DNA of 64,000 bases, taken from positions 1,550,001 to 1,614,000 of the forward strand of contig NZ_ADVG01000001.1 in NCBI RefSeq assembly GCF_000178855.1, given 5' to 3'. This DNA is from Ktedonobacter racemifer DSM 44963 (GTDB lineage Bacteria > Chloroflexota > Ktedonobacteria > Ktedonobacterales > Ktedonobacteraceae). Position numbers and translations under genes: made by a program. This document shows, one piece after another, positions 1 through 64,000 of the stretch (positions within the stretch are counted from its first letter, which is position 1; each line of letters begins with the position of its first letter). Below the pieces are notes generated by a model, which made no database searches, had not been told where the DNA came from, and saw only the letters and a list, made by a program, of their open reading frames with translations.

Positions 1-2
1 GG

Positions 3-734
3 GCGGCCAATCCTGAGCACTACGACGAGAAGGGGCGCATCAAAAAACAAGGCAAGAAAAAGCTGCACTGGAAGCAGAGTAAGCGCTACCAGGCCACCCG
101 GCAACGCAAGGCGAGCAAAGAGCGCAAACTCGTAGCGCATCGCAAGAGCCTGCATGGGCACAAAGTGCATCAGGTAGTGAAGCTTGGCAGCACCATCATC
201 ATCGAAAAGATTTCCTATAAGGCATGGCAGAGGCAATTTGGCAAGAGTGTGGGACTGCGAGCACCAGGGATGTTTGTGGAACTGTTGAGGCGCACCGTTG
301 AGAGTACGGGCGGCATCCTGGTGGAAGTCCCCACACGCACCACCGCGCTGAGCCAGTGGTGTCATGGCTGTGGCAAGAAGCTCAAGAAGCCGCTTTCGCA
401 GCGTTGGCATCGGTGCGCGTGTGGCGTGGGTCCCGTGCAACGCGACCTGTATTCGGCGTTTCTGGCTGCCTACCTTGATCCAGCAGACCCCATTCCCTCG
501 TGTGCCCGATACCAGGAGTATTGGGAAGGTGCGGAAGCGCGCCTGCGGGCAGCACACGAGCGTCTCACACAACGCGCGAAAGAGGGGCAGACCTTGCCCC
601 GAAGCATGGGTTTGACTCGTGCGAGAGCGCGTCTGCCCGAAAGTTCAGGGGGACCACCACTAGAGCCAGCTTTCTTGCTGAAGCGAGAAGGACGGGAAGC
701 GTGGGCCGAACCCCTGGAACCCCCGTCGCTTTAG
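3..734 (+). CDS. tnpB: TnpB-family RNA-guided nuclease, 5'-truncated by window edge
   Basis: The reading frame is open from the first bases of the window, so the N-terminal part lies outside. What remains is the C-terminal RuvC/zinc-finger half of an IS200/IS605-type OrfB. A RuvC-II acidic segment (STIIIEKIS) is followed by a zinc finger (CHGCGKK, then HRCACG) and the last RuvC motif with its aspartate (VQRDLYSAFLAAY). A long low-complexity tail follows the last motif. TnpB proteins use a guide RNA made from the 3' end of their own element, so the 3' end near 700-770 is where such an RNA would lie; I see no way to delimit it here. No tnpA transposase accompanies it in the visible part. Family assignment is firm, activity unknown. 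Confidence 0.85.
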   Translation, partial: AANPEHYDEKGRIKKQGKKKLHWKQSKRYQATRQRKASKERKLVAHRKSLHGHKVHQVVKLGSTIIIEKISYKAWQRQFGKSVGLRAPGMFVELLRRTVESTGGILVEVPTRTTALSQWCHGCGKKLKKPLSQRWHRCACGVGPVQRDLYSAFLAAYLDPADPIPSCARYQEYWEGAEARLRAAHERLTQRAKEGQTLPRSMGLTRARARLPESSGGPPLEPAFLLKREGREAWAEPLEPPSL

Positions 735-792
735 CGCGGGGAGCTTCAGATACCCAAGCAGACGACACATAGGTTCCTCTTCGTTTGAAATA

Positions 793-1595
793 CTACAAAA
801 CGCTGAAATAATTGCACGAAACACCGCCATCGAGCACAATAGCCTGACCCGTCAGCCAACCCGCGGCATCGGATGCAAGAAACAGTGCCAGTTCTGCGAC
901 ATCTTCTGGCCGCCCAAAACGTCCCAGCGGGATATGATCAAGGCGTAACTTTCGTGCCGCCTCGTCAGCAAAAAAGTGCCGCACATGCTCAGTTTCGATC
1001 GGGCCGGGGCAGAGCGCGTTCACACGAATGCCATCTCTGCCAAATTGCACGGCCAGGGAATGCGTTAAAGCCACAATGGCTCCCTTGCTGGCACCATAGG
1101 CATCTTGCGGCTTGATGCAGCCCACGACCGCCAAGAACGAACTCATATTGACGACCGCACCACCGCCCGTCCGTTTGATATATGGTATAGCATATTTGCA
1201 GCACAAAGCGGTCCCTGTCACATTGATTGCGTAAATACGTGCCATCAGTTCAACATCCAGGGTCAGGACTGATTCGTCCTGATGGGGCATAACGCCAGCA
1301 TTATTGAAGATGGTATCCAGATGTCCCCAATCAGGATATCCACGTGTCCGAAGGTCTCAAGCACGCTGTCCACCATTGCTCGTACCTGCTGCTCATCCGC
1401 CACATCAGTACGCACAAACAGCGCTTTCCGCCCGATCTGGCGTATCGCGTCCAGCACAGGCTGTGCCTCCTCGGCAGTCGCCACGTCGGCAATCGCGACA
1501 TCGGCCCCCTCAAGGGCGAAGGCTTCCGCGATCCCGCGTCCGATGCCATGGGCAGCGCCAGTTACAATCGCGACCTTGCTAGCTAATTTGTTCAT
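793..1595 (-). pseudogene. SDR-family oxidoreductase, frameshifted mosaic
   Basis: This is a short-chain dehydrogenase/reductase. It has an N-terminal Rossmann glycine motif (VTGAAHGIGRGIAEAF), the active-site YxxxK in AYGASKGAIVALTHSLA, and the PG segment (NALCPGPIETEHVRHF). The strong RBS AAGGAGG precedes the start at 1595. The gene is in two frames. The first frame reads FGHVDILIG and then runs out of frame. The second frame reads GHLDTIFNNAGVMPHQ, a second, diverged version of the same segment carrying the conserved NNAG. Around 1302-1349 the same protein segment is therefore encoded twice in different sequence and frame. That suggests an illegitimate joint between two SDR genes rather than a simple indel. 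It is the last gene of a minus-strand catabolic group. As it stands it would not make an intact enzyme. Confidence 0.85.
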
Positions 1596-1660
1596 TACAC
1601 GCCCTCCTTCTCATCCGACTCTTGTCCCTACGCTTCGCCAGCACCCCACCGGCTCAGCAG

Positions 1661-2353
1661 TCAGGATCGCTTCGTCTTCTTGTCGACTCCCTGCCAGATC
1701 GCCAGAATATCATCAGACGTGGCCACATCAAAGCGGTGACGCATCAAAAAGAGCGAGGCTTCATGCTGCCGCGGATCATCGCTCGCCACGCAATCTTCTG
1801 GCAGTACAACATAGTAATCGTTGAAGAGTGCGTCGCGCGCGGTAGACTCAACGCATCCCTCCGTGGTACAACCAGTCATAACCACTGTCTCGACCGCATT
1901 GCTGCGCAGAAGCAAATCCAGATTTGTCCCCCAGAAACCACTTGAGCGGTATTTTTGTACAATGAGATCGCCCGCTTCTGGAGCCAGTTCTGGAATGATT
2001 TCCTGTCCAGGGGTACCTTCTACCGTGTATAAGAGCGGCTCGCTCGTAGGATGAGATGGCAAATGCAAGCGCATATTAAAACGCAGTTGGGCCGGTGACT
2101 CACTGCGACGACCCGGGAGCACCGTCATCTTAATATAGATAATCAGGACACCAGCGGCACGCGCGTCGGCTAACAGCCGCTCCAGGCGTGGAATCATCGG
2201 CACATACATCGTGAGATCTATCCCCAATCGGTCAAACGCCCCTTCAGGTTTACAAAAATCGTTCTGCATATCCACAACAACGACCGCTGTATGCTGAGGA
2301 TCAACCAGTTCTGCAAGCGTGGAATAAATAACTTTGTTTTCAACTGTTAGCAT
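1661..2353 (-). CDS. isochorismatase-family cysteine hydrolase
   Basis: A 230-residue cytosolic amidohydrolase of the isochorismatase/N-carbamoylsarcosine-amidase fold. The catalytic triad is visible: Asp in VVVDMQNDF near residue 29, Lys in LIVQKYRSSGFWGT near 138, and the nucleophile Cys in TGCTTEGCVESTARDA near 166. Enzymes of this group hydrolyse amides or ureides such as biuret, N-carbamoyl compounds or nicotinamide; the sequence does not fix the substrate. It lies between the SDR and an amino-acid permease remnant, downstream of RraA and aminotransferase genes on the same strand. The context fits uptake and breakdown of an amino or ureido compound. Length is normal for the family and the ATG at 2353 has a GGTGGAAA-type RBS. 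Confidence 0.85.
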   Translation of the reverse strand: MLTVENKVIYSTLAELVDPQHTAVVVVDMQNDFCKPEGAFDRLGIDLTMYVPMIPRLERLLADARAAGVLIIYIKMTVLPGRRSESPAQLRFNMRLHLPSHPTSEPLLYTVEGTPGQEIIPELAPEAGDLIVQKYRSSGFWGTNLDLLLRSNAVETVVMTGCTTEGCVESTARDALFNDYYVVLPEDCVASDDPRQHEASLFLMRHRFDVATSDDILAIWQGVDKKTKRS

Positions 2354-2453
2354 GCGTTTCCACCATCATATCGCGTCTGCGGATCACCTACGCCCTCGTG
2401 TCATCCGCAGACACCATACCTTCTTTCTTTGTCACTGCCCCGCGTCTACGAAC

Positions 2454-3101
2454 CTACCCGGCAACCTGCTCCTCATCCAGCAGCGCGGGCTCTTCGGCTG
2501 AAGCGTCTTCAGCCAGGAAAGAACCCAGCGCGGTCAGCTTCTCAGGAGACTTGACGTGGAAATAAAAGTAGGTTGCGATCCCTATCACCAGCCAGGCAAG
2601 CACGATAATCGGGACCCAATTATATGGATATGCCTGGCCAGGCTGAACAGTTGCCCACAGAGGATACACCAGCACGGCTACACCCAGGAGCGGCAAAATG
2701 ATATGCGCAAATACGTTGCGCTCTGGCAACCCGAAGAAATAGCGAATCAGCGCGATATTGCTCAGGATGTAGACAACCACAATCGCCACTGTCCCGATGG
2801 CCCCGGTGAAACCATAGGCGCCAGTTGCCCCCGGACCTAACCACAACCCTGTGCCAAGGCCAACCACCAGCGTAAAGATCGTCTGCACGATAATCGCGGT
2901 ATATGGAGAGAACCAGCGGCGGTGCACGCGCCCAAGCAGAGCGGGCAGCACGCGATCACGCCCCATGGAGAAAATGACACGCGTGGTCGTATTGTGGATG
3001 GCCATGAGGCAGGAGAAAATGCCCGTGTATGATAGTCTCCCCTGTTCCTGGCCGCTCGCCATCCATCGATCGAAGACAATCGATTGAAGTGAGACAACCA
3101 A
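2454..3101 (-). pseudogene. APC-family amino-acid permease, C-terminal remnant
   Basis: About 215 residues of a polytopic transporter, starting inside the fold. The segment SCLMAIHNTTTRVIFSMGRD matches the conserved middle of APC permeases (normally around residue 300), and is followed by four or five hydrophobic segments (e.g. AYGFTGAIGTVAIVVVYI, IIVLAWLVIGIATYFYF) and an acidic cytosolic tail. A full permease has 450-500 residues, so the N-terminal half with the first seven or so helices is missing. No continuing frame is visible upstream (3102-3770). It is most likely a deletion remnant of a transporter that served the neighbouring catabolic genes. Confidence 0.75.
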
Positions 3102-3770
3102 TCATATGCACGACCTGACATCGACTCGGCTGTATGCCTGCCTCTCTTGTCTCAAACACGAGCCAGGCATGCAACTGAGTTTTCTATAACGAAACCAATA
3201 TGCCAATTTATGGCACGTCAGGTTGTTATAAACATACCTATGTTAAGGGCACTCCCGAAACGTATCATATGTTCACATATTGCGCTACTTATCCATCAAC
3301 AAAGCACTATGGAAGTGGTTCCTATGACACCCTAGCGGGCGTGAGTGGAACTTTGCGGCAATCATCTCTATGCTCTCGACGGCGGGTATTGTACAGGGTT
3401 CCTCTTTTCCTCCTTGGTGAGAGAAATAGCGCTCTAGCTGTTCGCCAAAGCGAATTCGCCCCCTGACAAAATGTACAACAGTATAGGCAAGAGAGCAGAC
3501 GACGCTCTCATAGGAGAAGGAAGTAGGATCAGCGTGGCGAAAAGCACTGCGGACCTGAGCTAGTTGCACAGGCTGCTCCTCATCCTTGAAGTCACTTTCC
3601 GTAGAGATATATCCTATCGGCCTATGTGATATATCAGATGCATGCAAAAAAATATATCATAAGCTCGCCTTGTTGTCAATGCCAGGCTTGCGTTGCGCAG
3701 GGCTTCTCAAACGTCGCGCGGGACATCTCTGTGGGCCAGTTCGAGGGAAAGAAAACAAGTGCGGATCAGT
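3102..3770. other. gap between permease remnant and rraA-like gene; no confident gene
   Basis: This 0.67 kb interval replaces the missing half of the permease. A minus-strand frame of 120 codons (3285-3647) has plausible codon use but matches no family I recognise and has no clear RBS. It may be a gene crumb or chance. Around 3600-3660 there is an AT-rich segment with two GATATATC words separated by 15 bases, which could be an operator, but I cannot tie it to a gene. Confidence 0.4.
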
Positions 3771-4343
3771 TCATTTTTTCTCTAGCAGTTGCGCCAACCG
3801 CGCATTGTCTTGCTGAAGCCTGGCTTCGGCCTTGATCAGCAATTCACTGATGCGCTCTTGCGGCCAGATCACCACACCGTCATCATCAGCAATGACCAGG
3901 TCGCCGTCCTGGATGATTGTGCCCCCAAGAGAGATCGAGCCACCGATATAGGCCGGTCCAACCCAATGGGGAGCCATGGGAGTCACGCCCCGGCACCATA
4001 CACCAAACCCTGACTCGCGGATTTCCCGCGAGTCCCGAACCAGGCCATCCGTCACAAGCCCGGCGATTCCCGCATTCTGCATTTCGAGCGCCATCAAGCT
4101 GCCAATAGTTGCGGCTCGCGATGTACTCCCTCCCGCGACAACCAGCACAGAACCCGGCGCAGGCGGTACTTCCAGCACTTTACGCACCGCCAGGTTGTCG
4201 TCCTGACTTATCAACACCACGCGGGCCGGACCAACAACGCATAAGGCGGATTGCAGGGGAAGAATAGTGTTTGGAAGAACACCCTGTCCTTCAGTCGCGT
4301 CGGACGCGAGCGTAGCTGTGAGCCACGTGGGAAACTCATCCAT
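3771..4343 (-). CDS. RraA-like / 4-hydroxy-4-methyl-2-oxoglutarate aldolase family protein
   Basis: The core motif GSLMALEMQNAGIAGLVTDG followed by LVRDSREI is diagnostic of the RraA/HMG-aldolase fold, which forms trimers and binds a divalent metal with 2-oxo acids. I place the start at 4343 (MDEFPTWL, preceded by GGAGAG five bases upstream) rather than at an upstream start that adds 26 unrelated residues and reads through a hairpin. The family includes pyruvate-releasing aldolases, oxaloacetate decarboxylases and the RNase E inhibitor RraA. A metabolic role is likelier here, because it sits between an aminotransferase and a hydrolase on the same strand. The exact substrate is unknown. Confidence 0.8.
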   Translation of the reverse strand: MDEFPTWLTATLASDATEGQGVLPNTILPLQSALCVVGPARVVLISQDDNLAVRKVLEVPPAPGSVLVVAGGSTSRAATIGSLMALEMQNAGIAGLVTDGLVRDSREIRESGFGVWCRGVTPMAPHWVGPAYIGGSISLGGTIIQDGDLVIADDDGVVIWPQERISELLIKAEARLQQDNARLAQLLEKK

Positions 4344-4366
4344 AGTTCTCTCCATTATCCTGTATA

Positions 4367-4407
4367 GAGAGTGGCTCCTGGTTGTGTATAAATCAGGAGC
4401 CACTCTC
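4367..4407 (-). promoter_or_regulatory. 14-bp inverted repeat in the leader of the rraA-like gene
   Basis: Positions 4367-4380 (GAGAGTGGCTCCTG) pair perfectly with 4394-4407 across a 13-base loop. The hairpin lies just after the aminotransferase stop (4435) and just before the rraA-like start (4343). It could act as an intra-operon terminator or attenuator, or as an mRNA processing site. There is no clean T-run on the minus strand, so a classical intrinsic terminator is doubtful. Confidence 0.6.
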
Positions 4408-4434
4408 GCTGAGCATTTCATCGCTATTTCTGGA

Positions 4435-5838
4435 CTACGCCAGACTGTTGAAATATCCGATCACTTCTCTCCAGCGCAGTTGCGCCTTCGCCAACTCCGG
4501 CAGATCAGGCCCGACCAGCTGGCCCGCCTCTCCCGGAACGGGCAGAGCATCAGCCTGAGCGAGCAGTTGCCAGAGTTCCGCTGCCTGTTCCTTCGGCGCT
4601 GAGCCAGTGGATACGATGCTGAGATGGCTGGTGGACAATCGCAGGCGAAGCGCGTCCGGTTCCTCGCCGAAGGCCACACCGGGCAGAGTCGCGATAGCCC
4701 ATTCATCGAGCAGGTACTGCGCCAGTTGCTGGCCGGTTGTGACCCCCAGATTAACCAGCGTGCCGCGCCAGGGGGCAAAGTCGGGATAGAGATAGAACCC
4801 GGCAGCCGGTTTGGGACACGCGACGCCCAGTTCAATCAGCGTCTGATACAGCGCGTGGGTGACATAGCCATGAATACGCGCCGAGCGCCGCACGTAGGTC
4901 TCCAGGTCCGTGTTGGGGGTGAAGGCCACGATGGCTGCTTTTTCGATCGGTGTGGCCGCGGCGGACCAGATCTCGCTAGCCAGCGCGCGCAGAGCCTTGC
5001 CAAGTTGCGCGCCGCGCTCGCCGGCGGGCAGTATAGCGTAGCCGAGCCGCCAGCCTCCGGCGGAGAACGCTTTTGAAAGTCCCCCGGTGATAATGCTGCC
5101 CTCCGGATAGAAACGCGCAGGCGAAACATGAGGCCGCCAGCCATGGGCCAGCTCGGCATAGATCTCGTCGCTGATGATGGTAATACCATGCGCGCGCGCC
5201 CAGGCTCCCAGTACGGCAACATCCTCTTCTGCCAGCATCCCACCCGTCGGGTTGCTGGGCGAATTCACGATCAGCACACGCGGCTTCGCTCCTGACGCGT
5301 GGGCGGCGGTCACAGCATCGCTCAGCACCTCCGGGGTGAGACGGTGGTGGTCCGCAGGATCGGTCGCGACCGGGACCACCTGCCACCCGGCGAGCCTGAT
5401 CTGCGGACCATAGCTCACCCACGACGGTCGCGGTACGAGTACATCCCCTTCCAGCACCTGAAGCAGCGCGTAGAGCAAGGGTTTGCTCCCCGGTCCCACA
5501 ACCACCTGTTCCTCGCTGCAGCTTATGCCACGCGTGCGTTCCATATAGCCCGCGATAGCCTGGCGCAATTTCAACACCCCTGCCACCGGCGCATAGCCTG
5601 TACTCTCAATCGCCTCCGCCAACGCCTGGCGCAGCGCTGGGTGCAGAGGAAATATCGCTTCGCCAAAGCCTAGATGCAGCGTCTCCTTGCCCTCCGCTCG
5701 CCGCCTGGACACCGCCTCATTTATCGCCAGCGTCGGCGACGAAACCATATCGCGTCTGGCCTCCGCCAACTCCAGTGGCGCGCTGAACTCGAAGCACTGG
5801 CTGGTAGCGGTCGCTTGCAGGGGAGTGTGTTGGTCCAT
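4435..5838 (-). CDS. class I/II PLP-dependent aminotransferase
   Basis: A 467-residue fold-type I aminotransferase. The PLP lysine lies in ITGGLSKAFSAGGWRLGY, and the Asn/Asp pair that holds the cofactor is in VNSPSNPTGG and IISDEIYAELAHGW. The first 50 residues are less conserved, and the C-terminal domain (SRFxxSTSHLS-like, here LRLRLSTSHLSIV) carries the substrate-carboxylate arginine. It would transfer an amino group from an amino acid to 2-oxoglutarate or pyruvate in the cytosol. It is the first gene of the minus-strand group running to about 0.8 kb and is separated from the rraA-like gene by a strong hairpin. Substrate is not predictable from sequence. Confidence 0.88.
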   Translation of the reverse strand: MDQHTPLQATATSQCFEFSAPLELAEARRDMVSSPTLAINEAVSRRRAEGKETLHLGFGEAIFPLHPALRQALAEAIESTGYAPVAGVLKLRQAIAGYMERTRGISCSEEQVVVGPGSKPLLYALLQVLEGDVLVPRPSWVSYGPQIRLAGWQVVPVATDPADHHRLTPEVLSDAVTAAHASGAKPRVLIVNSPSNPTGGMLAEEDVAVLGAWARAHGITIISDEIYAELAHGWRPHVSPARFYPEGSIITGGLSKAFSAGGWRLGYAILPAGERGAQLGKALRALASEIWSAAATPIEKAAIVAFTPNTDLETYVRRSARIHGYVTHALYQTLIELGVACPKPAAGFYLYPDFAPWRGTLVNLGVTTGQQLAQYLLDEWAIATLPGVAFGEEPDALRLRLSTSHLSIVSTGSAPKEQAAELWQLLAQADALPVPGEAGQLVGPDLPELAKAQLRWREVIGYFNSLA

Positions 5839-6104
5839 GTTATTTGTAACCTTCCTGCGAGAAAATATACCGATTCAGGAAGAGTGTAACACAAGGATCA
5901 GATAGTGTTCAAGCCTGAAGCATCGCCCCCAGGGCTGTTATTTTTGCAGCACAGCCGTATGGTCCACGTGCAATCCCCGCTCCCCTATTGCCGGCCTGTA
6001 CGCCTGGTAAACAACAACTGAGATATCGTTGTTTCGCGCGAGAATATGCTTGCCTTGCTTCGGCCAGCACTCTCTTTGCAATAGCGAGGATTTATGCTTT
6101 TAGA

Positions 6105-6203
6105 GGATCATTGCTCTGGTTGCGAGAGGCGCAGCATGCTGAGCATTCCTGGCCATACCCTGACTTGCCTGGACGATCGCCTGCCCAGGCTTACGTGATC
6201 TGA
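6105..6203 (+). pseudogene. crumb of a DUF4268-like gene
   Basis: This roughly 100-base stretch is nearly identical to 58872-58970 inside the DUF4268-like gene. It encodes SLLWLREAQHAEHSWP, then shifts frame through a one-base deletion and stops. Nothing else of the gene is present on either side, so it is an isolated fragment left by an old duplication or deletion. Confidence 0.8.
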
Positions 6204-6220
6204 TAGTAGAAGACAAGTAT

Positions 6221-6257
6221 AAGGCAGAAGCTCTCCAAGGTGGTAGGCTTCTGCCTT
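6221..6257 (-). terminator. hairpin downstream of the rhodanese gene
   Basis: AAGGCAGAAGC at 6221-6231 pairs perfectly with 6247-6257, giving an 11-bp stem with a 15-base loop. It lies about 40 bases past the rhodanese stop, where a terminator is expected. The trailing T-tract on the minus strand is weak. Confidence 0.6.
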
Positions 6258-6299
6258 CGTCTCTCATTATATTCACCAGCATATATGTTGGTAGAACGG

Positions 6300-6725
6300 T
6301 CATTTCATCTCTGCCGTCCCCTCCTCGATGGGGAACCCTTGCTTGCTCCACTCATTGAAGCCGCCTGCCATACTTACCACATTGGTGTAGCCCATCGACT
6401 GGAGTGTCTGAGCCGCCAGCATCGAGCGCCCACCAGAGGCACACGCTACAATGATGTGAGCATCCCGCTTCGTCGTGAGTTCTGGTTTGGCGTAAGGCGT
6501 TGTCGGGTCGGCATACCATTCTAGCATGCCGCGTGGGGCTAGTACTGCCCCTGGAATATGTCCTTTCTCCCACTCAACGGGTTCCCTGACATCAAGCAGC
6601 AGACCAATTTGTCCCTGATCCAACTTCTCTCTCGCCTGTGCGGCGGTGAGTTCTGGGATGGTTTTGCGGGCTTCGGCAACAATCTGAATTGCACTCTTCC
6701 CCTGTTCGCTGTTCGGTGTTGACAT
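6300..6725 (-). CDS. rhodanese-domain sulfurtransferase
   Basis: A single rhodanese domain of 141 residues. It has LLLDVREPVEWEKGHIPGAV at the N-terminal side and the persulfide-forming catalytic cysteine in the loop VACASGGRSMLAA, a CxSGxR active-site loop. The C-terminal MAGGFNEWSKQGFPIE is the usual domain end. Such enzymes carry sulfane sulfur to thiols or cyanide, or act as phosphatase-like regulators. An RBS (AAAGGA) precedes the ATG. It is followed upstream on the same strand by a stub of an OsmC-type protein, another thiol/redox family, so the two may once have been co-transcribed. Confidence 0.92.
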   Translation of the reverse strand: MSTPNSEQGKSAIQIVAEARKTIPELTAAQAREKLDQGQIGLLLDVREPVEWEKGHIPGAVLAPRGMLEWYADPTTPYAKPELTTKRDAHIIVACASGGRSMLAAQTLQSMGYTNVVSMAGGFNEWSKQGFPIEEGTAEMK

Positions 6726-6803
6726 GGTTCTTTTCCTTTCTTCTCGGTATGATAATTAGCGAGCGTTCATTGAAGAATAAGGAGAAAGCTCGAGATGTTT
6801 TTT

Positions 6804-6947
6804 TCAGAGTAACTCCCTTCCATTGAAACCCAATCCCATCCCTCCTGCCTGCGTCTCCCGGTCAATAGTAAGTGTGCAATGCCCAGCCCATCCTACGGCA
6901 ATACAGGCATCCTGAACGGTTCGGATATGGACAGTGATTTGTGCCAT
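6804..6947 (-). pseudogene. OsmC/Ohr-like protein, N-terminal stub
   Basis: Starts at 6947 (MAQITVHIRTVQ) behind a good GGAGGATG RBS and runs 47 codons to a stop in GLGFNGRELL. The pattern 'basic beta strands, then AGGxxxGxNGxELL' is the N-terminus of OsmC-type peroxide-reductase proteins, normally about 140 residues. The domain with both catalytic cysteines is absent. I find no continuation downstream, so it is a truncated gene rather than a frameshift. Confidence 0.65.
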
Positions 6948-7201
6948 GATACATCCTCCTCTCTTGCGCCAATGTTGCTCCTTGGTGGAGGGACAATTCC
7001 TCATTGGTTTTGCAGGGTCCTTGATCTTGCTTTCGCATTGCTTTCGTCTTCCTAAGCATAAGGAAAATGAGGAGAAATGTCACCATTAGAAAGAATGGAA
7101 AAAAGCAGTAGACAAGCCCAGCAAGAAAGAGTAGAATGCTTGTGTTCGTGATAATACGTGATAATTATGTATAAGTCTCATTATCATCTGGGAACAGGCT
7201 T

Positions 7202-9508
7202 ATGAAAGGAAAGGCGACGTCGCCTGATCTCCTGAACGAACGCGAACAAGAGATTTTGAAGCGACTATCAACCGGATTATCAGATCAGCAGATTGCCGAC
7301 GAGCTCTTTCTGAGTCCAAATACCATTAAGTGGTACAATCGCCAGATTTACAGCAAACTGGGGGTCAAAAGCCGTACTCAAGCTATCGCGTGCGTGAAAG
7401 ACCTCGGTTTGCTCGAGAGCAGGGTCTCGACGTCGCCACATCCGGTATCCAGGTCCAATCTTCCCCCACAGACCCTCCTCTTTATCGGGCGCAGCCGTGA
7501 AATTGCTGAAGTAAAGCAACTGCTGGACACATCCCGTCTGCTGACGCTCACTGGCACCGGAGGAACTGGCAAAACGCAGCTGGCGTTGCGGGTGGCGGCA
7601 GAGGAAGCTTCAGCATACGCTGATGGTGTCTGCTTCGTCGACCTTACCCCCCTCTCAGATTACACCCTGGTGGCAAAAGCCATCGCCTCAGTGCTTGGTG
7701 TGGTTGAACGTCCTATGGAACCCCTACCAGATACCCTGAAACGGGCGCTCGCCCAACGAGAACTGTTGCTGCTGATTGACAACTTTGAGCATGTGATTAA
7801 GGCAGCTCCACTGGTATCCAAGTTACTGACAGCTTCTTCACGCCTGAAAGTCCTCGTCACCAGCCGGGAGCCATTGCGCATCGCCGGGGAGCAGGAATAC
7901 CTCATCCCGCCGCTCTCACTGCCTCTCGCTGAGGCACCTTCCGTTGAGAGCCTCACCAAATCTGAAGCAGGTCTGCTCTTCCTTCGACGTGCACAGATGA
8001 CACTGCCTCGCTTTACGCTGAATGAAGTTACAGCCCCGGCGATTGGGCGAATCTGTATCCGTCTTGATGGGTTACCGCTCGCTATCGAACTGGCTGCGGC
8101 GCGTTGTAAACTGTTCACGCCGCAGGCGTTGCTGGAGCGGTTGGAAGGAACGAGGGAGGGCTCGCCTTTGCGTCTGCTCGCAGGCGGTTCACGTGACGCC
8201 CCGCCGCGACAGCGAACCCTGCGCGACTCCATTGAATGGAGCTATAACCTGCTTGATGAGGATGAGAAACATCTGTTGGCGCGACTGGCAGTTTTTCGTG
8301 GGGGCTGCTCGCTGGAAGCCATCGAGCGCATTTGTGGTGAAGGTCTATCCATTGATGTGTTAGACGGGCTGACATCCCTGGTGGATAAACATCTCGTGCA
8401 GCAGAAAGAGATGCCAGGCGGTGAATCGCATTTTGTCATGCTGGAAATGATCCAGGAGTACGCACGTGAGCGACTGAAAACAAGCGGTGAAGAGGAAACA
8501 ACGCGGAGACGGCACGCCGAGTATTTTGTTGAGCTGGCAGAACGTGCCGAGCCAGAGTTGCGGCTGGCAGGGTACGATTATTGGTCTGGGCGGCTCGAAT
8601 TGGACATGGAGAATATCCGCGCGGTGCTCTCCTGGTCCTTGAGCAGTGGAGATGTGGCGTTGGGCATACGATTAGCGGGTGCTCTCTGCCTGTTCTGGTA
8701 CGGTGATGGGTATCATGTTGAAGGGCGCCGATGGACCCAACAACTCTTAGAGCGGCTTGATGAAGTATCTTTGGTGTATCATCCCAAGTTCCTGCTCAGC
8801 GCCGGACATCTAGCATTTCTCTACGATCTCGATGCCGGAAAGCCCCTGTTTAGGAGAGCGCTTGAGATTTCCCGTGATTTAGGGGATCGGCTCCAGATGG
8901 CCTGGGCACTTGCTTTGCTGGGCTACACGATGTTGCGAGAGCGATCTGCAGCCATGCCTCTCGTTGAGGAAAGTCTAGCATTGTTCCGCGAACTTTCTCA
9001 TCAACCAGGGATGGCGCAGGCGCTGAACATCATGGGGGAAATAGCGCGTTTCAGTGGGGATGATGACCTTGCCAGGCACGCTTATGAGGAATGCCTTGCC
9101 GTATCCCAGCAAACGGGAGAAACACGCCGGATCGTCTTTATGTACAATAACCTCACCTACATCGCCCTACATGAAGGTGAGGCTGGGCACGCCAGAGACC
9201 TGGGACGCCAGGGGCTACAGTTATCACGCGCAATCAACAATAGGCTCCAAATAGCAACGGATCTGGCGCTCCTCGCAGGAGCCGTTAGTACGTTGGGCCA
9301 GCCGCAGCAAGCCGCACGTTTGCTTGGCGCTTCAGAAAGAGCCCTGGAGAGATTGGGGGCCTTCCACCAACCGAATGACAAACGGGAGATAGATGGCATA
9401 ATCGCCACTGTGCGCGCCCAACTCGATGAGGAGACCTTCCAGGCTACCTGGGCCCAGGGACGCGAGCTGACACTAGAACAAGCCGTGGCCCAGGCGCTTG
9501 ATGAGTGA
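7202..9508 (+). CDS. LuxR-type HTH / NB-ARC-like ATPase / TPR regulator
   Basis: A 768-residue transcriptional regulator. Residues 10-70 are a LuxR/GerE HTH (LNEREQEILKRLSTGLSDQQ and on through SPNTIKWYNRQIYSKLGVK). Residues 95-400 are a STAND/NB-ARC-type ATPase with P-loop TGTGGTGKTQLALR, Walker B LLLLIDNFEHV, sensor LVTSREPLRIAGE and GLPLAIELAAAR. The rest is a helical TPR-like repeat region that probably senses a ligand or partner. The HTH is N-terminal, in contrast to classical MalT-like proteins, an arrangement common in large Chloroflexota regulators. It is monocistronic, with no obvious partner gene, and is followed by an intergenic repeat element. Its target is unknown. Confidence 0.9.
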   Translation: MKGKATSPDLLNEREQEILKRLSTGLSDQQIADELFLSPNTIKWYNRQIYSKLGVKSRTQAIACVKDLGLLESRVSTSPHPVSRSNLPPQTLLFIGRSREIAEVKQLLDTSRLLTLTGTGGTGKTQLALRVAAEEASAYADGVCFVDLTPLSDYTLVAKAIASVLGVVERPMEPLPDTLKRALAQRELLLLIDNFEHVIKAAPLVSKLLTASSRLKVLVTSREPLRIAGEQEYLIPPLSLPLAEAPSVESLTKSEAGLLFLRRAQMTLPRFTLNEVTAPAIGRICIRLDGLPLAIELAAARCKLFTPQALLERLEGTREGSPLRLLAGGSRDAPPRQRTLRDSIEWSYNLLDEDEKHLLARLAVFRGGCSLEAIERICGEGLSIDVLDGLTSLVDKHLVQQKEMPGGESHFVMLEMIQEYARERLKTSGEEETTRRRHAEYFVELAERAEPELRLAGYDYWSGRLELDMENIRAVLSWSLSSGDVALGIRLAGALCLFWYGDGYHVEGRRWTQQLLERLDEVSLVYHPKFLLSAGHLAFLYDLDAGKPLFRRALEISRDLGDRLQMAWALALLGYTMLRERSAAMPLVEESLALFRELSHQPGMAQALNIMGEIARFSGDDDLARHAYEECLAVSQQTGETRRIVFMYNNLTYIALHEGEAGHARDLGRQGLQLSRAINNRLQIATDLALLAGAVSTLGQPQQAARLLGASERALERLGAFHQPNDKREIDGIIATVRAQLDEETFQATWAQGRELTLEQAVAQALDE

Positions 9509-9610
9509 GACGTCCCAATTTCAGGCGATTCGTAGTGGTCTTTGACTAAGCAAAACATGAGGTCAATTTTCTGAAATTGCTTAAATGATTACAAAATCTC
9601 TTAATAGTAG

Positions 9611-9800
9611 ATATGAAGCATAGTTTTGCAGAATCTGCAAAACTCAGTGGTTAAATGACATTCCCAACATGTGCCGTCCGCGATAATTTTAGAATAGAAT
9701 GAGCACGAGGAGGGCAAAAAGTGGCCTTCTAACTTTAGAAAAATCCGCAATAAAATTAGAAAAAATGCCAGAATCCGCAGTGATTTTTAAAAAAGGACTT
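9611..9800. repeat. modular intergenic element (hairpin module + TCCGCAATAATTTTAGAA module)
   Basis: The first part is a perfect hairpin AGTTTTGCAGA/TCTGCAAAACT (about 9622-9644) followed by TTAAATGACATTCCCA. The second part starts GTGCCGTCCGCGATAATTTT and contains AGAATAGAATGAGCAC, then an imperfect hairpin (AGGAGGGC/GGCCTTCT). After that come two more copies of the word TCCGCAATAAAATTAGAAAAA-like. The same module is found at about 23.93, 40.99, 56.67 and 62.80 kb. Here it lies between two convergent genes. No reading frame explains it. Confidence 0.8.
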
Positions 9801-10053
9801 TTAGAAAGTTGAAGAGCCAGAACGAGTCAGCAGATAGCTCAAGGAAGGTGATACTAGTAATTTTGTGAACGGATGTACCAGGTAGCCAGTACAGCGAGGG
9901 GTGGTCTGCTCACGCCTATCACGCCCATGGAGAGATTCGTGGCTCTCAGGCTCTCTGACATCTCTTCAAGGAACCAGCCCTGACATTCTTGCATCGCCTC
10001 AAACGTGAGCTGTAAATTATGGGCTTATGATATCGTGTGACGCTTTGCATGGT

Positions 10054-10087
10054 CTCGTCACCTGCTCTCAGTAGAGCAGGTGACGAG
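10054..10087 (-). terminator. 15-bp hairpin after the S9 peptidase gene
   Basis: CTCGTCACCTGCTCT (10054-10068) pairs perfectly with 10073-10087 around a four-base loop. It begins nine bases past the S9 peptidase stop and separates it from the convergent regulator gene. No T-tract follows on either strand, so it may be a stabilising 3' hairpin or a bidirectional terminator of non-classical type. Confidence 0.65.
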
Positions 10088-10095
10088 CATTGTGC

Positions 10096-12204
10096 TTATA
10101 CGTACTCTTCCGGACGGATGTCGACGTACTGGCGGAACCAGTCGAGCATAATTTCCCAGCGTTCCAGCATCAGAGCGGGTTTCTCCGCGCCTATATGCCA
10201 GTGACCGGGAACACGCACGAACTCGACGGGAACCTTGCCCATGAGCTTGAGCGCGATATAGAACTCTTCCGACTGGCTGATAGGACAGCGCAGGTCGTTC
10301 TCTGGATGATAGATGCGTGTAGGCGTTGTGACCTTTCCGGCGTGTGTAAGAGGTGAGCGGTCGTGATAATATGCAGTGCGTTCCGCGTCCCATGGATACC
10401 CTTTTGATTGGAAAGCCATCCAGAAGCCGATATCGGAGGTTCCCACGAAGCTTGCCAGGTTGGAGACGCCCGCCATTGGGACCGCCGCCTTGAAGCGGTC
10501 CGTCTGCCCAATAATGCGCATGGTCATGTAGCCGCCATAGCTGTAGCCTGAGACAACTAGGCGTTCGGGATCGGCTATACCACGTGTGATACACTCGTCT
10601 ACACCACGCATGATGTCCTGATAATCCCAGCCACCCCAATCGCCCTCTACCTGGCGCACAAAAGCCTCGCCGTAGGTTGTGCTGCCATGGGGATTGCAGT
10701 AGAAGACGGCGAAGCCCTGCGCCGCGCAATACTGCAAGAAGGGGTCCATGCCAGCGCCAAAGGCTGACTGTGGCCCGCCGTGGATATGCAAGAAGAGGGG
10801 ATAACGCGTCCCCTCTTTATACCCAATCGGTCGAAGCAACCAGCCTTCGACCTGCTCGCCTCCCGAGCTTTCATAGGTGATGCGTTCCGGTTCGCTGAGC
10901 GTGACGGGGGCTAATAGCGTATCGTAGAGATGCGTTAACCTGTGCTCCTCACTGGGCTGCCCATCGCGTAGTTCCAGACGGTAAAGCTCCCACGGGTGTG
11001 TCGGTTGGCTCTGCGCGTAGATGATGCCGTGACCGCCCGGCAAGAGGTCGAAGTAATGGGTGACGTGTTCCCCTGCGGTCAGTGGTATCTGTGTGTTGTG
11101 CTCAACATCAACAGCATGCAGATTGACGCGCCCATGCTCGGCGATGGCGAAGTACACGCGTTTGCCATCCTCGCTCCAGCGTGGCTGGTAGGGCGTTGGA
11201 GACCCCAGGCGCATGCCAACGGTTGGTGCAACATCATAATCCAGGTCGGAGAGCAGCGTGCGCATCTCGCTGTCTTCACGTGCGATCAGGCGCAACCGAA
11301 TAACGCTTATTCCCTCTTTATTCATATCCTGCGCGGCTAGTACCGCAGCCTGGCTGCCGTCAGGGGACCAGGACCAGCTATGTACCTGGAGCGAACTATC
11401 GGTGAGGCAACGCATCTCGCCCGTTTCGATATCTATGTTCCACAGATCGGTAACCCAGGTGCGGTCGTAGTCCTCATTGCGATTGGTGGCCAGGCTGATC
11501 TCATGGCTATCTGGAGTCCAGCGAATGCCATAATGGTCATAATCGCCCGTGGTCAGGCGCCTGATATGTTGCGGGTCTATGGGCTGTTCGCTCGCGTCGC
11601 CGGGTTGAGGCGCGGGCATGACAAAGACGTGCATACGCTTCTCAAGCATGCCACGGCCATCCAGACGATACCAGACGCTTTTGATGGTACGCTGGCGATA
11701 GCGTTCCTCTTCGTCCTGGCGCTTCTTTGCCGCCTCGTCCAGTATCTTGCGTCCCGTGAGCACATCGTCTTCATCGGAATTGAGGGCGGCGGATGTCAGG
11801 GCAATCCATTTGCCATCGGGTGACCACGCCACTTCATTGATGCCGCGAGCGAAGTTGGTGAGCTTACGTGCTTCGCCTCCGCCCATCTCCAGAAGCCAGA
11901 GTTGCGCCTTGTCTCCCTCTCGATTGGAGGTGAAGAGGAGGCGCTGGCTATCAGGTGACCATACGGGAAAGTTGTTCTGTTTCCCGCCGCGTGTCAGGCG
12001 TACAGGTTCGTTGAGAGCCTGTCCATGCTCGTCCAGACGCAGCAAATAGATATCACTCAGCACTTCGTTGCTGGCTTTGTCCTTGAGCGCGAGGCTAAAG
12101 ACCACGCTCCGACCATCAGGCGAGAGCGCCACGTGTCCCATCTCCGGCAGGGTCCACAGGTCATCGTGCGTTAGTTTGCGTGTTGACACTATCACATCGG
12201 CCAT
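10096..12204 (-). CDS. S9-family serine peptidase (prolyl oligopeptidase / acylaminoacyl-peptidase type)
   Basis: The protein has 702 residues when started at the ATG at 12204 (MADVIVSTRK, with AAAGGA upstream) rather than at a TTG two codons earlier. Residues 1-420 are a WD40-like beta-propeller with TolB-type repeats (WSPDSQRLLFTSNREGDKA, WSPDGKWIALTSAAL). The C-terminal alpha/beta-hydrolase domain has the nucleophile in VVSGYSYGGYMTMR, the acid in HPENDLRCPISQSEE and the histidine in RVPGHWHIG. It cleaves short peptides in the cytosol. Immediately upstream on the same strand lies the C-terminal crumb of a second S9 peptidase, showing that this was once a tandem pair. Confidence 0.93.
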   Translation of the reverse strand: MADVIVSTRKLTHDDLWTLPEMGHVALSPDGRSVVFSLALKDKASNEVLSDIYLLRLDEHGQALNEPVRLTRGGKQNNFPVWSPDSQRLLFTSNREGDKAQLWLLEMGGGEARKLTNFARGINEVAWSPDGKWIALTSAALNSDEDDVLTGRKILDEAAKKRQDEEERYRQRTIKSVWYRLDGRGMLEKRMHVFVMPAPQPGDASEQPIDPQHIRRLTTGDYDHYGIRWTPDSHEISLATNRNEDYDRTWVTDLWNIDIETGEMRCLTDSSLQVHSWSWSPDGSQAAVLAAQDMNKEGISVIRLRLIAREDSEMRTLLSDLDYDVAPTVGMRLGSPTPYQPRWSEDGKRVYFAIAEHGRVNLHAVDVEHNTQIPLTAGEHVTHYFDLLPGGHGIIYAQSQPTHPWELYRLELRDGQPSEEHRLTHLYDTLLAPVTLSEPERITYESSGGEQVEGWLLRPIGYKEGTRYPLFLHIHGGPQSAFGAGMDPFLQYCAAQGFAVFYCNPHGSTTYGEAFVRQVEGDWGGWDYQDIMRGVDECITRGIADPERLVVSGYSYGGYMTMRIIGQTDRFKAAVPMAGVSNLASFVGTSDIGFWMAFQSKGYPWDAERTAYYHDRSPLTHAGKVTTPTRIYHPENDLRCPISQSEEFYIALKLMGKVPVEFVRVPGHWHIGAEKPALMLERWEIMLDWFRQYVDIRPEEYV

Positions 12205-12231
12205 ATGCAAAAGTCCTTTCTGTACGGAGAA

Positions 12232-12375
12232 CTATGAGCGATTGTCGTACTCTTCGGGGCGAATCTCGATGTAACGCTCAAACCAACCGAGAGTTTGCTC
12301 CCACATGGCGAGGGCTTGCCCCGGTTTGGACGAATCACCATGCCAGGTACCGGGGACACGTACGACACCGACTCA
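12232..12375 (-). pseudogene. C-terminal remnant of a second S9 peptidase
   Basis: The minus strand reads RVPGTWHGDSSKPGQALAMW and then GWFERYIEIRPEEYDNRS before a stop at 12232. It lines up residue for residue with the end of the adjacent intact S9 peptidase (RVPGHWHIG ... DWFRQYVDIRPEEYV). Its upstream side is cut off at an in-frame stop. The stop lies 27 bases before the intact gene's ATG, as expected of an operon of two paralogues. Confidence 0.85.
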
Positions 12376-12432
12376 CATGATAGGAGGTCTTCCGCCATTT
12401 TGATGATTACTGCCTGCTGTTGACTTTTCAGC

Positions 12433-12858
12433 TCATATCAGGTAGCTTGAGAGGTGGAGAGCCAATGCTCCTCCCCAGGAGTGTCCAAAGAGATGGATCT
12501 GATCAAGCGTCAGATGATGACGTACAGCCGTAATCTTTTCGAGAAAGAGGTTCACCTTCCAGAGTAAAGGATCGTCGGGGCAATCAGAGTTACCACAGCC
12601 AAGCTGGTCGTAGAAAATGACCGGGCGGCCAGTCTCCGCAAGCTCTTCAAGAGGTTCAAGACTATCATGCGGTATTCCCGGGCCACCATGTAAGGTGAGC
12701 AGAGGAAAAGTGCCCTCTGCGGTAGGAGTGAAGTCTCCAATGAGACGATACCATGTACGATATCCCCGAAAAGGAATGAAGCCCTCACGAACAGATGATG
12801 TCAATGCCACGATGAGAATCCTTTCCATCATTGAAAGTGTGGTGATGGGGTCTCTCAT
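12433..12858 (-). pseudogene. proline iminopeptidase-type alpha/beta hydrolase, N-terminal half
   Basis: The 141 codons contain the oxyanion-hole segment LLTLHGGPGIPHD, VIFYDQLGCGNSD and the nucleophile elbow IHLFGHSWGGALAL, all typical of prolyl aminopeptidases (about 300 residues). The frame stops a few residues after the nucleophile, so the acid and histidine of the triad are missing. The break faces the S9 remnant 60 bases away. A single deletion probably joined the two halves, and both are peptidase genes acting on short peptides. Confidence 0.8.
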
Positions 12859-13114
12859 CAGAGTATATCCCTTCTCGTCCCATCACCACAAGGGAGAATA
12901 TTGCTCAGTGCACGCCTCGTTGATCTTTTTCATCATGCTCAGAGCGTTTTTCATACTGTTTGCTTCCGCACATAATGAGCAAGATCCCGCTGCATTTCAT
13001 TCGCACATTTACATGTAAACATTCAATGAGCGTCCATTTTTATCGCAATGGATACTGGTAAAAAGCGCGAAGGTTATCTACGTATTTCTCGTAAGTAGAA
13101 ACTATGTCTATGAC

Positions 13115-13840
13115 CTACGCAGCGGTTAGAAGCTGAGGTTCTATTCTGTCTTCAATGACTTGCCCAGACTCAGAAAGGTAGACGTGGTAAGCTCCTTTAC
13201 CCGCTTCTTGTGATATGGTTTTGTAGAGCTTCTCATTCACGAAATGTAGGGCCACCCCGTTGTCAGTAGCATAGCCTTCAGGCAGTATACCTTTTCCGAT
13301 TAATTCCTGGAATAATGGTCTGCGTTGCTCCTCACCGTCGTAGTGGACACCCATAGAGTATGGGAGCAAGTTATGCTTATTTATGACTGGTCGTAGCTCT
13401 GGACCATATGAGTCGGTTGTTCCGCCTGCGCTCCAACAGATGGCGCCGGCGCTAATTCCTCCGAGAACCACTCCTGCTTCCCAGGCACGTCGAAGTATGC
13501 GATGCAGACCATGCGCTTCCCAAACAGCCAGAAGGTTCACGACAGAACCCCCACCTACCCAAATGGCGTGTTGTCCCAAGACATAGTCCTCTATGTCTGT
13601 ATGGTTGGGCATAGGGAACAGCTGCAAGTGACCTGGTTCAACATTCTGGCCGCTACAGGCATCGTAAAAATTCCTCATCCAAGCCGGATCGTCACCACCC
13701 GCAGTTGCGAGCAGGCAAAGCTTCGGTCGCTTTTGACCGGTGAGATCAAGCATGTACCGCATGACCGGCCCCAATTCTGGACGTGCAGGTGTAGGTCTCA
13801 GAAAACCTGCGCTCCCCGCAATAATATGTTTCTTTTTCAT
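13115..13840 (-). CDS. pepE: peptidase E (S51 aspartyl dipeptidase family)
   Basis: I start it at MKKKHIIAGSAG (13840), since the upstream ten codons are not family-like. The nucleophile serine lies in VVLGGISAGAICWS, preceded by the GGG loop AIWVGGGSVVNLLAVW. The C-terminal YATDNGVALHFV is also conserved. Peptidase E enzymes split Asp-X dipeptides and related species (cyanophycinase-like proteins share the fold). At 241 residues the length is normal. Together with the S9 and iminopeptidase genes it forms a small neighbourhood of peptide-degrading enzymes on the same strand. Confidence 0.85.
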   Translation of the reverse strand: MKKKHIIAGSAGFLRPTPARPELGPVMRYMLDLTGQKRPKLCLLATAGGDDPAWMRNFYDACSGQNVEPGHLQLFPMPNHTDIEDYVLGQHAIWVGGGSVVNLLAVWEAHGLHRILRRAWEAGVVLGGISAGAICWSAGGTTDSYGPELRPVINKHNLLPYSMGVHYDGEEQRRPLFQELIGKGILPEGYATDNGVALHFVNEKLYKTISQEAGKGAYHVYLSESGQVIEDRIEPQLLTAA

Positions 13841-13944
13841 AAAGAAAATGGTATCACAAAGAACAGCCATGCGGTGAAAAAAGGAGATACATACTAGTTG
13901 TCAAGCATGATATTGTTCTAGCAGGCCCTCACCTGCCGAGCCTT

Positions 13945-14090
13945 ATTACGGTATTTGCCGTTCCGCCGCTTCGAGAACGAACCGTATCGCGTTCTCTTCG
14001 CCGACAAGTTGAGACAGACGCGCGTAGTGCGCCCCTATGTTTTCCATCCGAGCCGTGATGAATTGGTGTTTCGCGGCTCCACCGCATAGC
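13945..14090 (-). pseudogene. 3' crumb of the 75-residue hypothetical gene at 45.8 kb
   Basis: The native frame reads KHQFITARMENIG, then ARLSQLVGEENAIR and AAERQIP before a stop, nearly identical to the C-terminal two thirds of the gene at 45787-46014. The upstream edge near 14090 joins it, out of frame, to a TPR gene remnant. Confidence 0.8.
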
Positions 14091-14395
14091 CCTGAAAAAG
14101 GTCATGGTTTGCTTGAGCTTGCTGTCCTTAAACGGCTCGTTCAGTGCGACCAGAGCCAGTGGGCCTGTCCGCCGGAAACCAGGGAATGCCGCAAGATTGC
14201 TTTTTACAAGTGTGTAGGTGGGGTCGATCCCAAGCGCGCGTTTCAATGCCACTTCGGCTTCATCGTAGCGTTCCTGCATCATCAAGCAGATTCCCAGGTT
14301 CCCCCACGGCAGCGGCAAGCAATCTCCCATGGCAAGCTATGTCTGAAATGCCTGCCCGGCTTCCTCCCTCTTACCGCTCTCCATATAGTTCTTTC
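14091..14395 (-). pseudogene. TPR-protein C-terminal remnant with internal stop
   Basis: The frame reads a TPR pair (GKREEAGQAFQT, stop, LAMGDCLPLPWGNLGICLMM, QERYDEAEVALKRALGIDP). An in-frame TAG at about 14341-14343 replaces one codon inside the first repeat. The tail GFRRTGPLALVALNEPFKDS is not a repeat. Its 5' edge coincides with the 3' end of the helical-repeat gene at 14449, and its 3' edge with the crumb at 13945-14090. It appears to be one of several pieces ligated together by deletions. Confidence 0.7.
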
Positions 14396-14448
14396 TCCTC
14401 ACTTTCCCTGGTCACGCGCAGCGAAGGCACGTGGCTTCAGTGCCCCCA

Positions 14449-16080
14449 TTAGAGACCTCTTTTGTCCAATTCTTCTTTCAACGCTCGTAAGCTCTTATTG
14501 CTGTTCCGCAGGGTGATAATATACCTCTCCCATTCCGCTTCCTGCCCCTGCTTCTGGTACAAGCGTTTGATCCGGGTCAAGTAGCCTGTCGCTTGCTGAT
14601 AATTTTCGCGTCCGCGCCCATCAATGAGTCTTTGGACCACAGGCTTGTACAGCCGAATCGCTTCATCCGGGTAAGACTTCTCCGCAGCTTCTGCCACTTG
14701 TGCCTGGTAGTGACTCGAAGGTTCCCCAGAGCGGTACCCATAGGACGGTGCCCCTGGTGTGCGCTCCATCTCCGCCAGGGCTGCGAGCGCCTGGCTGACC
14801 TCTTTCTCATCCAGGTAGAGACTGACGAGTGCCCCCCAACGGCCTTGCCGCTCTAATGTCTGGATCAACTGTGGTCGCAGGCCAGGCCAGAGATCTCCTG
14901 GCTGACCAGTTGCCAGGGCCGCCGATCGGACGGAGCGATAGGTAGTATGATCCGGGTTCGCCTGGAAGCGTGCGAGCTCCATGTCCACAGCTTGCTTTGC
15001 CTTGCCGTACAAGAGGTACTTTTCGCCCAGCCAGCGCCGGTACGTATTGATGGTCTGTGCACTTGTGAAGTCCTGCGGCTTGCCGTGCAGGGCAGGTTTG
15101 ACCTCGCCCAGCCTCACTTCCACAAATGCCAGGGCCTGATCTTGCCACAACTCCCCTGATTTCAACAACTGCTCTGCAAACCAGGTCACGTCCATTGGTT
15201 CGGTCAAGTTGGCCTGGGCAACGGCCAGTGCTTCCTTTTGACGGCCAAGCTGCAAGAATTTCTCCGCCATTTCTTTGTACAGACCGACTTTGCGATATTC
15301 TTCAAGGACATCTTCATCGCTGAAGTGCTCTGCCTGCTTGAGCGTTGCCAGAAAGTCGATGATGTGGCGGCTGTGCCACTTGCTTGAGAAGTCCTGGCCG
15401 GGTCTCAGCTCCTCACGTATCCATATCTCAATGCTCTTCCGTTCCTGTGCTGTTGCGTGCTCCGCCAGCGCCTCAGCGACATTTTCCCCAATTCCACCAT
15501 AATTGTAGCCAAATTTCCAGAGATCAAACAGCGTCGTCAGCAGCTCCTCGCGTGCTGAAGGACCCAATCGTTCATGTTGTGGAAGAGTAGGCTGAGCATT
15601 CAGACAGGCGACCAGGCCAGCAGCGCACTCCTCCAGAACCCAACTGACCTGGCCCTCATCGTGTAACCCCTCATAGTGGGTCATTGTTTCCTCAGCAAGC
15701 GTTGCATACACCACCTGCGCGTTGGCCCACTCGCCCGCCTCGGCAAAGTCCTTGCCAATGTCGTAGAGCTGCTCTAAATCAGCTGCAACGCGGCTGGCAG
15801 CATCCCATCCTTCTCCCGCATGATAGAAAGCCGAGTCCACCTGACTTCGAATAGCGGAGGGATCAAGTGTACGCTCTCGCCCCTTGCCTGGCCGCTTCTT
15901 CTGTTGCGTCGTCGGAACCAGCGGCAGTTCTACCAGTAGTTCTATTAAGGGTTCAATCTCAGGCTGTCGCTGCACCAGCTGCTCTAGTAAAGCCAGGAGC
16001 TCTTCGCGGCTCTTTTCGCCGAGCTGTCCCATGAGCCCCGACTGATCTTTCCCATCCGCTCCAGGGTGGACTTTTGCCAT
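14449..16080 (-). CDS. SWIM-associated helical-repeat protein (large alpha-solenoid)
   Basis: A 543-residue, soluble, almost all-helical protein, started at MAKVHPGADG (16080, RBS GGAGG). It begins with a charged linker and a basic stretch (QKKRPGKGRERT). From about residue 75 on there are degenerate TPR-like helix pairs (GKDFAEAGEWANAQVVYATL, KMAEKFLQLGRQKEALAVAQ-type). The sequence resembles the long C-terminal solenoid found in SWIM zinc-finger proteins, but the CxC..CxH SWIM finger itself is not present in this frame or nearby, so I treat that link as inference. It diverges from a small gene at 16351. A decayed copy of the pair exists at 54.2-56.7 kb. It probably acts as a scaffold; no catalytic motif is seen. 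Confidence 0.7.
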   Translation of the reverse strand: MAKVHPGADGKDQSGLMGQLGEKSREELLALLEQLVQRQPEIEPLIELLVELPLVPTTQQKKRPGKGRERTLDPSAIRSQVDSAFYHAGEGWDAASRVAADLEQLYDIGKDFAEAGEWANAQVVYATLAEETMTHYEGLHDEGQVSWVLEECAAGLVACLNAQPTLPQHERLGPSAREELLTTLFDLWKFGYNYGGIGENVAEALAEHATAQERKSIEIWIREELRPGQDFSSKWHSRHIIDFLATLKQAEHFSDEDVLEEYRKVGLYKEMAEKFLQLGRQKEALAVAQANLTEPMDVTWFAEQLLKSGELWQDQALAFVEVRLGEVKPALHGKPQDFTSAQTINTYRRWLGEKYLLYGKAKQAVDMELARFQANPDHTTYRSVRSAALATGQPGDLWPGLRPQLIQTLERQGRWGALVSLYLDEKEVSQALAALAEMERTPGAPSYGYRSGEPSSHYQAQVAEAAEKSYPDEAIRLYKPVVQRLIDGRGRENYQQATGYLTRIKRLYQKQGQEAEWERYIITLRNSNKSLRALKEELDKRGL

Positions 16081-16350
16081 TGGGGGTTTCCTCCGTTCCA
16101 TTTCTCTGCCAGCGTCTCAAAGTGGCTCCACGTTCACCGACCGCATGGCCTGGCGCTTTCAGATCCCTTTTGCCTGGGACCTGTTTCTCCTCCTGTATGA
16201 AGATCCCAAACATGTTATACCTCAAATCTTCTAACGAAACAACATCTGCCAGGAGGAGCACCGGCGATCGGCATAAAGCACCTGTCCAGGATGCCAGAGA
16301 GATGATATGGTATACAGAGTGAGGAGTTGTCAGAAAAAGAGGCAAAGCAG

Positions 16351-16665
16351 ATGAGAGAAAAGCGAAAGAAGAGCCATAGGCCGAGCGGTGGAAACCGAAG
16401 AGTCGATCAAGTTGATAATGAGGAGGCAACATTCAATCCTTATTTGAAAGCGGCGATCCTGAAGGTGGTCGAGAATCAAGTTCGTAACAGTGATCCTCCT
16501 GAAACGCAGCTGGCACTTGAGAGACTACTGGGTAGAGGGTACTCGCGCAAGCAAGCCATAGAAATGATAGGATCTGCGGTGGTAGAAGAGATCTGGGCTG
16601 TAATGCATGACCACAAACCGTTTGATCGAGCGCGTTTTACCACATTACTCGAGCAGTTGGGCTAA
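16351..16665 (+). CDS. small conserved protein, DUF1841-like
   Basis: A 104-residue protein, started at MREKRKK. A lysine/arginine-rich N-terminus is followed by a helical domain with NPYLKAAILKVVENQVRNSD, PPETQLALERLLGRGYSRKQ and AIEMIGSAVVEEIW. The ENQ...DPPE...L..L...G..R..A....G spacing resembles DUF1841-type proteins; function unknown. It diverges from the helical-repeat gene, and the same divergent pair is repeated at 54.2-56.7 kb, which argues that the two work together. The two copies differ mostly in the basic N-terminus and are nearly the same in the helical domain. Confidence 0.75.
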   Translation: MREKRKKSHRPSGGNRRVDQVDNEEATFNPYLKAAILKVVENQVRNSDPPETQLALERLLGRGYSRKQAIEMIGSAVVEEIWAVMHDHKPFDRARFTTLLEQLG

Positions 16666-16946
16666 AGTATCGGACAGCCTCAAGCCAAGGAAGATGGGGA
16701 AGATAAGGGCCCCACCTGTCTGGCCAGGGTATCGGATACTCTGCAGGCTCGCAGAATCAAGAGTGTCCTCTGGGCAGCTAGCTTTATCTGCCGCCTTGCA
16801 GCTTCGAGATGCAAGAATCGTATGCAAATTTTGCCTCAACAGAACGTCTCTCTCTAGAGAGTTTTATATTCTTTTCCATCCATTCGTTTTTCTGATCCTT
16901 TTCATTTCCATGGCACCATGTACAAACATGAGAAAGGCTTGCTCCC

Positions 16947-17426
16947 ATGGACCCAATTACAGCAGCCATTGTATCCGCTCTCGCGGCAGGACTGGCCGAT
17001 GTAGGTAAAGAAGGTATTCGCGATGCCTATCAAGGACTCAAATCTCTCCTCTATAGAAAATTTGGCCCGCAAAGTAGCGTTTTCAAAGCGGTTGAAGATC
17101 TTGAAAGCAATCCCTCCTCCCCAGCTCGCAAGGCGGTTCTCCAAGAAGAAGTCGCACAGTCGAGAGCTGATCGCGATCCCGAGCTTCTACGTACGGCAAA
17201 CTATGTCATTCAAAAAGTTCAATACCCATCTTCAATGAAACAATCAGGTACTGGCAATATGCAGGTGCAAGAAGCTCAACAAATTCTTGCCGCCTCAGGA
17301 CAAGGCAATACGTTAGCAGGCCGTAACATTATCAATGGCCGTCCTGGAGTTGTTGCTTTCGTATCTATTGTGCTCGTAGCTATTTTTGCATTCGTCCTCT
17401 GGCAAATTCCCCCTTTCGAGAGTTGA
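16947..17426 (+). CDS. membrane-anchored protein, cytosolic domain (part 1 of a split gene)
   Basis: Residues 1-90 form a soluble helical domain (MDPITAAIVSALAAGLADVG, then GLKSLLYRKFG and KAVLQEEVAQSRADRDPELL). I recall similar N-terminal domains in many bacterial hypothetical proteins but cannot name the family. A Gly/Asn-rich linker follows, and one transmembrane helix (VVAFVSIVLVAIFAFVLW) near residues 136-153. The frame stops right after the helix. The next frame (17423-17794) begins at that point with a Pro/Thr linker and an extracytoplasmic-looking domain. A heptamer C CCT TTC at 17411-17417 lies in the correct phase for a -1 shift that would fuse the two, so these are probably one protein. 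Good RBS-like purines lie upstream (AAAGGCTTGCTCCC). Confidence 0.7.
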   Translation: MDPITAAIVSALAAGLADVGKEGIRDAYQGLKSLLYRKFGPQSSVFKAVEDLESNPSSPARKAVLQEEVAQSRADRDPELLRTANYVIQKVQYPSSMKQSGTGNMQVQEAQQILAASGQGNTLAGRNIINGRPGVVAFVSIVLVAIFAFVLWQIPPFES

Positions 17427-17794
17427 TTCCCGGTCAGGCGCCAACCCCTGCCCCTACTTCTCTAACATCCACGTCAGAAGGGACACTCACGTATTTTTGC
17501 ATGCTGGTTCGATCCAATGGATCAAGCGAGGCTTATACTGGATTGACTTCAGATAACTTCAGAAAGAATGTCTCTGCTGCTCAGTTTGAGCAGGATTGGA
17601 GTTTCATGACTCACCCTATAAGTGATTGCATCGGCTCCATTAAAGGTTTATCAGGCAGCAGCACCAATGGTACGATTACGGTGCAGATATTTGCGCACAC
17701 TCAACAAAACAGTCAACAAGAAGTATACAATGTCACTCTGATCCAGAACACCAATGGGCAGTGGAAAATCGATACTATGACGAAGAAAACCTGA
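17423..17794 (+). CDS. extracytoplasmic domain (part 2 of the split gene)
   Basis: The frame continues from 17423 with a linker (GQAPTPAPTSLTSTSEGT) and an approximately 95-residue domain ending NTNGQWKIDTMTKKT. This looks like a small secreted beta-rich (DUF4878/NTF2-like) domain, though I cannot name it with certainty. It has no signal peptide or RBS of its own; the only start would be a TTG overlapping the upstream stop. Both facts favour expression as the outer part of the preceding membrane protein through a -1 shift, or a recent inactivating one-base change. Confidence 0.65.
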   Translation: MIPGQAPTPAPTSLTSTSEGTLTYFCMLVRSNGSSEAYTGLTSDNFRKNVSAAQFEQDWSFMTHPISDCIGSIKGLSGSSTNGTITVQIFAHTQQNSQQEVYNVTLIQNTNGQWKIDTMTKKT

Positions 17795-17819
17795 GTCAGC
17801 ATATAGTACCCCTCAGTTT

Positions 17820-18119
17820 TCATCGTTTCTGCAGCGCGTTTGCTATAACACGTTGCAGCAGAGCAGGCCCACGAACAGGCGCGAAACGCTGGATCACGTA
17901 GATCAGGCGAGCGTCCTGGCCAATCAGGATGCGCGCCCGGTTGGCCTCAACGACACGCAGAATTACTGCCGCAGCTTTCTCCGGAGGCATTCTTAACACA
18001 CGCTCGAATAGTTGTCTCCCCTGCCCTTGCTCCTCTGCCGACAGGCTGTAAATCCCAGAACTCTGCGGCTCTCCCGCGCTTTGCGTGATGAAGGGAAGAG
18101 TGTTATTGATCTCAACCTA
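17820..18119 (-). pseudogene. C-terminal remnant of an SDR-family gene
   Basis: The minus strand reads VEINNTLPFITQSAGEPQSS, then a helical stretch (FERVLRMPPEKAAAVILRVV) and EANRARILIGQDARLIYVIQ before a stop at 17820. The arrangement 'PEKAAxxILxxxxxxRxRILIGxDAxxI' is the typical C-terminus of a group of SDR enzymes. An in-frame stop bounds it upstream and no Rossmann half is found, so it is a fragment. Confidence 0.65.
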
Positions 18120-18552
18120 GATTACTAAACTCGAACATCCTGAACCAGCAGAGAATTACTAGCGAAGTTTAGCTTCTTACGCTGAGGTCAATAGTAAGGG
18201 GAGCAACTCGCAGTCATGCAACTCGATGAGCTGGCATACGCTCCTTGAGGAAGGTTTCGACACACATTGTCCCACCAACAGATCTCTTCCACCCAGATCT
18301 CAAAGGCCAGTATCTTGGCAGTTCCTTCGATGAATCTCCTGCCAACTATAAGGAGGCCAGCAGGGTCGCCGTACTGATCCGTCATCACAGGACTCTGCTT
18401 TTATAACCAACTTTCATTCTCCAGCCACAGGTTATCATGCGCTTTCAGTTGCGCCATCAACTCCGCTGGCAGGCCGACTTTGAGGGTGTAAAATATTTTG
18501 TGTATGTGGTCACAGAAAATGTAGTGGATGAAGGGAGGAAGAAGAACAACAT
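18120..18552. other. gap before the IS256 fragment; no gene called
   Basis: Contains short minus-strand frames (18188-18388 and a piece reading KVGLPAELMAQLKAHDNLWL near 18430-18490) that may be crumbs of decayed genes; I recognise neither. The left terminal repeat of the IS256-type element must lie near 18480-18550 if it survives, but without the right end I cannot delimit it. Confidence 0.4.
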
Positions 18553-19303
18553 ATGACCATTCGACGCGAACTGATCGACGAACTGCTCAAAGAATGCACT
18601 GATCCCAAGGAACTTCTGGCCGAAGGTGGCTTGCTCAAACAACTGACCAGCGCCCTGATTGAGCGTTGCCTGGAAACGGAGATGGAGGAGCACCCGGGCT
18701 ATCCCAAGCACGCCAAACGCAGCGACACCACACGCAACGCCCGCAATGGAAGCAGCCGCAAGACCCTCAAAGGATCACAAGGCGAGATCACCATTGCCGT
18801 CCCACGTGACCGTGAGGCCAGCTTTGAGCCAGCCCTGATCCCCAAGCATCAGACCCGGCTCGATGGCTTCGAGGACACGATCCTGGCTCTCTACACTCGT
18901 GGAATGACGACCAGAGATATTCAAGCTCAAGTTCAGGAATTGTACGGGGTGGAGATTTCTCCCATCTTTGTCTCCAACATCACTGAGGCCGTGATGGATG
19001 AGGTGAGGCAATGGCAAAATCGCCCACTTGAGCAGGCGTATCCCATTGTCTACGTGGATTGCCTGGTGGTGAAAGTCCGCGAGAACCAGCGCATTCTCAA
19101 TCGGGCGCTGTATCTGGCTCTGGGCGTGAGCATGGAAGGGCAAAAAGAACTGCTTGGGATGTGGCTAGGTCACAATGAAGGCGCCAAATTTTGGTTGTCA
19201 GTCTTCACGGAACTGCACAACCGAGGACGGAAGCGATATCTTCATTGCCTGCGTGGATGGGTTCACGCACTAATGTTATTGAGGATGCTGGTTGACAGCG
19301 GTG
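18553..19303 (+). pseudogene. IS256-family (Mutator-type) transposase, truncated and frameshifted
   Basis: Reads MTIRRELIDELLKECTDPKE onward with the family's N-terminal domain, LDGFEDTILALYTRGMTTRD and the first catalytic aspartate in PIVYVDCLVVKVRE. Near 19220 a frame change turns DIFIACVDGF into unrelated residues, and the similarity ends near 19270. The second DDE aspartate of the core lies at this break, and the C-terminal third with the glutamate is gone. The remaining plus-strand frame runs antisense into the membrane-protein gene at 19304. The element is dead. Confidence 0.85.
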
Positions 19304-19966
19304 TTAATCAGCATCCTCCTGGCTCTGCTCTTGCTCATTCCCGCTTTTAAAAGATGGAGTTGACCATTCCAATGGCCTGCTGGGTTGTTTGCCTTCCTTC
19401 GCTTTTCTGAGGACTCCTCCTTTTTCCAGAAAAGCGTACAGACCTTTGAATGCAAGAATTCTTTGATTGCCCACAGCATCGTTGGCAACAAGACCGACAA
19501 AGATAGGTATAATAACGACGGTCAAGATGCTTATCATCAGTGCCACCAGCCAACCAAATAAGAAGACGAGAATATTCCAGAGTCCAATGAGAATCCAGGC
19601 GAGGACATTCCAGATACCACCTCCAACCCAGGTAATACCGAACCATATCCCCCCCCATACCCATTGTGTGTCCCTCCAAAGAAGTGCAGGTTGATGCATA
19701 TAGACTACCACGAGAGGATACATATAGCGAGGTGTCACAAAGAAGCCAAGGAGAAGAGCGGTTGGCAGTGTCCATATCCAATGCCCCTCTTTAAATCCGC
19801 TAATCCACCCAAAAACATTTAAGACTATGATGACGAGCAGGGATGAGACACCGCCAGCAATGGCCCATGCTGTGAGTTGTTCTGATCCCTGAGGGAGCGT
19901 GTGTGTCCAGTAGCTTTCCAGGGCGTAACTGCCATAAGTGAGCAATATAAGTACCAACTCGTACAT
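19304..19966 (-). CDS. polytopic membrane protein of unknown function
   Basis: A 220-residue protein with five or so hydrophobic segments: an N-terminal one (YELVLILLTYGSYALE), AIAGGVSSLLVIIVLNVFGW, TALLLGFFVTPRYMYPLVVV, a Trp/Gly-rich pair (GGIWFGITWVGGGIWNVLAW) and LVALMISILTVVIIPIFVGL. A polar tail rich in Gln/Glu/Lys follows. I recognise no family. The Trp-Gly repeats (VWGGIW, VGGGIW, IGLWN) are unusual and might line a channel or bind an aromatic ligand, but that is speculation. Its 3' end abuts the break of the IS256 fragment, and an IS5-like element sits only 47 bases upstream of its start, so its promoter may be displaced. Confidence 0.6.
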   Translation of the reverse strand: MYELVLILLTYGSYALESYWTHTLPQGSEQLTAWAIAGGVSSLLVIIVLNVFGWISGFKEGHWIWTLPTALLLGFFVTPRYMYPLVVVYMHQPALLWRDTQWVWGGIWFGITWVGGGIWNVLAWILIGLWNILVFLFGWLVALMISILTVVIIPIFVGLVANDAVGNQRILAFKGLYAFLEKGGVLRKAKEGKQPSRPLEWSTPSFKSGNEQEQSQEDAD

Positions 19967-20013
19967 GTGTAGTCTCCTACAACTGTATTCTTTCTCTTCT
20001 CTTGAGTCTCTAA

Positions 20014-20952
20014 GAGCTTATCCGAAAACTGTGGTTGGTACAATGAAAAGAAAACCAAGCGAGGTGAAACAAGCATATGGCTCGAACCCATCCATGGAAA
20101 GTCAGCGATGAATTGTGGGAACACGTCTGTCCTCTGATTCCTGTTCGCCTTCCTCACCCCAAGGGAGGACGACCAGCCGCCGATGATCGAGCGATGTTTG
20201 AAGCCATCGTCTATATTCTGCGAACGGGCATTCAATGGAATGCCTTGCCCCGTGAAATGGGTGCCAGTTCTACCGTCTATGACCGGTTCCGTCAATGGGA
20301 AGCGGAAGCGCGTCTTCGCTCGCCTGTGGAAAGCAGGTCTGCACCTCTACGACGAGTTGCAAGGCATTGGCTGGGACTGGCAGAGCCTGGATAGCTCGAC
20401 GAGCAAAGCCCCTTTTGCCCAAGCCGCGGTCGGACCCGCTCCCACCGATCGCGGCAAGCAGGGAACCCGCGCGGAGCATTCTCTGTGATCGCCGAGGTCT
20501 GCCCTTGGCATTGGTCATTGATGGGGCCAATCGCCATGATATGAAACTGGTCGCTGCGACGTTGGAGCATCACGCGATTGCACGCCCTGAACCCACCATT
20601 GAGCATCCCCAGCATCTGTGCCTGGATGCTGGCTATGACTATGATGTCATCTACAGCCTGCTCTATGAGGAGGGGTATGAGCCGCATATTCGCCTTAATC
20701 GCCATAACCATGCGTGGTATTGGCAAGCGCTTTCGCAACAAGGAGAGACCCAGGAGCCTGCCAACGCTCTGCAAACGACCAAAGTCCCCAGGCGCTGGGT
20801 GGTCGAGCGCCTTTTCTCCTGGCTCAATCGCTGGCGTCGAATCATCATTCGTTGGGAAAAGCTGGACCGCACCTATGATGCCTTCCTGCGTTTGGCCTGT
20901 GCTCTCATGTGTTTCCATCATTGTGAACGTCTCTCAGTTTTCGGATAAGTTC
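20014..20952 (+). mobile_element. IS5-family-like insertion sequence with TIRs and TAA target duplication
   Basis: Terminal inverted repeats GAGCTTATCCGAAAACTG (20014 on) and its complement ending at 20952 (read inward GAACTTATCCGAAAACTG) match at all but one position. TAA occurs directly on both sides (20011-20013 and 20953-20955). At 939 bp with a DUF4096-type transposase it fits the IS427-like group of IS5. Confidence 0.88.
20077..20948 (+). pseudogene. IS5-like transposase, two frame changes
   Basis: The N-terminal frame has the DUF4096 signature (LIPVRLPHPKGGRPAADDRA, YILRTGIQWNALPREMG). Near 20300 the reading passes to the next frame (LWKAGLHLYDELQGIGWDWQ, SLDSSTSKAP), and near 20490 to a third frame (LPLALVIDGANRHDMKLVAA, then RRWVVERLFSWLNRWRR). 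The DDE residues are spread over the second and third frames. IS427-type elements often need one programmed shift, but two shifts make this copy probably inactive. Confidence 0.85.
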
Positions 20953-20955
20953 TAA

Positions 20956-22349
20956 TACTACAGCCGCACTTATGTAATACAATGAAGGAGAAATCAATCC
21001 GAGGAGGAGAGAGATGGAAGTGTTTCCCTCAATCGAAGATCTGCGCACCTGGGCGGATCGTTTGGAAGAAGTGCAAGTGCGGTTAGCGCCCTACTTTGAG
21101 CGTTCGGAGCCACGCCAGCGGGCCATAGCCTATATTCGTGGGTTGATAAGCACCATCGAGCGAAAAAACGGGTGGCAACTCGCCGAATTGGCGAGAGAAG
21201 CCACACCCGACGGGATGCAACGTTTGCTCAACGCGGCGAAGTGGGATGTGGATCAGGTGCGCGATGACCTGCAGGAGTACATCCTCACCCATCTGGCTGA
21301 CCCGGAGGCAGTGCTGGTGGTCGATGAGACGGGTTTTGTCAAGAAAGGGAACAAGTCCGCAGGCGTGGCAGCCCAATACAGCGGGACGGTCGGCAAGATC
21401 GCCAACTGTCAAATCGGAGTCTTTCTGGCCTACGCCAATCGGTATGGAGCGGTCCTGCTCGATCGGGAGTTGTATCTGCATGCCGACTGGGAGAAGAAGC
21501 CCGAGCGGTGCAAGGAGGCAGCGATCCCAGAGGACCGGCGCACCACGATCCCCAAGCCAATGCTGGCCAAACAGATGCTGGAGCGTGCCTTCGCTCACGG
21601 GGTCAAAGCGACGTGGGTGACAGGTGATACTGTCTATGGCGGGGATACCAAACTGCGCATCTGGCTGGAGGAGCGCCTGCAGCCCTACGTGCTGGCCGTG
21701 CCGAAGAACCAGCGCATTGGGCTCAGCCATCGGGCAGATGAAGTCGTGGCGAGTTGGCCTGCCGAAAGGTGGCAACGTCTTTCAGCGGGAGAGAGCAGTC
21801 AAGGGCCGCGCTTCTACGATTGGGCCTGGCAGTCTCTGGACTTCCGGTGGACCGAGCCGGGCTGGAAGCAGTGGCTGCTGGCTCGGCGCAGTTTGTCCGA
21901 CCCCACCGAGATCGCCTATTACTTCGTCTTCGCGCCAGAAGCAGTCACTTTGGAGCAGGTCGTGCGGACAGCGGGCAGCCGATGGCAAGTCGAAGAAGCC
22001 TTTGAACTGGCCAAACAGCAGGTCGGCTTGGATGAATACGAAGTGCGGCACTGGCAGGGGTGGTATCGGCATATCACTCTGGCGATGTTTGCCCTGGCGT
22101 TTTTGACGGTGATCAAAGTGGCAGGGCAAAAAAGGGGGCCCACTTTCAGGAGCGAGAAGTCGCAGAGCTTCTTCCCCTGACGGTCCCAGAAGTGCGCCGC
22201 CTGCTCTGGCGGCTGGTGTGGCAAGCACCTGCGACGCCGGAAGGTGTTCTGTACTGGTCACGCTGGCGTCGGCGACATCAAGCCAGAGCCAAACAATTCC
22301 ATATCAAACGGCGAGCAAAGAAGCGGGCTGCATAAGTGCGGCTGTAGTA
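20956..22349 (+). mobile_element. IS701-family insertion sequence with TIRs and CTAA target duplication
   Basis: The left end TACTACAGCCGCACTTATG (20956 on) is repeated in inverted orientation at the right end (22331-22349). CTAA flanks both sides (20952-20955 and 22350-22353). The left CTAA consists of the last base of the IS5-like element plus that element's TAA duplication, so this IS inserted after, and exactly at, the edge of the IS5-like element. Confidence 0.9.
21014..22335 (+). pseudogene. IS701-family transposase with a late frame change
   Basis: Behind a GAGGAGGAGAG RBS, the first frame (21014-22180) carries the DDE core: aspartate in AVLVVDETGFVKKGNKSAGV, WVTGDTVYGGD, and the glutamate region RWQVEEAFELAKQQVGLDEY. 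Near 22130 it leaves the frame. The conserved tail (REVAELLPLTVPEVRRLLWR) lies in the frame that ends at 22335. The catalytic core is complete in the first frame, so reduced activity is possible, but the tail is usually needed. Confidence 0.85.
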
Positions 22350-23012
22350 CTAAGGGGATGTCAGCACGATGGAAAAAGATAGGGACACCAGTAAATGTGT
22401 ATCAGAGTGAATAGAATTATTATCTCTTTTAGAAAAACGTTCCAAAGGAAGATTTTTAATTGACGAGTTGCTTTGCTTTCTTGCTCTTCTTGCGAGAGCA
22501 CTCACCTGCGTGATACCAGCCACTCCTGCAAGCGCGATTCCCGCGCTTCAGAGCGCCAAGCCTGAGTCTGTCCTTCCGATATCCAAAGGCACTCGTACGT
22601 ACATACCAGGTAAAAAAGTAATCTTTTGGAGGAGGTCTCTCTCCAACTTAGTCCGCCTTTACTTTTAAGTAGAGGTCTAAATCCTCTATAGTGCGAATAT
22701 ATTACCGCTTGCTTAAATGCAAAATCGTTAACTGACTATCACTAGAGTTTGCTACAGTGCAATAGTAGGGATTAAAGAGTGCCTAAACATTATACCATAC
22801 ATAAACCCACAAGTGCATGTTTAGCATCTAATAAGGTTGATCCTCTTAAAGAGAGTCAACGAAGGGGGACCAGACTGTTGTGATAGAATTCCTTCTCTCC
22901 TCCAAGAGGTACAATGTTAAAATGCCAAGACAATAAAATTGTGTGATCACTTAGACTTCACAGTCCCATCAAGATGGCGGGAAAGCCCAAAAGACAGCAA
23001 ACCTCTCCTTCA

Positions 23013-23047
23013 TAAAAAGGCTGAGCGCCGCTAGGAGCGGCGCTCAG
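23013..23047 (-). terminator. strong intrinsic terminator reading leftward
   Basis: CTGAGCGCCGCT (23021-23032) pairs perfectly with 23036-23047 around a three-base loop, a GC-rich 12-bp stem. On the minus strand it is followed by CCTTTTTATG. No protein gene ends nearby on that strand; the nearest is the pentapeptide gene, 1.1 kb away. Confidence 0.75.
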
Positions 23048-23552
23048 TGCTCCGTATATTTGACATCCAATTGATAATCCAATGCTGCGAACTTTGGCGG
23101 TAAGAAGCGACTTCTACGGACGGCTACGAACGCAAAACAAGCTTGCTAGACAAAGCTTGAGCAACGCTGCATAATACCGTCTCTATTGTCCACAATCACT
23201 CCCTATACTATTGACATTCTCTGTAAATTCAATACCACTCATTACACTCCTGAACTCGTTTGTAGATAATTAACACAACAATTATTGAATTTGAATGGAA
23301 TGCTCCATTTTGGGGATGAAACGGGGAGAAAACAGCTGCGGCCTGCTCTAAACTGACGTCAAATTGACAGCAATGTACTTAGTCAGAAGTGGAAATGGTT
23401 TTACACAATCTAGACAATTTTGCCGCCCCAATGAGAGAAAAACCAGCTTGGCAAAGTGTTGAGCAAGGCTTAAAGTGGCTTGTATACTACAGTATGTCAG
23501 TCCGCTTGTCTATGAACAAGCCTTTGTACAAGCGATGAGATAATCCAGTTTA

Positions 23553-23677
23553 GGGTCTCCACAAATCTGGGTGACGGTCAATTGTGGTGTGACCCACTAG
23601 TAGAAAAACAACGAAGCGGGCATCGACGCAAGCTTCCTGTCAATTTTACAACAGTAGCTGTACAACAATGCCCGCTT
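23553..23677. other. nested inverted repeats, possible structured RNA
   Basis: GGGTC (23553) pairs with GACCC (23591), enclosing CCACAA pairing with TTGTGG. Next to it AAGCGGGCAT (23614-23623) pairs perfectly with ATGCCCGCTT (23668-23677) across a 44-base loop. Two adjacent stem-loops in a gene-free block are suggestive of structure, but either could also be the trace of a mobile element end. Confidence 0.4.
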
Positions 23678-23933
23678 ACAATCATTGATGATCTAAGCCA
23701 ATCACTCATCATTTGTCACTAACACGTGAATACAAGAGATGCCAAATACACCCATTTCACTCATGAAAGCAGAGGCATATGGAGTTGAACCTACCAGAGG
23801 CTACGTTGAGCGGACTTTGGTATGTAGCAACTGTGTAGCAACGCCCCTTTACAACCATTGATTTGGAGAGATACCCATTGACAGTACCTCTTCTTTACTC
23901 GCAAAATCGAGACGGTAATTGATGCACCAGCTG

Positions 23934-24060
23934 TGCCGTCCGGAATAATTCTAGAATAGAATGAGCACAAAGAGGGCCATTTTAGGCCCTCTAACTTTAG
24001 AAAAATCCGCAATAAAATTAGAAAAAAGGTTGGAATCCGCAGTAATTTTAGAAAAAGGCA
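23934..24060. repeat. copy of the TCCGCAATAATTTTAGAA element
   Basis: Starts GTGCCGTCCGGAATAATTCT and contains AGAATAGAATGAGCAC, then a perfect hairpin AGAGGGCC/GGCCCTCT. It then has AACTTTAGAAAAATCCGC and two more copies of the word. It lies downstream of the pentapeptide gene, as does the copy at 62.80 kb, and forms the left edge of that duplicated block. Confidence 0.85.
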
Positions 24061-24183
24061 TTTGGGATTTGTGACTCGCCAATGGTCTTGACCGAAGCCA
24101 CCTCATGGCGCACTGGTTGTTATTCTCCTAAACGATCCTGTGGTGTTGGGGGAAGAGGAGAGAAGGTAAGATTTTCAGCCAGG

Positions 24184-24996
24184 TCACTCATTCCCAGCAG
24201 TTTCCAAGAGAACCCCCTCAAAGTTCACTCCCGATTGTGCTGTCAAGGTCGTGATGATCGTCCAGGGAATCCCACGAAGATCCGCTCCTTGGAAATTCGC
24301 TCCTTCCACTTGTGCCTGTTCCAGGTTAGCTCCGCGCAGGTTTGCATTGCTCAAATCAGCTTCCCTCAAGTTCGCCTGGTGTAAATTTGCACCACGAAGA
24401 TCCGCTCCACTGAGATCCGCTGGCTCAAATGTTGCCCAGGGTTCCTCTTGCCAATCAGAATGAAGTGAGCTCAGGTTGGCTTCTCGCAAATTCGTCTCAC
24501 AGAGGTTGGCATTTTTGAGAGAAGCTCCACTCAACTCAGCCCGAAAGCAGTTTGCCTGGCTGAGATTCGCCCCATCCAAACCAACCCAGGTTGCATCCAC
24601 TCCGCTCAGGTTAGCACCACTCAGATTGGCTCTGGTCAAACCAGCCTGTTCCAAGATAGCCCCCTGCAAATTGGCTCCTTGCAAGTCAACATCAACGAAG
24701 AGGGCAGAGTCAAAGCAAACCCCGCTCAGGTTGGCTTCCCTGAAGTTGATGTGCCTGAGATAAGCATAGTTGAGATCTTCCCCACTGAGGTTGACCTTCT
24801 GTAAATCCATTCCATCCATCTCTAAACTGTAGGAGCTTCCTCGCAGATCGACCCCGCGCAGATCTGCTCCAGTGAGGTCAATCTCCTCGAAATCTACATC
24901 CGTGAGATCAGGTTCGATCTCAGGATGATCGGCTCTCCACCAGTTCCATGTTATTCCCCCCTGTTTGAGGAGAGCCAGATGTTCCTGATTTGCCAT
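24184..24996 (-). CDS. pentapeptide-repeat protein, copy A
   Basis: A 270-residue protein. After a 30-residue polar N-terminus (LLKQGGITWNWWRADHPEIE) it consists of tandem A(D/N)LxG pentapeptides (EEIDLTGADLRGVDLRGSSY, GANLSQANCFRAELSGASLK), broken by a short loop (HSDWQEEPWATFEPADLSG). Such proteins fold into a right-handed quadrilateral beta helix; some mimic DNA and protect gyrase, most have unknown roles. No signal peptide is seen. A second copy at 63031-63843 differs at only five residues that I can count. The surrounding DNA is duplicated as well. Confidence 0.92.
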   Translation of the reverse strand: MANQEHLALLKQGGITWNWWRADHPEIEPDLTDVDFEEIDLTGADLRGVDLRGSSYSLEMDGMDLQKVNLSGEDLNYAYLRHINFREANLSGVCFDSALFVDVDLQGANLQGAILEQAGLTRANLSGANLSGVDATWVGLDGANLSQANCFRAELSGASLKNANLCETNLREANLSSLHSDWQEEPWATFEPADLSGADLRGANLHQANLREADLSNANLRGANLEQAQVEGANFQGADLRGIPWTIITTLTAQSGVNFEGVLLETAGNE

Positions 24997-25121
24997 GGGT
25001 TTTCTTTCTTTGTATGAACGAAAGAGCCGATCTTGAGGAAAACGCTGCTACCACTTCCTGGGGTAATCTTAGTTTTTAAAAAATAGATGCTTTAAGTAGT
25101 ATATAGCGATTGCACCACTAC

Positions 25122-26155
25122 AGCGATACGCATAAGTTTTGAACCGAAGAGTAGGCTGGATACATGAAAGCCTATTCAACAGACCTGAGAGAACGAGTGG
25201 TGCGCGCCGTCAAGGAAGGCCGCCCGCGCGAAGAAATCATGCATCTCTTTGGGGTTTCTCGTGCCACCATCAAACGCTATGCGAAACAACACCGAGAGAC
25301 CGGGGATCTGGCCCCAAAATCGATTCCAGGTCGACCAGCCCGCAAAGGCGATACCTTACGAGCAGACTTGTGGGGCCAGTTGGAAGCCAATCGAGATGCG
25401 ACCCTGGAAGAGCACTGTCACATTTGGGAAGCCACGCATGGGCAACGAGTGAGTGCAGCGACGATGGGCCGCGCTATCAAGAGCCTAGGCTGGACGCGAA
25501 AAAAAAGACGCTGGTGGCCTCCGAGCGTGATGAGGAGGCGCGAGCAGCCTGGCGAGTCCGGGTCGGACAAGAACAGCAGGAAGACTGGATTTTTGTCGAT
25601 GAATGCGGAACGCACATCGCCCTGACTTCTCTATATGCACGCTCACCACGAGGGACACGAGCCGTCAGTAAGGTTCCCCGCAATTATGGAGCAAATACCA
25701 CCTTGATCGCCTCGCTTTCCGCGACCGGGATGGGTGAGGCTTTGATCCTGGACGGAGCAGCGGATGCTTGCGCTTTCGAGATGTACATCGAGCAGGTCCT
25801 GGCTCCTAGCTTAAAGCCAGGGCAAACCGTGGTCATGGACAATTTGAGCACGCATCGAGGTCCACGTGTTCGTCAGGCCATTGAGGCCAAAAGATGCCAT
25901 CTCTTGTACCTACCATCCTATTCACCTGATCTCTCGCCGATTGAGCAGGCATTCTCCAAGGTAAAAACCTGTTTACGGCGCAAGGGAGCTCGGACACGGG
26001 AGGCGCTCCAACAGGCGATTGCCGAAGCCTTGGAGGCAGTCACCGCTCAGGATGCCCATGGTTGGTTTACTCACTGCGGCTATCTCGCCCGTGAGGAGAA
26101 TGCCATCTTTACAGAAGCACAACAATTCGAGGCTCAAGCCTTTTGATTACTGCTG
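25122..26155 (+). mobile_element. IS630-family insertion sequence, TA target, boundaries proven by empty site
   Basis: The duplicated block at 63.0-64.0 kb lacks the element: there GCACCACTA runs directly into AATCCAATTTAG, while here the two halves are separated by 1034 bases flanked by TA (25120-25121, 26156-26157). Element ends are CAGCGATACG and its weaker counterpart CAGCAGTAAT. TA duplication is the hallmark of the IS630/Tc1 group. Confidence 0.93.
25164..26146 (+). CDS. IS630-family transposase, two overlapping frames
   Basis: The first frame starts at 25164 (MKAYSTDLRERVVRAVKEGR) and encodes a winged/HTH N-terminus (HLFGVSRATIKRYAKQHRET). At the run of eight adenines at 25498-25505 the reading passes to the overlapping frame, which carries the DDE catalytic domain: EDWIFVDECGTHIALTSLYA, QTVVMDNLSTHRG and the glutamate in SYSPDLSPIEQAFSKVKTCL. 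Frame change at an A-run is the standard way these elements make the full enzyme, so the element may be active. The insertion looks recent because the empty site is still present in the sister copy. Confidence 0.88.
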
Positions 26156-26189
26156 TAAATCCAATTTAGAAACTATCTTACATAACATA

Positions 26190-26435
26190 GAAAAACGGAA
26201 GCATAGTTTTGGAGCGAGAAATAGGAAGCATAGTTTTAGAAAACCTCTAAAACTATGGTATTAATGACAGGCACATGCCATTATTCCCACGGTCTTGCAG
26301 ATGAGTGAAACCATAGTTTTGCAGAGAGTCGGGGTCGTCTGAGCTTGAGGAAAGAGGCGGCTACCTCCGATTTTGGACTTTCGCGTCGTGAGCCGTTCTG
26401 ACGAGGAAGCATAGTTTTGCAGAAAAACTTCATAT
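26190..26435. repeat. CATAGTTTTGCAG-type intergenic element
   Basis: Begins GGAAGCATAGTTTTGGAG and carries a perfect hairpin AGTTTTAGA/TCTAAAACT (about 26223-26245), then ATGGTATTAATGACAGGC. Two more copies of CATAGTTTTGCAG follow near 26313 and 26408, the last in GGAAGCATAGTTTTGCAGAA. The whole 240-base arrangement is repeated at 52795-53035 with substitutions, including changes in the hairpin that keep it paired. Confidence 0.85.
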
Positions 26436-26497
26436 TCAGGAGAATAGGCGATCTGAATTCATTTTGTGGTTGACTGCCCCACTCACCGTCTCCCTTC

Positions 26498-26578
26498 TCA
26501 TAAGAAACTCATCTTCCTCCCATCCACGAGACTGTACACTCGAAGAGTGTAAGCATAACAGTCACGCAGAGATCACAC
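26498..26578 (+). promoter_or_regulatory. duplicated promoter/leader upstream of the ABC exporter
   Basis: About 80 bases, from TAAGAAACTCATCTTCCTCC to ACAGTCACGCAGAGATCACA, are repeated at 28489-28567 ahead of the small peptide gene. The first copy contains a perfect inverted repeat TACACTCGAAGAGTGTA; the second has GTATACTCGCAGTGCGTA there, with a TATACT hexamer that could be a -10. Sharing of this leader suggests joint control of exporter and peptide. Confidence 0.65.
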
Positions 26579-26689
26579 ATGACCATTCGTTTTCTGGTGA
26601 CGGTGCTGGCACTGATCCCCTGGAAAACGGTGTGGATATCCTGCAAATGGGACTGTTCGCACACGAATGGTAAGAAAGGCTCATCTGAC

Positions 26690-28489
26690 ATGCGGCTGTG
26701 GTGGCGTTTCCTCCCGTTACTCAAACCCTATCGTGGGCGCTTGCTCGTCACCTTCCTGGCGACACTGGTCCGTCCTCTCCTCAATGCGGCAAAGATTTAC
26801 CTGCTCAAGCTGATTGTCGACAATCTGGCGCAGTCGCCTACCAGTCAACTGGCTTTGATCATCTGTGGAGCGTACCTGCTCATCGCGCTGGTCAAAGGTG
26901 GAGCAAACTTTGTCGATCAATATTATGGTGCATTTGTTGGCGGACGCATGGTGATTGATCTGCGTCAGCGCCTTTATGATCGTTTCTTGCGCCTGTCCTT
27001 GCGCTATCATGGCGAACACCGCGTTGGCGAAAGCATCAGCCGCCTGATGAGCGATGTTGGGGCCATCGAAGACCTGCTGGTATCAGGCCTGACCGATGGC
27101 TTGTCGCAGGCGCTGACGGTACTGATCTTCGCTGGTATGCTCTTCTCCCTGGACCCGCGCCTGGCGTTGATTTCGCTGCTGATTCTGCCTTTCCTCTTTG
27201 CGTCGTTGGTGGTCTATGCACAAAAAAGTCGGGTTGCCTCGCGTGAGGTACGAACGCGCCTGGCTGAGTTGACCTCGACCGCAGAGGAAGGCTTCTCTAC
27301 CATTGCCTTGGTCAAGACGTTCATGCGCATGGAGCATGAAGAGACACGCCTGCGCGAACGAGGTATGCAGCATTGGAAGGCACGGCAGCGCGTTGCTACG
27401 CTCCGTGGCATTTTTGTTCCGGTGAGCGATGTAGTAGCAACGGTAGGGACGGTGATCGTCGTCTATTTCGGCGCCCAGGCTCTGGCAACGGGGACGCTGA
27501 CTATTGGTGGGCTGGTGATTTTCCTGGGCTACCTGGGGCAACTCTACACACCACTGCTCGGCTTGAGCAGGCTGGGGAATACGATGCAGGGAGGCTTTGC
27601 TGCGGCAGAACGAGTCGCTGAGACCCTCGACTTGCCAGAAAGCGAGGACGAGCCGCGTGCTGCGACATGCCCCTGGTCTGTGTTGCTACCAGAACAAGCA
27701 GCCTCTGTTCCGGCGCTAGTCTTTGATCATGTCACATTTGCGTACAAGGCTGAGCAACCCGTCTTGCGCGACTTTTCATTAACCGTTCCAGCGGGAGCCA
27801 TTGTGGCACTTGTGGGGGCGAGTGGAGCAGGCAAATCAACAGCTGTGGCTCTGCTCCAGAGGCTTTATGACCCGGATAATGGACGTATACTGTTCTTTGG
27901 CCATGATCTGTGCGAATTTGATACCGAGACGCTACGGCAGCGGCTGGCTGTGGTGCCACAAGAGGTCTCACTCTTGATGGGTACAGTGCGAGACAATATT
28001 GTGTATGGCCGCCTCGATGCTACTGAAGAGATCATCACGCGAGCCGCCCAACAAGCCGGAGTAGGCGAGATGAAATTGCCAGAAGGACTGGACACCCATA
28101 TTGGTGCTCGTGGAACCAGGCTCTCCGGCGGCCAGCGCCAGCGGATAGCGATCGCACGGGCGCTCGTGCGTGAGGCGCCACTGCTTATTCTGGACGAGGC
28201 CACCTCGGCGCTGGATGCGCTGGCTGAGGAACGCTTGAGGACAACACTTGAAGTGCTGCGCAAGCGTCATACCATCCTGTTGATCGCGCACCGTCTCTCT
28301 ACCGTCCGTACTGCAGACATGATCGCTGTGGTTGATGGTGGACGCGTCGTTGAGTTCGGCAACCATGTGTCGTTGCTTGCACGTAATGGGGCCTACGCGG
28401 CGCTCGTCCAGGCGCAACTGTCAGTGGATGTCATGCAACAAACACCCATGGTGTCACCCCGTCTTCCCTCACCATCTTTGTTCTCATAA
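26690..28489 (+). CDS. ABC exporter, fused permease and ATPase
   Basis: A 599-residue half-transporter, started at MRLWWRFLPLLKPYRG (26690, RBS AAGAAAGG) since the upstream codons are not conserved. Residues 1-310 form a six-helix type IV exporter membrane domain. The C-terminal ATPase has Walker A GASGAGKSTAVALL, Q-loop VVPQEVSLLMGTV, signature LSGGQRQRIAIARAL, Walker B LLILDEATSALD and the H-loop LLIAHRLST. It would act as a homodimer exporting a lipid, peptide or drug. No peptidase (C39) domain is fused. A 36-residue peptide gene follows behind a duplicated copy of the same leader, so a peptide substrate is plausible but unproven. Confidence 0.92.
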   Translation: MRLWWRFLPLLKPYRGRLLVTFLATLVRPLLNAAKIYLLKLIVDNLAQSPTSQLALIICGAYLLIALVKGGANFVDQYYGAFVGGRMVIDLRQRLYDRFLRLSLRYHGEHRVGESISRLMSDVGAIEDLLVSGLTDGLSQALTVLIFAGMLFSLDPRLALISLLILPFLFASLVVYAQKSRVASREVRTRLAELTSTAEEGFSTIALVKTFMRMEHEETRLRERGMQHWKARQRVATLRGIFVPVSDVVATVGTVIVVYFGAQALATGTLTIGGLVIFLGYLGQLYTPLLGLSRLGNTMQGGFAAAERVAETLDLPESEDEPRAATCPWSVLLPEQAASVPALVFDHVTFAYKAEQPVLRDFSLTVPAGAIVALVGASGAGKSTAVALLQRLYDPDNGRILFFGHDLCEFDTETLRQRLAVVPQEVSLLMGTVRDNIVYGRLDATEEIITRAAQQAGVGEMKLPEGLDTHIGARGTRLSGGQRQRIAIARALVREAPLLILDEATSALDALAEERLRTTLEVLRKRHTILLIAHRLSTVRTADMIAVVDGGRVVEFGNHVSLLARNGAYAALVQAQLSVDVMQQTPMVSPRLPSPSLFS

Positions 28490-28567
28490 GAAACTCATCT
28501 TCCTCCCATCGCCGATCCGGTATACTCGCAGTGCGTAGACGGGTGACAGTCACGCAGAGATCACAAA
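28489..28567 (+). promoter_or_regulatory. second copy of the exporter leader, upstream of the peptide gene
   Basis: Repeats 26498-26578 (TAAGAAACTCATCTTCCTCC ... ACAGTCACGCAGAGATCACA). It begins at the exporter stop codon, so the exporter's end coincides with the repeat edge. A possible -10 TATACT lies at about 28523. The duplication puts the exporter between two direct repeats. Confidence 0.65.
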
Positions 28568-28585
28568 AGAAAGGAGGATACACTG

Positions 28586-28696
28586 ATGGAAGCAGTAGGT
28601 CTCGAAAGCGAGAGCATCGAGGTAGCAGGGCCAGAAACCGATGGACCTGGTGGCCCCAATACCCAACAGGATGGCAACTTTGACGGCAATTACTAA
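28586..28696 (+). CDS. 36-residue peptide, possible exported peptide precursor
   Basis: A short gene preceded by an excellent RBS (AAAGGAGG eight bases before ATG) and followed by a GC-rich hairpin. It encodes an acidic N-terminal part (MEAVGLESESIEVAGPETD) and a Gly/Asn/Gln-rich C-terminal part (GPGGPNTQQDGNFDGNY). The leader/core look, the position right after an ABC exporter and the shared duplicated leader sequence suggest a secreted or modified peptide. There is no cysteine, so no disulfide or thioether. The Gly-Gly...Asp spacing would permit a lasso ring in principle, but no cyclase, protease or RRE gene lies nearby. The function call is therefore only a hypothesis; that it is a translated gene is more secure. 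Confidence 0.6.
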   Translation: MEAVGLESESIEVAGPETDGPGGPNTQQDGNFDGNY

Positions 28697-28720
28697 GTTG
28701 CCCGATCCGAGATAATACTG

Positions 28721-28752
28721 GGGCCTGGAGGGGGAACATTCCCTTCAGGCCC
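28721..28752 (+). terminator. hairpin after the small peptide gene
   Basis: GGGCCTG (28721-28727) pairs with CAGGCCC (28746-28752), with an inner AGGG/CCCT helix. A short T-run (GGTTTCC) follows. It separates the peptide gene from the lipoprotein gene. Confidence 0.65.
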
Positions 28753-28852
28753 TGGTTTCCTCATGAATGAGCGAGTGAAGACGCGCGTGAGCATCGTGAA
28801 GACGCCTTTTCCCCGCGAGAGAAAGATCGAAGCAACAAGGAGAAACCCATCT

Positions 28853-29536
28853 ATGCAATTTCGTGCGTGGTACAGACAAATATCCGCCATTGGTATCGTC
28901 ACCCTCCTAGCAATCTGGCTGGCTGGTTGCGGCGCGCTCGTGACGTCAGCTCCCCCCCCGCAGGCGACGGCCTCGACCGCAGTCATCAAACCCTACCCAA
29001 CCCCCAGTAGCACCCAGTCGCTTTATAGCAGTGCTCTCACCGCTCAGGCAGCAGGCTGGGCAAGTGGCCCAGAGTGCGCCTTTACCAGTCATGGGCTCGC
29101 AATACGACCCAATGGAGGTCAGGCGTACATTTGTTTTGCCCCAACCTCACCGCCCACAGATCTCTCAGTGACTGTGACAGTGCAACAGACCAGTGGTACA
29201 CCCACCCACGCCTTCGGTATCGCCATCCGCCACACGGCCCCAAAGACCTACGCCTTTTTCGGCATTGATGGGCGTGGACACTTTGCGTTCACCACTGTTG
29301 TCAACGATGTCAGCCACACGGTCATTCCTTTCACTCCGAATGCTGCTATCCATGCAGGAGCCAAAGCCACAAATCGGCTCCAGGTAATCGCCTCGGGTCA
29401 GACAATCACGCTCCTGGTGAATGGCACCCCCGTTGGGCAAGCAACCCTCTCAACCGCTGCAAGTGGTACCGTGGGCTTGCGCGGCATTAATGATGGTGAG
29501 GTCGTTTTTCAACACTTGTCGATTGCGCAGGTATGA
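28853..29536 (+). CDS. secreted lipoprotein with a LamG/DUF1080-like domain
   Basis: Started at MQFRAWYRQISAIGIV (28853, RBS AAGGAG). The signal peptide ends in the lipobox LAGC (residues about 22-25), so the protein is lipid-anchored outside the membrane. A Pro/Thr/Ser linker leads to a beta-sandwich of about 170 residues (SPECAFTSHGLAIRPNGGQA, then FGIDGRGHFAFTTVV and NRLQVIASGQTITLLVNGTP). The pattern matches concanavalin-like DUF1080/3-keto-disaccharide-hydrolase-type domains that bind or cut sugars; no catalytic set is obvious, so binding is likelier. A decayed copy of its first codons is found near 35.55 kb. Confidence 0.75.
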   Translation: MQFRAWYRQISAIGIVTLLAIWLAGCGALVTSAPPPQATASTAVIKPYPTPSSTQSLYSSALTAQAAGWASGPECAFTSHGLAIRPNGGQAYICFAPTSPPTDLSVTVTVQQTSGTPTHAFGIAIRHTAPKTYAFFGIDGRGHFAFTTVVNDVSHTVIPFTPNAAIHAGAKATNRLQVIASGQTITLLVNGTPVGQATLSTAASGTVGLRGINDGEVVFQHLSIAQV

Positions 29537-29565
29537 GGGGAGGATACGTCCCCCCTTTCGTCTGT
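29533..29565 (+). terminator. terminator after the lipoprotein gene
   Basis: GAGGGGA at the stop codon pairs with TCCCCCC about nine bases on, followed by CTTTCGTCTGTTT. Position and T-rich tail fit an intrinsic terminator. The following 270 bases to the glycosidase gene contain no gene. Confidence 0.6.
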
Positions 29566-29840
29566 TTGCGTCACTTGCCGGTTGCGCTTCCTGGTCCGGG
29601 TACACACCATTTTGCTGATATACCTGTAGGTGTTGTCCTGGAACAGCAATCAGGAGATCTTACCCCGTTCGACTAAGCAAGTACCACATCGGTCCAGGAA
29701 CTGGGTGGAGAGGGCAAAAGGGCACATTCCGCAATCGAGTGATGCGCATTTGGGGATATATGGATGCGCAGAGAGCGTCAGTTAACACATTTATGAGTAA
29801 TTTGCTGATTTCTTAAAGAATATGAAAAGGGATAGATAAA

Positions 29841-31097
29841 GTGTTCTCAAATCGACAAACATCGAGACAGCTGACGCCTTTGACACCACCAATTTGCGTG
29901 GCGTCGAAGAGAAAATCGAAGTCGCGCAAGAAGCGGGTACCGCTCTGGTTTGCTATGTGTAGCATTGTTGCGATTCTCGTGGTAGTCTTTGTGTCGCAAG
30001 GGAATGGGTCAGGTGGGGCATGGCTGGCAGATACGTTGCGGGCGGTAGCAGGGCCTACGATCACGGCGCGAGCCGAATCGTGGTATCTCAACTTTATGAA
30101 TACAGCGTCGCAGGTACAGTATCAAATGGGTAATAAAAAAGTGAGCGCGCCGTGGAGCGGGGCACAAGTAACCCCATCGCCCTCGCCAACGCGGCCCGCG
30201 TGGTCAACCTTATCGCCCATGACGCTCACCTCGATGACTCCATTGGTCAGTCCCGCGCTCACTGGTGAGGGAACCTGGACGACGCTGGATCAAGCTCCTC
30301 GGCCGTATAACTACTTACCACTGGATGCCAAAGCCTATATACGCCCTGACCCATCGCATCCGTATGCTATCGTGACCATGCTGCAATTTGATTCGCGTTT
30401 CACGTCATTGCACATCGTAGGTGGTACCGCCGAACCGGGGGGACCACGAGGTATGCGTGGCCCCGGAGTCATTCCCGTCACTGATCAGCAAGGCCACGCG
30501 TTGCTGGCGACCTTCAATGGTGGCTTCAAATACAGGGATGGTCACTATGGGTTAATGTCGGGTGGTACGGTGTATGTTCCTCCTGTCTCTGGCGTTGCCA
30601 CCATCGCCATCACGAAAGAGGGCAAACTGATCCTTGGTGCTTGGGGGGTTGATCCACAGCTTAACAGCCAGAATGCGGATCTCGTGGCCTGGCGGCAAAA
30701 CGCGGCTCTGCTGATTGATAAGGGCGTAATCAATTCGTTGACGCAGGATGGAGCGGCCTGGGGTGGAACAGTCTTAAATAGCGCCTATACCTGGCGCTCG
30801 GCGATTGGCATTACGGCGGGGGGAACGTTCATTTATGCGGCAGGGAATGCGCTCACCGCTGAAACCCTCGGAGTGGCCATGAAATCTGCCGGCGTAGTGA
30901 TGGGGATGCAAACGGACATCAATCCATTCTGGGTACGTGCTTTTCTCTACAATCGTGATCGGAACGGGCAGTTACAAGTCAACAAATTGCACTCCGAGAT
31001 GCAGGGGACTGGATACGAATACCTGAACGGCACGGCGCGTGATTTCTTTTACCTGACCCGCTTTGCTCCCACGATTCCACCCGCCAATGGAAAGTGA
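29841..31097 (+). CDS. phosphodiester glycosidase (NAGPA-type) family protein, membrane-anchored
   Basis: A 418-residue protein from a GTG at 29841. One N-terminal transmembrane helix (LWFAMCSIVAILVVVFV, residues about 36-52) anchors it, followed by a Ser/Thr/Pro spacer. From about residue 150 the domain shows the family signatures: DQQGHALLATFNGGFKYRDG, DKGVINSLTQDGAAWGG, WRSAIGITAGGTFIYAAGNA and GVVMGMQTDINPFW. Relatives release terminal sugars from phosphodiesters in exopolysaccharides or teichoic acids. With the sugar-binding-like lipoprotein upstream it suggests cell-surface glycan work. Start uncertain by some ten codons. Confidence 0.85.
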   Translation: MFSNRQTSRQLTPLTPPICVASKRKSKSRKKRVPLWFAMCSIVAILVVVFVSQGNGSGGAWLADTLRAVAGPTITARAESWYLNFMNTASQVQYQMGNKKVSAPWSGAQVTPSPSPTRPAWSTLSPMTLTSMTPLVSPALTGEGTWTTLDQAPRPYNYLPLDAKAYIRPDPSHPYAIVTMLQFDSRFTSLHIVGGTAEPGGPRGMRGPGVIPVTDQQGHALLATFNGGFKYRDGHYGLMSGGTVYVPPVSGVATIAITKEGKLILGAWGVDPQLNSQNADLVAWRQNAALLIDKGVINSLTQDGAAWGGTVLNSAYTWRSAIGITAGGTFIYAAGNALTAETLGVAMKSAGVVMGMQTDINPFWVRAFLYNRDRNGQLQVNKLHSEMQGTGYEYLNGTARDFFYLTRFAPTIPPANGK

Positions 31098-31295
31098 GAG
31101 GGAAGGGAGGTCTCCCGCCCCCCACGGATTGCGTAACGAGAGAACGCGAGTGTTGAACGCTCACGTTCTCGACTCGAACGCTCAGGCTGGAAGGTAGCGT
31201 TTGCGTGGTACTGTTTGCCACTGCATCTACGACGCCACCTGCGATATTTGGAGCAAGGCAACGCTGATAGAGTGAGTATGCAAGAAAGGTTGCAT

Positions 31296-31421
31296 ATGAA
31301 GCGATACGGAAATCCTCGCCATTTATTGACCATTCTAAGGGTGCTACTCACCGTACTCTTCTACGCGATCTTCGTACTCGGTATTGCCTTTGGCCTTTTC
31401 TTCATCATATTTGGGCAATAG
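31296..31421 (+). CDS. 41-residue single-pass membrane peptide
   Basis: Starts at MKRYGNPRHLLTILRV behind GAAAGG; a basic N-terminus is followed by one long hydrophobic helix (TVLFYAIFVLGIAFGLFFII) and FGQ at the end. Small membrane proteins of this form are often real but unnamed. It is followed by the ISL3 remnant. A hairpin at about 31138-31168 (GAGAACG/CGTTCTC) lies between it and the glycosidase gene. Confidence 0.5.
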   Translation: MKRYGNPRHLLTILRVLLTVLFYAIFVLGIAFGLFFIIFGQ

Positions 31422-31480
31422 AAACCACGGAATGCGCAACGAGACCTAAGCAAGCTCATACGTTCAAAAGATGTACCTAA

Positions 31481-31830
31481 TCAAGCAAAGACCTCTTGAA
31501 AAACAGGCACATTGCGCGCTCCGTCCAGGAAACGGATTCGCAAGTAGGTTTCATAGGGAGCCAGGATTCCTGGAGGGACTGGGCGTTCAGGTTTTTCGGG
31601 AAAGCGATCAGCCGTTTGCAGCGCTTGTGGATCAACTTGCTTGGCACCACAAGCTCGCCTTCCCTGCACGATCTCGGCCGATGAGTTGGACGCTTGGATG
31701 GTATTTGAGCCGCCTCTCCAGTGTGACGGCTTGGTGGTCTGGAAGGAGATCAATGGCGTTCCATCCTCTGAAGGAATGAGAATAGTCCCATATCTTTTGC
31801 CACGGTGGGAACGTTGTTGACACAACGGGC
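31481..31830 (-). pseudogene. ISL3-family transposase remnant
   Basis: Pieces of the ISL3 core occur in successive frames on the minus strand: SHRGKRYGTILI, then AIDLLPDHQAVTLERRL with SVQLIGRDRAGKA, then a return to GAKQVDPQALQTADRF and APYETYLRIRFLDGARNV. These match, in order, the 'RG..YGTILVDLE..PIDLLPDR', 'SRDRSGAY' and 'QVADRFHLL...PY..YL..RW..G' stretches of the family. Several frame changes and loss of both ends make it a relic. Confidence 0.75.
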
Positions 31831-31920
31831 TTTAGCCCGCCGCAAGCTGCGCCGTTTCAACGGCGGCAGTGAGGCGTGTCCCGGCTTTAGCCCGTGCATA
31901 GCACATTATAGAACATATGT

Positions 31921-31949
31921 TTGACAACTCCAACGTATTGGAGTATACT
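31921..31949 (+). promoter_or_regulatory. consensus promoter with operator-like palindrome in the spacer
   Basis: TTGACA (31921-31926), 17 bases, then TATACT (31944-31949). The spacer holds the perfect palindrome ACTCCAACGTATTGGAGT (31927-31944). A protein bound there would block RNA polymerase. The promoter reads into the tnpB start at 31994. Confidence 0.75.
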
Positions 31950-32194
31950 CTAAAAGAGACACAATATATTTGTTTGAGAGAAACGTACGAAAAATGGCAA
32001 AAGCCACGAAAACAATCAGACAAGCGTTGCAGTATCCGCCACAGTCAGCCCGCTCCTTCGCGGAGCATCAGGCGCTCTACAATCGTGTCGTGGCCTTCTA
32101 CTTTGAGGTCATCCAGGCCCATGAGGGCCTCCTCTCTCTCAAGAGCAAGGAGGCCCTCACCGCCCTGGAGAAACTCACCCATGCGACGGAGAAG

Positions 32195-34081
32195 TGTATT
32201 GTTTTCCGACTTCAGCTCTTGCAAGAGTACTTGAGATTACAAAAAACAAGCGCTCAAGCAAAAAGCAAACGAGTAAGCATGAGAACATGAGCGAGAAAAA
32301 TGAGGAAAGAGTCGTCCAGGAAGGGAGAAAAGTAGGCGCGCAAGTGATGAAGAGCAAACGAGCAAGCAGAAAAGTGGACAGCAGTCTCCTCGACGAATCT
32401 ACTCCCGCAAGCAAGCACAAAGATTATCGCGCCTGGAGGTGTCGCCGTCGCAGGTTCATCATGCGCTGTCGTTCCTCTGAACGAGCGCGCTCTTGCATCA
32501 AGGCAATGTAGTCATCGAGCGGCATCCGTTGGCCTTGCAGCCCTTTGATGGGAAGCTGCTTGATGATGCTCTCATGCTGCAGAACCTCGAAGCAGCGCTC
32601 AACTGCATTGACACACAAGGTGATGAGCTGTCCAGCCAGTGCTTGCTTGATGTAATAGTCAGCCCCATCAACGCTCACGCGACCGTCTGACTTGACGCGT
32701 CGTGCATAGGTCCGCCCGTGAACCGCTTGTAAGCAGGCATCCGGGTCGACCACAGCTGGAAGCGCGGGTAAGGTGGGCAGAACAGGATGCGCCTGGCTGG
32801 GAGGACGATTGCGACAACTGCGCCCCTGATGAGGACGTTGTGTGTTGTAGAAGTGCTCAAAGGCCTCGGTAACGTTGCGCACCTCTTCGAGGGTCCCAGG
32901 ACGATGTACGAACAGACATTCTTCTTTGTAGGTCCGATGATAGCGCTCCACATAGCAGTTAAGTTCCGGGTGGCGTGGTGGCAAGATATTGGGTTGCACG
33001 CCGACACACAAGAGAAATTGGCACAGGGCCGAGGGAAAATCGCGTGCTGTTGCACTTCCCACCCAGCGGGGATCGCGATCAAAAGTCAAGATGCTAGGAC
33101 AGCCAGAGCGACGCAAGAAGGCGACCACCGCCTGGAAGGCCGTTTCCGCGTGAAAATCTTCATGAACCTGGGCATCGAGCAAGAGGGAGGTGCCCGCGTC
33201 GACAAAGTTGCACGCTTCGATCACATGCTGCCGCGCGGGCATCAGGATCATGCAGATCAGCAGGAACGGTGGAAATGTCTTTGAAGTCGAGTTGGACTTC
33301 TTCCAAAGGGGCTCTTGGCAGGCGCGGAGAGCGTTGACGAGGGGGATCGCGCTCAATGGCTCCTGCAGCATCCAGGATGCGCCAGATGGTGCGTGTCGAA
33401 CGAGGCAAGCGGGCCTTTTTTGCCTGCAAGGCGCGCATCTCGCTGCAGATAATACAGGATCGCCAGTGGTCCAGGCGTGCGCTGCAACGGCTCTGGGGGA
33501 GCCTGACGGATCGAGAGCACCCGCTCTTTGACCTCAGTGTCAATGCGAGGAGGGTGATGGTGAGGGGCGCGAGAGCGAGAAAAGAAGATGGAAGCATCGA
33601 GCGCTCCCTGGGCTTGGGCTTCTCGAAACCGCTGACGCCAGGTACAAACCATGCTCACAGAGCAGCCGACCGCATCAGCATACTGCTGAAGTGTCCACTC
33701 AGGATGCTGCTGAAGCAGGTGGAAGAGGTGAGCACGCTTTCCAACATATTCAACTTCCATAACACTCCCTTTCTGAGAAGCGGAGAGCAGAGAAAACGAT
33801 CACCTGTCATGGAGTTTACCTGATGAAAGGGAAGGGAGTCGAGCAAGCGGACAAGGGCTATTTCACAGTGAGAAGCAAGGAGTAAAAAGAGAGCCTGCTC
33901 GCTTGATTTTGAGAAGCGAGCAGGCTCTCTTTTTACTACTTGCTTGCTTATTTCAAGCAATCAAGGAAGCGCAAATTTACTGTTTGCTTGCTAAAACAAG
34001 CGAGCAAGTGCGATATTCATAGCTTGTTTGCTTTTTCGATCTCAAGTACTTTTGCGAGAGCCAAAGTCGGAAAACAATACA
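32195..34081 (-). mobile_element. IS481/rve-type insertion sequence with long TIRs and 6-bp target duplication
   Basis: Ends begin TGTATTGTTTTCCGACTT on both sides. The inverted repeat extends to about 42 bp with four mismatches that I can see. GAGAAG flanks the element at 32189-32194 and 34082-34087. Inside each end there are arrays of short words (AGCAAACGAGCAAGC and variants at 32245-32415; GCTTGCTT-type words at 33840-34030) in mirror orientation, likely transposase-binding sites. Length 1887 bp. Confidence 0.88.
32424..33760 (-). pseudogene. rve/IS481-like transposase, two frame changes
   Basis: The first frame (33353-33760) has an N-terminal HTH (LQQYADAVGCSVSMVCTWRQ). A short middle frame carries WRILDAAGAIERDPPRQRSP and the first acidic stretch EEVQLDFKDISTVPAD. 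The third frame (from about 33260 down to 32424) carries the rve core: FVDAGTSLLLDAQVHEDF, LTFDRDPRWVG and the glutamate in LNCYVERYHRTYKEECL. Each passage is a +1 step, so two indels separate the parts. The copy is inactive by itself, though its intact TIRs might still be mobilised in trans. Confidence 0.82.
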
Positions 34082-35519
34082 GAGAAGAGCCCCCATCCCA
34101 TTCTGCCACTCTCCGACATCGCCCCGGATATCCCCGCGATGTTCCGCCGCGCCGCCATCAATGCGGCCCTTGGCTCTGCACGCGCATTTTTCTCCTCGCT
34201 CAAAACGTGGCGAGCACGCAAAGAGAAGCACGAGGCCAAACCATGCAAAAAGGGCAAGAAGAAGCAGCCGTTCAGGGAGCGGCCACCGGTCCCGCCGCGC
34301 ACCTGGAACAAGTCGGCCTCCTTCTACGCGGGCTTGTGGAAAGAACGCTCTCAGCACTCCATCATGCTCAGAGTGTGGACCGGCTCGTGCTGGTCCTGGC
34401 TCAAAATTGGTGCGCTTTCTCGCGATATTCCCGAGGGGTACGCAATAGGGAGCCCGCAACTGGTTCGCAAGGGGGATAGCTGGTGGTTACATACTCCCAT
34501 TGAGAAGACCTTCGAGGCTCCCGCAAAGAGCGGAGAGCAACTCACCACCGCCCAGACACGTCTCTGCGCGGTGGATCTCAATCTCGACAAGCATCTCGCT
34601 GTGTGCAGCGTCCAGACGGTTGACGGCACCATCCTGGCTACTTCCTTCATTGGAAATGGCACAGCGGTATCGGGCTGTAGGAAGCGACTGCTCGGACGCA
34701 TTGCACACAAGCGATCTCAGACTGGCATCATTGCCGAAGGGGAACAGGACAATGCTGATCTGTGGCGCAAGATCAGGCACGTGGACGAACAGATCGCGCA
34801 CCTGGTGAGCGCCCGCATTGTCCAGTTCGCCACCAAGCACGAGGCGAGTATTCTCGTCTTCGAGCATCTAGGCACCCTGTGCCCGGAAAAAGGCACGTAT
34901 TCGCGCCGCAGCAACAGGAAACGCGCATACTGGATGCGCAGGGCGCATCTTCAAGTACGCGAAGTACAAGGCGTGGAATGCAGGTGGTCTCATCACGTGC
35001 CGCGTCAATCCGCGCAATACGAGCCGGCAATGCCATCGCTGTCACGCGCCCGTCATTCGCTACAATGAGGGTGAGCCGGTTGAGGGATACACGCCCGGCG
35101 CGGCGCTTTGCCTGTGCCCGCAATGCCAGATGCGCGACCATGCCGACCGCAATGCCAGTCTGAGAATCGGTCAGCGCTTGATCGAGCGCTCCCAAGAACC
35201 GTTGAAGGAAAAGCCCCATGCTCGTTCGCGATGTGCGATGAGGGGGTCGAAAGACCCAGGTGTTGGGATCTCTCAGGATGCCGAACGCGAAGGGCAACCA
35301 TCTCTTGCTCAAGCAAGGCAAGGGGATCACGCCAACGGGCCTGGCACCGCCCAGGGGGGGTTGCGCCGGATGGGTGCGCGCTTCTCAGATATGGCTACCA
35401 CACTACGCCTCCATTTTGAGTAGTCCCTACGGGATATGTCTCACGCAGGCGCTTACGGAACCGTGTCAGAAGCTGCTGGGCTTTAGCCCATGCGGAGTGT
35501 CACAGAGTGGACAAACGGC

Positions 35520-35600
35520 TTCAGACGTTTCCATGAAGCAACAAAGAGAAACACGTCTATGCAACCTCGTGCGTGGTAGAGCCAAGTATACACTTTTGGT
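35520..35600 (+). pseudogene. crumb of a lipoprotein gene start
   Basis: GAAGCAACAAAGAGAAACAC followed by TCTATGCAACCTCGTGCGTG matches the RBS and first codons of the lipoprotein gene at 28.82-28.88 kb with scattered substitutions. A stop follows six codons after the ATG. It is the trace of a lost second copy. Confidence 0.6.
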
Positions 35601-35675
35601 AGTAGGGTATCTTCATGCTACAACAGGTCAAGCATTATACGACCCGATGTCAGAAAAGCATGAGTAAATAGCGTT

Positions 35676-36674
35676 TCAGGCCAGCGGTAAAGAGAGGAAA
35701 AATGTTGTCCCTTTGCCTAAAGCAGAATGAATATGTATTTCTCCGTGATGGAGAGCCACAATCGCTCGAGCAATAGCCAATCCAAGCCCATACCCCTTTG
35801 TTTCTGAACGCGCGGCCTCTATACGATAGAAACGATCAAAAATTTTTGCTTGTTGATCAGGAGCAATACCAACGCCAGTATCCTTGATCGTGACAATACC
35901 GTGAGACTTATCTTGAGATAATCCAATCGTGATCTTTCCACTTTTAGGGGTATATTTTATGGCATTATCAAGAATATTGAGAAAAAGCTGTTTGAGGAGC
36001 GCTTCTTGTCCGACAACTATCACACTTTCTTCGGCGAAGGTGACGAGTATTTCTATCTGTTTCTCCTTACTTTTCTGCTGCACGACCCCAATCATTTGAT
36101 TGATGAGATCCGTAACATCGACTGCTTCCATCTCGCGCGCTTGCTTGCTCTGCTCCATGCGTGTCAGCAACAATAGGTGTTCGACGAGTTGGATTAAACG
36201 GTCTGTTTCTTCCTTTGTGCTTTTGAGCGTTTGTTGATAATCATCCCTGGTGCGATCTTTCTTCAGCGCTATTTCTATTTCTCCGCTTATGATCGATAAA
36301 GGTGTACGCAATTCATGCGAGACATCAGAAGCGAACTGGCGCTGCTGTTCATGGATGGCCTGTACTGGTCCTAAAGTTCGGCGCATGAGAAACCAGGCAG
36401 TCAGAGGAATCACGACTAAAAGTCCGCCATTTAAAACCAGAAGAATCATCTTCAACTGGTCAAGCGCAATATTGCCTGCTATGGTAACGCTCTTCTCATC
36501 AAACACCCCTTCAAACGACCCTTGTTGCTCCTGCTGTTGCACCTGTTGGACGATCAGGCCATCACCTATGGATTTATCCATCCAGACATATAAGCCGAGG
36601 CTAAATATCCAGAAAAAGCCGAAGAATAAGGCGGAGTAAAAAAGGGCCAGCTTCAGTCCCGCTTTCGTCAACAT
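35676..36674 (-). CDS. two-component sensor histidine kinase
   Basis: 332 residues from MLTKAGLKLALF (36674). The ATG lies one base after the stop of the response regulator, so translation is coupled. Two transmembrane helices (LALFYSALFFGFFWIFSLGL near residues 7-28 and KMILLVLNGGLLVVIPLTAW near 73-95) bracket a short outer loop of about 45 residues rich in Gln. The kinase core has the phosphorylated histidine in ASDVSHELRTPLSIISG, N-box LNILDNAIKYTPKSG, G1 DTGVGIAPD and G2 GYGLGLAIARAIVALHHG. The tiny sensor loop suggests intramembrane or envelope-stress sensing. Signal unknown. Confidence 0.92.
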   Translation of the reverse strand: MLTKAGLKLALFYSALFFGFFWIFSLGLYVWMDKSIGDGLIVQQVQQQEQQGSFEGVFDEKSVTIAGNIALDQLKMILLVLNGGLLVVIPLTAWFLMRRTLGPVQAIHEQQRQFASDVSHELRTPLSIISGEIEIALKKDRTRDDYQQTLKSTKEETDRLIQLVEHLLLLTRMEQSKQAREMEAVDVTDLINQMIGVVQQKSKEKQIEILVTFAEESVIVVGQEALLKQLFLNILDNAIKYTPKSGKITIGLSQDKSHGIVTIKDTGVGIAPDQQAKIFDRFYRIEAARSETKGYGLGLAIARAIVALHHGEIHIHSALGKGTTFFLSLPLA

Positions 36675-36675
36675 G

Positions 36676-37350
36676 CTATTCTTCCCGTAAGATATATCCT
36701 GAACCACGCATGGTATGAATCAGTTCAGGAGCATTGGGGGCCGTCTTTATTTTTTTGCGGAGATACTTGACATACGTCTCAACGATATTGGACAGCCCTT
36801 CAAAGTTATAATCCCAGACATGCTCTAAAATCTGTGTTTTCGTCAAGAGGATATTCGGATTCCGCAGAAAGTATTCCAGCAGGGCATACTCTCTGGTCGT
36901 CAGCACAATGCTTTGCTCGCCTCTTTTTACCGTCTTCGTTGCCGGGTCCAGGGAGAGATCACCAATGGTTAACAGCGTGGCGTCTGCCTTCTTTCCACGT
37001 CTGAAAAGCGCTCTGATCCGTGCTGTAAGCTCATCAAAAGAGAACGGTTTAGTAAGATAGTCATCTGCTCCTGCGTCTAAGCCGAGGACTTTATCTGCCA
37101 CCCCATCTTTTGCAGTCAGCAGAAGAATTGGCGGAGATGAGCTTTTCTCGCGTAAAGCTTTACAAACGGCGATGCCGTTGACCTTTGGAAGCATGATATC
37201 GAGAAGCACAAGATCATACTCATTAATATCCAGTTTATAGAGCGCTTCCTCTCCATCTACGGCCGTATCTACGGCATAGCTTTCTTCAAGAAGCCCCTGA
37301 CGTAAGAAGTGACGGATCTTTGCCTCATCCTCAACAATTAATATTTGCAT
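36676..37350 (-). CDS. OmpR/PhoB-family response regulator
   Basis: 224 residues from MQILIVEDEAKIRHF (37350). The receiver domain has the acidic pair EDE, phosphoacceptor Asp in YDLVLLDIMLPKVNG, Thr in ILLLTAKDG and Lys in DDYLTKPFSFDEL. The C-terminal winged helix shows IVLTTREYALLEYFLRNPN and YVKYLRKKI, then LIHTMRGSGYIL at the end. It precedes and is translationally coupled to the kinase. No dedicated target gene is adjacent; the genes on the other side are 0.85 kb away and divergent. Confidence 0.94.
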   Translation of the reverse strand: MQILIVEDEAKIRHFLRQGLLEESYAVDTAVDGEEALYKLDINEYDLVLLDIMLPKVNGIAVCKALREKSSSPPILLLTAKDGVADKVLGLDAGADDYLTKPFSFDELTARIRALFRRGKKADATLLTIGDLSLDPATKTVKRGEQSIVLTTREYALLEYFLRNPNILLTKTQILEHVWDYNFEGLSNIVETYVKYLRKKIKTAPNAPELIHTMRGSGYILREE

Positions 37351-37611
37351 ATACCTATTATAGGGGAAGAAATATGAGAAGAATATGAGAGCGATAGATG
37401 GCGGTACCAAAAGTCAGTTTTCCCCACGGGTGTTTCAGCTTAGCAAAACTTGCGACCTCTCTGGTAGGAATAGGAAACACGAGAATTACCACACATAAAA
37501 TGACGGTACAAAGTGGTTGAAGCAAAAGTAGGAAGCTACTCTTATTCTGCTTCTATCAAGCAATTTCTAAGTCCATTTCTTCATTAATTAAACGCACCAA
37601 TAAGGCATAGA

Positions 37612-37830
37612 AAAAGGAAGTATAGTTTTGGAGAGAAAAAAGGAAGCATAGTTTTGGAAACCTCCAAAACCTATGGGTAAAATGACATTCCCATCAAGTT
37701 GGGAATTCCACCGTAACTCCGAAATGAGATGAGCACGATTTGCCAAAAGTGCTCATTTCAACTCCGAAATATTCCATGCTAACTCCGAAATAAGTAAGCT
37801 ATTCCACCGTAACTCCGAAATAAGTAAGCA
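37612..37830. repeat. composite intergenic element: CATAGTTTTGG hairpin + AACTCCGAAAT words
   Basis: The left part has two CATAGTTTTGGA-type words and a hairpin TTTTGGA.../TCCAAAA followed by TATGGGTAAAATGACATTCC. The right part has the word AACTCCGAAAT four times (37712-37830), the first followed by GAGATGAGCAC and the spacer GCACGATTTGCCAAAAGTGC. The order of modules is the same as in the element at 9.61 kb, but the repeated word is different. Confidence 0.8.
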
Positions 37831-37892
37831 CCTGTTTTATGTGGCCTTTCTTGGAGAACTTTCAAAAAACATGTTTCATAACGAAAGCTTAC

Positions 37893-37958
37893 TTGACAAA
37901 TAAAGTGCTCCTCTGATATCTTTTAATACATAAATAAATAGATATATATCTATTTATT
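37893..37958 (+). promoter_or_regulatory. promoter followed by a 26-bp perfect palindrome
   Basis: TTGACA (37893-37898), 18 bases, TATCTT (37917-37922). Eleven bases on, a perfect 26-bp palindrome begins (AATAAATAGATAT and its complement, 37933-37958). It would sit at the start of the transcript and could be an operator for a dimeric repressor. The next gene on this strand starts at 38200, leaving a leader of about 250 bases. Confidence 0.6.
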
Positions 37959-38199
37959 GTCGCGATCCATCTTAAGGTGCTCGCTCAATTGCTAAAAGTC
38001 TGGCTCCTCATTTCAGACTTTTGCTGGAATCACAGACGTGCCACCCTCGCACCAGGCTTCGGGGGGAAGCCACATAGTTTCTCTCAGGAGAAACCATTGG
38101 ATACTCTTCTGCATCGTCCGTTTGCTTGCTGTAGGAAAGATAACGCCTGGCAAAGCGGAACTCGACAATACAGAAGGGCGAAGGAAAAAGGAGATTTCC

Positions 38200-39822
38200 A
38201 TGAGGCACCGGTATTTCAAGCGTAAAAGCATGCTCTCTCTCTTACTGGCGCTTTCCCTGGCCACAGGCTTCGCCATTGGCCTGATGGCCAACATGGGGAG
38301 TAGCACGCATGCCGCAGGCTTACGGTTTTCATCTTTCGCTGCGTACGTCAACTATGTGCGTGCCCATCATAAGGCGCCGTACGACATGGATGCACAGGCC
38401 GTTATGCCAGCCGGCAGCGCCAAAGCTCTGGCGAAACAGTCACACGCGAGCATTTCTGCTGTCAGTAGCACAAGCAATGTCCGTGTCACCCAGGACAGCA
38501 ACCCCTGGCCCAAGGCTGAGATTGGCTCGGCTATCAACCCGGCGGACGGGAACAACTACGTGGTCATGAGCAACGATTTCCGCGAAAACTTCGATCACCA
38601 GTTCTTCCATGTCTCGACCAATGGCGGCAAGAAATTCACCGACGACTCTATGGTCGGCGGCAACGATCCTTTCACCGGTTTTGTCCCGCTGACCTTCCAG
38701 AGCGATCCCGGTGTCGCCTTCGATAGCTCTGGCAACCTTGCCCTGAGTACCATCACCGGCAACCTGATCTTTGATTTCACCAACGGCTACGAAAACCTGG
38801 ACTCGCAAATCGAGGTCGCCATAGGCCAGCGTACCTTCGCCTCACTGCTCCCAACGGTCATTGATACTCAGCCCTGCAATGGCACCTTCACATTCTTTAG
38901 CTGCTTCGCCACGCTGGATAAGCCGCTCATCACCGTGGATAATGTCAAGGGCAGTCCGAACAACGGCACCATCTACGTCTACTATACACTGTTCTGTAAT
39001 GGCGGCCCGAAAGGTGAGCCCTGTGTTGATGGTAGCGCCACAATCCCGGCGAATAGCTCGGCTATCCTGGTTTCCAGCGCACCCGGCGCGGGCGGTCAGT
39101 TCTCAACTCCAACGCTGGTCAGCGGCTCGCTCTTCCAGGAGCAGTTCTCTGATCTCGTCGTTGACAGCCATGGCACGCCGCACATGTTCTTCGATGACTT
39201 CTCAAGCTTCACGAACATCAACATGATGGAGTCTACCCTTGTCAATGGCGCCTGGGTGGTCAACCCGAAGCCGGTCGCGACCTTCAACTTTACCACCACC
39301 GGCAATAGCAACTGGGGCTTCCGCGACAGCGGTACCGTGGCTCCGGGCTGCGGTATCAGGAAAGATACGGCCTATTGCGCCTTTGGCGCCAACCAGATCG
39401 GCACTGGCCCGGTCGCCAATACCTCCAGCGTTTTCCTGGCCAGGGTGAACACCCTCACCGGTGCGTCAACCATCAGCCAAGTGAACAACGACCCCTTCCT
39501 GGGCAATAAGCATCACTTTTTCCCCTGGGCTACGGCGACCGCGAATGGTGTCTATGTGGGGTGGTATGATGACCGCCGAGATCCATTCAGCGTGAAAGTG
39601 GATTACTTCGTTGGCAAGTCCACCGACGGCGGCAAGACTTTCCCAGTACAAAAAGCCGTTAACGATGTCAGCTTCAACCCCTGCACAGGCTTCCCAGGCT
39701 GCGGCTTCTTCGGTGACTACACGCAGCTCGTCTCTGGCCCGGACAATGTGGTGCATGCAGCGTGGTCCGATACCCGCGACGGAGCCAGCATGCAAATCTG
39801 GAGCCAGTCAATAACCTGGTAA
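38200..39822 (+). CDS. secreted sialidase/BNR-repeat-like protein
   Basis: 540 residues from MRHRYFKRKSMLSLLL (38200), preceded by AAAGGAG. A Sec signal peptide (LLALSLATGFAIGLMANMG, cleavage probably after THAA) exports it. The mature part begins with a helical stretch (YVNYVRAHHKAPYDMD) and continues as a beta-propeller with Asp-box-like turns (VSTNGGKKFTDD, KSTDGGKTFPVQ). The segment ATANGVYVGWYDDRRDPFSV and AAWSDTRDGASMQIWSQ near the end are typical of BNR/sialidase-fold exo-proteins. I cannot identify the catalytic Arg triad or Tyr, so glycosidase activity is uncertain. An AT-rich operator/promoter region precedes it. Composite repeats of opposite orientation flank it and the next gene. 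Confidence 0.8.
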   Translation: MRHRYFKRKSMLSLLLALSLATGFAIGLMANMGSSTHAAGLRFSSFAAYVNYVRAHHKAPYDMDAQAVMPAGSAKALAKQSHASISAVSSTSNVRVTQDSNPWPKAEIGSAINPADGNNYVVMSNDFRENFDHQFFHVSTNGGKKFTDDSMVGGNDPFTGFVPLTFQSDPGVAFDSSGNLALSTITGNLIFDFTNGYENLDSQIEVAIGQRTFASLLPTVIDTQPCNGTFTFFSCFATLDKPLITVDNVKGSPNNGTIYVYYTLFCNGGPKGEPCVDGSATIPANSSAILVSSAPGAGGQFSTPTLVSGSLFQEQFSDLVVDSHGTPHMFFDDFSSFTNINMMESTLVNGAWVVNPKPVATFNFTTTGNSNWGFRDSGTVAPGCGIRKDTAYCAFGANQIGTGPVANTSSVFLARVNTLTGASTISQVNNDPFLGNKHHFFPWATATANGVYVGWYDDRRDPFSVKVDYFVGKSTDGGKTFPVQKAVNDVSFNPCTGFPGCGFFGDYTQLVSGPDNVVHAAWSDTRDGASMQIWSQSITW

Positions 39823-40094
39823 ACAGACAAGAATGCTTCAAGGGGAGAACAGAGCGATGAGGCTCTGCTCTCCCTCGGAGGATCTGTAACAAAGGGGGGA
39901 AGCGACACATTATCGTACGTTTGCTCCCCTCTTAATCTCATTTTGTTCAGAAAAAACGAGTATGAGGAGCTCCGGTATTTTTACAGTGAAAAGGCGGGAA
40001 CTTTTTTCCTTTCATAAATGTTTCTCCTTTGTTATATCACTCTTTCTGGTATAATTTGGCGGCAGAAGGATCGGAAACCAGAGAGGCTTTTCAC

Positions 40095-40709
40095 ATGTAT
40101 TCTCTGTCAATCAAGAACGGTTCTCTGTGCGAGAAAAGAAAGAATCTGGCGATGCGGGTGAAGATTGCTCTTTGCCTCTGGTTCTGCCTCCTCCTTGGAG
40201 GATGTGGATATAACGCGTCGGGAACGGCCGACTCTCCCTCGCCAACGGTGACCACACTTTCGCCTACACGGGCCACGCCAGGATCTCTCACTCCCGGCGC
40301 AAACGCCTCTGCAATCGTTTCTCCTGGGAACACACCAGCGCCGGTATCCGGGCTGGTAACGGTGCAAACGTCGTCAGCGCTCTACCACCCGAGGAATACG
40401 ATTGTGGTCACGATCTCCTCTCACATGGCCCGTGTGATCCTTTTCCCGAACGGTCAGACAAACTGTTCGGTTGTCCTCCTCCAGTTGCAGACAGGCTCCT
40501 CCTGGCGATCCATAGCTCTCTGTAAGCTCATGGTTCTGACTAGAATCGCAACGCTTGAAGCAGGTAAGAGCCTGACCGTCTCCCTGAAAGCCGGGTTTAC
40601 GCCCTGGCCTATTGGCACCTATCGCATTGCCTTTCAATACAGTGGTCACACGGGCAGCGTATTTGGATCCTCTCAGGAAGCCTTTTCGCTGCTCTTTCAG
40701 GTGAGCTGA
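40095..40709 (+). CDS. putative lipoprotein, immunoglobulin-like
   Basis: The hydrophobic stretch IALCLWFCLLLGGCGYN has a lipobox (LGGC), so the mature protein starts at that cysteine and is lipid-anchored. A Thr/Pro/Ser-rich linker leads to an approximately 130-residue beta domain (SALYHPRNTIVVTISSHMAR, CSVVLLQLQTGSSWRSIALC, WPIGTYRIAFQYSGHTG) resembling the Ig-like 'protease inhibitor/intein-less' folds of bacterial lipoproteins; I do not name a family. The start at 40095 has a GAGAGG RBS but gives a long n-region. The internal start at 40152 gives a textbook signal peptide and is equally possible. Confidence 0.65.
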   Translation: MYSLSIKNGSLCEKRKNLAMRVKIALCLWFCLLLGGCGYNASGTADSPSPTVTTLSPTRATPGSLTPGANASAIVSPGNTPAPVSGLVTVQTSSALYHPRNTIVVTISSHMARVILFPNGQTNCSVVLLQLQTGSSWRSIALCKLMVLTRIATLEAGKSLTVSLKAGFTPWPIGTYRIAFQYSGHTGSVFGSSQEAFSLLFQVS

Positions 40710-40809
40710 TGAGCAAGTAAGTTAAGTCACGAATCGAAGTCAGCCTTTTTTTGAATGCGTCAACACGATCAGAAAAGACTTCAAACGTATAAACAGAAAA
40801 GGAAAACTG

Positions 40810-40895
40810 ATGGTTCTGTCGTAGCCCAGATTCTTGGTTCTGTCAGAATTCAGAGAAAGGCGGTTCTGTCAGAACTGAGAACACGGTGTTGTTGA
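40810..40895. repeat. GGTTCTGTCAGAA word repeated three times
   Basis: GGTTCTGTCGTAGCCCAGA, GGTTCTGTCAGAATTCAGAG and GGTTCTGTCAGAACTGAGA occur about 30 bases apart between 40810 and 40895. The layout (three copies, short spacers) is like that of the other intergenic elements, but the word is new and is seen only here. Confidence 0.65.
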
Positions 40896-40924
40896 CCCAG
40901 TTTGGAGGGCCATGGTCACAAGGT

Positions 40925-41115
40925 GCCTACTTTTTTCGGAGTTACACTGGAATGAGCTTGCATTTCGGAGTTATGCAGGAATTCCTACCTGTGCCGTCCG
41001 CAATATCTTTAGAATAGAATGAGCACAAGGAGGACAAAAAGTGGCCTTCTAACTTTAGAAAAATCCGCAATAACATTAGAAAAAGTACCAGAATCCGCAG
41101 TAATTTTAGAAAAAG
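40925..41115. repeat. inverted AACTCCGAAA module joined to a TCCGCAATAATTTTAGAA module
   Basis: 40930-40985 holds CGGAGTT words, the reverse complement of the AACTCCG words at 37.7 kb, with matching flanks (GTAGGCACC/GTAAGCACC, GGAATTCC). At 40990 it passes into GTGCCGTCCGCAATATCTTT, AGAATAGAATGAGCAC, the imperfect hairpin and two more words ending near 41115. Confidence 0.8.
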
Positions 41116-41149
41116 TACTTTTATATCATATTTCTGAAAACCTTGTAAC

Positions 41150-41280
41150 TTGACCCATAGTTTTGCAGGAAGACGCAGTTTGCTAAGCTCAATGGCAAAG
41201 CAGGCCGACTGCCCTTTTCCACCTTCGTCCGAACTAGGGCCTTTTCGGGGAAGCATAGTTTTGCAGAAAAATTTCAGGTG
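41150..41280. repeat. CATAGTTTTGCAG-type element, left edge of a duplicated block
   Basis: Two CATAGTTTTGCAG words (about 41157 and 41254) flank a GC-rich spacer. The second runs into GCAGAAAAATTTCAGGTGTA and AATAAACTG. The right part matches 61540-61620 and marks the start of the duplicated gene pair. Confidence 0.75.
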
Positions 41281-41311
41281 TAATAAACTGTAAGGGTATT
41301 ATCTTGAGGTT

Positions 41312-41464
41312 ATGTTTACAGCAGACACACCCCATGATTTGGTAGACGACTTTGTCGCTGTAATCACAAGTATAGCAAGTCGTATCTATAGGCGTCGCTC
41401 TCAAGAGCGAGCCGAAAAAATCAAACAGTGCGTTGGGCATGTCATGCAACCGGGGAGACAATAG
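41312..41464 (+). CDS. 50-residue hypothetical protein, first gene of a small pair
   Basis: Starts at 41312 (MFTADTPHDLVDDFVAVITS) after a short AGG-containing RBS and ends five bases before the next ATG. The product is a helical, basic small protein (IASRIYRRRSQERAEKIKQC). The duplicated block at 61.6 kb preserves the frame in its second half but has a small deletion near the start. Conservation of codons between copies and tight coupling to the next gene argue that it is real. Function unknown. Confidence 0.6.
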   Translation: MFTADTPHDLVDDFVAVITSIASRIYRRRSQERAEKIKQCVGHVMQPGRQ

Positions 41465-41469
41465 GTCTG

Positions 41470-41802
41470 ATGACTGAATTTAACAAAGAGCAGGCGCTTA
41501 GTCGCTATATCGAACTGTGGGAGAGGCGACATGCTGAGTTCGACCAACTCCCTGATGTCAAGCGCAGAGTCGCCCGCGGCGACTACGAGTTCTTTTCAAG
41601 CGTTGACATCGAATTGGATGAGCTTCAGCAGGAAGCACAACGAAATGGCTTTATCCTCGACTCGGGTTGGGACGGAAGCAAGCTTGTGTACACAATAGAG
41701 CAGATGACACCAGAGGAGCATGCTGCCTACCTTGCCGAAGAGCAAGCACAAGCTCTGGAGGACCTGAAGTGGAAATACTCGGAGGGACTGCTTGAGCCAT
41801 GA
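41470..41802 (+). CDS. 110-residue hypothetical protein, second gene of the pair (copy A)
   Basis: Starts MTEFNKEQALSRYIELWERR. It is an acidic, highly helical cytosolic protein, with VARGDYEFFSSVDIELDELQ and EEHAAYLAEEQAQALEDLKW. The other copy at 61801 differs by conservative changes (e.g. Gln for Asp, Glu for Gln), a pattern expected of a gene under selection. I know no family. It is translationally close to the 50-residue gene upstream, so the two may form a complex or a toxin-antitoxin-like pair; there is no positive sign for that beyond size and layout. Confidence 0.7.
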   Translation: MTEFNKEQALSRYIELWERRHAEFDQLPDVKRRVARGDYEFFSSVDIELDELQQEAQRNGFILDSGWDGSKLVYTIEQMTPEEHAAYLAEEQAQALEDLKWKYSEGLLEP

Positions 41803-41966
41803 AGGTCCAAGGGGGCATCAAAGCCGAACTGGACCTGAGCAGTAAGCAGTGCGTTTCTTCTGCCGATGTGCAGAAGTGGCTCGCTTCGCATATAGTGAGC
41901 GGGTCTTTGCCTGCTTTGAGTGCGTCGTCGTGCTTGATTGGGATTACCACGTCGCGATCAATTTAG
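41799..41966 (+). CDS. possible 55-residue protein overlapping the previous stop
   Basis: An ATGA overlap with the preceding gene opens a 55-codon frame (MKVQGGIKAELDLSSKQCVS and on). Copy B at 62.13 kb stops after eight codons, so conservation does not support a function. It may be the remainder of a longer third gene or chance. Confidence 0.3.
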   Translation: MKVQGGIKAELDLSSKQCVSSADVQKWLASHIVSGSLPALSASSCLIGITTSRSI

Positions 41967-42168
41967 CGGGATAGTCTAAAGGCAAAACTGGGCTACCCTG
42001 AATTTCAAGGAAATCGACGTCTGTGGGCCCCCTGTAAGACTTGGGACATCAGGCAGGAGAGGGCGAAGCAGGAGCTTGAAAATGGATGGCCTAAATATCC
42101 ATAAGTGAGAGAACGGAAACCGGTATCTGCTCTGCTATGATGCCCTCCCCACCGGAGGACCTCTGGAT

Positions 42169-43248
42169 TCAACCTGTAGGGAGCGCTGGTCGCCTCCGAA
42201 CTCTGCGGGGTAGAGTGTGGTACCGATAAGGAGTTGCCGTTTGGCCTCTGCATGAAGAGGCCATGATCGCCAACGTGGCTCGTCCCATCCCGGCGTCGCC
42301 CCAGTAGCCTCTTTCCTGCCATGGTGGGGCGGGATGCGGAGCCATCGCGGGGACCTGCGCCTCCGACGCAGTGTAGCGCTCCACCTGCTCGTGCAAGGCG
42401 AGCCCCTGCCGGACGCGGCGCGCAACCTCTCGCGTATAGGCGGCAGGCGCAGATTGTTCCTCTTGGAGCACATCCTCGGTATACTGATAAAGTTGGAATG
42501 CCTCTCCTCGCCTCCCCTGCTCCGCCAGCAGAGTCATCAGGCGGCACAGGGCGTCTTCGTCGGCCGGGTCCTCCTCGAGAGCGGCGAAGAGCCACTCCTC
42601 CGCCAACGATACCTGCCCACATTTAAGGTAGAGATCTACCAACTTGAAGAGCGCACGATGTCTCGCCCCGTTGATTGTGTGCCTGCGACCTTGCGCCCAC
42701 TCAGCATACAGGTCGTCCTCAAGAAATTCCCCCCTGGCAAGAGCCAGCGCGTCTTCTAGCAAAGGGATCGGGCTCTGCCCCTGGTGTTCGATCCGCATCG
42801 CACCTGACACCTGTGAGAGGAAAGCGTCAGCGTCAACCCAGAGACGGTGTTGCCCCGGCAGTTTGAGGACCGTTTCACCGCCGCTGCGTAGCGTGAGGAG
42901 CATGCCTCCGACCTCACCCGTTCTCAAGATGTGCCTGCGGAGTACGGATGCGGCCGAATCGAGCGCGTGCGCGGCATTGATCGCTTCGTGATCGGGCCAG
43001 ATCGCCTCGATGAGCTCGCCGCGGGTGGCCCGGCGCTGCGCGCGACAGAGCAGTACCTTCAGCAGGGTCATTGCCGGTCCGCGGTTGCCCCACTCGCTCC
43101 GCGCCACGCGCACGTAACGAGGCGGCCCATCCTGATCACCCAAAGGGGTAGGAACGAACCGCTCGAGAGTAAATTCACCGAGTGTGGTGATCCGCATCAG
43201 TGGGTGCCCCGCGCGGCTGAACCCGTCGGCATCATGCATTATCCGCAT
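42169..43248 (-). CDS. BTAD-domain (SARP/AfsR-like) regulator
   Basis: Started at MRIMHDADGFSR (43248; RBS AGGAGG). Residues 15-125 form a winged-helix, OmpR-like DNA-binding domain (TLLKVLLCRAQRRATRGELI, EAIWPDHEAINAAHALDSAA). This is followed by a bacterial transcriptional activation domain of TPR-like helices (HRALFKLVDLYLKCGQVSLA, ADEDALCRLMTLLAEQGRRG and EAFQLYQYTEDVLQEE). The last 60 residues are Pro/Arg-rich and poorly conserved; a frame change near the end cannot be excluded. It lacks the NB-ARC ATPase of large AfsR proteins. Local base composition is GC-rich, unlike the flanking repeats. Targets unknown; it diverges from the receiver-domain gene. Confidence 0.85.
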   Translation of the reverse strand: MRIMHDADGFSRAGHPLMRITTLGEFTLERFVPTPLGDQDGPPRYVRVARSEWGNRGPAMTLLKVLLCRAQRRATRGELIEAIWPDHEAINAAHALDSAASVLRRHILRTGEVGGMLLTLRSGGETVLKLPGQHRLWVDADAFLSQVSGAMRIEHQGQSPIPLLEDALALARGEFLEDDLYAEWAQGRRHTINGARHRALFKLVDLYLKCGQVSLAEEWLFAALEEDPADEDALCRLMTLLAEQGRRGEAFQLYQYTEDVLQEEQSAPAAYTREVARRVRQGLALHEQVERYTASEAQVPAMAPHPAPPWQERGYWGDAGMGRATLAIMASSCRGQTATPYRYHTLPRRVRRRPALPTG

Positions 43249-43614
43249 ATCTCCTCCTGCGCTGCCTGGATCCTGGTGATCCATGAGAAATCTGCTGCTC
43301 CGAAAGGGGCAAGCGAGGGCCCCTTCAGTTCTACCGTGCACCGGTTCCCTACCAGATTATAGCAGGGAGGTCCGGAGCCACTATGAGGATGTCGTGATTC
43401 TTCGTGAGCTACCCGTGAAGAGGTGCCTCTCGCAGACCCACGCTCCCCCTCTCTCCCTGCCTATTCTTGTCCGATCGCAAAAGGCCGGAAGGTTCCCCCC
43501 TCCCTCCCCTGCTCCGGGAGGTCCCCTGCTACTGTCCCAATACCGTGAGAGAGCTGTGAGGCAACCACTCCTCCCCGGTGAATGTCCATAGGGAGGCCAT
43601 GAGGAAGGCATGCT

Positions 43615-44046
43615 ATGGTAGCTGTGGATGCCAGAGGCGACAACAAAAAGAGAGTCGGGGAAGTAGCTATGGAACGGCAATTACGGATCATGGTGTTGGA
43701 TACCTCAGTTACCTCGCGCAAGATCCTTGAGGTCATCATCAGCCGCGAGGGGCATAGAGTCGCCTGCTTCGGCGATCCACTGGAGGCGCTACGCTTTCTC
43801 CGCCGCCACGGTCCCGCTGACTTGCTCTTCCTGGGCATGGACCTCCCCAGAATGGATGGCTTCGGCGTGCTGAAGTACCTCAGGGGCGAGCCCCGCTTCC
43901 GTTCTATGGTTCCCATCGCCCTCCTCAGCAGCCGCGACGGGATTCTGCGCCGCGTGAGAGCACGCCTATTGGGCGCCCAGCGGGTGGTGAGGAAGCCTCT
44001 AGTACAGATGCGGATCGTATCCCTGGTGTCCGCGTACCAACGTTGA
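43615..44046 (+). CDS. stand-alone receiver-like protein lacking the phospho-aspartate
   Basis: A single CheY-like domain (LRIMVLDTSVTSRKILEVII, ACFGDPLEALRFLRRHG, MDLPRMDGFGVLKYL, IALLSSRDGILRRVRARLLG, then RVVRKPLVQMR). The loop that normally reads LLDxxLPxMDG reads LFLGMDLPRMDG, with Gly at the phosphoacceptor position. The acidic pair is reduced to one Asp (VLD), while the Ser/Thr and the Lys of the KP motif remain. It therefore probably acts as a pseudo-receiver or is phosphorylation-independent. It lies between a divergent BTAD regulator and a DNA glycosylase gene that follows 66 bases later, likely in the same transcript. Starts at 43615 and 43669 are both possible. Confidence 0.8.
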   Translation: MVAVDARGDNKKRVGEVAMERQLRIMVLDTSVTSRKILEVIISREGHRVACFGDPLEALRFLRRHGPADLLFLGMDLPRMDGFGVLKYLRGEPRFRSMVPIALLSSRDGILRRVRARLLGAQRVVRKPLVQMRIVSLVSAYQR

Positions 44047-44112
44047 AGCATGCCTGTTAGTAGTCGGCCCGTTCGACAAGCTATACCCAACTGTCAGGAA
44101 GGAGTCAGGGTG

Positions 44113-44832
44113 ATGGAACAAACAGAAGGCCTCCCTTACGAGCTCTCGCCGGAGGTGGTAGCGCGCGCCTCCTGGTTGCGCGGGCAGCTTCTCTCCTGGT
44201 TCCGAAGCTGCGGGCGCACCTTTCCATGGCGCGATCCCGGCAGGGAGCCCTATGAAATCACTGTCGCGGAGGTCCTATTGCAGAGAACGACCGCCGCGGG
44301 GGTCGCGCGAGCCTATCGCGGGTTCATCAAGCGCTACCCCTCGTGGGCATCCCTTGCGCTGACCCCCCTGGAAGACCTCGAGCGCGCACTGAGGCCACTG
44401 GGACTCTGGCGGCAAAAGGCACTGGTGTTACAGCACCTCGCACAGTCGATCGAGGAGCATGGGGGTACCATCCCCTGCTCTCGTACGGAAATAGAGCGCC
44501 TGCGAGGTATTGGTCCCTACACAGCAAGCGCGGTACTGGCCATCGTATACGGACAAACCGAACCCCTCCTCGATGTAAACATGGTACGGCTCCTGAATCG
44601 CTTCTTTGGGCCGACCGAAAGGGCTGGGGAAGGCCGTAACCGCTCGCTCCACCGGCTCGCGCTTCTTCTGGTTAGTGGCGAGCAGTGCCTACAGGTCAAC
44701 TGGTCAGTGCTCGATTTCGGGGCACTCGTCTGTAAAGCCAGACGACCTCACTGCCAGGAATGCCAGTTGAAGGTGGAATGCTGGTATGTTCGCTCTCAAA
44801 TTACTCCCATCTCAGATGCTCCTTCAGGCTGA
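44113..44832 (+). CDS. HhH-GPD base-excision glycosylase, MIG/MutY-type with 4Fe-4S cluster
   Basis: A 239-residue DNA glycosylase (start MEQTEGLPYELS). Key parts are TFPWRDPGREPYEITVAEVL, then LLQRTTAAGVARAYRGF, the helix-hairpin-helix LRGIGPYTASAVLAIVYG, and the catalytic Asp in LLDVNMVRLLNRFFG. Four cysteines of an iron-sulfur cluster follow (VCKARRPHCQECQLKVECWY; spacing 6-2-5). The LLQRTTA motif and the compact size resemble the MIG family of thymine-DNA mismatch glycosylases (archaeal Mig type) more than long MutY with its C-terminal MutT-like domain. It would remove T from T:G or A from A:G mismatches, for example after 5-methylcytosine deamination. It converges on radC with a 32-base overlap. 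Confidence 0.85.
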   Translation: MEQTEGLPYELSPEVVARASWLRGQLLSWFRSCGRTFPWRDPGREPYEITVAEVLLQRTTAAGVARAYRGFIKRYPSWASLALTPLEDLERALRPLGLWRQKALVLQHLAQSIEEHGGTIPCSRTEIERLRGIGPYTASAVLAIVYGQTEPLLDVNMVRLLNRFFGPTERAGEGRNRSLHRLALLLVSGEQCLQVNWSVLDFGALVCKARRPHCQECQLKVECWYVRSQITPISDAPSG

Positions 44833-45535
44833 CGAAGCGCAAGTTGCCGATAATAATGTGGTCGACCAGTTCGATATTGAGAATGCGGCCCGCCACAACG
44901 AGCTGTTTCGTGCTTTCGATGTCCTCTGGACTAGGGGTGGGATCCCCGCTGGGGTGATTGTGGCAGAGGATGATACCGGGGCAATTACGGATAACCGCGG
45001 GGCGGAAGATCTCCGCAGCGCGCATAACGGAGCTATTGACCGTTCCGTGGTACCGGCTAATGTTCTCGACGACCTGGTTCTTCGTGTCTAAGAGCAGGAT
45101 GCGAAGTTGCTCGTAATCCAAATACGCCATCTCAAGCATAACCAGGTTCGCAGCATCCGTCGAGGACCTGATGCGGTAGCGCTCGTCGGGCTGCAGCATA
45201 CTCAGCCTCCTTCCAATCTCGAGCGCGGCCTTCACCTGCGATGCTTTGGCCTCTCCGAGCCCATACTCGTGGCAGAGTTCACTAAAATCGGCACGCATGA
45301 GCCCGCTGAGCCCTCCGTATTTGGCGAGGAGCCGGTTGGCCAGATCGAGTACGCTTCCCTTTGTGCTGCCAGTGCGCAGGATGATCGCGAGCAGTTCTAT
45401 AGTGGAGAGCGCCTGTGGGCCGTAGCGGCGCAGTCGCTCTCGTGGCCGCTCATGGCTTGGAAGCTCGCGTACAGTCACGTGGTATGCCGATTTGGTATCA
45501 GGAGATGCCGGGAGACCTTTTTCAGAGTAATCCAT
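44801..45535 (-). CDS. radC: RadC-family JAB/MPN-domain protein
   Basis: A complete RadC of 244 residues: N-terminal helix-hairpin-helix-like region (ERLRRYGPQALSTIELLAII), then the JAMM metal-binding motif with the glutamate in NQVVENISRYHGTVNSS and HxHPxGD in IILCHNHPSGDPTPSPEDIE, ending IIIGNLRFVSLKEHLRW. RadC proteins are linked to DNA repair or mobile-element biology; their biochemical role is not settled. It overlaps tail-to-tail by 32 bases with the glycosylase gene. An AGGAGG RBS lies upstream of 45535. Confidence 0.93.
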   Translation of the reverse strand: MDYSEKGLPASPDTKSAYHVTVRELPSHERPRERLRRYGPQALSTIELLAIILRTGSTKGSVLDLANRLLAKYGGLSGLMRADFSELCHEYGLGEAKASQVKAALEIGRRLSMLQPDERYRIRSSTDAANLVMLEMAYLDYEQLRILLLDTKNQVVENISRYHGTVNSSVMRAAEIFRPAVIRNCPGIILCHNHPSGDPTPSPEDIESTKQLVVAGRILNIELVDHIIIGNLRFVSLKEHLRWE

Positions 45536-45786
45536 GGCTTATCATCCTCCTTTCCTGGGGAACATCCCCCAACACCCTATTCTCAAGAGGCAGGGGCGAA
45601 AGTGGAAGCGCCGGATCGGCGGGGCCTCTCCTTCTTGCGGAAATGGGGAAATATGGTTTCCCATCATAACGCGGGATTCCCAGTCGCTGCCCCGTATCTG
45701 CCCATGGGGCAGCGGCTGGGATCTCGGCGTTGCACAGCACTGGGCCCCTATGGGGCATCCTCTCCGCGCCGGAAAGAGCGCACCTT

Positions 45787-46014
45787 TTACGGTATTTGAC
45801 GTTCCGCCGCCTCGAGGACACAGCGTATCGCGTTCTCCTCACCGACAAGTTGAGACAGACGCGCGCAATACGCCCCTATATTCTCCATCCGAGCCGTGAT
45901 GAATTGGTGTTTCGCGGCTCCACTGCATAGACCTGATAGCCCCCCCTTGGCGGCACTGTACTCGTCCTCGATCTGGCGCAGAAGCTGCGCCAGATCGCTT
46001 TGACTCTCCTGCAT
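45787..46014 (-). CDS. 75-residue hypothetical protein
   Basis: Starts MQESQSDLAQLLRQIEDEYS behind AAAGGA. It is a helical protein with SGAAKHQFITARMENIGAYC and ARLSQLVGEENAIRCVLEAA. A crumb of a paralogue with few substitutions lies at 13945-14090, which shows the family is repeated in the genome. I have seen similar short proteins in Chloroflexota without function. Confidence 0.7.
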   Translation of the reverse strand: MQESQSDLAQLLRQIEDEYSAAKGGLSGLCSGAAKHQFITARMENIGAYCARLSQLVGEENAIRCVLEAAERQIP

Positions 46015-47222
46015 TGTTCACCAGTCCTTTCGAAGAGGAACAAAACACATTGATCATAGGTTCCCTCCGTGTGGAGACCCGCACGCCTTCAGGCTGCGGG
46101 AGGAAACACGGGCGGACGGCGCTAGCCTCCGCTCGTCTCTGTTGGTAGCTTCCCTTACGGGAGGGCCTTTTTAGGAGAAAGACCTCAAAACTCTTGCTCG
46201 ATTTCGAGCACGCACGGTCTATGCCGTGGTAATATTCCCCTTCGAGATTGCGATACAGGCATAGGCCCGAAGCCGTCTGCTTGGGCGCGGCAGGTAGTGG
46301 TCCAGACTAGGGGGCATCTGGACGTACTTTTGCTCTCTCTCTAGCACATGAGCCTGGGATCGAACTATTTCTTAGCCCGGTATCGCTGCTCCACAAGCGG
46401 CTCAACACAAGGCTGAGCGGATTGTGGCCTCTAGTCAAACACTTACGTTGCGGTAGCCCTCCCCGCAAGCCCGCCCCGTTTTAGGGGGCGGGTTGTTGAC
46501 AGAGGAGTTGATCGGGAACCCCACTTGGCCCCTGCGATCGCTTCTCACAGCGATAGTAACCAATTAGCCTCTCCTCTCCGGCGACCGTACTCACCATATC
46601 CACACAGGACGTCACGAATTCCTCCCGAACCGTGCCGCACTCCCGGAAAATGCAGGACTTCCCCATCTGCAGCAACCGAAGCGCATCCCTACACCTGCTG
46701 CGGTAGACTCCGCCAGGCGATACGGAGGGAAACCGAAGCCGGACCCCGGCGCAGAAAAGCAAGCCCACGCGATTGCCAGAAAGATCCCCGAGGGGCAAAT
46801 AGCACGGGTACTTGCCGCACGCAACAATTCATCCTTCCTCGTAGTGGCAGTTCAGGCAAAACCGAAAAGTTGCCAAGGGCTTAGGAATGCCCCAGTGCAG
46901 CGAAGGGCAACTACGGAGCAGGGACAGCACCTATTGAGCGCTTCCCCCGATCTCACCGCGTTGGCAGCGGGCACCGCGCTCCGGTTTGCGCGGTTCACCT
47001 TTCCCGCTTAGGGTGGGAAGGCCAAGCTTGTCTACCCGGATCTTTCGGCTTTCCCATGAAGGTTCGTGAGCTTCTCGTGAACTTTTGTGGACCTAAGGTG
47101 AGCGTGGCTTGCTACCATTGCAAGGGAGGACGAGGCGGAGACAGGCACTCCGTTCCCTCGCTTCCAGAGACAGCGCCGATACTGATCGTGCAGTCACCAA
47201 CACCAAAAGGAAGGGGAAATGC
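46015..47222. other. 1.2 kb GC-rich block without confident genes
   Basis: Minus-strand frames exist (e.g. 46481-46798, with VGLLFCAGVRLRFPSVSPGG) but lack an RBS and recognisable domains. A hairpin CCCGCCCC/GGGGCGGG at 46470-46492, followed by TTGTTGAC, resembles the ends of IS200/IS605-type elements. The segment 46250-46310 shares the 12-mer CCCAAGCAGACG (minus strand) with the end of the tnpB at 0.75 kb. It may contain the end of a decayed tnpB element. Confidence 0.45.
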
Positions 47223-47723
47223 GTGGCGCGCTTCACGGAAGACACCTTGCAGAGAATTCTCATCAATCCGTTCTACGCCATCACGGCTGCGGTGCAGCCG
47301 ACAGAGCAGCACGTGGAACTCGCGGAGGAGGCTGATTGGGTACAGGAGAACGCTTCTCATATGAGAGAGATAGGAGCCGAGCAGTGGCTCAGACAGCTGC
47401 TGGATGTGTTGGAGGGAAAGCCCTGCGCGCAAAGCCAACTCATTAGCCCATCCAGGGCCATCAACATAGACCCTCTGTTCGCCTCAGCACATCCACCTCT
47501 CGTTCAGCAGCAGATGTGGATCGACGTCAACGCCAAGCAAATTCGCAGCATGGGAATAGAGGGATGGCTCGAGCAATTGCTAGAGGTGCTCGGCGGCGAC
47601 ATCGTAACGGCCGAAGAGATTGGTTCCGCGCCGCCGAGGGACGCGTTTGGTTCCCCTCCGCCCCACAAGGCCCAGTCGCGGCGGAGGGGAAAAAGGAAAC
47701 GGAACAAGCGGCGCCACAAGTAA
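47223..47723 (+). CDS. 166-residue hypothetical protein with internal repeat
   Basis: I start it at a GTG (47223, RBS AAGGGG-like), because the conserved-looking N-terminus FTEDTLQRILINPFYAIT begins there. The protein contains two similar helical segments: VQENASHMREIGAEQWLRQL, LDVLEG, and later MWIDVNAKQIRSMGIEGWLE, QLLEVLGG. They are about 70 residues apart and probably represent a duplicated domain. It ends in a strongly basic tail (RRRGKRKRNKRRHK) that could bind nucleic acid. It is first in a plus-strand row leading to the Suv3-like helicase. Family unknown. Confidence 0.65.
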   Translation: MARFTEDTLQRILINPFYAITAAVQPTEQHVELAEEADWVQENASHMREIGAEQWLRQLLDVLEGKPCAQSQLISPSRAINIDPLFASAHPPLVQQQMWIDVNAKQIRSMGIEGWLEQLLEVLGGDIVTAEEIGSAPPRDAFGSPPPHKAQSRRRGKRKRNKRRHK

Positions 47724-47870
47724 GACTTCAACCCCGCTGTCTCGCCGCGCCGTTGGCGTTTTCAGAGCGTCAACCGCCACCCCACGGGAGTTCGGAACAA
47801 CGGAGGCATCGTTCGGATCGCTTACAGGGCTCAGGTGTTACAACCGCCGATAATAGCAAGGGGGATCATT

Positions 47871-48224
47871 ATGTCAGCAAATTATGCATCGACGGATACC
47901 TTGAATCGACGACGAAGTATTCAGAATTCTATCGAACACTACGATGATCGCGGCGTCGCCGAGTTGGTCGCGCTGCATCTCTTTGGGCAGCCGTTGCCGC
48001 CTCAGTGGCACACCGTCGACCAGGTGCTCAACGCCATGGCCGTACGCCCCATGGCTGTGCAGCTCGCCTTCACCCAAGCGTACCGCGCACAGCTGGGCGC
48101 ATTGAACAAGTCTAACGTGATCGAAGTTCACAAAGTGCTTTTTGGACTCACCGCCAGGCGCACTGGCATCGCGGCGCTCAAAGCGCTCAATGTCCTCGAT
48201 GACCAGTGGTATGTGAGGTTATAA
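47871..48224 (+). CDS. 117-residue hypothetical protein
   Basis: Starts MSANYASTDTLNRRRSIQNS behind AAGGGGG. Helical, neutral, no membrane segment; contains GVAELVALHLFGQPLPPQWH and LFGLTARRTGIAALKALNVL. No family recognised. Its place 120 bases before the helicase gene and after another small gene suggests a three-gene transcript. Confidence 0.65.
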   Translation: MSANYASTDTLNRRRSIQNSIEHYDDRGVAELVALHLFGQPLPPQWHTVDQVLNAMAVRPMAVQLAFTQAYRAQLGALNKSNVIEVHKVLFGLTARRTGIAALKALNVLDDQWYVRL

Positions 48225-48342
48225 GTCAGTCATGTACCCCGCATCGAATGTGGGGGCTTGCGAGGGGCGTTCGCGCCGTTCGCAAGCCCGAAACATGAGC
48301 AGACTCATCCAGGAATGGCTCGTATATCTGTGGAGGAAGTAG

Positions 48343-51228
48343 ATGGCGAAAAAGCCTTTTAGTGTCGATTTGCTTGCAGAGCTGGTGAAACGTGTCCCTG
48401 AGGGATACCTCGAATGGTGGCAGATTCGCGAACAGTTTGATGTAGAAAAGATGAATGGCTCCTGGAAATCGATAAGCAAAGAAGCCTCTCAGAGGGGAGT
48501 AGGGTGCAAGGGATTAACTTTTTTTGATGCCTCCCGTGTGGCATGGAGGGATGTCTGTCAGAAGCAAAAATGGGCTCGCCCACAAATTCCAGCAATAACA
48601 AGTGGTGGGACAGTGGCTGGTCCAACCATTCAAGAACTGGCGCAGATGCGAAAGCATCGCATTGGCAAATTAACCTGTCCCGATGAGATTCAGGCTATCC
48701 TGCGACTCGACCGGAGCGATGAGGGCTTTCTTTGGCTTGAAAGCTTTGGAGATATTCCAAATTACCACAGCGTCCTGATGAGGCTCCAGGAGCAGGATAT
48801 ACTCGCCCTTTCTGAAAAATTTGTCTTTGACCCTCTACGTGTCACAATCAACGCAAAACTTACCGCTTTTTTGACCAGGCGCAGCCAGGAAGAGCAAGAC
48901 GTATCAGAAGCCATAGCGACCCTCACATCCCATGCCACAGGCATCTTTAACGAAGACCAATGGAACAGCCTGTTCAACGACCGACAGCGGCACTGGCTGA
49001 ATCATCAAAAGCAGGTCGGCAAGATCTCCCTGACCACCCCCTTTCCTCCTCGCGAGCATTGGTGGATGAGGCGCAGCGATATTGATGAGAAAACAGCCCT
49101 CCAGTACGCAAAATCCCAGATGAAAACGCTCGTCCAGGCGAGGGAGGAGCAGTGGAAGAAGTTGCTTGACCTGTGCGGAGAGGTCATACGTCCGGGGGCG
49201 AAAGGGGGCAAAACCAATCGCATGCAGGTTGTTAGTCGCAGTTATCGCACGCAGCCTGCGGCCAGGAGGATCGGTCTCCCTGAGAAAGCCTTTCTCGCAG
49301 CTATAGAGCAGGAGATTGCCCCGGCATTTAGAGACCCGGATGGCCGGCTCCGTATACCAGCCTCAACCGTTGACGCCATTGCCACCCACGAAGAACTTTA
49401 CGAGAAGATAGCGGATTTTATCACTCTCAAAACTCGCGACCTGGCAGTCGCTTGTGGAGTCCATCGGAGTAGCATGTACCGCCGCCTGCAAAAACTCGGC
49501 ACCTCAACAACGAGAGCCACCTGGGGAGAAGTCAGAGGGCGCTGGGAGCTGCCAGCTACGTACGTACTTTACCAGAAAGTGCTCGATGGCAATTGGCGGG
49601 CTATTCAACAGGCAAGGAAAGCCGCGGAAGAGGAGCGGCAGCAACTTCTCCTGGCCCAGAAAGCTCGCGAAGAGGCAGAAAAGAGCGCGCTTCGTGAGCA
49701 GCTCATTGCGACCTTCCCGGACTGGAGACATGAGCAGAGAGCGAATCAGCGAATCAAAGTTCTGCTGGGCGAGGCGAATAGCGGAAAGACCCGGGCCGCG
49801 CTTGAACGATTAATTGCTGCCGGCAGCGGCTGGTACTTGGCACCGTTGCGCCTGTTAGCCTATGAAATATATGACGCCCTCAATCGCAGAGGGATTGCTT
49901 GCAATCTCCTCACAGGGGAAGAGGAGATTGTTGTAAGAGGAGCACAGATCACTGCCGCCACGATTGAAATGTTTGATGCCCGTTCTGGAGGAGGGTGCGT
50001 GGTTATCGATGAGGCCCATATGTTGGGAGACCCGGATCGAGGTTGGGCCTGGACACGTGCTCTGATGGAGGCGCGTGCGGAAGAAATGCTCGTGCTTGGG
50101 CCGCTTGCTGCTCGACCTCTTGTGGAACGACTTCTTTACGCTGTTGGGCAACCGTTTACTTTTGAGCAATCTTCCCGCCTCGTCCCACTCAGGATGGCAA
50201 CCACCCCCTACAAGTTGCGAGATCTTCCGGCAAGAACCGTTGTGGTCGCCTTTTCTCGAGGCATGGTCCTGGCATTAAAGGCCGATCTGGAACAGATGGG
50301 GCGAAAAGTCTCCATCGTTTATGGCGCATTGCCGCCAGAGGTCCGCCGTCGGCAAGCGGATCGTTTTGCCTGCGGTGAGACGGAGATTTGCGTGGCTACC
50401 GATGCGATTGGCATGGGTTTAAACCTTCCCGCAGATGCCGTCTGTTTCTATGAAACGAAAAAGTATGATGGCAAGAGGGTGCGTCCACTCACCGCGATGG
50501 AGGTTCACCAGATTGGGGGGAGGGCAGGACGTTTTGGCCTGGCTGAGCAAGGGATTATCACGGCGCTCAATAAGGTAGATCTTGATTTTCTCCGCCAGCA
50601 ATTTGAGCAGACACCTTCCCCAATTAGACAGGCATATGTAGCTCCATCGGTTTCGGACCTGGCCTTGCTTCCAGGGCGACTTGCTGCTCGCCTGCGCCAG
50701 TGGTGTGAGTTGGAATCTATCCCGGCAAGTATGCGATCCTTCATCAAGACTGCCGATCTTGGGGATCGCATTGAGCTGGCTTCTATGCTACAACCAGAGG
50801 AAGAAGCAGACCTGGGCTTGGGCGCAGCCGTCAAATTGACTCATGCACCAGCACGACCGGAGTCGCGCTTCTACTGGCGATGGTGTGCCAGGGCGCTTGT
50901 CAAAGGGGACCGCCTTCCTTCCCCTCCAGACCCGCCCAAAGATCTCGCCAGTTCTGATGATCTGGTACGAGCTGAGCAGGTAATAGCCTGTGCCGACCTG
51001 TATCTGTGGCTAGCGCGCACTCCTGAGTTTCGACCATTTGGCCCCTGCTATGGAGAGGTCCGCAGAGCTCGCTATGTTCTCGCAGAGCGTATTGATCAGG
51101 CTCTCCCCTCTCGGCTGGATACTCGCAAGAGGTGCGCCTCTTGTGGACGTGTCCTTCCCCTTCGCCATCACTATCGGCTCTGTGAAAACTGCTACCTAGA
51201 TCGCGGCTATGACGTTTATGGGCTTTAG
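48343..51228 (+). CDS. Suv3-like DExH-box RNA/DNA helicase, large
   Basis: A 961-residue protein. Residues 1-430 are a long N-terminal region without known domain, ending in a coiled-coil-like Arg/Glu/Gln stretch (ARKAAEEERQQLLLAQKARE). The helicase core follows: Walker A KVLLGEANSGKTRAALERL, motif II GGGCVVIDEAHMLGDPDRGW with AWTRAL, motif IV-V region ICVATDAIGMGLNLPADAVC and motif VI EVHQIGGRAGRFGLAEQG. The GDPDRGWAWTRA and GRAGRFG signatures are those of mitochondrial/bacterial Suv3 (degradosome) helicases. The C-terminus has a zinc ribbon (KRCASCGRVLP ... RLCENCYLDRGY). DEAH instead of Suv3's usual DExQ is a deviation. It might unwind structured RNA. Two small genes precede it. Confidence 0.88.
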   Translation: MAKKPFSVDLLAELVKRVPEGYLEWWQIREQFDVEKMNGSWKSISKEASQRGVGCKGLTFFDASRVAWRDVCQKQKWARPQIPAITSGGTVAGPTIQELAQMRKHRIGKLTCPDEIQAILRLDRSDEGFLWLESFGDIPNYHSVLMRLQEQDILALSEKFVFDPLRVTINAKLTAFLTRRSQEEQDVSEAIATLTSHATGIFNEDQWNSLFNDRQRHWLNHQKQVGKISLTTPFPPREHWWMRRSDIDEKTALQYAKSQMKTLVQAREEQWKKLLDLCGEVIRPGAKGGKTNRMQVVSRSYRTQPAARRIGLPEKAFLAAIEQEIAPAFRDPDGRLRIPASTVDAIATHEELYEKIADFITLKTRDLAVACGVHRSSMYRRLQKLGTSTTRATWGEVRGRWELPATYVLYQKVLDGNWRAIQQARKAAEEERQQLLLAQKAREEAEKSALREQLIATFPDWRHEQRANQRIKVLLGEANSGKTRAALERLIAAGSGWYLAPLRLLAYEIYDALNRRGIACNLLTGEEEIVVRGAQITAATIEMFDARSGGGCVVIDEAHMLGDPDRGWAWTRALMEARAEEMLVLGPLAARPLVERLLYAVGQPFTFEQSSRLVPLRMATTPYKLRDLPARTVVVAFSRGMVLALKADLEQMGRKVSIVYGALPPEVRRRQADRFACGETEICVATDAIGMGLNLPADAVCFYETKKYDGKRVRPLTAMEVHQIGGRAGRFGLAEQGIITALNKVDLDFLRQQFEQTPSPIRQAYVAPSVSDLALLPGRLAARLRQWCELESIPASMRSFIKTADLGDRIELASMLQPEEEADLGLGAAVKLTHAPARPESRFYWRWCARALVKGDRLPSPPDPPKDLASSDDLVRAEQVIACADLYLWLARTPEFRPFGPCYGEVRRARYVLAERIDQALPSRLDTRKRCASCGRVLPLRHHYRLCENCYLDRGYDVYGL

Positions 51229-51292
51229 CCCGCCGCAAGCCGCAGGGATTTATCCCTCGCGGTCAGGCGTCCCTGGTTTTACCCCTTGCTTG

Positions 51293-51321
51293 TTGCAACG
51301 TTGCTAAATTAGTGCTATACC
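51293..51321 (+). promoter_or_regulatory. promoter with palindrome, almost leaderless
   Basis: TTGCAA (51293-51298), 17 bases, TATACC (51316-51321, preceded by TGC as in extended -10). The palindrome GCAACGTTGC (51295-51304) overlaps the -35. Only six bases separate the -10 from the ATG of the RHH gene, so the mRNA would be leaderless or nearly so. Autoregulation by the RHH protein is a reasonable guess. Confidence 0.55.
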
Positions 51322-51327
51322 GGCAAC

Positions 51328-51525
51328 ATGAAAGAGGAAATTATAGCAACCAATACCCGCTATCCAAAGCAACTCCATGATGCTTTGGTCCGATTAGCGG
51401 GAAAGCACAAGCGTTCATTTAATGCCGAAGTCATGTGGGCCTTAGAGCAATACGTTGAGAGAGAGGAGGGGAAGCGACATGTATCAGATCAAACGGGTCA
51501 AGATCGGCAAGACGAAACAACTTGA
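51328..51525 (+). CDS. Arc-type ribbon-helix-helix protein
   Basis: 65 residues. The segment ATNTRYPKQLHDALVRLAGK and HKRSFNAEVMWALEQYVERE is a ribbon-helix-helix fold of the Arc/CopG type, which binds DNA as a dimer through an N-terminal beta strand. A polar tail follows. Its end overlaps the start of tnpB by 47 bases, so the two are co-expressed. It probably represses its own promoter (palindrome at the -35) and thereby tnpB. Confidence 0.8.
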   Translation: MKEEIIATNTRYPKQLHDALVRLAGKHKRSFNAEVMWALEQYVEREEGKRHVSDQTGQDRQDETT

Positions 51526-52684
51526 AGAACTGGCCCATGCTTGCGGCGAAGTCTATACCGCTACCCTTGTCTCTTTCTGGCGTACGGTCAGAAAAAAGGG
51601 TATCTGGCTCAAGCCCAAGCATCTGATGCGATGGCACAGTTCCAACACACTCCATGCTCATACGGCTGATGCCTGCGTGCAATCGTTCTTTGCTTCGCTC
51701 AAAAGTTGGAGGGAACGGCGCAAAACGGACCCGACTGCCAAGCCACCACGGCGGCGTAAGTGGTACTTTCGCATTGAGTACAAACGCTCTGCTATGGGGA
51801 TGAAAGATGGCAAGCTTCTCCTCTCCAATGGCAAGGGCAATGAGCCTCTTGTTCTCGATTGGCCTTGGACGATGCCACAAACACTGGTGATACGCTGGAC
51901 TGGCACCGAGTACGAAGCCATTGCAACCTATGAACCCTGCTTCTTGCCAGTCCCAGAGAACGGAGACAAGATCGCTGGTATCGACTTAGGTGAAATTCAT
52001 ATGGCTGTCAGTCACGATGGGGAACACACCTATATCCTCAATGGACGGTTACTCAGGTCGAAGCGGCAATATCGGAACAAATTGCTAGCAAGGTTGCAAA
52101 AGAAGATTGACGCGAAAAAGAAAGGCTCGCGTCGTCGCAAAAGGCTTGTCCGATCAAAGCAAAAACAACTGAAGAAATTGGCAAATCAGATCAAAACTAT
52201 TGAGCATCAGAGCACGTCAAGATTGATCTCCACACTTCAGAAAGACGGTGTGCAGACCTTGGCAATAGGTGATGTGCGAGCTATTCGACAAGACCTCGAT
52301 GTTGGCTCCAAGAACAATCAAAAATTGCACCAATGGTCCTTTGGCTCTCTTCGACACAAACTCACCTACAAGGCTGAAAGAGTCGGTATGGTGGTAGAGA
52401 TACACGAAGAGTCTTATACCAGCAAGACGTGTCCTGTCTGTGGGAAACGGCGCAAAAGCCCGGTTCAAGGACGCAATTTCTGTTGTACGAACAAAGCATG
52501 TGGGTGGAAAGGGCATCGTGATTTTGTAGGAGCCTGCAACATTCGGTACAAGTATCGTGGGGAAATGGGTATCCCTCACGTAGTTGGGGCTGATATGGCT
52601 GCCCCCATCGGTCTGAGGTTCATGCCTCATATCGGTGTAGCTCGCAAGGAGGAAATGTACTTGCGAGAAGCCGCTGGTCTTTAG
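51479..52684 (+). CDS. tnpB: TnpB RNA-guided nuclease, full length
   Basis: 401 residues from MYQIKRVKIGKTKQLE. N-terminal helical part (HAHTADACVQSFFASLKSWR), RuvC-I aspartate in KIAGIDLGEIHMAVSHDGEH, a Lys/Arg-rich bridge (RRRKRLVRSKQKQLKKLANQ), zinc finger TSKTCPVCGKRR ... CCTNKACGWKG, and the final aspartate in HRDFVGACNIRY. The middle motif reads TLAIGDVRAIRQDLDVG, without the usual Glu-Asp-Leu; clades with rearranged RuvC residues are known, so this alone does not prove inactivity. It would cut DNA guided by an RNA from the element's 3' end. Coupled with an RHH gene. Confidence 0.9.
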   Translation: MYQIKRVKIGKTKQLEELAHACGEVYTATLVSFWRTVRKKGIWLKPKHLMRWHSSNTLHAHTADACVQSFFASLKSWRERRKTDPTAKPPRRRKWYFRIEYKRSAMGMKDGKLLLSNGKGNEPLVLDWPWTMPQTLVIRWTGTEYEAIATYEPCFLPVPENGDKIAGIDLGEIHMAVSHDGEHTYILNGRLLRSKRQYRNKLLARLQKKIDAKKKGSRRRKRLVRSKQKQLKKLANQIKTIEHQSTSRLISTLQKDGVQTLAIGDVRAIRQDLDVGSKNNQKLHQWSFGSLRHKLTYKAERVGMVVEIHEESYTSKTCPVCGKRRKSPVQGRNFCCTNKACGWKGHRDFVGACNIRYKYRGEMGIPHVVGADMAAPIGLRFMPHIGVARKEEMYLREAAGL

Positions 52685-52794
52685 ATCATGCGGAGAAGTC
52701 ACGATATAACCTGGCGTTGTCCTATCAGACAGTTGAGATCAATGAGAAAGTAGAGCGACTACGTTTTTCTGCTTTCATATGTACTGTGTCTTTT

Positions 52795-53035
52795 CGAGGA
52801 AGCATAGTTTTGCAGCGAGAAAAGGGAAGCATAGTTTTGGAAAACCTCTAAAACCATGGTATTAATGACTGTCATTATTCCCATGGTCTTGCAGATTCGT
52901 GGAACTATAGTTTTGCAGGAAGTTGTAGCCATCTAAGCTTGAAAGAAGAGACGGCTAAATCCGTTTTTTTGGCTTTATGTCGTTAGCTATTCTGATGAGG
53001 AAGCATAGTTTTGCAGAAAAACTTCAGGTATAGTC
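52795..53035. repeat. CATAGTTTTGCAG-type intergenic element
   Basis: Second copy of the 26190-26435 element. GGAAGCATAGTTTTGCAG and GGAAGCATAGTTTTGGAA are followed by the hairpin, ATGGTATTAATGACTGTC, a further ACTATAGTTTTGCAGGAAG, and GGAAGCATAGTTTTGCAGAA at the right end. No gene lies in 52685-53222. Confidence 0.85.
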
Positions 53036-53222
53036 GTAAGCGGGCTCACCGACAAATTGTACAACACGATGTTTCCGATTACTGTTGATTGCAACCGTCC
53101 CCTGGTCAAGCCAGGCCGCTCAGTTCTTTAGCTTGGCGCCTGTTATATACTGTTGAGTGGCAGGGAGCCAGGTGATAACGTTTTGTAGATTCTTGATCTT
53201 TATGGATATCAGGAGGAAAGAG

Positions 53223-53591
53223 ATGACTCGTCCCGACAAAGATGAAGAACGTGAAGAGCGTATCCACATGGAAATTATCGTGGATGCCTATGGTCCCGAA
53301 GAGCAAGCGACAAGCTGGTATACCTATTTATCCGATACCTTGCAGTTTCCGTTCTCTGCCCGTTGCGCTGTTCGCCACACAACCTCGCCATTGGAGCCAG
53401 GAGAAGTAGTTAAAGTGGTAGCAATGGCTCCAGATGAGGTGTGTGAGCATGATATGCTAGTGTCGATCCAATGGAACCGTCGTCAATTTGCTGTGCCGTT
53501 AATACAGCTCGAAGGTCTTCAGGTCGATGAGGAGGCTCGGCAAGCCATAGAGGATTGGCAGTATTGGGTGAACCGAGGATATGCGTTGTGA
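53223..53591 (+). CDS. conserved 'calcium-binding protein'-type small protein
   Basis: 122 residues from MTRPDKDEEREERIHM (AGGAGG RBS). The body reads IVDAYGPEEQATSWYTYLSD, TLQFPFSARC, GEVVKVVAMAPDEVCEHDML and RQFAVPLIQLEGL. I recall this layout from widespread proteins annotated as calcium-binding, where acidic residues in the first and third segments would chelate the ion. It is cytosolic and monocistronic, sitting right after a repeat element. The annotation is by pattern memory; biochemical role uncertain. Confidence 0.75.
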   Translation: MTRPDKDEEREERIHMEIIVDAYGPEEQATSWYTYLSDTLQFPFSARCAVRHTTSPLEPGEVVKVVAMAPDEVCEHDMLVSIQWNRRQFAVPLIQLEGLQVDEEARQAIEDWQYWVNRGYAL

Positions 53592-53720
53592 TCTCCTATT
53601 TTCGGGCCTCTGGTCCGCACAGCAGCTTCATTCAGCCTTTGTGATGAAAGAGACGCGCATAGATATTTTCTTTTTGACGCTTTTTCTTTTGGCTTCTCCA
53701 GGCGGAGAGAAGCTGATTGC

Positions 53721-54185
53721 TCAAGGTTTTTTAGGAAGTTTCGTCCCATCTCTGACCCAACCTCCGGTCAGTTTGAATGTGACTACTTCCTTGAAATCAT
53801 GCAGCGCCTCAAGCATTTCCTGCAAGGTCATTTGTTGCTGTGTCCCCTGTTTCCATGCTGGCTTGTCGAGTGTTCCAAGTACCAGGTAATCATTGCCAAC
53901 GACTTCTGGCTTTTGCTCCCCGAAAAAGGTGGCAAGAAAATGCTCCACATCGTCTTGATGAGCAATAAGCAGGTCACAGTAGGGGCAATAGCGGCACGTC
54001 TTGTTGAGAGAGAGCACTTGCATTGGATCGACATGGATCACCAGCGGCAGCTTTCGCTGATGCATCGTGTTGTCGCATTGCGGACACCTTGTCCACCGCA
54101 TATCCTGGTACGGATTAAGAAAAAAGCGGTAACGAGGGGGCTGCTTGCCAAGCTGTGTCGTGACTTTCTTCTTCCGATTGGCCAT
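53721..54185 (-). CDS. zinc-ribbon protein of unknown function
   Basis: 154 residues from MANRKKKVTTQLGKQPPRYR behind GAGGAGAAAG. Four cysteines in two knuckles (RCPQCDNTM and CRYCPYCDLLI, about 35 residues apart) form a zinc ribbon, followed by a domain with KPEVVGNDYLVLGTLDKPAW and a helical segment MTLQEMLEALHDFKEVVTFK. No further domain recognised. It lies immediately downstream of the decayed helical-repeat gene on the same strand, in the position where copy A has a TPR remnant. It was probably part of the same operon. Confidence 0.7.
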   Translation of the reverse strand: MANRKKKVTTQLGKQPPRYRFFLNPYQDMRWTRCPQCDNTMHQRKLPLVIHVDPMQVLSLNKTCRYCPYCDLLIAHQDDVEHFLATFFGEQKPEVVGNDYLVLGTLDKPAWKQGTQQQMTLQEMLEALHDFKEVVTFKLTGGWVRDGTKLPKKP

Positions 54186-54243
54186 TCTTTCTCCTCACTT
54201 TCCCTGGTCACGCGTAGCGAACGCACAGGTCTTCAGTGCTCCA

Positions 54244-55859
54244 TTAGAGACCTCTTTTGTCCAATTCTTCTTTTAACGCTCGTAAACTCTTGTTACTGTT
54301 CCGCAGGGTGGTAATATACCTCTCCCATTCCGCATCCTGTCCCTGCTTCTGATACAAGCGCTTGATCCGAGTCAAGTAGCCTGTCGCTTGCTGATAATTT
54401 TCCCGTCCGCGCCCATCAATGAGTCTTTGGACCACAAGCTTGTAAAGCCGAAGTGCTTCATTCGGGTAAGACTTCTCGGCCGCTTCTGCCACTTGCGCTT
54501 GGTAGCGGCTCGCAGGACCCTCAAAGCGCCATCCTATGGATATCGCTCCTGGTGTATGCTCCATCTCCGCCAAGGCTGCAAGCGCCTGGCCGATCTCTTT
54601 CTCATCCAGGTAGAGAGTGACGAGCGCTCCCCAACGTCCTTGCTGTTCTAACGTCTGGATTAGCTGTGGTCGTAGGCCAGAGATCTCCCGGCTGACCAGT
54701 TGCCAGGGCTGCCGATCGAACGGAGCGATAGGTGGTATGATCCGGGTTCGCCTGGAAACGCTCGAGCTCCATGTCCGTCGCTTGCTTTGCCTGGCCGTAC
54801 AACAGGTACTTTTCGCCCAGCCAGCGCCGATACGTCTCGACGGTCTGTGCATTGGTGAAGTCCTGTGACTTGCCCGGGAGAGCAGGTTTGACCTCGCCCA
54901 GCCTCATTTCCACAAAAGCCAGAGCCGGATCTCGCCATATTTCCCCTGCTTTCACCAACTGCTCTGCAAACCAGGTCACATCCATCGGTTCGGTTAAGTT
55001 AGCCTGGGCAATGGCCAGTGCTTCCTGTTGACGGCCAAGCTGCAAGCATTTCTCTGCCATTTCTTTATACAGGCCGACTTTGCGATATTCTTCAAGGACA
55101 TCTTCATCATTGAAGTGCTCTGCCTGTTTGAGTGTTGCCAGAAAATCGATGAGGTGGCGGTTGTGCCACTTGCTTGAGAAGTCCTGCCCGGGTCTCAACT
55201 CCTCACGTATCCATGCTTCAATGCTCTTCCGTTCCTGTGCTGTTGCGTGCTCCGCCAGCGCCTCAGCGACATCTTCCCCAATTCCACCATAATTGTAGCC
55301 AAATTTCCAGAGGTCGAACAGCGCTGTTAACAGCTCCTCGCGTGCTGAAGGACCCAATCGTTCATGTTGTGGGAGCGTGGACTGAGCGTTCAGACAGGCG
55401 ACCACATTCACCCAGAACCCAACTGACCTGGCCCTCATCGTGTAATCCCTCATAGTGGATCATCGTTTCTTCTGCAAGAACTGCGTACACCGTCTGAGCG
55501 TTGGCCCACTCTCCCACCTCGGCAAAGTCCTTACCAATATCGGAGAGGTGCTCTAAATCACCTGCAACGCGACTGGCCGCATCCCATCCTTCTCCCGCGT
55601 GATAGAAAGCCGAGTCCACCTGACTTCGAATCGCGGAGGGATCAAGCGTCCGCTCTCGCCCCTTGCCTGGCCGCTTCTTCTGTTGGGTCGTTGCCGTCAG
55701 CGGCAGCTCCGCCAGCAATTCTAGTAAGGGTTCTATCTCAGGCTGTCGTTGCACCAGTTGTTCTAGTAAAGCCAGGAGCTCTTCGCGGCTCTTTTCGCCG
55801 AGCCGCCCCATGAGTCCCGGCTGATCTTTCCCATTCGCTCCACGGTGGATTTTTGCCAT
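54244..55859 (-). pseudogene. SWIM-associated helical-repeat gene, copy B, two deletions
   Basis: Nearly the same as the gene at 14449-16080 but in three frames. Near 55405-55430 about 11 bases are missing (copy A GACCAGGCCAGCAGCGCACT; copy B GACCACATTCACCC). Near 54675 one unit of a tandem GGCCA pair is missing (copy A CAGGCCAGGCCAGAG; copy B TAGGCCAGAG). Both changes shift the frame. Elsewhere codons are well kept, so the inactivation is recent. The start (MAKIHRGANG, 55859, GGAGG) and the divergent partner at 56350 are intact. Confidence 0.85.
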
Positions 55860-56349
55860 CGAGGTTTCCTCCGTTCCCTTTCTCTGCCAGCATCTCAAAG
55901 TGGTTTCACGTTCACTGACCGCGTGGCCTGGCCGCTTTTAGATCCCTTTTACCTGGGACCTGTTTTTCTTCCTGTACGACGGTCCCGATCATGTTATACC
56001 TCGAATCTTCTCACGAGACAACATCTGCGCAGACGGAAGAGACCGTCGTTGAGGCAGTCGGCAACGGACTTTTTCGGAAAAGATGAACAGTATTCCTCAG
56101 TACATTGCACGATTCAAAGGGTGCTCCCCCAAGTGGTATTCCATGAATCTGAGAATGTGAGCGCCTTGATCTCTTTTCACAGAGTGATGCTTTCTGGCTC
56201 CTGGGCGTTTGGATTGGAGGCAAAGGCGTGCTTCTTTTCCCAGGAGGTCCATTTCCAGACGCCAGCGACTGCTGTAAAGTAGCTGTTCAGAACGCCAGAG
56301 ATAATATAGTATACAGAGGGGGAAGTTGCCAGAAGGAGGAATAAAGCAG

Positions 56350-56664
56350 ATGAGAGAAAAGCGAAAGAAGCACCAGAGGTCAAGCAGTAAAAACCGAGGG
56401 GTCGAACAAGCATATGATGAGGAGACCCCATTCAATCCTTACCTGAAAGCAGCCATCCTGGAGGTGGTCGAAAATCAGGTTCGTCACAATGATCCTCCTG
56501 AAACGCGACAGGCACTTGAGCAACTTCTGGGGAAAGGGTATTCGCGTAAGCAAGCCATAGAGATGATTGGATCTGCAGTGGTAGAAGAGATCTGGGCTGT
56601 AATGCATGACCACAAACCGTTTGATCGAGCACGTTTTGCCGCATTTCTTGAGCAACTAGGCTAA
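56350..56664 (+). CDS. small conserved protein, DUF1841-like (copy B)
   Basis: 104 residues from MREKRKKHQRSSSKNRG (RBS AGGAGG). The helical domain (NPYLKAAILEVVENQVRHND, PPETRQALEQLLGKGYSRKQ, AIEMIGSAVVEEIWAVMHDH) is nearly the same as in the copy at 16351. Its divergent partner has decayed while this gene is intact, so it may serve a function that does not need the adjacent copy. Confidence 0.75.
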   Translation: MREKRKKHQRSSSKNRGVEQAYDEETPFNPYLKAAILEVVENQVRHNDPPETRQALEQLLGKGYSRKQAIEMIGSAVVEEIWAVMHDHKPFDRARFAAFLEQLG

Positions 56665-56667
56665 ATG

Positions 56668-56775
56668 TGCTGTCCTGAACAATTTTTGGAATAGAATGAG
56701 CACAGAAGGTGAAGAACCGTTTTCTCGCCTGAGAAAGAGTATCAGCATCCGCACTGATTGTAGAAAAAGCTCTTT
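56668..56775. repeat. diverged TCCGCA element
   Basis: GTGCTGTCCTGAACAATTTT, then GGAATAGAATGAGCACAGAA, a spacer and AGCATCCGCACTGATTGTAG with AAAAAGC. It keeps the landmarks of the element (GTGC.GTCC, AGAATGAGCAC, TCCGCA..GATT.TAGAAAAA) but with many changes. It lies between two convergent genes. Confidence 0.65.
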
Positions 56776-56934
56776 CCACGTTTTTGCGAGGTTCAGAATT
56801 TCACCAAGTCCTTTCTTCTCTTTTTTCAGACTGGCAGCCACCGATGAACAAAATGATGAGAGAGGGGAAAGAGCCATTGCATCTGGGCAGAAAAACGTTT
56901 CGCCGCTTTCTTCTGTATCGGCATGGACCAACAT

Positions 56935-58056
56935 TTACCTTTCTGGCAACGCAAACGCGCGGTCTTGCAAGCGTTTGACAAAGGCGGGACGACGCAGGTG
57001 TGGCTGGACCCAGGCCGAGAAACGCTCTTGAAACTCCTGGTTTTTCTGGAAGTGGCTGGCGGTCTCACGCAATTCGATCAAGACGCGAACAGCTTCGTCG
57101 TAACCTGCGCCTGAACCACGTGTCACCGCCTGATCGACCTGGTGCCAGTAGTTATCCTGGTGATCGTGAATATCTTGGAGGTGCTGCTGATGGATCTCCT
57201 GCTGCCGTTCACGCTCCTCGCGTTCCTGCCGAGCCTTTATGGTCCTACTTTCGGCGAAGAGGGTAGCATAAGGAACACGCTCACCTCTTGGAAAAATTGG
57301 GCTGGCTTTGCGAGGGTTCAGTTCGCGTAACTCCTTGACAAGCAGGCGGCTCAGACGCGGCTCATTGTGTGCTAATCGAATCAGATAATCGCTACAGCGA
57401 TCTGGGGGCAGCAACTTGACCCAGGCGGCAACATCATCGTCAGTCGATGGTGCGGTTGCTTGGCTATGTTGAGCCGCAGCAGCAAGGAGTTCTTGCGGCA
57501 CCTGTAACAATTCCGCCAATGCTTGCTGCGCTGCTGTTAACTTGCTAAAGGCGGGCGGAACAGGTGGTACATTGATTTCATCGTCCTCTTCATCGCCGTT
57601 TCCCATCATGCGCTGACTGGCCAACCAGACAACATAGAGCGATCGCAGGTCGCCATCCATCAATTCGTCGCGAATGCTGATAAGTGATCCCAGTTCATAG
57701 TCAATCCACTCATCAGGACTCTCCATCTCACCAAAGTGGATATCAAGGATATCATAATCTGGGTGCCGGGTGAACGTGACGAACTCATCGAGATCATAAC
57801 CATTGATGAGTTCGGCTGGCAAGATTCCATGCGGGAAACGCAAAGCCAGTTCGGGCGAGCCCCAGTTGGCCCAATACAGAAAGCCATCAAAAAAGGTGTA
57901 GAGCACTTTGATGGGGTCGTGCTTGAAGTTCCCCCACTGATATTCAATGAGGGCATGGGTGGAAGATACCTCGATATGACTGGAAAGGGCATTGACTGCA
58001 TCGAGTTGTGCCCGTGTCAGAGGTCGATCGCTGGTCATGAATTCGTATGTAAACAT
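56935..58056 (-). CDS. hypothetical protein with C-terminal charged coil
   Basis: 373 residues from MFTYEFMTSDRPLTRA (58056). The N-terminal 150 residues form a compact domain (HALIEYQWGNFKHDPIKVLY, TFFDGFLYWANWGSPELALR, RHPDYDILDIHFGEMESPDE). A Pro-rich link and helical middle (WVKLLPPDRCSDYLIRLAHN) follow. A Glu/Arg/Gln-rich coil comes next (KARQEREERERQQEIHQQHL), then a TPR-like end. The combination 'N-terminal domain + SWIM-associated neighbours' suggests it belongs with the helical-repeat and zinc-ribbon genes next to it. I recognise no catalytic motif. Confidence 0.7.
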   Translation of the reverse strand: MFTYEFMTSDRPLTRAQLDAVNALSSHIEVSSTHALIEYQWGNFKHDPIKVLYTFFDGFLYWANWGSPELALRFPHGILPAELINGYDLDEFVTFTRHPDYDILDIHFGEMESPDEWIDYELGSLISIRDELMDGDLRSLYVVWLASQRMMGNGDEEDDEINVPPVPPAFSKLTAAQQALAELLQVPQELLAAAAQHSQATAPSTDDDVAAWVKLLPPDRCSDYLIRLAHNEPRLSRLLVKELRELNPRKASPIFPRGERVPYATLFAESRTIKARQEREERERQQEIHQQHLQDIHDHQDNYWHQVDQAVTRGSGAGYDEAVRVLIELRETASHFQKNQEFQERFSAWVQPHLRRPAFVKRLQDRAFALPER

Positions 58057-58304
58057 GAAAAAGAATGAGCATCGAGCAGCGAAAAAGGTCACCATAACCG
58101 TAGAATAACTCTGCGGTCAACGTAGAAAAAGTACGCTACAAAACAATAAGCGTGGAACAAGAATATTGAACATCCTGGCATGATGTCAAAGCTGTTTGCC
58201 AGGTCTGTCGCATTGGTTGAAGGTTAGGCTCAACTGATTCAGATAATTGCTCCCAAGGAGCACATGCGTGATATGTTATATGTGAGCAACGAAGGAGGCA
58301 GAGC

Positions 58305-58547
58305 ATGGAAAAAGCACGCGCATTGGTGAACGTTCGAGATATCAACCTGATCTGTCAGTATTACAAGACTTACGCCCAGATTGAGGGCCTAACCAGGAGA
58401 CGCAAAATTACGCGAGCCCGCAGGCGAAAGGGCATTCTGGAAGTCAGAACAGCATCCCGCGACGAATGGATACAGCCTATTGCGTGGATCGAGTGGATCA
58501 ATGATCTGGGCGTATCCATTCGATATATGGCTCAGGATATTCGCTGA
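58305..58547 (+). CDS. 80-residue basic hypothetical protein
   Basis: Starts MEKARALVNVRDINLICQYY behind AAGGAGG. A strongly basic centre (TRRRKITRARRRKGIL) is followed by SRDEWIQPIAWIEWINDLGV. It could bind nucleic acid; no family recognised. Lies 50 bases before the DUF4268-like gene and probably shares its transcript. Confidence 0.6.
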   Translation: MEKARALVNVRDINLICQYYKTYAQIEGLTRRRKITRARRRKGILEVRTASRDEWIQPIAWIEWINDLGVSIRYMAQDIR

Positions 58548-58595
58548 GAGGCCGTTTTTTCTCACAGAGAAACGGGGTAGTAATGGGAAAGAAAG

Positions 58596-59075
58596 ATGAG
58601 AAGACGATCCCAAGGCTCAGAGATCAGCCAAACCTATCATGCCTTCTGGGCGAGTTTGCTTCCGCGATCAAATCGCCAGACGGGCTTCTCACTGCGGAGC
58701 CCGACACGGCGTTCCTCTGTTGAGTTCTGCCGTGTCGGGTTTTGCTTCCGCTATCGTCTGGAGTACAACGCTCCCAATGCGCTTGTTGAGTTTGCACTCC
58801 TGCGCAGTGACAGTGAGCAGATCTACGAGAGCCTCGTTCGTTGGCGAGAGCAGATTGACGAGGCTTTTGGCGGATCATTGCTCTGGTTGCGAGAGACGCA
58901 GCATGCGGAGCATTCCTGGCCACACCCTGCACTTGCCTGGACGATCGCCTGCCCTGGCTTACGTGATCTGGATCGCGAAGCCTGGCCATCGATCCAATCG
59001 CAAATGATTGATGCCATGGTGCGTTTGGAGCGGGCGGTTGTGCCTCATCTCCAACGCTGGCTCGAAGAGGATTGA
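58596..59075 (+). CDS. DUF4268-like protein
   Basis: 159 residues. YHAFWASLLPRSNRQTGFSL at the start, FCFRYRLEYNAPNALVEFAL in the middle and a helical end (QIDEAFGGSLLWLRETQHAE, SQMIDAMVRLERAVVPHLQR) match the layout of the DUF4268 domain, usually the C-terminal part of about 320-residue proteins of nuclease-like neighbourhoods. Here it stands alone or with the basic 80-residue protein in front. A 100-base crumb of a second copy lies at 6105-6203. Confidence 0.65.
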   Translation: MRRRSQGSEISQTYHAFWASLLPRSNRQTGFSLRSPTRRSSVEFCRVGFCFRYRLEYNAPNALVEFALLRSDSEQIYESLVRWREQIDEAFGGSLLWLRETQHAEHSWPHPALAWTIACPGLRDLDREAWPSIQSQMIDAMVRLERAVVPHLQRWLEED

Positions 59076-59295
59076 GTCTTTGTATGAAAACCAGTTACGT
59101 GAACTGACTGGTATACCCATTGAAGGAGCGTGGCAAGGCTTTCAACCAACCTCTAGGTGGCAAGACCAAAGCCCCTCAGACTATCTGAGCGCCCTCACGA
59201 AAAAGAGGACACAGGTTGAGCTAGCGTGCAGGTCTCCTTCTCCAGAGCACGCTCTACAAAAGAGGATAGAGAGGTGAAGTGCTATCCAGAGTACT

Positions 59296-59925
59296 TTAAG
59301 TAGCTTGCAACGCTTCCCCTATGCGCACTACCAGTTCCTTCTGCTTGTGGCTGCGCAAACCATAAAGACGCCCCGAGAAAGACGTCAAGATAGCAATGAG
59401 ATCATCGGTCAGTTCCTGTTCTGGCGTCTTTCCCTCATTTGGGTGCAACACAGTGAGGCGGACACCGTAGCCTGCAAAAAATAGGGTCAGATACTCCAAA
59501 CCGAAACGGGTCAAGCGGTCAGCATAGGTAACGACGACTTCATCTACCTGGTTGGCTTGGATCATACTCAGCATCTTCCGCAACTGCTTTCGATTCGCCT
59601 TCAGCCCGCTGCCAATATCTGACAGCTCGACGATTTGCTGCTCCGGGCGCTCTCGCTTCGCCCAGGCTACAAGTGTTTCCATTTGGGACTGGAGATCCTC
59701 CTGCTGGTCATGGCCCGAGACTTGTCCATACAACAGTACTGCCCTGTTGTGTTGCACTCCCATTAAGCGCGCGATTTCCGCAGCCGGGATGCGGGCTTCG
59801 TTTCCCACGCGGATGGCTCGAATCTTGCCCTCCTTGATCCATCTGCGAACGGTTACTGGATGCAAGCCCAATGTGTGAGCTGCAACTCCCACCCGCATGG
59901 GAGATGGTTCTAGTGATTTCTTCAT
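59296..59925 (-). CDS. tnpA: IS607-family serine recombinase (TnpA)
   Basis: 209 residues: an N-terminal MerR-like HTH (AAHTLGLHPVTVRRWIKEGK, RVGNEARIPAAEIARLMG) followed by a serine resolvase catalytic domain with the nucleophile serine in LLYGQVSGHDQQEDLQSQ, ELSDIGSGLKANRKQLRKML and DEVVVTYADRLTRFGLEYL. IS607 transposases integrate at short core sites without target duplication and normally travel with a tnpB. None follows within 250 bases here, so this is a solo tnpA or an element with its tnpB lost. It could mobilise tnpB-only elements only if they are of IS607 type. Confidence 0.92.
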   Translation of the reverse strand: MKKSLEPSPMRVGVAAHTLGLHPVTVRRWIKEGKIRAIRVGNEARIPAAEIARLMGVQHNRAVLLYGQVSGHDQQEDLQSQMETLVAWAKRERPEQQIVELSDIGSGLKANRKQLRKMLSMIQANQVDEVVVTYADRLTRFGLEYLTLFFAGYGVRLTVLHPNEGKTPEQELTDDLIAILTSFSGRLYGLRSHKQKELVVRIGEALQAT

Positions 59926-60182
59926 GCATTGTTTCCTTATCGATCGTATCAGGTTCCCTGTTTATCGACCTTATAATCAGAATTGCGGTACGGGGTGAGA
60001 AGCCTAATGAGAATGTCAACCAGTTGCAATTTACCTAGCACCTTCACACATCTAAGTATAAGCATAAATCAACACATTTCCAGCTTTTAACGTACAACAA
60101 GCTCAAAGCACTTCGAATATTCTATACATAAGTACTACTAATCTTTAATGTATAAGCTTCATGAGATACCCTTAGCGCAGCT

Positions 60183-61303
60183 ACTGTGCTCTTACTTCCA
60201 ATGCGAGAGCCACCAGATCCTGCCGAACCCGTGGATTGTCCAGTGCGGTATCGCTCCGTAACTCGCAATGCCTTTGATAGGGGTCTCGATACGATTTCAC
60301 GGGCCGATCAAATCGCGTCAAGTGAATATGCGGGACGCAGACCTACAACGCTCGATCACCTCGGCGAGGGACCCATCGTTCAGTCTCACAACCACATTCG
60401 CGCACTCATCATGTGCCGAGGCACCAGTAGGGATTTTCCTGCATAGCTGACGACTCCACTGGCCCCTTGACAGGAACTGCTGACAACGACACCCGGAATC
60501 GCGTTCCAGGCTGCAACCACTTCCTCCATTCCAGGATCGGCCGCGCCTGCACGGCAAGTTGCCTCAGATGCCTGTTCAAGCTGTTTGAGACGTTGGTACG
60601 TTGGATCAGCAAAAATCTTCTTGGCATGTTTACAGATCCACAGAAACAACTGCTCTTCAAAGAGGGCTTGGATCTGTGCTATCCCGTGGGTGTCCGGGGG
60701 AAGCTCCCCTACTGTCTCTTGCCAGCCCGACCTTTCTAGGTTCTTGAGAAACAGGGCATTGCGTTCCATCCACAGCGCGGAACCGTCCTCCACACTGGCT
60801 CGATAGGCTGGATCAGATGCATACTTACGGCAGAAATTGCGGATGTAACGATCATTGACTTCATCAAAATAGAAGGACCGGAGAAAGTGGTCGTGCTCCG
60901 TGATTCGGACCTGGTCCTGTATTTTGCTGAGATCAAACAGATTCCGATCGAGGGCACATAACTCCTGTGCAAGAGTTTTCTCAAGACGCTTGAGGTCTTT
61001 CTTTTCTTGGCGCAATAAACGATTACTGTTCGCATGTGGTGCTCGTCGCGCCTCTTTATAGGAAGCACGAAGCGACTCGACCTGGTGGGCAAAGGCTTCC
61101 CGGCGTATGACTCGATCAGGGCCCTCATAGGCTTTGAGTAGTTGTACGCCTGTAAAGTCGGCGAGAGCCAGATCCTCTACGTTCTGGCGATGCCCCACCG
61201 TAACATCTCGTTGGCAGAGGCCAACATCATTGTCACTGCTGAAGCTGATTTCAAAATGATACTCGTTAACCCAGAATTCTTCTTCGAGGCCGTACATCCC
61301 CAT
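60183..61303 (-). pseudogene. hypothetical protein with SSSC motif, two frame changes
   Basis: The first frame (61303 to about 60390) encodes a domain with YHFEISFSSDNDVGLCQRDV, a charged coil (RLLRQEKKDLKRLEKTLAQE) and AWNAIPGVVVSSSCQGASGV. The family-like continuation HDECANVVVRLNDGSLAEVI with ERCRSASRIFT lies in the next frame, and KSYRDPYQRHCELRSDTALD in a third, ending at 60183. The SSSCxGxSG loop followed by a strand recalls the TYW3/taw3 fold of wybutosine synthesis, but the rest is different, so I leave it unnamed. Two indels near the end suggest recent loss. Confidence 0.6.
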
Positions 61304-61549
61304 AGCTGCTCGCTCCTGCAAATTTTTCTCGTTAATACCTTATCAACAGCCTATGTACCTGCGACATTTTTTGATCCATGAATAAGTCATTTAAAGTTTT
61401 TATTACAGAATAAGGGTACTTTACTCTATAGTTGTCCCAAGAGTCAAGACGGAATACAGACCTAAGTAAGACAAATTCACGCTTATTGGGAGAGGATACA
61501 CTGTTTCGCTTTCTTTATCTGGTATACTATGTCAGTTCAATTTTTTCCT

Positions 61550-61625
61550 AACTTCGTCCGAACCAAGATCTTTTCGGAGAAGCGCCGTTCTGCAGAAAAA
61601 CTTCAGGTGTAGTAAACTGCAAGGA
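61550..61625. repeat. CATAGTTTTGCAG-type element, degraded, left edge of duplicated block
   Basis: TTCGTCCGAACCAAGATCTT, then GGAGAAGCGCCGTTCTGCAG and AAAAACTTCAGGTGTAGTAA match 41225-41285. The CATAGTTTT part has changed to GCCGTTC, the rest is well kept. Confidence 0.65.
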
Positions 61626-61640
61626 CTCCATCTTAAGTTT

Positions 61641-61798
61641 ATGTTGTCAGCAGACACAGCCATGATTTGGTAGACGACTTTGTCGCTGTAATCACAAGTA
61701 TGGCAAATCGTGTCTGTAGGCGTCGCTCTAAAGAGCGAGCCGAAAAAATCAGACAGTGCGTTGGGCATGTTATGCAATTAGGAGGGAGACAAGAGGTC
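61641..61798 (+). pseudogene. copy B of the 50-residue gene, frameshifted
   Basis: The first codons (ATGTTGTCAGCAGACACAGC) run into a stop because bases are missing relative to copy A (ACACACCCCATGAT versus ACACAGCCATGAT). The remaining frame reads HDLVDDFVAVITSMANRVCR and ERAEKIRQCVGHVMQ, close to copy A, and ends overlapping the next start. Confidence 0.65.
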
Positions 61799-61800
61799 TG

Positions 61801-62133
61801 ATGACTGAATTGAACAAAGAGCAGGCGCTTCATCGCTATATCGAACTGTCGGAGAGGCGATATGCCGAGTTCGAGCAACTCCCTGATTTCCAGCGCAGAG
61901 TTGCCCGCGGCGACTACGAGTTCTTTTCGAGTGTTGACGTCGAATTGGATGAGCTCCAGCAGGAAGCACAGCGAAATGGTTTTCTCCTCGACGCTGGTTG
62001 GGACGGAAACAAGCTTGTGTATACGATAGAGCAGATGACTCCAGAAGAGCATGAAGCCTATCTTGCCGAAGAGCAGGAGCAAGCTCTGGAGGACCTGAAG
62101 TGGAGATACTCGGAGGGACTGCTTGAGCCATGA
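61801..62133 (+). CDS. 110-residue hypothetical protein (copy B)
   Basis: Starts MTELNKEQALHRYIELSERR; full length like copy A at 41470. About a dozen mostly conservative differences (WERRHAEFDQLPDVK versus SERRYAEFEQLPDFQ, for instance). The gene is intact although its upstream partner is broken, so it does not strictly need the partner in cis. Confidence 0.7.
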   Translation: MTELNKEQALHRYIELSERRYAEFEQLPDFQRRVARGDYEFFSSVDVELDELQQEAQRNGFLLDAGWDGNKLVYTIEQMTPEEHEAYLAEEQEQALEDLKWRYSEGLLEP

Positions 62134-62178
62134 AAGACAAAGGGGCATCAAAGTAGCTGGTGCAAGGATAAATATCTC

Positions 62179-62562
62179 TTAGCTCTTCCGAGCGGTAAAA
62201 ATGTCATCGCGCCATTCCACAATCGTCCCGATGGGAAACTGTGAGGCTGCGGTGACGATCTTTGCAATCGTCTTCTCAACCCCGACTTGTGGCCATCCTC
62301 CCCTTCTGAGGGAAGAACGGATCGCTTGCTCTAATGCAGGACGTCCACCTTCGAGCAGAGCGACTTTCATCGTCGTCGTGCCTGTTGAGGAGTGTACTCC
62401 GCACAAGGAGCGACGACACCCACACGCTCCATCAGCCTCTTCGCCCGTGCAAGTGAAGACAGGGAAGGTGACAATCTCCCCCTCGGGCACGAAGCAGAAA
62501 TCGTTGTCGCGTTGTCCTTGGGTTTGACTTGTTGCAACGAAGATGGGAATCGGTGTACTCAT
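62179..62562 (-). CDS. conserved small protein with CGC motif
   Basis: 127 residues from MSTPIPIFVATSQTQGQRDN (GAGGAGG RBS). EGEIVTFPVFTCTGEEADGA, then CGCRRSLCGVHSSTGTTTMK is a recognisable pattern (C..DGxCGCxRxxxGxxSxxxTTT) of a family I remember from Actinobacteria and Chloroflexota without known function. The cysteines could bind a metal. The C-terminal part (TIAKIVTAASQFPIGTIVEW) is helical. Confidence 0.7.
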   Translation of the reverse strand: MSTPIPIFVATSQTQGQRDNDFCFVPEGEIVTFPVFTCTGEEADGACGCRRSLCGVHSSTGTTTMKVALLEGGRPALEQAIRSSLRRGGWPQVGVEKTIAKIVTAASQFPIGTIVEWRDDIFTARKS

Positions 62563-62689
62563 GCATGCCTCCTCTTCGTCATAAGGGATCATCAGTTTTA
62601 TGGCCTCGCTACTCAGCCAAAAACTGAACTTTTGTTCCATTTTGTCACAGTTTCATGATATTGTCCACTCTTAAGAAGAAGCAAAAAAC

Positions 62690-62734
62690 GATAAAAACAA
62701 ACACCAGCAAGAACGTTGTTTTCGTTCTTGCTGG
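62690..62734 (-). terminator. terminator reading leftward, downstream of pentapeptide gene copy B
   Basis: CCAGCAAGAACG (62704-62715) pairs perfectly with 62723-62734 around a seven-base loop. On the minus strand it is followed by TGTTTGTTTTTATCGTTTTT, a good T-tract. It lies about 300 bases after the pentapeptide stop, with the repeat element in between. Confidence 0.75.
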
Positions 62735-62754
62735 CATCCCTGATTCTCTATCTA

Positions 62755-62905
62755 AGAGAATCTGCAAAACTCATGGGTTAAATTACAAATTCTCACAGTG
62801 TGCCGTCCGCAATAATTTTAGAATAGAATGAGCATGAGGAGGGTCTAGAGTGGCCCTATAACTTTAGAAAAAAGGTCGGAATCCGCAGTAATTTTAGAAA
62901 AATGG
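62755..62905. repeat. half hairpin module + TCCGCAATAATTTTAGAA module
   Basis: AATCTGCAAAACTCATGGGT keeps only the right arm of the hairpin, followed by TTAAATTACAAATTCTCACA, then GTGCCGTCCGCAATAATTTT, AGAATAGAATGAGCATGAGG and one further GAATCCGCAGTAATTTTAGA. It forms the left edge of the duplicated pentapeptide block. One internal word present in the copy at 23.93 kb is missing here. Confidence 0.8.
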
Positions 62906-63030
62906 CATTTGGGAATTGTGACTTGCCAATGGTCTTGACCGAAGCCACCTCATGGCGCACTGGTTGTTGCTCTCCTAAACGAGCCTGTGGTGTTGGGGGA
63001 AGAGGAGAGAAGGTGAGATTTTCAGCCAGG

Positions 63031-63843
63031 TCACTCATTCCCAGCAGTTTCCAAGAGAACCCCCTCAAAGTTCACTCCCGATTGTGCTGTCAAGGTCGTG
63101 ATGATCGTCCAGGGAATCCCACGAAGATCCGCTCCTTGGAAATTCGCTCCTTCCACTTGTGCCTGTTCCAGGTTCGCTCCGCGCAGGTTTGTATTGCTCA
63201 AATCAGCTTCCCTCAAGTTCGCCCGGTGTAAATTTGCACCACGAAGATCCGCTCCACTGAGATTCGCTGGCTCAAATGTTGCCCAGGGTTCCTCTTGCCA
63301 ATCAGAATGAAGTGAGCTCAGGTTGGCTTCTCGCAAATTCGTCTCACAGAGGTTGGCATTTTTGAGAGAAGCTCCACTCAACTCAGCCCGAAAGCAGTTT
63401 GCCTGGCTGAGATTCGCCCCATCCAAACCAACCCAGGTTGCATCCACTCCGCTCAGGTCAGCACCACTCAGGTTGGCTCTGGTCAAACCAGCCTGTTCCA
63501 GGATAGCTCCCTGCAAATTGGCTCCTTGCAAGTCAACATCAACGAAGAGAGCAGAGTCAAAACAAACCCCGCTCAGGTTGGCTTCCCTGAAGTTGATGTG
63601 CCTGAGATAAGCATAGTTGAGATCTTCCCCACTGAGGTTGACCTTCTGTAAATCCATTCCATCCATCTCTAAACTGTAGGAGCTTCCTCGCAGATCGACC
63701 CCGCGTAGATCTGCTCCAGTGAGGTCAATCTCTTCGAAATCTACATCCGTGAGATCAGGTTCGATCTCAGGATGATCGGCTCTCCACCGGTTCCATGTTA
63801 TTCCTCCCTGTTTGAGGAGAGCCAGATGTTCCTGATTTGCCAT
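63031..63843 (-). CDS. pentapeptide-repeat protein, copy B
   Basis: 270 residues, the same length and repeat layout as copy A (24184-24996). Differences that I can see are W to R in ITWNRWRADH, N to D in ANLSGADLSGVDA, D to N in FEPANLSGADL, Q to R in ANLHRANLRE and A to T in LSNTNLRGANL. The flanking DNA is also duplicated up to the IS630 insertion point and beyond. Cytosolic beta-helix; role unknown. Confidence 0.92.
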   Translation of the reverse strand: MANQEHLALLKQGGITWNRWRADHPEIEPDLTDVDFEEIDLTGADLRGVDLRGSSYSLEMDGMDLQKVNLSGEDLNYAYLRHINFREANLSGVCFDSALFVDVDLQGANLQGAILEQAGLTRANLSGADLSGVDATWVGLDGANLSQANCFRAELSGASLKNANLCETNLREANLSSLHSDWQEEPWATFEPANLSGADLRGANLHRANLREADLSNTNLRGANLEQAQVEGANFQGADLRGIPWTIITTLTAQSGVNFEGVLLETAGNE

Positions 63844-64000
63844 GGGTTTTCTTTCCTTGTATGAACGAAAGAGCCGATCTTGAGGAAAACGCTGCTACCA
63901 CTTCCTGGGGTAATCCTAGTTTTTTTAAAAAATAGATGCTTTAAGCAGTATATAGCGATTGCACCACTAAATCCAATTTAGAAACTGCCTTACATAATAT

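Follow-up and report, generated by a model that had tools for sequence, protein, structure and literature searches.

The window, a stretch of 64,000 nucleotides of the Ktedonobacter racemifer genome (G000; other G-numbers are genomes of relatives, and C stands for contig), contains six intergenic elements that were described in an initial annotation as a single modular element with optional parts. All six are present, and they are abutting transposon ends of three separate families (A, B and C) rather than one modular element (Table 1). There are further ends within the window at 26.2 and 52.8 kb and, outside it, at -2983, 64081, 67205, 72299, 81219 and 89091 (window coordinates).

Table 1. 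Transposon ends and associated features (window coordinates)
Feature	Position	Strand	Remarks
Family B right end	9609..9660	-	terminus TGTCATTTAACC at 9660; AGTTTT hairpin and TTAAATGACA linker; nhmmer E 1.5e-10 (model seed)
Family A left end	9670..9803	+	terminus TGTGCCGTCC; three words at 9677, 9744, 9774; ATGAGCAC at +30
Sequence X	23600..23926	-	88% and 82% identity to selC-adjoining sequence of G025 and G027
Family A left end	23932..24064	+	adjoins X; 5-nt flank CCAGC
Pentapeptide-repeat gene	24184-24996		after A left end 23932..24064
Family B right end	26191..26269	-	GGCACA comes next
Family B left end	26276..26439	+	model match
Family B right end	37611..37687	-	12 nt ahead of C left end
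Family C left end	37700..37836	+	TGGGAATTCCACCGTAACTCCGAAAT; four AACTCCGAAAT words; ATGAGCAC at +30
Stretch between inverted C ends, about 3.3 kb	37700..40987	+	ORFs 38038-39822, 40029-40709
Family C right end	40916..40987	-	
Family A left end	40990..41123	+	2 nt off C right end
Internal part of family B left end, terminus missing	41152..41279	+	nhmmer, model positions 33-160
Family B right end without last base	52797..52869	-	
Family B left end	52870..53031	+	abuts B right end 52797..52869 directly
Diverged family A left end	56666..56775	+	copy at 81219 via 97% segmental duplication
Family B right-end terminus	62755..62787	-	weak match, E 0.007
Family A left end, middle word deleted	62799..62912	+	
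Second pentapeptide-repeat gene	63031-63843		after A left end 62799..62912

Termini and words of the three end families

Family A has the terminus TGTGCCGTCC and the repeated word TCCGCAATAATTTTAGAA, family B has TGTCATT and CATAGTTTTGCAGA, and family C has TGGGAATTCC and AACTCCGAAAT; the C termini start with TG(A/G)G and not TGT. There are three words in the A left end (at +8, +75 and +105), the words of the A right end are spaced about 30 bp apart, and the left and right ends of B are unlike each other. The left and right ends are thus asymmetric in A and B and carry several words that are putative transposase sites. The words reported initially are genuine and occur far above chance: there are 11 matches to TCCGCAATAATTTTAGAA with up to three mismatches (0.04 expected) and six to AACTCCGAAAT with up to one (1.06 expected). 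The AGTTTT hairpin and linker, previously taken for modules of a shared plan, are in fact the right end of family B, which stops 9-12 bp before an A or C end and is also found with no A or C end adjoining it (26269 and 52869). The linker itself, TTAAATGACATTCCCA, is shared by two of the six elements (9651, exact; 37678, one mismatch); there is a variant at 62.8 kb and none at 23.9, 40.9 or 56.7 kb.

The motif ATGAGC(A/G) is found at +30/31 in 11 of 12 A left ends and in all five C left ends, and is absent from the first 80 nt of the right ends compared (three A, four C and 16 B) and of 14 left ends of B. Taken alone, ATGAGCAC is weak (six matches vs 2.95 expected, with 11 of 100 shuffles reaching six), yet its position within the ends is fixed. 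The earlier picture of different words in a shared frame partly holds, in that the A and C left ends have this mark in common and differ in their words. This combination suggests that the words are best read, as was proposed, as recognition sites of related proteins with different specificity.

The suggested search with profile models gave 23 matches at E<1e-5 over 204 kb: seven left ends and one right end of A, five left and six right ends of B, and four matches to C, where a single end was split in two. Neither the reversed sequence nor any of 20 dinucleotide shuffles gave a match; the models had been seeded largely from the copies in this region. One continuous decayed mobile element, the case considered as a refutation, is not what was found, although the modules are indeed the ends of mobile elements.

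The selC island and the spacing of abutting ends

The ends form an island beside selC (tRNA-Sec), which is located at its edge (G000 C10:1639136-1639230, minus strand). When three ends were used as queries against their own genome (E<=1), 22 of 27 matches, with overlapping places counted separately, fell within C10:1547017-1639091. In the selC regions of seven genomes all 38 ends (E<1e-5) are oriented with the right end toward selC, and a tally against the seed list showed that 20 of these had not been model seeds. Of 34 selC 3' flanks read, seven have a terminus of one of the three families no more than 50 nt away; the other 27 had no recognised terminus within that distance. The distances to selC are 24 nt for A, 30, 30 and 44 nt for B, and 22, 23 and 24 nt for C, so that six of the seven lie between 22 and 30 nt. 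The exception is G000, where the outermost B end is 44 nt from selC and there is a TGTCATT remnant at 32. The ends thus show one orientation and a near-fixed distance relative to a conserved gene, with some ends elsewhere in the genomes (G000 C8 and C10:268801, G024 C2, G026a, G034 C2 and G033 C2).

There is an apparent empty site in G025 and G027, in which selC is followed after 25-26 nt by sequence X. In the window X adjoins the A end that starts at 23932 and lies at the far edge of the 65-kb stretch separating it from selC. X also contains a second, degraded copy of the 3' end of selC (84.6% identity across 39 nt). G032 was rejected as an empty site because selC is inverted there with respect to the conserved flank. 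Three ends (-2983, 9660 and 9670) are located on the far side of X, and G025 has an A/B junction 75 kb beyond the apparently empty selC; simple stacking leaves both unexplained.

The spacing between abutting ends follows a family-specific ruler, d(old)-d(new)+5, within 2 nt at 13 of 15 junctions (permuted mean 5.7, P 9.5e-5). The two misses are both B after B, with a spacing of -1 instead of 3-7. An extra junction at 64081, recognised by eye later and outside the 15, is B followed by a degenerate B at a spacing of 3. Abutting modules of separate families are as expected if successive insertions used similar distances from selC. Six of the 15 junctions join ends of the same family, against about 7.2 expected from the margins, and no same-family avoidance, as a sign of target immunity, was seen in these junction types.

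Complete copies and transposition genes

There is a complete B element in G000 (C8:1465729-1471806) with the ends TGTCATTTTACCCATGG and CCATGGTATTAATGACA and CAAGC flanking both sides; no A, B or C end adjoins it. The A element adjoining selC in G033 (TGTGCC...GGCACA) is flanked by GAATT on both sides. These are the only two clean cases of TGT...ACA termini with a 5-bp target duplication. No target duplication was seen for C elements, the left flanks of seven A ends did not match any recognised right end, and no recognised right end in the window had a matching target duplication, in a comparison for which the positions of two A ends were off by two bases. The flanks of the C-bounded stretch have no matching 5-bp repeat, and its two ORFs have no Pfam, PADLOC or NCBIfam match at E 0.001.

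A TniQ domain (PF06527, E 1.7e-8) is encoded at G045 C319:9773-10156, 4.7 kb inside a B left end, and the contig ends within this tniQ gene. An N-terminal TniQ remnant is located in the selC island of G033 (C1:4194615-4194731). There was no TniQ match in G000, and a search of 400 genomes of the phylum with the TniQ fragment (E<=1e-4) had matches in two genomes, both already known. None of the elements of the three families was found to encode TnsB, TnsC or a complete TniQ. The link between words and specific recombinases that was suggested initially found no support, as no transposase gene of the expected kind was detected inside any of these elements. Decayed or non-autonomous copies would lack TnsB and TnsC.

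PF09299 occurs at three places in G000, none of them in the selC island, and at 54 places in 19 of 47 genomes of the class. We scanned 29 of these 54 with the end models, and none had an end of the three families less than about 10 kb away; the closest case is in G000, where the left end of an A element lies 20 kb from the C8 place and faces away from it. Among the rve matches listed for G000 (101 in all) none is in the island, and in ten large-rve stretches the end models detected no end of these families close to the gene. A transposase encoded by neighbouring ORFs was rejected: in selected window ORFs, searches of Pfam, PADLOC and NCBIfam matched transposases of IS type alone (IS701, DDE_3, Mutator), besides TnpB and other genes. 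Cas12f-like Pfam matches are in TnpB-type proteins. Scanning 28 short loci for the words gave three one-mismatch matches, likely due to chance; repeat searches beside TnsB genes showed no shared word, and three patterns had no match in viral contigs.

Origin of the array

Taken together, the data make it likely that these are the ends of three Tn7-like transposon families, which probably inserted repeatedly about 22-30 nt downstream of selC, right end toward it, guided by a TniQ-type selector, with each word the predicted site of the family's own TnsB-type transposase. Both the transposase and the targeting are inferred, no transposase-bearing element having been found: the words would bind the transposase of their own family and TniQ would read selC. 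Each newcomer would enter on the selC side of its predecessor, so that the old right end and the new left end adjoin, -1 to 12 nt apart, giving rise to the chimeric modules of the initial annotation. We infer that the present array arose by such stacking and that internal deletions then stripped out the transposition genes and many ends. More speculatively, and with rather low confidence, A, B and C may be one selC-homing lineage that swaps its transposase word while keeping the target ruler and the left-end mark. ATGAGC(A/G) at +30, present in A and C left ends and in no right end read, would then tell left from right, and swapping would bypass the target immunity of older families, leading to a pile-up at one site.

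An origin from a Mu- or Tn5053-like (TniA) or other DDE group, not Tn7-like proper and moved in trans by a transposase coded elsewhere, with the TniQ link incidental, is improbable. Neither 5-bp duplications nor TGT...ACA ends are restricted to Tn7-like elements, and TniQ was found with just one B element and as one remnant. However, TniQ is what was seen in both places where there is a target selector, and the strict orientation, the near-fixed distance from a tRNA gene and the asymmetry of the ends argue against such a group.

Family B could instead insert into other transposons, at a point one base in from their termini, and not measure a distance from selC. It abuts an A terminus lacking the last base in three genomes (72299, G022 9748 and G025 604614) and B termini twice (52869 and G033 4230808), both of which miss the ruler. 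We consider this quite improbable because d(A)=24 and d(B)=30 give the same register, the ruler, unlike end targeting, accounts for the B-B spacings of 5, 5, 6 and 7 and for those of 9-12 between B and A or C, and the complete B at C8:1465729 stands apart from other ends.

The selC gene is a classic integrase site, at which integrase-borne islands dock, and the decayed selC 3' end in X is what a tyrosine-integrase island or an integron-like cassette array, with the elements as recombination sites, might leave. This is highly improbable, since the junctions read carry no selC 3' end, and a terminus with 5-bp duplications, more than one word in each end and a difference between left and right are features of transposons. 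A regulatory or RNA element with the A left-end hairpin as its working part is likewise highly improbable. This hairpin, which lies between the first and second words, is conserved, with pairing in 93.6% of 78 cells (41-65% in slid controls) and two pairs altered on both sides, but 17-36 of 500 shuffles do as well, which is modest support. An RNA family was rejected as there was no Rfam match in the window at gathering scores, and a regulatory element was rejected as the exact boundaries are transposon termini.

The reading as Tn7-like families agrees with what is described for Tn7 (glmS-targeting, TnsABCD), namely ends with several differently spaced transposase-site words, a 5-bp duplication and a recognised site outside the right end (PMC11406308), and insertion just downstream of a conserved gene (PMC2918618). 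In contrast with Tn7, the gene here is selC, it is shared by three end families and no transposition genes were seen in the window's elements. Type I-D and I-B2 CAST elements (CyCAST at tRNA-Leu, PmcCAST at tRNA-Val) resemble the proposed scheme in their TnsD/TniQ-type homing downstream of a tRNA gene, described for CyCAST as 30-33 nt downstream of tRNA-Leu (PMC10293859); here the gene is tRNA-Sec, and of the selector a single TniQ fragment and a single remnant were seen. Tn5053/Tn402 (TniABQ) transposons have a TGTCATTTT-like terminus and subterminal repeats, which the ends here may share, but they hunt plasmid res sites, and the site here is a tRNA gene. That Tn7-like elements home to tRNA genes is already known; tRNA-Sec did not appear as a target in the papers listed. 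If correct, Tn7-type use of selC would be a new target in the TniQ/TnsD repertoire and so might provide another reader for a programmable insertion site. This array is also a natural experiment in which end families with different words share one attachment site, with junction spacings precise enough to suggest the order of insertion, and the region would be a record of competing transposons sharing a docking site.

Three families of transposon ends

The initial annotation described six intergenic elements built on one plan with differing repeated words. These words are present beyond chance (match counts against expectation, with a profile control) and mark transposon ends, which separated into three families, A, B and C, once all copies were aligned side by side. 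Family A has the terminus TGTGCCGTCC. In its left end the word TCCGCAATAATTTTAGAA stands at about +8, +75 and +105 and ATGAGCA at +30, together with a short hairpin; in its right end the words are spaced by about 30 bp (at 72299, which is outside the window, and at G022 C53:9748). The terminus of family B is TGTCATT or TGTAACT, in most cases with CCATGG or CCATAG after it, and its word is CATAGTTTTGCAGA. Its right end has two words in facing orientation and the terminal sequence TTAAATGACA. The AGTTTT hairpin of the initial annotation consists of these two facing words, and its linker is the TTAAATGACA that closes the B right end. Family C has the terminus TGGGAATTCC or TGAGAATTCC and the word AACTCCGAAAT.

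Of 12 A left ends, 11 carry ATGAGC(A/G) at +30/31 (eight of these as ATGAGCAC), and all five C left ends carry it at +30. It is absent from the first 80 nt of A right (0/3), C right (0/4), B left (0/14) and B right (0/16) ends. The A left-end hairpin is moderately conserved. This left-end mark and the hairpin are the parts of the proposed common scaffold that hold up. Near the C right end GGTTCTGTC is repeated three times in direct orientation, in the form GGTTCTGTCAGAA in the second and third copies, with spacings of 24 and 26 bp. Single copies occur at G026 C1:4156762 and 4162146, and this repeat is possibly a fourth end-word family.

Features of the region and of related loci (window coordinates unless a contig is named; values beyond 1-64,000 lie outside the window)
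Feature	Location
Ends on the far side of X	-2983, 9660, 9670
Segmental duplication, two copies	54185-58617; 78723-83303
Third, partial copy of the duplication	14385-16666
550-aa ORF	14449-16101
Other DNA copies of the ORF	near 54.2-56.0 and 78.7-80.6 kb
Copy of X	23600-23926
Decayed copy of selC 3' end within X	23753-23790
A left end next to X	23932
Putative insertion between selC and X	23.93-89.09 kb
Stretch between inverted C ends (family C termini)	37.70-40.99 kb
Direct repeat near C right end	40812-40874
selC, same genome	C10:1639136-1639230(-)
Complete B element, same genome	C8:1465729-1471806
TniQ gene in B element of G045	C319:9773-10156

A complete B element of 6.1 kb elsewhere in the same genome has inverted termini and CAAGC flanking both sides; the ORFs scanned in it are cargo-like (Pyr_redox, SDR, HxlR), with one belonging to no family. 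An A element adjoining the tRNA-Sec gene selC in G033 has GAATT on both flanks and a B right end within its right terminus. For the elements in the window the left and right flanks do not match, as expected for putative deletions. The genes bracketed by ends in the window region encode pentapeptide-repeat proteins, a LuxR/NB-ARC/TPR protein, a DEXQ helicase, a BTAD regulator and IS elements. A C-type element lies right at selC in G024 (L183, 217-7196), with inverted copies of an HTH-protein gene flanking the genes for its WD40-repeat proteins (1133 and 240 aa).

The region also contains a segmental duplication whose two copies are 97% identical and take in a diverged A left end. Part of it recurs in a third copy that is more diverged and stops at the start of the A end (56666). 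The 550-aa ORF, present in three DNA copies, matches no family in Pfam or NCBIfam, and its PADLOC match (PDC-S62) is weak.

Position of the ends relative to selC

Of 27 places matched in the genome by the three end queries at E<=1, 22 fall within one 92-kb stretch, which has selC at its right edge, outside the window. Ends of A, B or C also occur 3' of selC, no more than about 1.3 kb away, in G033, G034, G022, G026, G046, G021 and G024. We read 34 selC 3' flanks (26, plus 8 judged by eye from 100 nt), with distances measured from the final base matched by the Rfam model. A terminus lies within 50 nt of selC in seven (A, 24 nt; B, 30, 30 and 44 nt; C, 22, 23 and 24 nt), the nearest end in G026 is 0.85-1.3 kb away, and the remaining 26 flanks have no recognised end within 50 nt. 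Around selC in seven genomes, all 38 ends with E<1e-5 have the right end toward selC; by our tally 18 of these are model seeds, which leaves 20 that do not depend on the left/right labels in the seed list. In G032 (L179) the orientation of selC with respect to the conserved block of flanking genes is the reverse of that in the genome studied here, G033, G034, G022 and G026.

In G025 and G027, where the site appears empty, a sequence of about 330 bp (X) starts 25-26 nt after selC. The window copy is 88% (G025) and 82% (G027) identical. Because X adjoins selC in those genomes and lies 65 kb from it here, the intervening sequence is most simply read as an insertion between selC and X. Five nucleotides, CCAGC, separate X from the A left end, and the distance implied for the insertion is nearly that of direct insertions at selC. 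X also holds a second selC 3' end in decayed form, seen in G025 and G027 as well, which is perhaps a relic of an older tyrosine-integrase island. Despite its apparently empty site, G025 has an A/B junction at C1:604614, 75 kb beyond selC (C1:529240), and here, too, ends lie beyond X.

Spacing at junctions

If each new element inserted at its own family's distance d from selC, duplicating 5 bp, the gap between the old right end and the new left end would be d(old)-d(new)+5. Values of d were taken from selC-adjacent ends: 24 for A, 30-32 for B (32 from a TGTCATT remnant in the genome studied here; the 44-nt terminus was left out) and 22-24 for C. In 13 of 15 junctions the spacing departs from the predicted range by no more than 2 nt, against a mean of 5.7 junctions when spacings were shuffled among them (P 9.5e-5); the junction list and exact termini had been fixed by eye from end maps before the permutation, though not blind. 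Both exceptions are B after B. For B after A the predicted gap is -3 to -1, and -1 was seen three times; for A or C after B the gap is 9-12 nt (predicted 11-13 and 11-15, respectively). The distance rule would thus account for B recurrently starting one base inside A, and for A or C following B by 9-12 nt. Same-family junctions (6/15, against about 7.2 expected by our arithmetic) are not avoided, so escape from target immunity as the cause of word change finds no support here.

Transposition machinery and relation to known elements

Homing of Tn7-like elements to tRNA genes is known (parts of PMC10293859 and PMC11406308), and the relevant part of PMC8649781 states an insertion site downstream of tRNAs. 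Among the open-access papers listed, none linked selC or selenocysteine tRNA with Tn7-like elements, TniQ, TnsB, TnsD or Tn7, and none listed for Ktedonobacter carried that name.

A B element of G045 contains a gene for TniQ, the target selector of Tn7 (PF06527, E 1.7e-8), inside which the contig stops, and the selC island of G033 retains an N-terminal TniQ remnant (51% identity over 39 residues). A search of 400 genomes from the phylum found relatives of the TniQ fragment in these two. TnsB and TnsC were found in no A, B or C element (for rve, among the matches listed), so the window elements are probably non-autonomous or decayed. In Ktedonobacteria, several genes for PF09299 transposases are no more than about 25 kb away from a contig end (L102, L106, L107 and L113; G026, G033, G034 and G035), perhaps near chromosome termini. 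By analogy with the Tn7 end architecture, as described in part of PMC11406308, the words of the three families are predicted to be transposase-binding sites.
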